Assembly (NCBI GenBank): GCA_008933995.1
Contig: WARS01000025.1
Location: 6,555,477 to 6,619,476 of the forward strand
DNA: 64,000 bases
Origin: Datnioides undecimradiatus
Taxonomy: Eukaryota > Chordata > Actinopteri > Lobotiformes > Datnioididae
Direction: 5' to 3'
Part shown: one piece after another, positions 1 to 64,000 of the stretch
How positions within the stretch are numbered: position 1 is the first letter of the stretch
Layout: every line of letters starts with the position of its first letter
Position numbers and translations under genes: made by a program
The notes under the pieces: generated by a model
What the model saw: the letters and a program-made list of their open reading frames with translations, nothing else
Databases searched by the model: none
Told to the model about the DNA's origin: nothing

Positions 1-14
1 GGACAAGAGCTAGC

Positions 15-16
<2 letters not shown>

Positions 17-50
<34 letters not shown>
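17..50. repeat. (AC)17 microsatellite
   Basis: Seventeen uninterrupted AC units. Confidence 0.95.
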
Positions 51-51
<1 letters not shown>

Positions 52-454
52 ACAGACAGAAACACTTATGTGCACGCAAAGCGTGTGTATGTGCAAGGAC
101 ACACACAACAAAAGGACGCTGGCGAATATTCAGGCATGAAAAATTACAGATTGTACCAGGACCCACTTTGTAAACACACCACACCCATTAACACAAGCAC
201 AACCGAGCACAGAGTGTTTACTCTAAAGAACATCTTACACACACACACACATTGACACGTCATTGTTCTTGGTCTTGCATTATGAGGAACTTCACCAACC
301 CTAACCTGTACCTAGCCGATTCTTGGTCTTAATAGCAGAGTTTGTTTGGTATGCGATTATGTTTGATAGACCAAAGTTGTCAAAGTGGATGTTAATCACA
401 TTGGACTGCACGGTCCAGCTCTAACAAAACTATAAGAAAGGGCAGATTTTCAAG

Positions 455-590
455 CTAAATGCTAACATTAGCATGCTAAAGTGCTCACGAAGGCAATGCT
501 AACAATCCGGTGTGCAGAAGCTGTGGGAGTTTAGCACGTTTGCTGCACAAAGCAATGCAGAGGCCGATGGGAATGTTGTTAGCTTTGCAC
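455..590. repeat. GCTAA-rich repeat fragment (module A only)
   Basis: Contains AAATGCTAACATTAGCATGC and CAATGCTAACAATCC, similar to module A of the composite repeats. No module B follows. Confidence 0.45.
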
Positions 591-2130
591 GCATTTGGGC
601 ACAAACAAATTAAAATTTCAACAGCCTGAGGGGAACAAAATTATCTCTGCAACCCAACAGGTGTTCAGACATTTAACCGAAAAGCCCAAATGTCGTCCTC
701 GGGAAAAGTCAGGAGATCAGACAGGTCAGTGGGATTGATCCTCTGGGGAATGTGGATCTCCGATACCAGCTCGCATGGCTAAAATGGGTGAAAATTGAAT
801 AATAATAAAATATTATTAAAAAGTAAAAAATGTTATTTTGACATACGGTCAGCGGCTCATTAGTTCTTTTAAGGATTTTCTGAGCTGTTCTCAACGCAGC
901 CTTTGAACTTGAGGTCTTTTCTTTCACACTTTGGTGATGTTTTCTCACAGCCGAAGCAACTTTGAACAATTTTGAGATGTCTGGAAGCATAAAATCACTT
1001 TAAACCGGCCTTTTCCTCTTCAAAATCAGCCTATTTTTTGGTGAACACTGGGAAAATTACTCTGACCTCACCCTCGTGGCCTGATACTGAACAACCCTGC
1101 AGGACGCCAAAGACAACCAAAGAAAAAAAAAATGGCCATCATCATCATAAAACTCTAAATTACAATGAAACACAAACCAAAGTCCATACTCCGACAACAC
1201 AACAAAAGCTTTCCATCAGTAATAACCTTGCTGCAGAATAGTGAGGCCAGCTGCAGGGTTCCTCATCCCGCCTGATTACCGTCTGAACAAACCTGCCCAA
1301 TCAGTCCCATTCATGGGTGCCAGCACTCACGGGAGAACTCTGACCTGGCTGACCTCTGCACAGACCAGCCCGTCAGCCTTAACCTAAGGTGTGGACGCTT
1401 ATTGTTGGACCCGCCAGCTCCAGCGCTCTCACAAAGGCTCAGATGCCAGAAATTAGGCACTTGAGGGAAACTGGAGATCTCCTGGCCAAACTCCTGTCCG
1501 CAAAAAAGGCAATTCTAAAAATCAAGTGCCGTCAATGGGGGGAAATTTTTAGAGTCGAGAGGAGCGTTGGTAAATGTGTTGGGCATTTTGGCCCATTGTG
1601 TGAGCAGGAGGCAAAGAGGAGGTGTTGGCAGGCAGAGAGAGATTTAGCTTTCTAACGTTGCTGAGTTGGAAAACCCTTGATTTGAAAACAGTGAAGTACG
1701 ACACTTTTAACGACTAAGCTCTCGTCAGCTCCTCAGTTTGACTTGCACACAGTCTCCAAATTAATCCTGACGAGCCAACAGATAAATTAGATGAATCATA
1801 TTCCTTTCAACCTCAAAGTGCTGTTTGCTCTGACCACAAAATGTCAACAGATAAACATCGTTCTCTCAATTTTACGCATCGTTTAGCCACAAAAGTGTGG
1901 TTTGCATGTTTCGTCAAGGCTTGCGAACCTCAACCAATACCACAAGTTTACTTCTGACGTATTCTCCATGAAGAGTCTGTCATTATGTCTGTTCTGTGTT
2001 TTATACTTCTATGCTCCACTTAATTGATTGTTTCCATTAAACCTTGCTCTTCAGTGCATGAAGGCTGTGTCCCCTGGTGATCTATCAATCAAAGAACTGG
2101 CTTAGTTTTGCTTTAAAGCCTAAAATAATC

Positions 2131-2136
2131 TTTATT
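2131..2136 (-). terminator. Poly(A) signal of the c12orf42-like gene
   Basis: AATAAA on the minus strand, three bases after the stop. If used, the 3' UTR would be only about 20-35 nt. A more distal site cannot be excluded. Confidence 0.4.
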
Positions 2137-2139
2137 TTA

Positions 2140-2381
2140 TCAGACCGTTAACTCACAGTCCTCAAAGTTGGAGAAACCTTTGTTGCCGTTTGTCTGATGA
2201 GGTGTGTCGTCCTGCAGCTTGGAAAGCACGTTCAGCACCTTTGTTTTCCTCTCCTCCATCTTTCTGTCCTTCTCTTCAAGACTACCCGGCCTCCCTCCTC
2301 CCGCTGAGGGCTCAACTTGGTCCCTCCACCCTGGATAATTGGACTCCTCCTCAGTGGGGCCCCCTTCATCCGTGCTGGAAC
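2140..2381 (-). CDS. c12orf42: c12orf42-like last coding exon
   Basis: 242 nt, phase 1 in, ending in TGA. Acceptor CTCTCTGCTCCAG. Encodes GSSTDEGGPTEEESNYPGWR, a charged helix-prone EEKDRKMEERKTKVLNVLSK segment, and ends SNFEDCELTV. An AATAAA sits three bases after the stop. Confidence 0.7.
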
Positions 2382-5300
2382 CTGGAGCAGAGAGATACGA
2401 CATCAAATACACTAAGAAAGTCCTGCATGCAGCGGTCTTTTGCTCTGTCTGAAATGTGTTTAACAGTTAGTAGAGGGGGGTAACTTTTAAAACCTGAGCT
2501 CTACAATCACCTGAACAAGAGAGACCACATCTGTATTCATGGTCGTCTATGTGGAAGCAGCCACTTGGTAAAGAGCACTAAAAGCAATTTCTGCTCCTTT
2601 AATAAACACCAGTTCTCATCACATTGTTCTCCTAAATGCCACAGTCACATCTCCCTTCAGCCCTTTCAGAGCCTCACTAAGAAGCGGACGCCCTCCCTGA
2701 AACTTAAACAGCCATCCATTTTGTCACTGACCAGCCAATTAAGAGTCCCATTATCTCCGAATATAAAGTCCACAGAATACACTTCTTGTTGTGGCAGAGC
2801 AGAGACAAAGAGCTCCATCAATGTGGTCTTGAGCTGAAGGAGGGCTCCGATTGTCTTTTGCAACAGTTTCCATTAGAGTTTCGGACTCTATTCTTCATGC
2901 TACTTTTGCTAACATGAGTGTTGCTTGCATGAGCGATAATTAAAATGCGATACATTTGGATATGGTCCCATTCATTGCGGGGGAGACAGCTTGACCAGTC
3001 GAGTAGCTGACAGGCAGCAGATTCATCAAGCCTTCAAAACGTGGTGCCGTGGATTCATTTATCCCGTCGGCGAGTGCGCAGAGGTCAGCAGCCCAGATTG
3101 ATGGAGCCATGTCTCATTTGACAGGCCATCTTCCACCACACTGCACACAGTCGCACGCTCCCATCACCCTGCCCAATGTCCTGCTCAAGCCTCAATGTCA
3201 CGAAATCAGACGACGGGATGAGAAATGTGTTTGCTTTTAGAGTGCCGAATTCATCATTCCTTTCGTATGCAACGTAAACCAAACTTCTGGAACATCTACA
3301 GCGACATGAAGATAAATGAAAACATAGAAATTTAAAAAAAAGGGCAACATGCATGAAATATAAACTGCTTTCTTTATAGATGCTTGTTTTTTTTAATGTT
3401 GCAATTAGCAGATTCATTATTTTACCCATGAAACATCTGAATATGGTACAAAAAAACTCTTAACACACTTCCACTAAACACAAACAACTGTAGATGATAC
3501 CTTCGTGGATTCAACAACGTGTGCAGCATTTTGAAAAAAGGAAACAAACACAAAGTCACACAATATGAATTTCAATTTCAATTTATGGAAAATGAATGAA
3601 TGATTTAACTTTATGAAGTTTTAAAAGTGATGAGTCTGAAAATTAAGATCTCTGTAGACTCGAACAAGTGACAACAGTGGAGTCCAACCTGATGAAAGTC
3701 TGAGAAGTTCTACACACAATAACAAAACCTGGATCACATACTTATTACCTCTGTAAGGCACAGGTATGATATGTTTAACCAGTTTGTTTCTGTTATTAGG
3801 TCTGTGCAGCATTTCTATAGTGATTGTGTTTTCTATATGTGCACCAAATGTCCTCTAGATGTTTTTGTCATTTGCATGCGTATTTTTTATTTGCATGTGT
3901 TCCCTGTAGCTGCAGTGTATTGGGCTCTCAGAGCCACCGTACCGAGGCTCAGATTGCATGTTTTGCTTGATTGAAAGGATCAGAATCCAAAGATAAGCAC
4001 CAGAATCGTCACATTTCAGAAGATGTTTCATCAAATGCTTCTTCCCCTGATGAAATGACCTTAATGATGATCGGCTAATTGAGTAATTATCTCAGAGCTG
4101 GTTGAAATCTTAAAGTCCAGGCAGTTTCTGTAATGTAAAATCTTTAAAGGAGGGTGAAACCTGAAAATTATTCAGGATTTGGTTTCCTCCTTTTGAAACC
4201 CTCCTATCCTAACCTCCAACACGGCTTAATCCATGAATGCACGGCACTGATTACTGGTCAGTTCAAGCTGGAAACAAGAGCCCATCTAAAACACACAGAG
4301 CAGGTTACCATACCAACCGCAGCATCTGAACACAGCAGATAGCTGGATTTGGCTGCGAGCGGCCGAGTCAAATCCCCTCGCTGATTCCGAAAAGGCCGCC
4401 GAAGACAATAAACACACACACACCGCCCACCATTCGTCCGACTCTTTCCAACACACACTGCCTGCCCTTTACCATCCAGCGCACCAGGCAGAGGCAAGAA
4501 GGTTGGACTTGTATCTCTTTCTTTGCGTGTTTGAGAAAGGGATGAGCATCAGCGAGACAATCAGCGTGCCGGGGCTATTCATTGATGCCACCCAGAGCCT
4601 TCACTCCCCTATCTCCTGACATAATGGCAGAATGGGAGCGGGGTGGAGTAAAAAGGGAAAATCCTTGCCAATTTATTATTCATGGGGAAGGGATTTTCCT
4701 TTCAGGGCTCCTTTATCGAAGCCTTTCCCAACACGTCACCCTCTCTATCAGCCCTGACAAGTGCCAATCAAAGGGCTTGAGTCCAGGTTTTTGGGGAAAC
4801 GCTGGAGGATTTCGGAGACAATAGCCAATGAGTCCACATTTGCTGTGGCTTAGAGACAATGGTGACATGGCTACACTGACAGTGTGTGGTCCTCTGGGGG
4901 GGAAACGATCCTTGCTTAGTACACGACTAATCTCTGCTTGCACCATCTCTGTCTCTCCGGAGCCTAATCTGTCCTGTAGCTTCCTCAGCTTTCTGGAACA
5001 ATCCACCAGGGTCAGTTCAGATTAGTGCTCTTTGTGGCCCCCGCACATCGCTACATTCATTTGGACGCTAACATCTTTAGTAGCAGCTGAATGCTAAACA
5101 CTGGAGTGAGCGCTCAGTGACCAGGGCAGCGGGGAAACAGTCATGAAACAAGTATGAGGGGAGAGATTACTCTACCTATGAATTCCCGATGAGCGAGACT
5201 GGACAAAGGTCTTATCATGAGCCTCATTGGGGAGCGTTAGCATCTCGTCGCAGCTGATTTCTGGCTTCGGTTTAATCACAGCCATTCGCCCACCGATCCA

Positions 5301-8300
5301 GAGACGTGTGGACACTTCACTGACATGGAACAGGCTCAGAAAAATGGTTTATCATTGAACATATTTCTGAAATTGATCCATTAAAGGGTCATTTCGCCTA
5401 TTTTACACCGGATCATTTCAGTTTTCTGGTCGATTCAGGGCAGTATTCAGCCTGTAAAAACTATGAAATAATGTCTTGTGTTGCTCTGAGGAAGCATTGC
5501 AAAGTATAAAAAAGTTGATATTTTAATGGCCACGATTTTGCACAGTTGCATTATGGGAATCGTAGGAAACATTGTTTTTAGAGTATGATAGATAGATGAC
5601 AGATAGCTCTTGGCCTTAAAAACAATAATATGGGTTTTTTAAAATGGAGTTACATGAAGTGAAGTGCAGAAGCTTTTATATCACATTGAACAGTAAATTT
5701 GATGGCCAAAAACAAAACAGTCTCCTTAAATATGCTGAAAAGCACATTTCGAAAATACTTCTCTGTGCATTTTTCACTACGAAGCCTGCATTTCACAGTC
5801 ATTCAACTGCTGATGTTAAAACTAGTTTAAAACAGCTTTTCATTCCCAATTACTGTATAAAATGCATAAATGTTCCATTTTTGCCTAAAAAATAACCAAA
5901 ATTATTTCATTTTTTACTTGTTTTCAGTATAAATACTATATATATTAAACCTTTAGTCCCTAAATATAAATGTAAATCTGCAGCTGCTCATGTGAAATGA
6001 TCCACTATTGTTTATGCAAATGGTGTCACAAGCCCATTTTCTCAACTTTCTCATATACATTTAGTCGTAATGGGGTCATTCCCTCCATTACTTGGGAGCC
6101 CTATTCAAAGACTGAACTGCTCGCACCTCCAGGGTAACCAAATCTCACCTATCCACACAAAGACATGCCACACACTGGGTATCTTTTGGAGACAGCGTGA
6201 CCTCAGGAGTGACCTCTCCACGCCCTGCTGATGACCCCCTCCTCCCCTCCCGTCCCTTTCCCCCTGAGTGTGACCATGCCTTTGGCCTCTAAGAGGTCAA
6301 AGTACATAAGCCATCACCGGGTCCCTGTGGGTGACATCTTCCCTGAGTTTGTTTAATTCCTACAGGGTAGTTAAACAGTTAAAGACTTGTTTTAAAATGT
6401 GCACGGTTGCATTTTATGGCTGTAGGGGATTTCATTCATGTCATTGTGTGCTATGACAAAAGATGTAGATTGTATGCATTTAACAATCTTATAAATCAAT
6501 CACTCTCTATGAAAAAGGGCATCTTAAATCATAAAAAGGTCAATCTTTCCTTTAACATATTACACATTAGAGTCAAGTTTTAGGAAAGATTCAAGTAAAT
6601 CTTAGAATTTCTTGCATCCAGTCCTGAAGTAGTACCTGCAGACTTTAGAGAGAGTGTTTATAAATGCAGCAGATTGCATGATCCTACAATTCCCATGATG
6701 CAACTCACTTGTTTAACCTTCATCTGCTTTGGGCTACATTTGAAAAGTCAAAAACACATTACGTTCAGTGTCCTGAACACTTATGTTCGACCAAGACAAG
6801 GAGAATCTCATAGTAGTTACTAGGCTACACACTTATGTAATGGTGGATGTTACAAACACAAGATGATTTAAATGCTGCTGCAAGGAATTGTGGGATGAAA
6901 CACACGAAAAGGGGTATATTTCCTCCATCACTGGTCAGATGAAGTGTTTCTCAAACAGGTAGAAGTGTTAGAGCTGCTCTGAAAGGCCAAGCTCAAAGGT
7001 GTGGGAGGTGGTCGACGTGTAATCAACCGCACAAATGGAGATAACGCACGTTATCTCTGCCTGGCAAAGGTGTGGTGGGAGGACCTTTCAGATGCTCTTT
7101 GGCAACTGAAAAGCACATTTCATCAGTCTGACCCCAGCAGGATCATTACGCCTGCAGGTTTTGTGGCAACTGATGTGAAAATGTTTCAGAGATAAATGGT
7201 CACTGCTCAGCCTGATCTACGGTTCCACCCGCATTCGCTCCCGGACACTACTTGGATCAGACATCACACATATCGCCGTGCCTTTGGTCCAAACGTTTAG
7301 CTGCAGCTCGGCCCCTCGGGTGCATCAATCTCTGATGTGATGGATGCGTTTGTAACATAGGAATACAACACGCCATGGACCATTAGCGTCAGAGAACAAT
7401 GACTGATACTGGACATCCGAGTCACGGGCGAGAACGAAGACAAAGCGTGATCACAGTCCGACAGATGTGCTCAAATGAAGACGGGAGGAAAACAAGACTC
7501 CGCTGTTAACTCAAGGGTGGCTCTTCATTTCCACACGGCGACAGGACTCCTGACCTTTTTCCTGCCCTTCTTTCCAGTGTTTGTGGTCGGTACAGTGAGC
7601 TCTACCTCTGAACCATCACTCATGAATGTACACAAGGCGGCCACACAGGTGAAGGTGATACTGGGAGCCAGCTGGCCCTAGTGAGGATTAGCGGGCTTAA
7701 GTGTACCGGAGGCAAGGGAACGCTAAACACGGCGCTGACAGTGAGGAGACAATGGCTCCTAATAAACCAGAGCTGACAGGGACTGAGTGGGCTTTTACCG
7801 GATCAGACGCTAATGGTGAAGACGGGCTCTTGTATTGATTAAGTATTGTTGTTATAGGCTCTTATGGTAGAGTGCCAGTTTTAACAGAGAGGTGATATGT
7901 CATAGCAGCACACACGTAGATCAAAACAAATACTTATTGTCTGGGCAGATTTAACAGGTACTGTACCTTGGTTGGACTTGCAGGGAGAATGGGCGGATCT
8001 GAACATGTCGTACGATGGAGTCAAGTCTATGATCCATGAAGACGGGGACCCAGAACCTCCTTCAGACTGATCCTGCAAGGAAACAGAAAGTTCACCCGCG
8101 CTGTGATGAAGTCAGTTTGCCACTGGCAGAAACTGGCACCTGGCTAGCTAGTGTTAGCCACCTGGCAGGAGCATACTGAATAAAGCAGACTCTAAACAAT
8201 GTTCACTAGACTTTCATGGCTTCACATCTCACAGCCAGAGATGATATCTCCTCAGCACACACTGACTGAGAGCTCAGATCAGCGTGCACTCACAGTTCCT

Positions 8301-11300
8301 GCAGCAGGTCTCCACAAATCACAACTACTCAGTTTATTGGACTATCACCTAAAGTGACATATATATTCCTCTTTAAATAAAGAAAACAATTTGCACATCA
8401 TGCAGCCCGAACTAAATCACTCCACTCGTGAGTAAACACTTCCTAGACATAAGATTTAGAGCACACGTTTACTGAGAAACGGCACAATGCCAAGAATATA
8501 AAAAAGACACTGAATCACGAAAAGTAATCAAGAAAATTCTCATTATTTTTGTTAAATTCAGTCATATTTGTTATAAATTTGATTGATTTCATATCTAAAG
8601 CAATGGTGTCTGAATTTAAATTAAAGCGAGTCACTGTAACAACCCACCAAAATGTGAACTCTACGAGACAAAGCTGAAATAATCATCCTGCAGAGCTATC
8701 TGACTAGTTAAACTGAGTTATCTTGTTGGTGTATTTTGACAAAAACACACCAAAACAGTAAAAAACAAGTTGTGTTCTTATGGACGGTTTATGTGTTCGA
8801 CTATTTCTTAGCAGGGTCCAGTGACTTTCTGACGTCTTTGGTGGTTGCCTGGCAACCTGTAGGCACCACATGACGCCAGCAATTAAATTTGACCCAGTAT
8901 CTTCACATGTGACTCGCTATGAGGAAACCTATTTCCCAAAATGTCAAACTATTGCTGTAAAGCTCACAAGGTTTTTATAACGCAGAACATTTCACTTAAG
9001 AACACTACAAATGAGCTTTGCACTGATTAAACATGCTCATAATGAAGAACTCAGAGCCAGCAGCTCCTCCCACCTCCCTGCTCAAAACATGCCACTGGTT
9101 TATCAGTGTCTCTTCTTTATAAATAATCCAGTGTGTGGACACTTGGTTCAGTGAGGTGCATTATGCAAATGATCATATGAATCCAGCTCCAAGCACTCCA
9201 GCTCGTCATTGTGGTTTGGCATAATTGCGGGGGGCTTATGAGTCTCATTCATGCTTTTCAGGGGCTCTCTCTCATCCGTCATAAAGGGGAGATTAATCGT
9301 AGATCACGTGGAGCACCTGCGTCCATTCCACTGCAGCCCAGCATGCACAAGCCCTGTTTACCCCCCTGACCCCTCACCCCTCAACCCCTGTCTGATCCTG
9401 GTGGTGGTGCATCCTCCAAAAGAATCCCACCGTGTCGGGCGTTTAGCCGAGCGTACCCCCCTGCGACAGAGCAATGAGCTGGTGTAAAAGCCTGCCTGCT
9501 CCCGTACAGTCAGGCCCCCCCAACCCTTCTGCAGCCCGTGACTGATTAACCACACACCTGCTGCACGCCGCGTGCCCTCTGTTATATTGTGTCTCAATTA
9601 TCAACAACAATTTGGCTCGTTTTACTGGAATGACAGTTATAAATACATGCCAGTTCAAGTTTGCAAAAGGGGGTCTTTGTGAGGGAGGGAGACTGTGTGT
9701 GCCAGGTTTGGGGTTATTGTCTGACCGGAGTTGATTCTTGAAGTTCTAGTGTTTGCTCACGTCAGGCTTTTAGGGGAAATCTGATAGATGAACGGAGGAG
9801 GGGGGTAGAGAGTGAAAAGCGGCTCCTCAAGGGGCAGCGGCACTCACCGATTTGTTTTCCTGGACTTTCCCTGCAGAGTCACACCTTTCAGAGATGCTGC
9901 CAGCTGTGAGGGGCCTCAAAACACCTGACAAAACCACACAGGACACAGTGTCAAGCTAAAGGGAGAGGAAGCAATTGTGTGTTTGCAGTTGCGGCACGGG
10001 CAGGCATGTGCGTCCATGCACGCGCGTACATAAGTGTTTGGCCTCCTGCGCACACTTACGTGCACTTCTCTTTTGTACTTGAGTGTGTGTGCACAGATAT
10101 GAGCAATGTAGTGTATGAGTTCCAATTATGGCTCTTAATCTCTGAGCAAATAATGGCAAAAAAAATGGAGTAGCAAAACCCCAGAGGAGCACCTGTCTAC
10201 AGAAGCGTGCCAGGTGCAAACATTGTTCTGGAGACACAGAGAGAGGAAAGACAAGCTTCCAGCAAACTCAGACAGATTTTCTCTTGTTGTAAACATTGGC
10301 GGCAGAAAAACAGAAAACCACAACCACAGAGTTCGTCCAAGTTACAAACAAAATAACATCTTTTCTCCGATAGTAAGCCATGCGCGACGTTTTGGTTTCA
10401 TTTGGAGATATTTCCAGCCACGCCCACACAGTGGAGGCCGGTGGAATTTCAATGATGTTGCTCATAATAATCATTAGACAGTGGCTTCAGTGAAAACTGT
10501 TCAGATCTGTGGAGTACAGCCAGAAAGAGGCCAAGGTATTCTTGACACACGCAAGTTTTTACAAATTGCAATCACAAAAAGTCTAAATGCAAAAGAGTGT
10601 ATTGGATTTATATAATGTATAATGGTCCACGCTGGCAGGTAGGACAAAAAGCTGATTTCAGACGCGTTGAATCGAACAAAAGAGCAGAAAGTTTCAGATC
10701 TCAAAGGCGGGATGATGATGAGGAAACTTCAAATCCTACTTTCTAACTTCTGCACACCTGCCCAGTCACACCTGAGCAAAAGGAGGCGTCGTTGTTGGTT
10801 TTGGGTGAAGCAAAAGGAGTTTGATATTGAACGTTGACGACGGTGTAGCAGGGATGTCTCCATTCCTTCACAGTGCATCACTATGGTAAACCTTGAAAAT
10901 GCGCAGGTCAGCCATTGTGTGTGATAGTCCTTCAAACTGAGATTGCATTTAATCTCTGTGTCATTCACTCTTTTCATTTTCTAGTTGAGAATCCAAAATT
11001 GAAAAATGAAGGAAATACTGAGGAAATCTTAAAAACTGGAGGATTTTCAGGAAGTTTCTGCTGTTTCTATTCCCGTTGCAGTTCACAAATACAGTGAGTT
11101 CACCAACTGTGCTGCACATTGAGCCTCATTGTGTATTTTCCAACATACTACACTGAAAAAAATGATGTTTGGGCTCATATTCATCACATCACATCAGGTA
11201 CTGCTCTTGTTTCACAGCAGAGTTCATTGCTAAAACTCAGAATGTGTGAACTCCTCCGAAGAGAAGAAGGTGACATGTTGCTGCCTTTTCTCCCTGCTCT

Positions 11301-11979
11301 CAAGTGTGGCCTCTCGGTGAAGTTACAGTACTTAACACTTTTGCATTCAGAGGCGGTTTGCTGGCTTTTTGTACAAACTTCTTAATCACATGTATCCCTG
11401 CACTTTAACTCTAACAGGGACCGCAAGGAGCTGAAGGTATTTACATTACATTAAGACAAATATCAAACCTGGACAAACCTATCTGCATGGCTACATACCA
11501 GCAGGGGTACTTGAGATATGTTCCTTCGCAATTTTGTTGAATTGAACCTTTAAACGTGTACGGCTTTTATCTCACTCTGCAATGTGTTATCAGTCTACAG
11601 ACAACAGACTCCAAACTAAATGACTTTCATGCACGCGCGCCTCTCAGTTTCTTATCCATTGTTATGATGCAGTGCTTGGTCTAAGTGTCTCCAGCTATCT
11701 TGGTCGGACTTTCCCGGGTTAATGATCCACTCCAGCGGTTTGATCTTTATTAATATGGCACATCCTGATATCCCAATAAACCTCTCCTCTGAGCTGCCAC
11801 ACCTTTGGGGGAAAAGCGGTTGAGAGCTCGCAGCGGCATGCCTGGGAGCAGATGAGAGGCGGTATCACAGCTCGTTAAAAAGAAAAGCCGCTCGACGCCA
11901 TAAAGGCATCGCTTACGCTCAAGGCCGGGCCGTGGACTGAGAAAACACACCCACAGTGTCATGTTTTCCCCCTGTCTGG

Positions 11980-12013
<34 letters not shown>

Positions 12014-15000
12014 GTCTGACTGCTCCTTGTTATTACAGGGACGGTTTTTGCTTATCAAACGATCTCAACTCAAACTGTCAGTGAGATTTGTCACAGCAGG
12101 TTTACCCTCAGCAAACTGAGATTGCTTGTCTGTCACGATTGACTTTTATACGATTCTCTCATAAAAAATTACAGGTAATGGAAATTGCAATCAATCACAG
12201 TTAAATCACAGACAGTTTAGATACTTGCCGACTGAATAAACAGGTTTCAATAAACCAAAACCGAACTGAACCCAATGCTGACTCAAAGATTATCCTCTCT
12301 GTGTGAACTTCCTCTTTTGGCTCAATTTCCACCTGGCATTAACAAGTTTCTTGTTGTGATTGTGTCCTGATGTTGTCGCTGGATTATGTTTAATCCTGGT
12401 ATTAAACTGTGGGTTTGCTGCTTTACCTCAAATACCAAGGATCACAAGTTCACTCCTTACTGCGATATTTCAAGTCGGTAAATTAACATTTTCTTGTTGA
12501 GAAATGGATTTTAGCTTTGCATGGAACAGTTTCATCACTTTAGTTTGGGAGTTTAGCTTTTAGCTTTGAGCTTTCAGTCTGAAGAAGGTAGCTGGTAGAG
12601 CTTTTCATCGTCATAAATGCATCACTTATTAAGAGGTATACCTGCTGAAGTTAACCCTGGATCATACCCCATGCTCAGATCAGACCAGTCCTGCACTGGC
12701 GAGAGCTCCTCTTCCCGACTATAGGGACTGTACGCGGTCTCCGGCTCCAGTCGGTCCAGGAGGAGCAGCTGGACCCTGGACAGGGAGCCTAGATTACCCG
12801 AGTCACAGCCCACCGTCAGTGCAGCCAGGCCGGGAGACAACTCTGCAGAAGGAGACAACAGGTCTGAAATGTATCCTGAAGCACCGTAGCACATTACAAA
12901 TAATAATTTAACCTCTGTAAAACTGTTTTTCTTTTGCATAAAAGAATCGTTTGGATAACTAAACAGACCACTGATGGTTTCTGCAAATTATCTGTAGCTT
13001 ATCCAGGCCTGAGTCCTGGTGGCAGCGGGTTAAGCATGGTAGTTCAGATGTTCCTCTCCTCAGCAACCTTTTCAATCTTCTCCTGGGATAACCCTGAGGA
13101 CTACTACCAGTTGGATGTACCCAGGAAACCTTAAGCTAAAGCCAGGAGGAACATGTATAGATGCCTGAACCACCTAAACCTACTCTTACCAACACAAAGG
13201 GGCAGTGGAATCGACTTCTGACCCAACTTCCAATAAATAAAGCTGGTAAATAAAGCTCATAATAAACAAATTAAAAGTCTGATCTTATGGTGGCGCTAGA
13301 TAAAGACATAAGATTGCCAAAGTTGCTGCAGTTCATCTTGAGTGGGACATGAATGTGTGTGCCAAATTTCATCCCAGTCGTGGGATGGATCGTGGTTGTG
13401 ATACTTTCTAAATCACCCTCATGGTGGCGCTAGAAGAAAAGTCACATGATCACCAAAGTGAGACGGATTCATCCTCTGGGTACCATGAATGTCTGCGCAA
13501 AGTTTCATGGACATGCTTGCAAAAGGTGTTGAGATATTTCAGTCTAAACAGCAAATGTCACTCGAAATGTGCCTCTAGAGGAAAGGTCACAAGATCACCA
13601 CAGCCAGGAGGATTCATCCTCTGGGTACCATGAACGTCTGTACCAAGAGTTTAATGGGAATTCATGTGAAAGTTTGCAAAGAAGTGGATCGAGAGAGTGA
13701 GTGAGTTAAAAGATGGATGGAAACATTTAAATATACTTTTAAGAAAATAGATGAATGGAAACAACTGTCAGGATATAAACTTCCTCGTGATGAACAACAA
13801 GTCCTAAAAGGTTTGAACATACTGTAAAGTATCCTCCCCTCCCCCCGTCAGGCTCCAAAGTTCTCATCGTCACACCCAATTAAAAGTGGATCAGTGACAG
13901 TGTGGCTCAGTGCCCATGCAAATCCCCGACCCCGCTGGCTGGGTGTGGAGCTGCCATTCCTCTCTGAGGGGATTTCACACAACACGCACCGCTGCAGGTA
14001 CCCAGCTACACACACACGCAACCAACATCCCAGAAAGCTGCACATAAGCCACCACATCCCCATAACACTGAAGTAGTTTTCACAGACAGAAAGTTTTTGC
14101 AGTTGTCTGCAGTTTGTGTTATGCAATGAGTCCAGCCCGCTCCCAGACACACACACACACACACTCATTCTCCCGTATGGTCTTTTCAGTTGGAACGTCA
14201 CACATGTGTGTAGGTGTGCTGATGTTTGGTAAAGTAATCCCTCAGGTGTGAAAAACGAACTGTTGCCTCGGCTGATAAATTAAGGAGTCGTTGAGAGGAA
14301 ATCCCAAGGATCACTGTGGGTGTAACATAATGTGGCGGCACACACTTTCGGTTAGGCCGGGTGTTAGTACATAATTAGCCAAAAGTAGCCACGAGATTGA
14401 AACACACTCAGCAAACACAGTGGCAGATAACAAATGACTAATCTTGTGATTAAGGTGTTGGACGCACAGGTTACCACCCACCGGGGGTCAGACGGACAGA
14501 GCAGCACGGACGCACTTTGAATTCAAATGCTTTGCGCCTTGGCAACATGAAGTTTGGGAAAAAAAAGTTTTAAAACCTCTGAGATAAATGGTTTTTAATT
14601 TATGGACTATCAGTAAACTTCAAACAGGAAAGACAAAAACAAGTCAGGTCACGATTCTGCAGTATAGCGTAGTTTGTTTGTTTTACAGCTAAGACTACAA
14701 CATGTCCTCATAATGCACAGGTGTAATGACTAAATTTTGTTGCTTTCTTATTCCTTTTAGTTTGTTTTCAGCTTTTTAAATTATTATTTTATGCTTTTTG
14801 CAGCTTTTATTGGACAACGACAGTAGGGTCAGGGCTAATTAACCCCGGGTCCATTTCAGATGGTTTTGGGATTTCCTTTTGGCCGCTTCTGGGTCTGTTT
14901 TTTAAACTATAAATGTACCTATATTGTGTTTTCCTCAAACCTGATTCATTTTAAGTTGGAAACAAACTGATTTATGTCTGCTTGTGAGGAGGAAATGGTC

Positions 15001-18000
15001 CTAGAGACAATATATGTCGCCCAGGTATCTCTTTTTATGCGGGCCACTAATCTCCATTACCACCTCCATTTCTGGGTCCCCACATATATTCAGAGATAAA
15101 ACATTCTTCACAACTGTGCCTCTTTGTGATTAAACCTGATAAGAGATCTGTATTTTGTTAATAAAACTGCTGCTCGGTGAAGCTTTAAATCAGCCTCCTT
15201 CTATACAGATGGAAATTGAGCTTCGTGCCAGTCTGATAAAAATCAGTCTGGAGCATTAGCTCACATTTGGCAGAGCATTCGGCTTGAGCCCTGGGTTGAT
15301 TTTATCATGCTGGGGTTGCCATGGCAGCGGTCACCCTGATCCGTCCACATCCTCGGGGCAAAGGTCGCAGGGGTCAGATGGAGGTCCGGGTCAAGCAAGC
15401 AGGTTAAACACCTTGTCAGGGATTAGCAGGCTGTGAGGGAGGTGGAGGAAGTCTTCATTGGCTAATGTCTCTTTCAGGGACTCACTGAACCACCTCCAGC
15501 ACACACACACACACACACATTTAGGCATGCTATCTAACACAGGCATGCAGACACACACATCGCATTTACTCTGCTTTTGTTGGCCAACATGGGCTGATAC
15601 AAAGACCTGACACAGTGAGCGCTCAGATAAGCCCATCCCTGTCTGTAACGAGGCAGCAGTCACAGAGGAAGGAGAGCATGTCTAATTGAGACATTACTGG
15701 GAGCCACATAGAGACGGGAACAACAACAAACAAACATGAAAACATTAAGAACAACACAATGATGGCGGTTATGATATTCAATCATATCATGTTTCGCATC
15801 AATCAGAGGATTCTGAGAGAGCAGACACTGAAAAGTCACTAGATGACTTTCCAAACTTTAACACAGTGCTCAAACACACGTATGAAATATATTATTTAAA
15901 TAAGATCAAGAGCACATTTAAAATGGAAAACTAAAAAAGTTTGAAATTCAGGTTAATTTCTGAAATTATCAGTCAGTTCATCAATTAGTTTGACAAAAAA
16001 TAAACATGAATTAATCACCAACTGTTTTGATAATCTATTGATTTTCACTGATTAGTTATTTTCTCTATTTTATATAAAAGTTTACAGTTGATTAAATAAA
16101 ACAAATATTTTTAAGACGTTACCTGTTGGACTTGGAACAGTGGGAATCATTTCCCATTTTCTGAGATTTAATAGATAATACAGTTTCTAAAATAGAGGAA
16201 AACTGCTGTGGTAGCATCCCCGAGAAGGCGTTTGAGTTGGATGCTAATGTTAGCGTGCTTCACATGCTCACAGTGGCAATTTCAACATGCTAATGCTCAG
16301 CAGGTATAATGTCTACCATGTTTATCATTGTAATGTAGCGTGTTAGCATGCTAACAAAAGCTAATTGGGACTTCTAACAAAGTACAGCTGAGACTGGCGG
16401 GAATGGTTTTTGCAGAATTTGGTACAATAGGACACGCGTTGCAGACTGGCTATTATAAACTTCCTGTGCATCACATCAGTTTCATGTCAGAGGATGGTTC
16501 AGTCATGTTCCCTTCAGGATGAACTGAACTCTGGTTCAGAACATGAATGTCCAAACCAGGTTTCATGTCAGCTGTTTCAATAGTTGTTGAGACTTTTCAT
16601 TCAAAGCCACAAAAGTGAATCCTCTGGTGACACTGGAGGAAAAGTCACTAAAGACAGTAGGGTTCATCCCCTGGGAGCCATGAATATCTGGACCAATCTT
16701 CATGACAATACAACAGTTGTTGAGACACTTCAGTCTGAGCCCAACATTAGCATCCCCAGAGCCACGCGGCTGTGTGTCACATGATGCGTATTTGTGTGTC
16801 TACCTGTCTCAGGTGGAGTGCAACCTGACGAGTCTGACGGCTGGTCCAGAGAGGCAGAGGAAGCAGACCGAGGGGCGATGGCCTCCAGCTCATCAAACAC
16901 ATGAGACTGACTGCAGCTGAGCTCGGAGCAGCGTGATGCTGCTGTACCACAGCGTCCTGCGACAGCACAGAGTGGGTGTATTGTGTTATGATGATAAACA
17001 CCATGATGAGGAATAGATGTAACTTTAATGATACACGTGGGCACAGTGGGTTGTTTCATTAGGAAATAATAGGAAACGGCAAAGAGGTATATGAATAATA
17101 ATAAAACAACTGGGAGAACTAAATGAGCACGCTGCAAGTGGGGCCGATCAGGACAAGAACAAGACAAATAGATTTACTTGTTTATTACTAATTTACTATT
17201 TTGATCACGGCAATATATAATATAAATTAACTAATTTAGAATAAATGAGGCTGAGAGAAATGTTTTTCCCAAAATGTGAAACTAATTATTAGAGAGAATG
17301 CCAGATGCCTTTAAAATACGAATGTACACTTTAACATTTATGCTTTTATAGCTTGTTTTTTCAATTTAAGGAGCAGATTTCTATCAATTACACAAAATTC
17401 TACTTGTTAACAGAAGAAATGTTCTTGCAGTACATCTAAAGCAAAATATCTAATAACCATTTAATTTAGAAATTAGCTCAATTTAGTGCATCAAAATTTG
17501 CATCAAAGTTGTGATTTCAGTCAATCTCGTGGATGTAGATTGGATTTTTAACCAATGAGATGTAAATAAATAAAGACTAACGCAAAAATCTCCTGGAGGA
17601 CGTTTTCTGTTGCAGCTATCAGGCTCTAAATCTCAGCTGGATGTTGTTGCGGGCTTAGTTAAAGCCTGTCCCTTCCAGGTTTTACACTATGACAAGTGGA
17701 AAACTCCCAACACAAAACGCAGGACCTCCATGAGTGAAGCCCCTCAGGCGAAGTACGACCGTCTGAGCACAGCGTTACAGTCAGACTTCAGGGCGAGAGT
17801 ATCTCACCTTCAATATGCACAGGGCAGGAAACTCGGCTTTAAGCTCTAATTACCAAAGACCTCACTCAAAGAAATGGTAAAAACTGTCAAGATAATCGCT
17901 AATTACTCATCTCCTCTCAAGCCATCAAAACAAAACTGTTTCACTCTGCCTGGTTTAGAAGTCGGAGGATTAGCGAGAGAAACTGTTTCACTGGGTGGGG

Positions 18001-21000
18001 TGTTTTTGTCGTCGTCCTGAAAGAGGCTTTTCGAGGCTTTTCTCACATTAGAAATGCAGAACAGCTTGGCCCCCGGACAAAAGGATAATATATACAGAGG
18101 CTCGAGAAGGAAAAGGCAAACTCAGCTCCTTCGTCTCTGGCCACAAGTATAAATGTACACATGAAGCCACCCTCACACAGTCAAGTATGTGAACAACGAC
18201 ACGCACACACCACTGCACTATTGTGCACTTGAGCGGCTCGGTGCTCTACTCAGGCAGACAATGGAAAGACTTGACTTGACACTTCAAAGCATATTGCTGC
18301 TGTCAACTCAGCTGTCATTCTCAGGAGACGGGTGCTGCACTGAGTTTGTCGGGGAGGTTAAGGGTGACTCCGGGTGGTGGTGGTGGGGGGGGGGTGGTTC
18401 GGTGAGTTTGATATGGCAGAATAAGACACAGACAAGGCCCTTTCTGTGCGCCTGTGGCCCTCTTTTCCTGGTCGCAGTGACGGGTTAAAAGGCCCTGAGT
18501 GGAGAGGCCAGGCCAGGTCGGGACAGTGCCCCGCTGCATTGTCAAGGACAGTTACACTCTGGAGATGTTGCTCAAAACAGGTCAGCTCGGGGTCGCTCTG
18601 TAGATTGTAAGGGATCTGGAAAAAACATGCAGGGGGTCAAAAAGGGCCGAGTGTGATGAGGAGACTCCCATCAGCCTCTGCTGCTAGAGTTAAGGTCACT
18701 TTATTGTCTCCCATCAGAGAAACTGGCCCTGGATCAGGGATGTTGCTGCATCCAAACCAAACTTCATAGTATAAAAAGTCCATCTTGAAAGAAAACACCT
18801 TTTAAATCTGACTCTTCAAAACTTCATAAAGGATTATCCTAGTTTATGACAACTTGGACCTGACTTTTAAAGTTTTAGCCATTATCCTTCATGGTAATAG
18901 TAACACTGTCCTCACCAAGGTAGTAGCTGGGACCTGGAAACACTGAGACAGGGTGGTTCTGTGCAAAAACTTAGCCAAATCAAGGGAAGTCTTACAAAAT
19001 CTTGGAATTTGCTTTCCCCTATTTGTGTTTCCATGGACCGTTGTTGCTTGTTTGTGGTTTTGCACAAAGCCCAAAGCGAGAAGTTGGTGCTTAAAGACCG
19101 AAACACTGAAAGATCAGGACCCGGCTCGTCTGACTCAGACTTTAGACGCTTCATACAAAGCTCAGCTTAGTTATAGACTCAGTTTTTGCAAAGCATGGAT
19201 TGATTTCAACAACTGTCAATGGTGGATTTTGAAAACTGTCCCAGTGTACATGAGGTCATGCTAGTATTAAGACTTATTGTGACCCATGAAACATGACTGT
19301 AAGGTAACTGTCTGCGATACAGGGGGCATGTTGCACCAGGTACAAATAAGACTAATACTACAATTCAGCAATGTTGGTTTGAGTAATAGATTTATGTATT
19401 TAAAGTATAGTTTTTTAGACTTATAAGAAGCAAAAACACTAAAATCAACCAGGAATGTGTCCTTCAACATGATTTACTGACCTCTGTTGATTCATAGTGA
19501 GGCCGGCAGTGTTTCAATATCATAACATACTGTAAACACTGCGAACATTAAACAGATAACAAATGTGTACGTGAATTGATCAATTAAAGGACTCATCGTT
19601 ACTTGTCATTGTCAAAGTGCACTGTTGCACCTGTTTTGTGTAGATTCAATGTCTTCAACTTGGACGTCAACGTGAACTTCGAGTCTGAGGAGAAGGAGGC
19701 TCGAGAGAGAAGAAGAGGCATCTCTCTATGTTACAGATTTATGCATAATATTTACAAATTATATCCAGTATCAACTTTAAATGCTCTGTGCTCTGTGGTA
19801 AATTTTCTCCTTTAAGGCCCCAGTTAAAGAGAAACTGAAACAACATGTGCTTTCTGTAGTGGTGAACATATCCAGGATTATTATTTGGGACACTTCACGT
19901 GTTTTTTGCCTCCAAATAAAGTAGTTTGGACGATCTAGATAAACATATTGCAACCTATCTAATGGCTTTAGTGTTCCTGTGACTGTTGGGCTTCACTGTG
20001 AGCGATGTTCCCAGATCTCAGCATAACAGTGTTGTCATAACGATTAGGAATGAAGGCCAAAACTACAAAAACAAACCCGAGCTGTAATAAACCAAATTTA
20101 TCCTTTGTGCTTTACACGCTGCCACAATGAGGCCACGTTGAGCTCGAGTTGCCCCCCGTCTGCGGTGAAATAAATGAACCAGTGACACTCGCTCTGTGTC
20201 TGCCGTGAAGAGAACAGCGTGCTCCGATACAGCACGGGCCCTCCTGCCGTACAGCACCACACAGACAACAGTAGATGTCTCTGATAGAAAGGAGAAAATC
20301 CCTACACAATTTCCACATTGTTTGCTTTCTTTCATAAAGTTCCTGGAGGAGTCAGATGTCACTGGCCCTGTCCTTTATCCCCATTGGGAACGGTAAATTA
20401 GCGTCCGCAGGAAAGCCGCGGAGGTATTCTATTGTGGCGGCCGTGCTCAGTGTTCTGCCGTCAGCGAGCGGTGGTCAGTGTGGATTTATGACCATCGGCT
20501 ACACGTCTCCCTCTCAGAGCCGAGAGAATAGCCAAGGCACGGGGGAGCTGAGGCTGAGAGGCGCGGCACACGAGGTAGGCACCCCGACTTCTATTGTTGG
20601 GGCCCCACGCCTTTGAACGGGGAATCAAACGGTACCAGCTTTTCATCAAAAGCCCTCCTTTCTATTGCTGATTTAGAGGAAAAAGAAAAGCTTTCCACGT
20701 TATTTATTATGGGGTGGGAGGAGGTGGGGGAAAACAGGCTGACAGCAATGCTTTCACAACGCGTTGATGGGGGCAGGAGCATCAGAACGTCTCACTATGG
20801 CAGCAGGCTTTGAATGCTCTGTGTCTGGCCAAGTCTCTTTGTCTACGGGTGGATGTCCAGCCATGTTCCGGACAATCAGGCTCCTAAGAACGTGGGCAGG
20901 AGTGTGGCGCCCGGGCAAGGAGGAGGCTGTGAACGGCCCATATGTGGCCCAGCAGAGCTCATTTCTCACCTCTGACAGGGGATATTGGAGGCAGGACAGG

Positions 21001-24000
21001 CCAACGGTGAGACTCTAGACGAGTCACCGACGTAGAAGGGGTCAGGTTTGGTCCTGACCCTGAGCGGGGAGTGGTGTTCTGTGGACTTGGGCAGGAAGAC
21101 CAGGTCGTGGAGGGGAAAGTCATTGTAACAAGGCGAGGATCAGAGTCCAAGGATGGGTCGAGACCAGGTGCATCTTGGTTGAGATTCTCTGTTGTTGTCG
21201 TTGTACTTTTACGCCGGCTAAGAGGTTTGTCTGGCTGAGGAAGGACCCCTGATCCTGGACGAGGTGAGAGGGGTTTGGTTTGGCCAAACACTGGTTCGTA
21301 GAGTGGAGGGATGGTTGTCACAGTGTCGATGGACGATTGGCAATGGTCAGATCCTGCTGGAGGATAGGAAGCCAGCGGTGGAGATGGCTGGAGTGGCAAG
21401 AAACAAGCCCTGCTTTCTGGGTCTGATTCCATGACATCTACTGCAAAATGACAGTGGGAAATTAGAAGGTAGCTTCATAATTACATTTTAGATTATCAAT
21501 TATCTATAAAACAATCAACAATCACTAAAACTAGTGATTACTGAAGGGGCCTACAGCTAGTTCTTAGTTTTACCAGACAGGGCGCTGCTCCTGCCACTGG
21601 CGAGGTCAGTGCTCCGGCTGAACAAGCTGGAAGGAGGACGGCTTAAGTCTGATAGAGACTCGCGTGACACCATGGAGACAGATGATGGTGAGCGCTCTGG
21701 TCCAGCAGGCCCAGGATGAGTGATGGACACCGCAGCAGGTTGTGGCTCCATCCCCTGAACTTCAAAGTGTTCTTGTGGAGAAGAACGATGGTTGGAGGGA
21801 GATGCAGGTGCGGAGCTCGGCTTGCTCAGATGTCCTCCAGGATCAGGGAGAGGGGTGTTCAGGTGGGGAGGTGTTGGGTTGATGGTGGATGCTGGTGGAG
21901 TAGCAGGGAGCGGAAGACAGGGAACAACAAGAACAGAGCGTCGTCCTGCAATCAAACCCTCATTCTGCACAACAGTTCTTCTTCTTCTGTCTGGTTTGTA
22001 CGGTGGCCCTGGAGGTCAGAACACGACAACATGTCAGAAAACACAATGGATTATGGAAAAGATTGGACAACACTACTTGTTTGTGATTGGACAGAATCTG
22101 GTAATGTCACTTCCTGTTTCTATTGTGTAGCAGTGATGCATACTACTCTCCGCAGTGCCACAGCATGGATTTTAACCTGAGTTTGAAAGGGAGTACTTCA
22201 ACAAAGGACATTCATGTGATGAAATTACCAATGTGTTATTAACATATCATGTTATTAAAATGTCCTGAATATCCCTGAAAGCATGCTCGGAAGAATTATG
22301 ACTGACAAGAAGTAACGGCTACTCCTCAACAAGTGACGTCAGAGGAGTCCTGAAGCAGGATTTGAGTTTAGGAAGGTAAGTGCAAGGTTTGACCCTGGGA
22401 TTTCAGGGTTACGATGGCGGTTCATGTCTCACCAGGTCAGAACATCGTCATTGTAACTCAAGCAGGTTATGTTTGAGATAAAAGAACGGTGCATATGAAG
22501 CAACGCCCACTGACCAGTCAATACTCTTGGAAAATGGCCTTGTTATTTATAGACGTCCCCTTAGGATCGAGATGTTACCTTCAAGAAATAAAAAAATGTA
22601 CTTATATCCACAATTAAATTCAAAGTGACCCCAACAAAGCCACTTTTCACTGCTCAACATGTCAGAGGTCGTTTTCAAAACTAGCCAACGTCTGCTCGTG
22701 ACATTCTCGTTCCCACTTTACTCGGTCCTGGGGCAAGCATTTGTTTCCCTGCTGGGTGGGTCAGCCCGCTAACAAAGGCAGCGAGAAATCGCCCTGCTGG
22801 AGCAGCTGCCTGTTTCCAAACTCAATATTCACAACAGTAATCAGACCGGAGGGCAGGGGAGGTTGTACGTATACATTCAGTCTTTCTTATAGGCGGGAGA
22901 TGGCAGAATATTATGTCATCGCAAACATGCAAGTGTATAACATTCATTTTTATAAAATGTATAAAAGACTTAACTAGCATGTTATGCTAATACAACAGAA
23001 GACCAGAGGCATGTTGGCGCCTGTAAAGGGACGACCTGGTGTCAGAGCAGTGGACGATTTCTCATGATCTCTCAGAAACATTAATTGTTTAATACATAAA
23101 ATAGTCAAGAATGGTCCAAAGAGATGGATTTAAATGGCTCGTTATGTCCAAACCCAACAAAGTTTAGTTTACAAAGATATAAAACAAGTTTAATTTTGCT
23201 TGGGAGTAGCTGAAATTAGCAAAGTTCGGCCATTTTCCTTTGATAAACGACTACAACAATGACTTGATTAATCATTTCAGTGAAGCCATACAGTGCATCC
23301 ACTAATCCATTTCTAAAGCACTTGTAGCACTGTTTTATACATCCGTCAGTCTTCCTACCACACTCATTATCTCAGCTCCTCTTTCTTCAGAACATTTCCT
23401 TTCATCCCTCTGAGATTCTCCTCCACAAACATCAACTCCATCCAGCGCCGCCCATTTCCCTTTCGCCTTCTCCATTCTTCCCCCCTGTGCCTTTGCACAC
23501 CCCTTCCTTTCTCTCTCCTCCTATTTTTTTGTTGACCACTGAGAGGGTGTAAGTTTGTGTGTGAGTGTGTGTGATGGGGGGGGGGGGGGGGGTTGTGTCA
23601 GACAATCTGCTCTTGTTTCCTGGGGGTCTGCCGCCGAGAGGAGTCAGCACAGGAGGATAAAGAGAACGCACTGGAGAGCACATTTCTGCACTGCCTCCTC
23701 TTACAATGCCCCGCCATTCCCATCTGTTACACATACTCGCGCGCACACGCACACATACATGTACAACAAGTGTGCGTGAACGGGTGCATGCGTGTGCGAG
23801 CTGATGTGCATATGAATGACATGTGTTAGAGCGCAAAGCCAAGGCGTAGGGCGCAGCACGTTTCTTCAGGGAGCAGGGTTAAGGGCGATTGTGAGTGAGT
23901 CGACCACCATATGGTAGAATAATTAGTATTAGACCCCAGTGCTGAGAAATGCCCCCCCAGCTGCCCCCTCCTCTGTTATACACACACACCGCAGCATGGT

Positions 24001-27000
24001 GAAAGCAGTGCCCTGCTGTGGAGCTGAGGTGTGTGCGCTGGGAAAGATGCCTTCACATCAGAGGCTGGGCTCTGAAAGGAGCGGCAGGTCTCCCAGCCCC
24101 GGGCCTTTCACTCCCAGCAGAGGACCACCAGGAGGGCGGCGCTGTGGGCACTTCCTCGCCAGAGAGGAGATTTGCACTTAACCAAACACGACCGCAGAGA
24201 GAGATTAAGAGCTAACGACGAGCCCGGTGGCCTCTACCTCCACTGCTCCAAGGGGAGGAAGAAAAGGCGAGAAAACTTGTTAATGAGCAGAGCTGTGCAG
24301 TCAAAGGAGCCAGTGCCCTCCTCCTGTTGTAGCTGTGATGGTGTGAAAGCACCAGGTGTTTGGTTGATAAGCCTCACCCTCCAGGGTTTGTGTCTTCGGG
24401 GCAGCCAGAGTGTGTGTGTTGGTCGTGTTCCCCCGAGATGGAGGCTGCGGTCTGGACCTGGTGCTCAGGAAACAAGGAGGTCTGAGGTCCTCAGGATGAG
24501 CTTTCATGTGAGACAGGAAACGTGGACACAGCAAGGGACGATGGTCTGGGCGATCGTGGGCCTGGAAGACAAGTAAACAAGAAAAGCTCTCAGTAAGGTG
24601 ACCTAAAATCCTCTGAAATTACATAATACACAATAAATGAAAATGTACTGAAAGAAATGAATAACAAAGTAAAATAATAATAATAATAACAACAACAACA
24701 ACAATTATAACGATAATAATCATAATAATGAATAAATTAAAAATAATAAAATAATAAGATAAATAATAATAAAATAAATATATAATAAAATAAATACTTT
24801 TAAAAACAAAAAAGAATAAACAAATATTTTAAAAAACATAAAATAAAAATAAGTAATTAAATAATAAATACCAAAACTAATTAAAAGATTTTCAAAAAAT
24901 ACAATTAATATGTAAGTCAACAGAAAATAAATAAAACAATTGAAAACAAATTAAAAAATATTAAAAAAAACAGACAATTTTAATGTAGTTTTGCACAAAA
25001 TTTGCAAAAAAGACTATAAGTCTATAAGAACTATACAAAAAGAAATTATGGAACAAAAAGGTGGGATTGCATTCTTCTGTAATTTAACTTGTCTGATTAA
25101 ACAAGCAAGACAAAAACAACAAACAAGAAAAACAAACATTGTGCTAAGGAGGTCAGGGCCATTAGGTATATAATATTTATCCACATCAAAAGCTCATTAA
25201 TAAACAGTTTTATTGTATTTGTGATACCAGTATATATTGGAAAACACTGAAAATATGTGGATCAATAAACAAACTAAATGTCTGGAGGAGCTTGTGTTTG
25301 TGGAGGAGGATTCAAATGATGCACGGTGACACCACTGCCCCCTTGTGTTCACCAGACAGACCACACCTCCTCTTCTTCTTCTCCGGGACAAAAAGTAACT
25401 CCAGCTTTCTCGTCTTACGCCCACAACCTTTCTCCTCCTTAAAAGAAAATTATCTCGAGGGCGATCAACCTCCTCAGAGTACACTGTCAGGACACGGTGG
25501 ATAAAAGCAAGCAGGACGGTCAATATTGGAAATGTGGAGGGACGGACGGCTGCCTGCAGCACGCCGGCCTCGGTGCCGATGACTCATTCAGTGGCCTTTT
25601 ACAGAGCAAACAATTGTAATAGATGGCCCACAGACTCGGGTCTTTATTTGACTTGGATTTAAGCGTCATGTAAAACAAAGTTCAGCTCCTCACCCATTTA
25701 ACACACAATAAAAACAAACAGAGAATGCCCAGATGCAGCATCTGTCTGAATACAATGATGAACCAGGAGACCTTCAGACAGATAGACAGATAAAAGGGGA
25801 GAAAGGGAAGGGGAGAGGGGGGAGAAAGTGGGGGAGGAAGGTGGGGTCACTGTCTGTGACTCACACAGGGAGGATCAGCTTTTAAATCCCTGCACCATCT
25901 CCACTGATTCTCTCTTCTCAGATCTGCAGGCTTTAAAGATTTGCATTCTTGTGATGTAAAGAGGGAGAAGTGAGGTAGAAAAAGCAGAACAAGAGCCGGT
26001 GACGGGGGCCTTTCTCCTCCTCGCTCCTCTTCCTCCCCTACGGCCTCCTCATTACCTGTCACTCAGGCCCGTCAAAAGAGCTGAGGAGGGCTTTGTGAGG
26101 CTCGACTCGGGCCGGTGTCATCAAACCCGTGACCTTCTGCAGAGCAGGTCTGGGCACGACGGTTGAGCGTATGTCTGTGTGATTACAACCCACGCAAAAG
26201 CTCCTTTAATGCAGCCATACACGCGAGCAGGATGACACAGCACAGGACAGGGCCGCGTGTCCTTTTGAACACGTTGATGTTTCTTATCACACACATGGTC
26301 ACACTGCTGAGTTTTCCATCCCCTGAAGAGCAGTTTACACCTGCTGAACATACACTAAAAAATGACGCGGCCCCTCTTTATTACTTCCCCTCGCTTTAAC
26401 AACCCTTAGATCAACTTTGTGACTGATTTTGATGAACTTTTAAAACTTAACTAAACCTCTTTTAACCCGATTTTATTCTCATCAGTCTTTTTCCAGTATT
26501 TTTGTTTCATTTACTGCCATTTTTATTCATTTCTTCCCTCATTTCAAGCACTTTTAATTACCTCTGTGTTTGACAGGCGACGTACGAATAGGCATGATTT
26601 GTTTTCCTGTTATTCGCACATCTGGATCATTATTCACTGATTTCAAGTTGTACTATAAAATGGCAAATTCAATCTGATGAAGCCCGTGTGATTTGACTGA
26701 AAGCTCCAGAAAAGCTTCCAAAACAACCTTTTAATGATGTCGTTTCATCAAACCTGGGTTTTATCCTCTCGGGTGAAGCTGATGGAGAAAGGATCACAGG
26801 CTGTACGCGAACCCAGATGTTTGACCAACTTGTTCAGAAGACAATCACAAAGACAAACAGCAATTTTAATTAACTTACATGTAAAGTTGTTAATCTCTCT
26901 CCACTCGAGTGTCCTTCTGTTTCAGACTTTGTCCTATTTTCGCTCCCAGATCTCACTGTGGATCGCCAAAACTATAAAAATAAGAACTAAGTCTGTTGTA

Positions 27001-30000
27001 AATTGAAATTATCCCTAAACATCAACTGTATTTGCTCCTTTTAGCTTCTTTGGATGATCAGAGAGCCTTAGAGGTAGCCTATTGTCAGTTATCTTCTTAC
27101 GTTGATTTACAAATTTGAGGTTACATGAATCCAAAATAAGAAACAGTTTGTGATTGGAGGCAAAAAATAGCAATGAACAATTTTGAATTTGATATTGAAT
27201 TTGTCAATTTTAAGTGATACAAATTCAAAAACTTTATTTTCAGTATCCATATAAAGTTCACAAATCGCCTCTCACAAGATAACGACCACCGAATGCTAAC
27301 GCCAAATCAAACGTTGGGTGCCCCTTCCTGTTTGTTGACATGTCAGCCTCAAATCTAATATTTACAGGAACTCGAGTCAAAAGCACAATTAGTTAAAAAT
27401 TACCGAAAACAGTCCTTTGCTGCGCGACTCATTACTGGACAAAGGATTACTGGAAGATCTCGCAGAGGAAGCCATTTCCATCAGAGACAGTAGGTAATAC
27501 TGGAGTTTCTGTAGACACCCATAACACTCGTGTGGGTTCCTCGGAGGCCCCGCAGGCCCCCAGGAAGCAGGCTGACCTCCTGGCGTCAGGCAACCCACAC
27601 GCTGTCCTCACACAGCCAGAACTGGCTAATGTCATTACGGGCCTGTTTGTGGTCAACAGCTCCCTGATTGAGATGTACAAGTAGCGCTGCTCGATGAATG
27701 TAGGAAGTCTATTAGTTAGTCAGAGTCCCAGATGGCCTGCAGAGGACAGACTTGCGTGTGCTCCTTCAACCCCCCCGCCCTCACCTCTAAACACACACAC
27801 ATATACACACGAGCGTGCATAAGCAGTGATACAGACACACACATGCACACACACACACACACACTTAATTACACTGCCTCCGAGTGAACCCTCTGACAGG
27901 CGGACGACTACGAGCAAAGACAGAAGTGTGTCTATGTCCCAGTGTCTGCAGGAACAGAGAATTCTTCACAGAGCTGATGCACAAGAAAGCCAGGCTTAGG
28001 CCCTAACAAGGTTAAACCCCTGAAAAAGAGTGACTTTTTAAATCATGGAGATTTGTGTTTCTGCGGGGTGTAATTAGCTTTGCAGCGGGGGAGGAGGGAG
28101 GGTCGGGATGCTGGCGAGGGGGCCGGCAAGAGGCAAAGCGGGGGACGACGACAGTGGGGTGCATTGTGGAGTCCGGCGGATTCAGGGGAGTAAATCTGAT
28201 TATCAGCTCGTGTCAGAAGCCAGGCTCAGATACAGCTTAGCATTCAGGGCAACTTTCTACTTTCGATGGTTAGACAATGACCCCCCTTTGCAGGCCCACG
28301 CAGCCCCAGAGGGCCCCGGCAACTCTTCCCCTGAAGCATCCACATCCTGACACGACGCAGCACCGCACAGGATGACTTTGATACAGCACCACTGTACATA
28401 CAATGGTGGAGGAAGTATTCAAACACTGCAACAGTTTTACACAGCAGACATTGTTTGCACGTGTTGGGGTGATGTCAGTGGAGTCACCGTCATTCATAGT
28501 TTAAGGTTACAAGTTTGATCATTTAATAAAATCTCTGCAAGACCTCCGCATGTCTGCTTGAGGCTTGGAGCTCAAGGCTGTATTAGCCACAGCAAGCATC
28601 GCATTGAATCTCCCAGCTGAGTTGCATTGTGGGTAATGCAAGAAGAATCATGCATGAAATAATAAAATTAGACATCTCTTGTTCTGCTCATTGATTTAAA
28701 GAAAATCAGTCTACCTTGAGTCTTGTGATGGACGCACTTCGCTACAAATCACGTCACACCTTTCACATCAAAATGTCGAAAATGCACATTGCAGCCACTC
28801 GTCTGGACACAATTCCCCAAACTATGAAGGTCTATAAGCTGAGTCTTTGAACTTTCTTGAGTTGTGTAACCCATTCATCCATTTTTGTCAATGTTACTGT
28901 GCACAGATGCTTCACAGATGCTACCTCATATTTACACCGTTCAGTCATGAATAGACACCAGTGGCTGCTACTGACGACTAACCACGATCACGTTGTTATA
29001 GCTGGAGATAATTTCAAATAATCTGGTCATATTAGAGATATGAAATAGGTTATTTAACAGTATATAGTTTCCACCTGAACTCAAATATGTGTTTTGGATT
29101 TTGTTTCAGTTCTCGAGTTTCAGATAAGCTTGGTTTGCAACATCTCAACTCCTTCGGAGCACATCATGCTCTGGTGGGCACCTTCGAGAAGTGTGGCGCG
29201 GAAACTGGAGCCCACCTGCACTCATACACTGATGACTTTCCAGTACAATACATCTTGTGTCTAGTGTTAATAGCTAAACAGTTAACATTACCAATATCTG
29301 AATATTTATAAAGTCTGACTTTTTAATTTTTAACCCATTAATTGAACTTTTTTGTGTGAAAACTGAATCAGACAGAAATTATTGGAGTAGTTTTGTACGT
29401 GTAAAGCTGAAAAATGTTGTAAAGAAGTGCCGTAAATCTGTATTTGTTTACTGTTCACTGCTGATTACACGGAATCAACAGGAATCCTCCATCAAAGCTA
29501 CGTCTGCTGCATATCTTTAAAGGGGTTCAGACTAGGAACAAGTGTGGCGTGATGAGGCTTTTCTCTCTTTGCTCTGTTCTCTATTTAAGAAAACAACTAG
29601 AAGTCGGCTTCTTAAACCATAAAACCTGGGCTGAACTCTAGTTTTAAGCTGGAGCTCCGCAGCTCTGTCGACTTGTTTGGGCACCTGTGCATTCTGACCT
29701 GCACAGTCTCATTGCAGCTCGTGTCCCGGGTGACGGTACAGGAGCTCTGACGCTTATATAAAGCAGACTGCTGGCTCAACAGCCCCTCGTCGGCTGTCTG
29801 TCTGTTTAGACAGAGACACGCTTGTTGTAAAAGTTGTGTCTCTGTATGACGGGAGCAGTTTTACCATCACAATGCCGCTGTGATTTATAGGATATAGCAG
29901 CGGCAGAGGAGAAACGGCGGAGGGTGATGGCGGGCCTGATGAACTTGCCGAATGCAGAAGTGCTGAAGGCAGTCGAGGATGTAAATGAGGCTGTAAGGAC

Positions 30001-30193
30001 CAGCGAGCGTCTTTGTCTGCCGACTTTACTTGTTTGTTTAACCAGAGGCCAAGACAGGAAGCCAGCCCACACAACTCTGCTGTCCCCATGGCAACCCCAC
30101 TGTTAATTGTGGCACATCCACTCCCAGACTCTTTTCAGCAAAGGGGAGAGGTGGGGACTTTTGAGTGTTGGAGGAGAGAAAGAAGAAGAAGAG

Positions 30194-30242
<49 letters not shown>

Positions 30243-31498
30243 TCTTTTTAACTGTTCAAGGGAAGGCAAGAAAATTTGGGTTTGCTTCATTTTTTAATAA
30301 TAATAAGTTTAATAATGTTTTGCTCGTTTGTCATTCATCATGGACGGTTCATGCTTGTCATTTCCAATGTTTGATACCCTTTCACTGTTTTCAGTCATTG
30401 TCAATTGAATATCTTTGGGTTTCAGACTCATTAACTGTAAAATTACCTGACGTCACATTGGAAAACTGTACATGGTTCTGAAAGACCTTTACTCAGAAAC
30501 CCCAATATTCATTGAAATGTCCCAATGGACTAAAAACCCAATTATCCACAGACCTGTTGATCTAAGAAAACACTCTACCTGCAGTTTTGATTCTTAATGT
30601 CTTAGTGTACTTGGGCTTGTAGCAGAGGACGAAGCCATGAAACCTCAGGCCTCATGGTAACAATGGTCAGGTGACCTTTTTCATCATGGTAACAATAATA
30701 ACTTTGTGAAACAGGCACCAAAACCACTTGTTTAGGTTAGGTTAGAGTTAAAATACGTGTAGTGGTTGCATCAGGGAGCTATGTCCATAAGCTGGAAAGT
30801 CTTTATATCTGGAGCAATGAGACTTCAGAGTGTTGGACAAGTGTTTTTGGAGTCATTGTCACGTATCAAACCACAAAACCAAAAGTAACAAAGGAAAAAT
30901 ATTGGTATGTCTTAAGAATTATCATACTATACAAGCCATAAATCAGTCCAATGTTCACGATGACATGATTGCCAGTTTACTGAGGGTAAATTATTTGGGC
31001 TTTAGTTCAGTACAGTTCAGTAGTTGTCTTATCATCTACAAGCAGATGTCCAGGTAAGCACACTTCATTACACCTGACTATATAACATCAGCTGCTGTAG
31101 GACTGTACTGCATTCCTTGGCTCAAACCACTGTCTTCCTGTTTAGTCCTGTAACAGTGCAGCTCCCTGTGTACAACTTCTTTTTGTTTTGACTCTTGGGG
31201 AGCCTTATTTGTGAATATAACTTGCTCTCAAACACAGACTCTTACAAAGCAACTAAAGGGTGTTTTCTCACAACACATTAACAGGTGACATTCATCAGGA
31301 TAAATGACCAATTTACAATTAGCAGTTATATTAGTTGCCTGGAACATTAGTATGAACTATATGTAAGAGTGTTGCCTGTTATTATTTAGTTTTGGTTTTG
31401 CTATTAGGTTCAAATGGTATTTGTGCACTCACAGTGTACTGGTAGGTTCCTCTGTCCCACAGTGTGGCTTTGCTGACGAAAGACACATAAATGGGTCC
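2140..31498 (-). CDS. c12orf42: C12orf42-like protein, 8 coding exons, 5' end not found
   Basis: Uncharacterised protein family; I assign no function. Minus-strand exons join as 31498-31433, 24561-24378, 22008-21574, 21440-20970, 16956-16804, 12842-12642, 8059-7967 and 2381-2140, all GT-AG. They give 1845 nt, 614 residues plus stop. Identification rests on two boxes that match human C12orf42 as I recall it: KATLWDR (human SATLWDR) and CPRFLSHMK (human CSRFINHMK). They are separated by 17 residues in both, across an intron here. The rest is Pro/Ser/Thr-rich and low in hydrophobics, with no transmembrane segment or known domain, so it is probably disordered. Human C12orf42 is about 360 residues, so the fish protein is much longer. 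It ends ELTV, compatible with a class II PDZ ligand. The initiator Met must lie upstream of 31498. It is divergent from pah, as expected for this neighbourhood. Confidence 0.65.
2382..7966 (-). other. c12orf42-like intron before the last exon
   Basis: 5585 nt. Two ZNF143-like CTACAATTCCCATAATGCA sequences lie at 5547-5565 (minus) and 6683-6704 (plus). No exon or transposon recognised. Confidence 0.6.
7967..8059 (-). CDS. c12orf42: c12orf42-like exon, acceptor uncertain
   Basis: 93 nt as drawn, phase 1 at both ends, donor AAG/GTACAG. Encodes GGSGSPSSWIIDLTPSYDMF then RSAHSPCKSNQ. The stronger-looking acceptor (TTTCCTTGCAG, exon start 8072) would put a TGA in frame after the previous exon. I therefore used the AG at 8060-8061 (TCTGAAG), 13 nt downstream. 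The alternative is an unseen small exon in the 4.6-kb intron. Confidence 0.5.
8640..8880. repeat. Fragment of a dispersed repeat (possible GCTTAGC-family interior)
   Basis: Contains GACTATTTCTTAGCAGGGTC and GTGGTTGCCTGGCAACCTGT. I associate these with longer copies of the same dispersed percomorph repeat, from general knowledge and not from a second copy in this window. GGTTGCCTGGCAACC is itself a near-perfect palindrome and resembles an RFX X-box (GTTGCC-N-GGCAAC). Confidence 0.4.
9150..9300. promoter_or_regulatory. Candidate conserved non-coding element with octamer motif
   Basis: Contains GCATTATGCAAATGATCATA (octamer ATGCAAAT at about 9163) and GGCATAATTGC. Its even base mix and lack of simple repeats set it apart from the neighbouring intron. 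Purely a sequence impression. Confidence 0.25.
11981..12010. repeat. (CA)15 microsatellite
   Basis: Fifteen uninterrupted CA units. Confidence 0.95.
12642..12842 (-). CDS. c12orf42: c12orf42-like exon, acidic
   Basis: 201 nt, phase 1 at both ends. Acceptor CTCCTTCTGCAG, donor CAG/GTATAC. Encodes ELSPGLAALTVGCDSG, a leucine-rich SRVQLLLLDRLEPETAYSPY segment and ELSPVQDWSDLSMGYDPG. It is the most hydrophobic and tryptophan-bearing part of the protein, so the likeliest to contain a short folded or binding motif. Confidence 0.65.
13280..13685. repeat. TTCATCCTCTGGG repeat, about three tandem units
   Basis: Three successive copies of a roughly 130-bp unit, each beginning TGGTGGCGCTAGA or a variant, then a TTCATCCTCTGGGTACCATG core (13467 and 13612; diverged at 13331), then a GTTGAGATATTTCAGTCT block where present. 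Confidence 0.6.
14147..14164. repeat. (AC)9 microsatellite
   Basis: Nine AC units in an intron of the c12orf42-like gene. Confidence 0.9.
15500..15519. repeat. (AC)10 microsatellite
   Basis: Ten CA/AC units; another ACACACA follows at about 15550. Confidence 0.9.
16230..16780. repeat. Composite GCTAA + TTCATCCTCTGGG repeat
   Basis: Module A (16230-16380) is dense in GCTAA/TTAGC and TTAGCATGCTAAC. Module B (16590-16765) has GTTCATCCCCTGGGAGCCAT (16662) and GTTGTTGAGACACTTCAGTC. The same order recurs at 44255 and 56195. Confidence 0.6.
16804..16956 (-). CDS. c12orf42: c12orf42-like exon, Cys/Ser-rich
   Basis: 153 nt, phase 1 at both ends. Acceptor GTGCTGTCGCAG, donor CAG/GTAGAC. Encodes GRCGTAASRCSELSCSQSHV then FDELEAIAPRSASSASLDQP. 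Its 3' intronic flank runs into a GCTAA-family repeat (16230-16780). Confidence 0.65.
16957..20969 (-). other. c12orf42-like intron (20970 to 16956)
   Basis: 4013 nt. Contains a G/T-rich run at 18377-18396 and a GC-rich possible regulatory stretch at 20380-20720. No exon recognised. Confidence 0.6.
20380..20720. promoter_or_regulatory. GC-rich candidate enhancer with SOX- and TCF-like sites
   Basis: Contains CTATTGT three times or near-matches (about 20429, 20591, 20661), CCTTTGAAC (20608) resembling a TCF/LEF site, and CpG-rich sequence. It lies in the intron just downstream of the 20970-21440 exon and has no coding support. Confidence 0.25.
20970..21440 (-). CDS. c12orf42: c12orf42-like exon, largest, Pro/Ser/Thr-rich
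   Basis: 471 nt, phase 1 at both ends. Acceptor ATTTTGCAG, donor AGAG/GTGAGA. Encodes VDVMESDPESRACFLPLQPS, a PLYEPVFGQTKPLSPRPGSG segment with repeated S/T-P sites, and a run of five threonines. No domain recognised. Reading through the donor hits a stop three codons later. Confidence 0.7.
21574..22008 (-). CDS. c12orf42: c12orf42-like exon, Pro/Ser-rich
   Basis: 435 nt, phase 1 at both ends. Starts GPPYKPDRRRRTVVQNEG, with an RRRR basic patch, then proline-rich sequence (TPPASTINPTPPHLNTPLPD), then Ser-rich sequence ending RSSALSG. Acceptor CTGACCTCCAG, donor GTAAAA. Only 133 nt of intron separates it from the next exon. Confidence 0.7.
22009..24377 (-). other. c12orf42-like intron (24378 to 22008)
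   Basis: 2369 nt. Contains a G17 tract at 23576-23592 beside pyrimidine-rich DNA (23440-23525). The flanking exon phases (1/1) match, so no exon is missing here. Confidence 0.65.
23576..23592. repeat. G17 homopolymer
   Basis: Seventeen G in a row after a GT-rich stretch. Confidence 0.9.
24378..24561 (-). CDS. c12orf42: c12orf42-like exon, CxRFxxHMK box
   Basis: 184 nt between acceptor TTGTCTTCCAG and donor GTGAGG. Phase 0 in, so it joins the previous exon exactly; phase 1 out. Encodes AHDRPDHRPLL, then CPRFLSHMKAHPEDLRPP, which aligns with the human CSRFINHMK region. The remainder is Ser/Thr/Pro-rich and ends LEG. Confidence 0.7.
24602..24990. repeat. AT-rich low-complexity tract
   Basis: Almost entirely A/T with degenerate AAT, AAC and AATA units, including (AAT)n then (AAC)n near 24675-24705. 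It lies just upstream (in + coordinates) of the 24378-24561 exon. Confidence 0.85.
25792..25846. repeat. Polypurine tract
   Basis: About 55 bases of G/A with only two pyrimidine interruptions and several GGGG runs; could form a triplex or G-quadruplex. Confidence 0.8.
27846..27864. repeat. (AC)9 microsatellite
   Basis: Sits within a longer CA-rich stretch starting near 27790. Confidence 0.9.
30196..30240. repeat. (GT)22 microsatellite
   Basis: The longest dinucleotide run in the window, preceded by a short GAA-rich stretch (30179-30195). Confidence 0.95.
31433..31498 (-). CDS. c12orf42: c12orf42-like exon, ATLWDR box
   Basis: 22 codons between acceptor TTTTTCCTTGCAG and donor GTGAGT, phase 0 at both ends. 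Encodes GPIYVSFVSKATLWDRGTYQ plus YT. The KATLWDR box matches human C12orf42. It has no in-frame ATG, so at least one exon lies further upstream. Confidence 0.7.
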
Positions 31499-32449
31499 CT
31501 GCAAGGAAAAAGAGAGAGCAAAGGTGACAAATAAATATAAAACCTTGTTGATAACAGAAATATGGCACAGGAACATGCTCAAAATTAAAGGTTCAGGTTT
31601 GTCTGAGTCAGATTGAGACTGATCAATCAAAAGAGTTCAGAGATCTGCTCTCAGTAGCTCAATCTCCTGCTCCCTGGGCCCCTGGGTTGAGAACAACGAC
31701 TGAAGCCTGGCAAAACAAATAAAAAGCCACACAGTGAGAGGGCTCTTCAGAGACATTAAACCCCCCACCAGTGCATTAATAACCCCTCTGTCTTGATTAT
31801 TGAGCTGCTGTGCAACCTTTGAGCTGCTATAGCAGAAGACTCAATGATGGAGTCCTCTCTCCCACGCAACCACTTTCCAACATCTGTTCAGTTTACCAAG
31901 TGTCTGTTCCTTATCTCTTTCCCCTTTCTCTTTACCATGTAGCTTCCACAGTATGGTGGTTTTATGGTAAGGGTGCATCAGTTTGACCCGTGGAGCAGGG
32001 GGCGCTGTGTTAACTCATCAATCACTGGAGACACATCACCAGCCAATGCCCAGCAGTCAGCAGAGCAGCTCATCCATCTCTCTTTGGATCTCCTGGCAGC
32101 TCCCAGAAGCACTGAGTCAGCTCCAGAGTTGGTCCACTCCAGGGAGCAAGAGAGCAGATCCTCCCAGGGATCACCCTTCATTCATGGGCTGTAACCCCAG
32201 ACCAGAGTGGGTGACAGGGGGCAAGAGGAGCTCGCAGGGTGGGAGGACAATGGAGCTTGATGTGTGTGCGTCTCTTTTCCTTTGGAGTGCACTGGTGTTG
32301 AGCTCTACCAGCTTGTGCTAGACTCTCAAACCCATTCAGTGCCACTATGAGTGGCTAGAGGGCAGCGTAGGTCTGGCCATCTCATTGCCTTTGTCTCTTG
32401 GCTTCATTTAGACTGTACCTGTTGTATTTAACAAAGCACATCACGTATG

Positions 32450-32650
32450 ATTATGCACATTATGGCAGAAATACCTCGCTGGCTCTCCATCGTTAATAGA
32501 AGCCTTAATTGCAGCCGAATAATGAACAGACTGGGGAACAACAACTAATTTCCCAGTGAATCATGGGTGCTTGTGGCCCAATGACCTTGTTGTTGCTAAT
32601 TATATGCTGAATGTGAAATCAAGTACATTTTGAGACAGTAAAGGATGAAG
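32450..32650. promoter_or_regulatory. Candidate conserved non-coding element
   Basis: Repeat-free stretch with homeodomain-type TTAATTGC and CTAATTAT sites and a TGACCTTG nuclear-receptor half-site (32582). It lies about 1 kb upstream of the first recognised c12orf42-like exon. Confidence 0.2.
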
Positions 32651-34239
32651 TGGCTGGGGGTTGGGTTAGCCTGTGGCAACAATGTGGAGAAATTATGTGG
32701 ACGGATACAGAAAATACAGCGACGGAAAGAGGCCAAATAAATAAGGAAATGAATGCTGGCTGAGCAGAGGCAATGCTAGCATCACCTCTGTAGGTCGAGG
32801 GAAAGAAAATCAGTTTGCAAGATGCTTATCCAAGACTTTTTAAATTTAAAAAACTTTATTTTTAAAAAAACTAACATGCAGTTTTTCACAAAATATCGCA
32901 AGTTGACTGTCCACACCCTTTTGGATCTTTTCCAGAGCTGAAGCTCTTTTAAAACGTTAGCATGCCAGGCTAACTTGCCTACTCCCTACAATAGTAACAT
33001 GAGCCAGGGTAACTTCCAAGGACAACAGCCATAATATTAGCAAACTATGTTGCAAGCTACATTTAAAGATAAATCCAGTGATAGCACAGCCACCATGTAG
33101 CTTTTGTCTACTGTGTGGAAGCTAGTACTGGATGCTATATGGGTTAGCTTTAGCAGGTTTAGCAACTCAATAACGTGATGTTCACTAAAGTCATTGGTTA
33201 ATTCTTATGCTAGCACTCTTTCTCCCGTGATATTATCTGTTGAAATTAAGGGGAATCTCTGTGTGATTACTCTAAACTGCACAGAAAACCTGCCAGATAT
33301 AACTATACTGTAGCTGCTATGTGACATAACGGTCTCACCTGTCCCTCTACAGATGTTGTCTGCCCAATTGAAGCATTTCACAAAGCTTTCTAGTGTTTTT
33401 AAAATGCCCTGGAAACATGGAAATTTAAACATTTACAAAACATTTCTGGGTAAATTCCTGTCAGGCCAGGTCACGAATGGACGTTCAATCTCAGCTTTTA
33501 CACCAACCCGGCAGAAAAGTGCAAATTTTAACATCTGCCATTTCATGAAAAGTGGACAAATGTCTGCGAATGTCAGCTAATGGAAATCATATGGTTTATA
33601 TAACAGTCTGATGATGATGATAACAGGTGTCAAATTGGCATCTGTTTGTAATTGCAAACCAAAGCTAGTGTCCTGTTAACTCAGACAGAAAGGCATTAAT
33701 CAATGGCCTCTTTCTGGCTTTCATGTCATTGTTTGACCCATCATCAGCGAGTACATCACCCCCTAACCCTACAACACATAATCCCATATAGGGTTTGTCT
33801 AAAGTGATTGCTGCCCCTCTTTTCATTGTTCAATTCAGATGATGTGATTAGGGAGATTCCTAGCAGATGGGATTTCCACTGTGCATGTGTCGACAGCGTG
33901 CATCACCCCTGTTTCTACACAAACTCCACCTTGAGGTACTTCCTGTCAGATCCATTGAGTGCACGGCGGCGTGGGCAGGCTGGACTACAGCAGACAGGAA
34001 GTGCTGTGGTGCCGGTCTGAGCCAGCAGAGGGAAATATGGTCAAATATGGCCTGTCTTATCAATAATGAGTAGGTGGAACGGGCTGGATCAAATTACCAA
34101 TTTAGAGCTAATCACCAAAGTGGTGGCTGGTCTTTACTTTATCCCCTCTCCCACTCTGCTTTCTCCTCTCTCTGGCGATTCCTGTCTCCATCTGTCCGTC
34201 TTTCTCAGGGGAGCCCTTCCCTCTCTCCTGAGCACCACA

Positions 34240-34360
34240 CTGGATGTTTTATTAATTCTGTTTCACCTGATTACACCCTGTCTGTAAGTCAGGGCACATT
34301 AATAGGCATTTAATCAACGTTTAATTAAAGGGAGCAGGCACTGAACAGAGGGCCACAGAT
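34240..34360. promoter_or_regulatory. Candidate conserved non-coding element
   Basis: Contains ATTAATAGGCATTTAATCAA and GTTTAATTAAAGG, a dense group of TAAT cores flanked by balanced sequence. Weak evidence only. Confidence 0.2.
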
Positions 34361-37300
34361 CAGAGCTGCATCCTGGTGAGGTCAGCATCAAGGACGCACT
34401 AACTCACAGGTTATATAGACAAATCTGGGCTGTGTGCCTGGAAATAAACAAGCTGCCATTACTGCAGGATCTCACTTGTAAACACCGCGATCTTAAACAT
34501 TGTCTAAATGTTAAAACATATCAAATTCCATTAAAGTAGAATTGTTTGAATATTCAAGACTTTTCAATTCAATTGCAGTCCAGTTTTAAGAGATGGCAAG
34601 ATGTATTTTCTATTTTGTGCTGTTATCAAATGCAGCTTTGGAACAAGCAAACAGCAAAATTCACAAACTTGCAATAAATAGTTGGGTTTTTTTTGGCTTC
34701 AAATAAGGTGTGAACAAAATATTAAACCTGGTAAACAAAGAATTTGTTACCTGGTATATAAAGTAAAAGTTAAAAAAATATCTTATGGAGGTCAGGACCA
34801 AAACCTGCGAAATAACCAATTTTCAGACAAGTGCTTAGAGACAGACTACCTCCATGTGCTGGCAGCTGCCAACTCATACATTTCTGCACAGTATGAATGT
34901 GTTAACCCTGCTGCTGCAGTGATGGCGGCTGTGTCTGAGACAGCAACGCATAAATCAGCAGCCGGATTTGTCTATAAACCAACTAACTTTGAGACAAAAG
35001 GGCTACACGGTTTCTAAAGCTCAGACAAAACTTTAAAAGCACACCACAGGAACTCGACAATGCAGCGCAACACAGCTGATGAGTAGATCCAGTTCAGAAG
35101 ACAATCGCGCAAACGGCCGAGCTATCAATGGCAAACAAAAGGCGAGGGTGACCACCTCAGCATGGCTTTGGCCAGGTTAGAGGCAGAGACAGAATAGGAG
35201 AGCACCCAGATTGAGAGAGTGAAAGCCCGGGGTCAGCTATAATGAGCCGTGAATGTGAGCATCCGACCAATCCTGTTTAATGGGGTTCATCCCTGGAAAG
35301 GTTTCTGTCCTGCCTCGCACCGGTGTTTGTGTGTGTTCACGTTGGGGTTCGGGTCAGGGGGGCTGCAAGGGCTCTCTGACCCTGAAATGAGCCCTGGGAG
35401 TCAGTGGGGACCCCCGCTGGCAGGACAGAGGTCCCTTTATGCTTTAATCTGCAAGCAAGGAGGATCAATATGGCGACTATTGGTGCTGGGATTGTGTGCA
35501 GGAGTAAGCGGTCCAGCCATTTTGGATGTCTCACAGGGGGTTGGCGCACCCTGACAAAAGCACAGCCCCACTGCCACCACCAGTCACAATGACCTGTGGG
35601 ACAGTGGCACACCAGCAGCTAACCTACTTAACATTCATTAGTGTCAGAGAGGTGGACAGATGCTCCGGGTCTTACGGATCTTCTCTCTCATGTTCTCTAC
35701 ATGGGGCTCATTCAGCAGCGTTTGACGTGTCTTTCATTTGGGATATTGGAGTTGTGGGCGGTGGCGGCAGCAGGCCGCTCAGCTGTGGATTTAGGAAGAG
35801 CTGGGTGGGCATGGATGGACTCACCCTGTGCGCGTGGTGCGCAGAGCGGGAGCCCTCAGGCCGCCAGGTGCTCGTGCTGACAGGATGCCTGGGCCGAGCC
35901 AGAAACCTCCGATGACGTTTGAAATCCTGATTTCTGGAAGGAGTGTTGTCCCAGTGAGGCTCTGGAGCTCCTCTTCTCTCGACAGCAGACATGTCCAATG
36001 AGCTCTAATCTTACATTTTACTCATCTTCTTCATCAAAATCAAACATTTCACCACTGAAGTCCTAAAGTAAGAAGGAAACACTCTCATGTCGCCAAATAA
36101 TCCTTGAATAACATGAAGCGCCTTCATGCTCTGTAGCTGAATGATTTAAGGGCAGAGGAACTGAGCAATGCTTCTCTGTGGGAGGCTAAAAAATGCCCTG
36201 TGTTTAAATAGCTTATGGCTGTTAATTATTACCATCCTGCTACACTGGTGCAACTCTCTCATGCACAACGTTTCCTTGGCAAGCAAAGGCAAGAGACAAT
36301 ATTCCTTTCTGAGCTTGCTTCAAATTTGCAGGAAAATAATAAAGCGAAAGCCCGTGTTCCTTCCACATGAAACACAAAAACAAGGCCTACAATAAACCAA
36401 AGCCCTCAATTAAGAAGTGCACAGCACTGTAGCCCCACACAGTGACAGAGGCCAGAACAGAAATCAGGACCAGCTGGACAGAGAGAGGTCTTTTCAGTCC
36501 GACTCCAGACACAACATGGATCAGGTTCTGGGCTGCTATACAGCCGCATAAATCTCCTGGCCTTAATTACATTACGGGGCATATAGTGGCAAGCTCTGTG
36601 GAAACAATGGACCCTATCAATTCCACAAATCAGAGCTCAGTGAGTGTGTATGTGCTTCTGTGTGCGTGCATGCTCTGAACAGCCCTCTATCTGTATCTCC
36701 AATCAAAGCTTATTATCCAGAATGTGACTTGAGTCGGAGGCTCTTCATCTTCAGATTTGTAGTGCAGGGGAAAAAAAACTAGTAAATACGCTCTCGGTGT
36801 AATATTAACAAGGGCTGTTGACAAATGAGGAGTAGTGAGTGATTTCCATGGTGACCAGACCAAACACTTACAACCCATGTCCCACTTCAGCTGCGTAAAA
36901 TAAATCTTTTAAACTCATCCTAGGTTTTAAAGGCGCTTGCCCTCTGCAGAATCTGCTTCGTGTCACTTAAAATGGAAAAAGAAGAAACATGAAAATCCTC
37001 TGACCATAATAGCATGACTTGTGACACGTACTAAAGCTTCTTGGGGACAATCTAAGATCAAGATCAACCTCTCCTTTACATCTCCCTTCCTAAAGCACTC
37101 TGAGGTCTCCCTCTGTTCGACCCTGCAGGGGCTCTGCGCTCCGCTTTTTGGGTAATCCAGATGCCACAATACCAGTTGCTAAGACACTGCCTGAAAATGC
37201 ATTGTGTGTACGAGGGGAAGTGAGGTTTTCAAATCAGTATTTTTGTGGCGCGGATGTGAATGCGATGGACTTTTGCTTCAGGCAGTACATCTCGGTTTTA

Positions 37301-40016
37301 ACAGAAGCTCGTCTAGCTTTGTGTTTTAATACAATTGTTATTGACTTGAATCATCACTACAAAGACAACTGAGTGTTGGTCTATTGTCTACTATGTGAAC
37401 AGCTTAACTAACTTTATTTTGTAGCTTTTAATCCTTTGTGCACCTGCTTTTTCAGTAGTTTTCCTTGTTTTTATTTGACATGAAGTCTGTTTTGTTGTTA
37501 TCTTAATGGTGAAATTCTTCAGCATCATTGAAAGTTAGCTACTTGCTGCAAACATGAGCACATTTAGAGATAATCAATGCACATTTTCTCTGCTGAGATT
37601 TTTAAAAATGCTCTAAAGTTTGAAATTTAAAAGTCTTGTTGCTCTGTTTTTGGTCTCAACCAACTCTTAAAATAAATATCTGGCCTTTTAACCGTTAAAT
37701 GCTCAACTATGTTTACAACTTTGCCATTCAGTGCTGTGCAGATATTCTACAGTTGATTTCAGAGCAGCTGCCTGCTGCTTCTGAAAATGACACTGTGAGC
37801 ATAAACAAATAGTGATGTTGTGGGCTGGAAAACCGAAACAATGAGCTGAAAGAGACTAAAACTGCAGAGTTTGTCGCTCTGAGAAATACTTTTCACATAC
37901 AAAAATACATGTGATTTAATGTTAAAATACAAATATTGGTTATAGCTGCTTTTATTTTTAGATTTAAAAAAAGGTTTATTTGTAAATGAACAGCTAATAT
38001 AACATAAAAAGGTTCTAACATAGCCTGTGAGCTGACAAATCTATAATGACAGTCCCTAATAATATAAAAGTAATGTCCTTTAAAGATTAAAACTCTGTAC
38101 ATATTCCATCTTTTTGCTCTATTTAACTAAGAAACTTGTCTATCACATATTTTCACATATATCACTTTCTCTCTCTCACACACACACACAAATAAACACA
38201 TACATCAGCACACAAAAGCTGACAAAGCCTCTCACAAAACACATAAAAATACAATTACAAGAGCTTTCATGCAGTTCTAAGGAAAGCCGCCCTGCCCACT
38301 GCATGCTGCCCTTTGTCGGCTGCGGGACCCAGAATCAAAGAGCGTTGACCTGCGCCGGCTGTGCCCGGCAGGCCTGCGGGGAGCCCTGCTCCGACTCCAA
38401 ACTATGGTTTGCCATGCCATGCTGGGACCCCCCCCTCCACTCCCACCTCCTGCCCCCCGGTCAGCTCCGTTATTTCCTCATCTCATCAATCTGTCAGCTA
38501 AGCCCTTTGACATGCTGCACAATATGGTCCCAGTATTTCTCAGTTCAAGCCCTCTCTTTCAATATGGTTCCAGCATTTCAAGATTAGTCAGCTCACCCAT
38601 GAGGGTCTGCACCCCTGGTGCCTCGGGACCATTGGAGGGGGGTGTCAGCAGCAAATATAGTTGCTAGAAGCAAAATGATGGCAGTCTGCATCCCTGAACA
38701 GCAGCCAGAGGTTATTTTACATTTATCTACATTAAATATAGTCTTTACCTTGACCGTTGGTATTTAGGTATGAATGTTTTAAGAAAAAGTACAATTTATG
38801 ACCTTGTGCTTTGAAGATAAAACAAGGAAATTTCCAGTTAAGAAGATTTCTAAATAAAAACTTAGTCCAGAGATTCATCTAAATGATGTGAGTGTCAATT
38901 GATCAAAATAATTAGATGTTAAAATGGTTTTTTCCCCAAAACTTAGACAAGATTTGGGGATTTTTGTAGGTCTGGGGCCTACACGGAGTGAATATATCCC
39001 ATGTTTCGTGACAAACGGGGGTGGGAAATGCAGTCTTTCAAACTTGATCTTGCTGTTTTGCTCTTTAAACCCAGCACCGTACAGTAATATGAATGAATCA
39101 GGGCCGTCACACTTTCCAGACGCTCCCTGCACTAAACTTTAAAAAACTTAAACATCAGTTAAAGGCCACGTTTCTTTTTGCTCATTTGACATTTTTATGC
39201 AGCAGTTTCGCCGCTTAATCTGCCTCTGTGTGATCTCACATCTGCTTCCAATACACCCATCTGTACCCACGTGTAAATGATGAATGTCGACATGATTGAG
39301 ATGCATAAAACACCGGTGTATGAATCAAAATCCCCTGAAAAAGAAGTGAAAGTTTGCCACCCGTGAATATGAACAGTTTTGTAGTCAGAGGGAGGTGAAA
39401 AGGGAGAAAGACAGCGTGTATTCCTGTTTTTGAGATCCACGCCGCTGAGCTGGACTCACTCGAGAACCGACCATTCAATTTATTTTCAAGTAAGGATGAA
39501 AGGAAGACTCCAAACTATGCATGTCGTCTATTCACTGGTGACGCTCTTTAAAGCAAGAAAAAAAAAAGACAGCAAAAAGAGTTGGAGAAGGGCGGAGGGG
39601 TGGAGCGCTGCATAAATTTTACATACACAAGGCGGCAGACAAAGTGATTGTTGCTTCCCCAAAACTTTTTTTTTTTCCTCCTCCAGAAAACACTTTTCTT
39701 GCTGAATAGGCACCTATTAGTGACTCCATTATGGGCACAGGGCTCTTGAATGGCTCCTCACTGTGCGTCTTTATCATAGTCAGGCCGTGAATACAGGCAG
39801 CCCCCCTCCCGCCCCCTCCTCCTGCAGCCCAACCAAACTCTTTACAGCCTGTATTGATAGGTGCTGTGGTGCTGGTGATGATGGGTGAGGCAGGAGAGGG
39901 GGGGAAGCGGGCTGCCACTCTCACCCCCTGTTGTGTGCTCCAGGTGTGGTGGGTTAAGCGTAGCGCTCCGAGGCCTCTATTGTGCCGCGCACTTTTTCTT
40001 TACCACTTGTTCCAAT

Positions 40017-40034
40017 AAAAAAAAAAAAAAAAAA
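40017..40034. repeat. A18 homopolymer
   Basis: Eighteen A beginning CCAATAAAA. No retrogene body was recognised upstream, so this looks like a simple tract. Confidence 0.85.
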
Positions 40035-42572
40035 TGGATGCAGTGTTTTACATGCATTAGCTGATCTCCATAATGCCACCCTCCCCACCCAACACCAGCC
40101 CCCGCTGCACCCCAAAACAAGTCAGGCCTCCAGCGAATCGCTGCACACCGCCTCAGAGCCCTGTATTGTTGCTGGATTATTCAGGAGTTAGCTGAAAGAA
40201 AGAGACAGGGAGAGTGGGGTGTCTGTACTTTATCTCCAGGGGAGACAGGGGCTAAAGAAGGAGCTTCTTTAGAGGGGTGAGTTACTGCGGCGAAAAGCCC
40301 GAAAACACCTGCAGAAGACAAGCGCAGGGAGGCCGAGGCAAGGAACCCCTATTGTTTGTCTTTACTCTTCTCGTCTCCCCTCCGAGATACTGTAAACTTG
40401 CTCCTTCTGAATGGAGGAGCCTCTGTTTATCACCAAGTCCCGTCTAATAACCTGTCACAACATTATCACCTCGCCCAGTCTGCACAAACTCCGCCGTATT
40501 GACAGACCCATCAGCATGTTGGCGGTTTCAATCAGCGATCCAGAAAGGGCCGAGTGAACAAATATCTGTGCGTGTGTGTCAGTGAAAGCATGATTCATTC
40601 AACTTTGAAGTTATGTGTGTACAAGTTGAAGGAGGGAGACAGAGAGAGTAAGAGAGACTTTATGATGAATATGGAAGCATTGTTCAGCCATGCTTACCTC
40701 CACAGGGAACCATCTGCTCCCTGTCAATGCATCACCTGCTCGTCTGAGCCGTCTCCAGGGCAACAAGGGGTGGGGGGGATTAGGAGAGGTTATGGCTTTG
40801 ATGGGAGGGGCCGTCGCTGGGGACAGAGAGGAGTTCGAGTAGAGGAGGAGGAGAAGGTGGGATGGGTCGGAGGAGGAGGGCTGATGGAGGAGGAGGTTCC
40901 CGGGCGAATGTCGTCCTCTGCTGGTGGGGAGAGTATTACAGCGGGAGGCACGTAGACTGTCCATCTACTGTAGACACGGCGCCCTGCAGAGGCCAGGTGT
41001 TGAACATGTTTTCAGTGTTGAAGAATGAATTTAGAATAAAAAACACAAGAACGCATTTTTTAAAGGAACTATTTCTTTGGAGGGAAGTAGTTCCAGTGAA
41101 AACCCCCAAGTCAAGATAGTCTGAAGTACTTCTCAGCCGGTGCAAACAGCTGTTTAATGACTTCTGTGTCCACCCTGATGATGTCATCGAGGTCATTTCA
41201 GCTTTTGCTTGTTTACCAGAGAGCCTGTGTTACACACTATGGGCTTGAGGTTTTACAGATGTGAGCTTAATGGAGTCGGGAAGGATATGAACGATGCAAT
41301 CCAGCGGCATTATGGGATATGTAGGACCCAGAGTTTTTTACTCTGTACTAGAAGAGTCAGGATATCATCTGCGATTGCTGAAATCAAGTGAACGTTGCAC
41401 GTATTGGCTTAATTTAACAATTCTATTTTACAAGACACATATTAATCTGTTTTTATTTCTTTGTATTATGTTTCAATTATTCTTGATCCTTAAGTCCTTT
41501 CGTGGTTATTGCCGAGATCAAAATGCCATGAATTCCAAAAATGAGTTGCAAAAGCTTCTTTTAGCTTATTTGACAAGAGTAAACAAAATAATAAACACGT
41601 TGGAGTAATCTTAATACTTAAAGCAATGAATAAAATTTTTTTTAATGGATAATAACTCTTGAACTCCTCAGAGACTGTTTCCAACCACAAACACGTGAGA
41701 TTTTTCCTACGTTTTTGACTTAAAGTGATGCAAGAGGGGTGAAAATTGTGGGAGTCAGAGCACGTTTAAGACGTTTCTAGAAGTTTTTGCAGTTCCTCTC
41801 CGCTCTGCCATGCGACATGCTTCAGCTCACGCGTTACACAGTCGTTATAAAGTCTGAGAGGATGTTAAAAAACTATAAAACTATCTAAAAACCATCTTAG
41901 ATATTGAAACGCCTGGTTCACTCAATTAAGTCCCAAGTCAGGAGCTAGATGCATCATCTAAAGTCCACTGTTCTGGATTCAACTGAAGGATTTTCCCAAT
42001 GTTAAGCCCAGGATGCTCAAAACCAGAGTAGACACAGATACCTTTAATTAAAGTTTCAATGCATCAACGGTTAATTTCTATAATATGAAGGGAAACTTGC
42101 TCGAAAACCGCTTCTGTGAAATTCATGAGTAAATTTCAGTATTGACAGATTTTAACCTCTCCAGTGAGGAAATTATCTGTCAAACCCGAATGTGATTAGC
42201 TGCTGCAGAGTGACAGTCCCTCTGTGTTTGGCGAAGGCAGCCACGCAGGCCGGCAGGTATTGTGCGACACGCTGCGTGAATGTCAGTCAATCACAGAGTT
42301 CTCATTAAGTCTCTATGCTCCAGCGCCTACAGTACACGATGTTCTGGTCATGACGGCTGGGTAAACACAGACCTGAGGACAGTGTAAAAGGGAAACAGAG
42401 GAGGAGCTGATATACACCTGATGACTGAGTCCACCAGTGTTTTGGATAACAACACTCCGTAACTCCGTTCCCTTGAGCAAGACATTTATCAGTTATTCCA
42501 GCACTCCAGAATAATTCAATCTCTATTGAAATGGGGCTTTTGAGTAGCTCAGAGGGTTGAAGAAATAATCAG

Positions 42573-42860
42573 ACATTTTGGGAAATACTCACAATCGCTT
42601 TCTTGCAAAGAGTTTGACAAGAAGCTGGAAACCCTCTCAGATCTGAAACTATAGACAGCAGCCAGTTAGCTGAGTTTGACATGAAGACTTTTGTAAAACA
42701 TGCAAAACAACATGTTGGACCTTGTGGCTAGTCTTTATGCTAAGCTAAGCTAATTGTTTCTCGTCTGTAGCTTCAGAATCAACGCAAATATATGAGAGTT
42801 GTGTCTATCTTCTCATCTAACTCCTGGTAGGAAAGCAAATTAACACTTTTCCCAACATGT
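42573..42860. mobile_element. Palindromic MITE-like element (GCTTAGC family)
   Basis: The first half starts ACATTTTGGGAAATACTCAC. The reverse complement of the last half starts ACATGTTGGGAAAAGTGTTA. Both continue with a GCTTTC block and a GA-AAGAAG block in the same order, so the two halves form a long imperfect inverted repeat centred near 42716. The TTATGCTAAGCTAAGCTAAT core lies at 42737-42756. No coding capacity. Confidence 0.6.
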
Positions 42861-44254
42861 GACACCACCCTTTGTATTTTTTAATGCTTCTTTTGGGTTC
42901 AGCCTGTGAGGTGCGGAGAAGGGAAAGTAACAGAAATGTGTCAAACCATGCAAATATCAGCTGTTACCGTAACTAATCACATGCTTCATGCAGCATGTAG
43001 TGAAATATGTACTTCAACGTGCGGCTTCAGGTGTACAATGTTGCCCTGTTGCTTAAAGTGAGTGTAGGAACATTTAGAGTAGTTTACAGTTATTTTAATG
43101 GCAAAAATGCTGAACTTCTAGATTTACATAATAATAATTAATAATAATTAAAAACATTATAAGAGACAATATATTTTTAAGGATTTAGGATTATGTTCAG
43201 AATTGAGGAGGAAACTGGTTTCCTATACCAACTGAGATCAAAGACCTTTTTAATTACATGCATTTATATTAAGTAATTAACATTATGATTAAATTGATCA
43301 AATTGGTCATTAAGAGGTAAAAACATGGCCTCTTATGTCAATTAGACTGAGAAAATCCATGGAAATTACAGCTGTCTGTCTGTTCCACTTTGCCTTGGGG
43401 TCGGAAGTTTCGGTGGCAAACTACATTAAATGCAGGATTTTGTCCACACTTTAGTATCTGACACCGAGCACAAGGCGTCCCTTCAGGAGGAGCCGTTAGC
43501 CGCGCTCAGACGTTCACCTGCAGCTGCCCTACACAGACTCTGGCCGACGCAGAGAAAGTCTGACTGACAGGTGAAAGTGACCACGGCTGCGGGGAGGAAA
43601 CACCTTTTGTGTTTGGTCAGAGAGCTGGTGAGGGCGGTGACCCGGATCCCCCTGCCGACTAGATCATCAGCCTGAGGGCGAGGAGGGAGGGTCTGGGCCA
43701 GTCTCTGCACACATCATCAATACACCCCCTAAACATCCCAACCTTAACGTGTCATCCCCCTCAGTTAGGCACCTCAACGCTCTCTCCCACTTAAAGCAAG
43801 CTCAATCTAATCTCCATCTTTACCAAATGTGTAGGAAACAAGATAAACTAAAAAGCCACTATGAAACCGTGTCCACCTGCAGGTAACACTGTGCCTCTCT
43901 GTTATCTGCTGCACATCCTGCAAAGGTGATAAAACAGCTGTCCAGCCCAATAAAGGACTTTATGGCCACGTAGTCAATGTTTATATCAAATTATAGAATT
44001 TGAAGCATGGCCGAACCCGCCTTTAAATGTTCAGAGACACACACTCACTGCGCAAATTATTAGGTAAACGTTCTCTTTTCCTGGGGCAACCCATGCAACC
44101 CTTTCACTGACCTCTCCTATTAAATCTACACCCTTCACAAAGCGGAAGACGTCAATAAAGGGGAAAAGGCAGACAATTCAGAGGCTTTAACACAAGCTGC
44201 AAATCAATATCAGGAGGAAGTCCCAAATGTTTCCCTTAAATCAAAGCAAGCGAC

Positions 44255-44510
44255 TTCGTGTGGCTGTACAGCTGAGCTAATGCCTGCATGCTAACGTGCT
44301 CATAATGACAAAGCTAACATGCTAATATTTAGGTACAGGGATGGCAATGTTATTCATTTTGCAAGTACGCAGTAATAAACCTTAAATGTCAAACTCGTGG
44401 TGGCTAAAAGTCATTGGGGTTCGTCCTCTGGGGACCATGAATGTACAAAATGTCCGTGCAGTCGTTGCCGAGATGTTTCAGTTTGGATCAAACCGGATTG
44501 GCCACAGAGT
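44255..44510. repeat. Composite GCTAA + TTCATCCTCTGGG repeat
   Basis: Module A has GCATGCTAACGTGCTCATAA and GCTAACATGCTAAT. Module B has TTCGTCCTCTGGGGACCATG (44420) and a GAGATGTTTCAGTTTGGATC block. Same orientation as the copies at 16.2 and 56.2 kb. Confidence 0.6.
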
Positions 44511-47500
44511 CGGACTAAAAACAAGTGTTTCCTTCACATCACAGCGGCATTTCTCACACTCACACTGGGCCTGACTCAGACTCTTCTCCCTGGATGAGAT
44601 GCTGATCCTGGGAGAGTTCCTGTCAGGGCCACGTGTAGCACGGGGACCCGTCCAGGGAAGGGGGTGACTTTCCTGGGTGTAAAATTCAATTATCCAGCGG
44701 GTGAGCGTGTCTGAGCGTGTCTGTTGTGAGCGGTGGGCGGACGGCTGCCCGTTCCCAGCATGCGACAAGGGGGTTAAGAACCAGAGAAAGGCCTCCATTA
44801 TCCTGAGTGAGAACGGCCCATGTGGCTGGCTGCACGGCCTCCGCTCTCATTCACTCGCCTTTACAACAGCGCTGCCGAGAGCCTCAAAGTTTCATTCTCT
44901 TCTCCCTGCTCTCACTCCTTTTCTTCCACCCCTCCTCCCCCTCCTCCCCCCTCCCCTTCTCTTGCTCTCCAAACTCTCAGAAAGGAGCCTCCACAATGCT
45001 GCTGCAGGGCTGGAGTGGATTCTTCAGCACCCCTGTGGACAGTGCACATGTGGACAACATTCACAGGATGTCTGTCAACTAGTCCATTAATCAACGACAT
45101 CTCATGAAAGCACAATTAGGAACCTCACAACTCTATAACAGATTATCATCTCTAAACACCCCTGCTATTCCTCCTGTGCAGCAATGCTCTGCGCTCAAGT
45201 CGGTTTTTCTCGTCCGACTGCGCTTTTACACAACAATAATTATGGAAAAAGCTGGAGTTGCATAATCACGACCAGACAAAACTTATTTTTTCTTTCAAAG
45301 CGAGGACAGCTGCAGCGCGTAAAAGAGCTCATTCCTCGCAGTCTGAACCCAATCGGGCAGGAAAACTGACTCGCATCTGGCTAATCATTAGCGCGAGAAT
45401 GGATCTTCAGTGTGTGAATCAGACTGAGGCCCTACGGAGAAGGCCATTGTGGACGCACACTGCACCACTTCTCCTGATAAATGAGCAATTGTCTCCATCA
45501 CCGTCAATGACAGTAAATGACGCAGTGGGGAGCATGCCATCCACTGTACAATATGAAGAGGACACTGAGGAACCTTGGGAGTTTTTATGTGACATCACGT
45601 CCCATCTGCAAATTACTGACCACTGGAGACGAGCAGACGACGCATAAAGCCGCCCATTATGAGGAAGAGAGTGGCTGCTACAGTACGTTTATAGTGTTAG
45701 CGCCTTGTAAGCTAGCAGGCGGTGCAAACTGTGTGATTTTGGCAACTTGTGGGACAAGTACACACAAAACTGACTCACTCCCACGATATACAGTTTAAAT
45801 GGAAAACATATTAGCATGCACATTCCCTGCTAACATATCCCGCATACACAAAACAGCAGTCCCTTGTGTTTGTGTCCAGCTAGCTTGTCGCTAACGTTGT
45901 TGTTGCTAATGCTGAGGGCAGGAGTGTGCAGCAGGTTTACCATTTGTTGCTTTACAGTTAGAGCCTTAAATCCAAAACAATTAGCTAAATGATGCTAAAA
46001 TACCTTTGCTAGACTACAGAGCTGATGGAAAACTGACTGCTTTTATATATTTGTAGTAATTGGACACAATAAAAAATACCAAAAAATACCAAATGAGTTT
46101 TAAAAGGATTCACAAACACGATACAAAAACTAAAACATGTACATTGTTTGTTTCCTACATTGTATTTTAATGTCTTGATGTTTACTGTGGTCTGTTTACT
46201 CAATCTGAAATGCTACACTGCATAAACTCACTGTGTTCAATGTGACTGCTGTAATTTTTAATAGAGCAGTGACAAAAAGAAGCCTTCTTTGATGATTTTA
46301 AGGCTTTTTTGGGGTATTTTTACCCTAAAATGAGTTGCTTGTGAAGAGATAGCCGGGGAAACAAGAGGAGAAGGAGGAGTACAAAACACAATTACAGTCC
46401 TGAGCTGAATGTTAATAAAGAACATTGTTTCCAGCTACTGGGACGTTCATCTTTGTGAGGTAGCTCAGTAGGGCATTACTCTAAAACTAAAACAGCGATC
46501 AGTTTCAGTTCCAACAGTGTACTTTCATTTGTTACTCCAAATTTATCAATTAAAGCAACTGTCATGAGCTCATTTGGACAAACTGTTTGGGTGACTCAGA
46601 AGGTTAAATGCAGCTGGAGAAGAGTGTTGCTCTGAGTGCCGTACTGGTTGCGTTCAGACATTACCAAACCTACACTGCCCTCATGTGGCACCTGTGGATC
46701 CCCTCACTGTCAGGTGTGAGATCTGCACAGACAGATACCTGTTTATCTGTACTCCTGTCAGCTTTCGTATGGCTTTATTGATAATATAGGTGCAATATCC
46801 TTTAAAATATTATTTGTTTAACATACGATAAAGTCCTTTGCAGAGGGTTATGCAAGTGGTCAGTTTCAGGAAGGTGGTTTCTGAGTTATTGCAGACTTGC
46901 AACCTCATGATGCAGGATAGAGAAAATGCATTCAAGAAGGAAAATTGTGGAATAAAACGAGCAAAATACCTGTTCACATACAGTATTTATAAAAGCTTAG
47001 AAGATGTTCCGAAGAAATTTAATTACCTACAAGCCTGAATCATTGTGTTGCTAAAGGCTGCAGCTACTTTAACTTCCACCTCTGTCTGTTAGCTGCTGAT
47101 TATGCATCATACCTGTAAAACACAGCAGGCGTCAGCGCTGCAGGCAGGAGTCCTCTCGTTACACTTCATGTGGTGTAGTTCAAAAAGGCCTTTTATGAGC
47201 TATGTTTGCCTTCTCCCTGCAGGTCATCCAGGCATATTCTGCTAAAAAGACAATTTGAGAAGAATCCTAACTTTGCCCATTTTAAACATACTTTGAATAA
47301 TCAGGAATATTATATAATTTTGGGTAAATTTGTTTTTTGCTATGAAATAAGACTATGACTCCCCTGCATCTGTGTGTGTCACTGACTTTAGATGCAAATG
47401 TGTCACTCATTTGTAAATCACTAAAAAAAACAAACCTGAGACAAAAATATGACATATGACATAAATTAGGAATTTGTGAGACAGACCGCAGCGTGTTCGG

Positions 47501-48059
47501 TGACTACAGTGGAATCTGGCCACACCTGGTGGCCCAAACTGGTAAATTCACAGTCCAGGACTGAGGAATGTGCAGAATGTCACACATGTATAATGGCCTA
47601 AACAGGTGTCTCTTTATATATATATCACTACCATGTATGCAGATAAAATGTAGACCTGACTGACCTGACTACTGAGGTTATGTCTCTAAGTGAGTCCAGG
47701 CTTCAAACCCTGGATGTATCATTGATACTTTCGTCAAACCTTTAGAAAATATGTTAAATTTTTTGCTTATTCTCAGTTTTTTTTCACAGATTATATAAAA
47801 AATATTTACTAAGAAGCCATGATGGTAGATGCAAAACCAATGGATGTGTAGGAGTGTTACTAAACAAGTGACGTATGTCTAATACTCCTGGACTCCCATG
47901 GACAGATGGGCATCACAGGATTTTGAAATGTAAAGACAGGAATCAGATGAATGTAAATGTCACAGCTGTTCCATTTTTAATGTGATGTTATAACAAACAA
48001 TAAATATCAAGCATAAAAAAGGGGATTTTAGAAAGATCTGAATTAAAATAAGCTACAAT

Positions 48060-49060
48060 AACTGATTGCAAAGGTCTGGACACCCTTTTATAACCAAGGC
48101 TCCAACTGTGATCACAGTTAGTTGCGTTCAGAATCATTCTTTATGTAAACAGCATACATGTGGCATCAATGAAAGTGATTCTGATTTAAACCAGATTGAA
48201 GTCAGCTGTAGTTGCAGGCCTTGCTCATATGTTTGCAGTCCTTCTGGGAGAGCTATGGGCAGCAGAGTTATCTGGGAAACTGCTGAAAAGAACCACTTAG
48301 ATATTAAAGAATATGAAAGGTTTTGGGTGAACCATGGAGCTCCAGTCACCAATGAGTGGAGAAAGTGTAGCTCCACGATGATGCTGCAAAGATCAGACAA
48401 AGCCTCCAAAGTTGTTCAGACGACTACAAGAAAACTTATTTGAGGGGCTACCAAGAGGAGAACAGCAGCATAAAGGAAAACTGCAGGAATATCTGGCAGG
48501 TTCTGCTCAATCCTTACATGTGACAACAATCTACTGTATCCTGCACGTGTCTGGGCTGCAGGGAACACAGGCGAAAAGAACATCTAAGACCGCCTGAAAT
48601 ATGCCAAATTATGCATTCACTTAATGCAAACCATAGCTCTAAATATCAAGATATTCTGGCACAAAACCTGCTGGCCTCCGTCCGAAAGCTTAAGACGAAG
48701 ATTAATTTCACATTCCAACATGACAATGGCCGAATGCACACATCTAAGCGGACCAGTGTTTCAGAATAGGAAAATCGAAGTCTCGGAACAGATCAAGATC
48801 AGAGCTCAGATCTCAATCCCACTGAAAAAGTGAAAAGACCTAACGAGAGCTGGACACAGGAGACCCCCTGGCAATTTGAAGGAAGGTTTTAATAAAGCAG
48901 AGAGGTAAAACCCAGAAGTCTAGATGTGCAAACTTAATTATTCACAAATACATGCTGTTGTGATAAATGCAAAGGATGCTTCTTCAAAATATTAGTTGGG
49001 CAGATTTACGCAATCAACAATTTGCTTTTTCCTCTGGATTTGTCTTTGCTGGAAAATCAA
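48060..49060 (+). mobile_element. Decayed Tc1/mariner-type transposon
   Basis: The left end reads TGCAAAGGTCTGGACACCCT, typical of fish Tc1-like terminal repeats. Plus-strand fragments in shifting frames resemble Tc1 transposase. Examples are WAAGNTGEKN near 48555, FQHDNGRMHTSK near 48715 (Tc1 usually has FQQDNDPKHTSK) and DLNPTEKV near 48812 (usually DLNPIENVW). Stops and frameshifts interrupt it and the middle looks deleted, so it is inactive. The right boundary is approximate. It ends about 550 bp upstream of the pah promoter patch. Confidence 0.65.
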
Positions 49061-49239
49061 ATTAGAGATGGCAGAAGGTCGACATTAACAATGGTGTTAT
49101 TTGTTTTCACATTTCCAAAAAAACTGCAGTTTCATAAAGTTGAGTGGACTTTTTTATATCCACCCCACTCATGATCTTCAGATGATGCATGATACTAATT
49201 TGGGGGATTCCTCAACTGACTTATTATCAGATAACTGCA

Positions 49240-49345
49240 TGGTGCTAGTGACTTTGAGTTTGGAGCTAATGCTAGCATGCTAACAAGCTAAACTAAGAGC
49301 TTTAACATTTATCATTTCGCACAAAGTACAGTAGTTATTTTATCA
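49240..49345. repeat. GCTAA-rich repeat fragment just upstream of pah
   Basis: Contains GCTAATGCTAGCATGCTAAC and AGCTAAACTAAGAGC, then a CACAAAGTACAG segment also seen at the 16.4-kb copy. Truncated. Confidence 0.4.
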
Positions 49346-49599
49346 CCGGTTTTGTGTTTTTACGAGCTGCATTTTCTGAGGGACCCTGCGGACACAAAGT
49401 GGCCCCGTTTATAATAAATATTAATTGCACATTATATTACCACATAAGAAAATTCATACTAGTGACTTATTCGTTTTATATGAAGCTAACATTGAGTGTA
49501 AATGTGTTTATAATGTAATTAATGATTAAATAAACGAGCAAAAACGTGTTTTGTGTCGGTTAAAGGGAACGTCTACCTGTTGTCAGGTGAGACTGCACG

Positions 49600-49906
49600 A
49601 ACACAAACACGCACGTAGGCAGCAGCAGCGGCGGCGGCAGCGACGGTGGCTGAGCTGAAAGCCTGTCTCACACACACCCGCGGGAAGCTCCAACCCCGCG
49701 TCGGACAACAAGAACCAGATGTGCGATTGTGTTTCTGTTTCACAACAACCAACTCGTGACATACCGATGCAGAGGGGGTGTGGTGTCACGTGGCCCCGCC
49801 GATGAAACGGAGAGGTTTTATAGACAGGAGCGGCTCGCGCGCACTCCACCGCAGATCAGCATCAGCGCGCAGCACACGCAGGTTGTTCACCTGAAGAGCA
49901 GACAGG
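49600..49906 (+). promoter_or_regulatory. pah: CpG-rich pah promoter and 5' UTR
   Basis: A CpG-rich patch surrounds the start of pah. Going downstream it has a CAG/CGG trinucleotide run (49619-49649), a GGGGGTGTGG CACCC/KLF-type box near 49773, a CACGTG E-box (49788-49793), a TATA-like TTTTATAG (49816-49823), then GC-rich sequence and the ATG at 49907. A TSS near 49845-49850 would give a 5' UTR of about 60 nt. The TSS position is inferred from the TATA spacing only. Confidence 0.55.
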
Positions 49907-63747
<13,841 letters not shown>

Positions 63748-64000
63748 CCGCACACGTTACCTGAGCCGCCGTTCCCGGAGAACCTCCTCCTTCTCGTCCA
63801 GGAGACGGCCAGCTCGCGGCTCCGCCCGGCATGCGTGCACATGAGCTTTTCTGTGCATTGAAACGAAATATGCAAAGTCGAATAATGACCATATTACTGT
63901 AATCCAATCAGTGCGTTAGTGGAGTGAATAACATGTAGCGTTAGTTACTAATAAGGAATGTGTCTGTAATAGCTGAACATGTTGCTGTCAGTATTATTAT
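63748..64000 (+). other. pah: pah 3' UTR, running off the window
   Basis: 253 nt after the stop. I see no AATAAA; the nearest weak variants are AATAAT near 63881 and AATAAG near 63950. The poly(A) site probably lies beyond the window. Confidence 0.6.

Follow-up and report, generated by a model that had tools for sequence, protein, structure and literature searches.

The window, a stretch of 64,000 nucleotides of Datnioides undecimradiatus, corresponds to positions 6555477-6619476 of contig C472 in a 581-Mb assembly. It is crossed by a minus-strand gene of 15 coding exons, which spans C472:6541674-6591468, has 14 GT-AG introns with continuous phases and encodes 895 residues. The window contains ten of the 15 exons (35992 to 2157), and the remaining five are found as far as 13.8 kb left of it; this continuation was found in 40 kb of leftward sequence after a GTGAGT donor had been noticed. 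The ascl1 gene lies on one side, pah on the other. Positions below are those of the window, unless given for C472.

35825..35992, minus, exon 1: ATG at 35992, residues 1-56, donor AGG/gtgagt
31433..31498, minus, exon 2: residues 57-78, GPIYVSFVSKATLWDRGTYQYT, ATLWDR box
24378..24561, minus, exon 3: residues 79-140, contains CPRFLSHMK 17 residues past LWDR
21574..22008, minus, exon 4: residues 140-285, Ser/Pro-rich
20970..21440, minus, exon 5: residues 285-442, conserved PVLPPISPVRG box at the end
16804..16956, minus, exon 6: residues 442-493
12642..12842, minus, exon 7: residues 493-560, ELSPGLAALTVGCDSG...RVQLLLLDR box
9848..9924, minus, exon 8: residues 560-585, revealed by teleost homologues
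7967..8072, minus, exon 9: residues 586-621, revealed by teleost homologues
2157..2381, minus, exon 10: residues 621-696, NFED at the end, donor ACT/gtgagt
C472 6547344-6547414, 6546891-6547001, 6546584-6546681, 6542842-6542911 and 6541674-6541925, minus, exons 11 to 15: EF-hand-like tail
C472 6535965-6536621, plus, ascl1: single open frame with HLH domain, its end about 5 kb beyond the 3' end of the minus-strand gene
C472 6530650-6530958, minus, itfg2-like open frame (Pfam Itfg2, E 1.3e-19), further left
59660-61900, plus, pah exons (RVEYTEEE..., TVEFGLC...), beyond the 5' end of the gene

An earlier note on this DNA had described eight exons joined in one frame of 615 codons. Minus strand, AG and GT borders and in-frame joining from the acceptor at 31498, which precedes GPIYVSFVSKATLWDRG on the minus strand, to near 2157 have all been re-derived, as has the spacing of 17 residues between KATLWDR (31433-31498) and CPRFLSHMK (24378-24561) across a 6.9-kb intron. 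The extent of the gene had to be revised. The start exon at 35825-35992 had been missed, and nine exons, not eight, lie between 31498 and 2157; the earlier note gave no exon list, and which of the nine was absent cannot be told. The TGA at 2142-2140, taken as the end of the gene, is in frame but intronic, starting 15 bases past the last exon base, 2157. The C-terminus is thus not at 2140: beyond the left edge of the window the frame runs on through five more exons, and the protein ends only with residue 895. The 615-codon model was rejected because homologues extend past the proposed stop. The part that had escaped notice is the tail, the best-conserved segment of the protein. Exon 11 restores FEDFDFLAKYCIFSQEKLAEYKRAFEA, followed by EDSDGDGYISCLQVLLALK..., ILEMVDF... 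and EFMRSL..., and the last exon ends with NPLDDSGNL and the stop. Two candidates were discarded in the process. The acceptor of exon 7 at 12875 was replaced by 12842, homologues reading (T)ELSPGL, and an open, charged, exon-like segment in intron 9 (4716-5021, minus strand, KLRKLQDRLGSGETEMVQAEISRVL...) has an acceptor out of phase and is aligned by none of four homologues. No RNA families were found at Rfam gathering scores, and a scan for TATA-like motifs was uninformative.

All 15 exons are placed in order on the minus strand by each of four teleost proteins in tblastn searches, the weakest being exon 2 (E 2e-5 to 7e-5) and exon 9 (E 2e-7 to 3e-4). Exon 1 is 75-82% identical to the N-terminal exon in records P0003, P0013 and P0024, and 58% in P0004. 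Among 121 retrieved fish-set proteins, single exon peptides align in 37 (exon 1) to 115 (exons 11, 12 and 15), with median identities from 51% (exon 4) up to 92% (exon 11). The low count for exon 1 is probably due to shortened records and divergence. Exons 11-15 are the best-conserved part, with median identities of 86-92% in 114-115 of the 121 proteins. Ordered placement by four proteins and per-exon alignment across 37-115 of 121 take the exon model well beyond chance, and the gene is real.

A search with the C-terminal part of the protein matched 197 proteins at E<=1e-3. The best 120 of these are all fish proteins (one of them, P0107, nameless), ranging from 449 to 1133 aa, 99 being between 750 and 1000. 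They are likely orthologues (P0001-P0120), with identities of 60-92% where they align to query residues 500-789. As the earlier note had anticipated, such a gene is easily annotated as unknown: the listed proteins are mostly called 'uncharacterized' or 'hypothetical', some are misnamed, and C12orf42 does not occur in the names, as far as visible, of these best 120 of 197 matches. Misleading names among fish records P0001-P0121 include mucin-5AC, mucin-17, FLO11 and histone-lysine N-methyltransferase 2D (KMT2D); hyphal wall protein 1, proline-rich protein 36 and C6orf132 denote further misnamed records. The UniRef label of a few listed proteins is 'EF-hand domain-containing'. In catfish P0099 (Pangasianodon gigas) the tail is joined to PF13358, possibly by a gene-model error; PF13358 is presumably a transposase domain. 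Another search, likewise with C-terminal sequence as the query, yielded among the best 120 of 204 matches 21 tetrapod records (three from alligator, the others from turtles, frogs and a caecilian) and a bowfin. Among these listed matches, three turtle isoforms carry the NCBI name 'C12orf42 homolog'. The same architecture, a long arm followed by the tail, is common to amphibian, turtle and crocodilian proteins.

The fish gene is likely the orthologue of the uncharacterised human gene C12orf42. A human C12orf42 query, with candidates limited to proteins of about 261-831 aa, retrieved 74 proteins, all placental, all carrying PF15380 (DUF4607) and measuring 267-537 aa (median 330). Within that size range, the single human sequence reached no non-mammal, turtles included, at E<=1e-3. 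A profile of the 74 placental proteins goes further. In single hhalign comparisons it matched 8 reptile records over 166 columns (E 2.7e-14), 11 amphibian records over 130 columns (E 2.7e-11) and 25 fish sequences over 43 columns (E 1.6e-8). The placental-only profile gives 51.8 bits to turtle, 34.6 to alligator, 27.8 to caecilian and 14.1 to this fish; of 1584 decoys made by shuffling or reversal, the best reaches 6.9 bits, a score that 81 of 144 non-mammals exceed and the other 63 do not. A bridge between fish and human is provided by turtle P0139 (Lepidochelys kempii, 'uncharacterized protein C12orf42 homolog'), since one protein combines the tail, the ATLWDR and CPRFTAHMK boxes 17 residues apart, and a pass of PF15380 (23.3 bits, cut-off 22). 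It shares head boxes and tail with the fish protein, the two tails being 65% identical over 193 residues, and differs in passing DUF4607 and in the arm between boxes and tail, which has diverged. In a scan of seven proteins with PF15380, gibbon P0145 scored 456.8 and, besides the turtle, the other five gave no match; this fish had none at E<=1 (gathering 22 bits). With a strict ATLWDR/CxRFxxHMK pattern both boxes were found in 19 of 74 mammals, always spaced by 17 residues, in 78 of 122 proteins of the fish set including this fish (spacing 17 in 58, 16-21 in 20), and in 13 of 22 tetrapods plus bowfin (17 in 12). A spacing of 17, as in this fish, is thus the commonest in all three groups. Placental C12orf42 shares with the fish gene the spaced boxes and a location 3' of ASCL1, and differs in having neither the PVLPPIS box nor an EF-hand-like tail.

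The neighbourhood is conserved in part. The pah exons have phenylalanine hydroxylase as best PDB match (192.5 bits, versus 173.9 for tryptophan hydroxylase 2). Human PAH is located beyond ASCL1 as seen from C12orf42; with pah 5' of the fish gene, gene order differs between fish and human. Human ITFG2 resides on the other arm of chromosome 12. In the accessible part of one report, a breakpoint located 86.5 kb downstream of ASCL1 has human C12orf42 on its distal side (PMC5765657), which places the human gene, too, on the 3' side of ASCL1. PAH, ASCL1 and C12orf42 share one table row for a schizophrenia locus in the excerpt available of PMC6906185. According to the available portion of another study, the ASCL1 promoter contacts C12orf42 introns carrying schizophrenia variants (PMC10648210). 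Those contacts, together with the conserved neighbourhood, suggest that the gene may also host ASCL1 regulatory DNA. The orthology proposed in the earlier note from two motifs is thus supported by a stronger route, made of profiles, the turtle bridge and the shared side of ASCL1.

The tail sets fish and placentals apart. A tail profile found 144 of 144 non-mammals; among the 74 placental proteins its best E-value was 0.97. This absence concerns those 74 proteins, taken from candidates of about 261-831 aa, a range that long mammalian forms would exceed, and the 84 of 204 tail matches beyond the best 120 may include mammals. Over the C-terminal 200 residues or so, this fish shares 65-71% identity with each of five proteins from turtle, alligator, amphibians and bowfin, and tail identities reach 91% between turtle and alligator, 89% between turtle and caecilian and 65% between turtle and this fish. 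Head identity is 62-67% between turtle and alligator, whereas placentals have a median of 48% and a minimum of 34% (91 pairs, from 14 proteins chosen of 74); where the tail is missing, the head that is left thus changes rapidly. Loss of the tail probably took place on the way to placental mammals, with rapid evolution of the remaining arm afterwards. Judged from these sequences, human C12orf42 looks like a tail-less, fast-changing relic.

Two other readings of the gene have been considered, and both appear highly improbable. One holds that an unrelated gene carries N-terminal boxes alike by chance; it would fit the shortness of the direct mammal-fish match (43 columns), the lack of a DUF4607 match in this fish and the failure of the single human sequence to reach any non-mammal at E<=1e-3. 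Yet turtle proteins link the mammal and fish ends, decoys stay at or below 6.9 bits, the 17-residue spacing prevails in all three groups, and ASCL1 lies on the same side. The other, given just as little weight, would split the model into two neighbouring same-strand genes, one for a C12orf42-like head and the other for an EF-hand protein, fused by mistake. Head and tail do evolve at very different rates, the 74 placental proteins amount to the head alone, and intron 10 is long (10.2 kb). Against such a split, both parts occur in one chain in annotated teleost, turtle, alligator and amphibian proteins, though these records are mostly gene predictions, and the junction of exons 10 and 11 is continuous in phase and rebuilds FEDFDFLAKYC as found in homologues. 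We therefore retain a single gene, orthologous to C12orf42.

The claim that domain searches are blind to the protein holds for a 594-residue frame like that of the earlier note, which had no family in Pfam or NCBIfam; with the tail included, EF-hand matches come up, all of them below threshold. The best of these are 21.3 bits against a Pfam gathering score of 30 (PF13499) and 20.3 against 25 (PF13405). An AlphaFold prediction for a teleost homologue shows helices in two EF-hand-like lobes, the first of which superposes on calmodulin and has the paired helix-loop-helix fold of the EF-hand superfamily. In the second lobe (P0121 302-387) the helix-loop-helix order is predicted, and the structural comparison rows barely cover the region. 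Foldseek returned no PDB match under E 1e-3. The first loop reads D-x-D-x-D-G-Y-I/L-S-x-x-Q. Counted after the anchor pattern had excluded 24 of 144 proteins, Asp occupies position 1 in 119, position 3 in 117 and position 5 in 118 of 119 proteins, and Gly position 6 in 118; position 12, canonically Glu or Asp, is Gln in 117 of 119 and Glu in 2. The other tail loops look degenerate to us. The fish tail thus differs from calmodulin, centrin and troponin C by the Gln, by its degenerate-looking loops and by being the tail of a long protein. In calmodulin the same Glu-to-Gln change weakens calcium-driven opening.

Alternatively, the first loop could bind calcium weakly, open the first lobe when calcium rises and switch partner binding, as a true sensor would. 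The near-invariance of Asp 1/3/5 and Gly 6 speaks for this, strict retention being odd in a metal-free loop; the Gln found at position 12 in all but two proteins, and Pfam EF-hand cut-offs left unreached, speak against it. A sensor is a serious but doubtful alternative. Given the Gln in 117 of 119 proteins, we prefer to see the tail as a putative calcium-insensitive, light-chain-like grip. No paper has been found joining C12orf42 to an EF-hand tail, and none on DUF4607; a literature search for C12orf42 and EF-hand returned only a sheep array table, in which the two words refer to different genes, and one for C12orf42 and zebrafish found nothing on the fish gene in the text accessible to it.

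The protein combines a long arm rich in Ser, Pro and Thr, for which disorder is predicted, with the C-terminal EF-hand-like module. When full-length P0013 was folded, the head boxes came out without a confident structure (mean pLDDT 41). We propose that the protein may act as a tether. The tail would clamp the amphipathic helix of a partner in a largely calcium-independent manner, as apo-calmodulin or myosin light chains do, a notion suggested by the Gln for Glu at position 12 in the sole calcium-ligand loop and by the degenerate look of the others. Further partners would bind to the conserved arm boxes ATLWDR...CPRFxxHMK, PVLPPISP and ASLxxGC...RLxLLDH. The protein would likely act in the male germ line, going only by human sperm, in which C12orf42 was detected by two peptides as one of seven 'missing' proteins with elevated levels in testis (available part of PMC6356071). 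In excerpts of two further papers, C12orf42 is listed among the genes that BMP4 and BMP7 strongly induce in breast cancer cells (PMC3229454), and is named with a signal of selection in humans in a study of hearing-loss genes (PMC8594068). Whatever the protein does, the gene was probably kept beside ASCL1 because its introns may carry ASCL1 regulatory DNA. Taken as a whole, an orthologue of C12orf42 working as a calcium-independent clamp tether, with loss of the tail in placentals and a locus linked to ASCL1, is in our judgement quite probably the best explanation. The stronger proposal, that human C12orf42 is what remains, tail-less, of an ancient vertebrate adaptor whose working end was a calmodulin-like clamp gripping without calcium through a fixed Glu-to-Gln change, that placentals lost this clamp and kept the arm, and that the locus survives mainly for its ASCL1-regulating introns, is tentative, and we set it somewhat below an even chance.

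An orphan human gene gains in this way a relative of full length, one domain of which should fold and can be tested. In addition, a gene has been identified behind database names such as mucin, flocculin and histone methyltransferase. The binding partner of the tail can now be sought in fish, frogs and turtles, and it can be asked why placentals dispense with the tail. As to the schizophrenia signals in C12orf42 introns, described in the available portion of PMC10648210, a protein seemingly deprived of its best-conserved domain would be a weaker candidate than the regulatory DNA that its gene may host.
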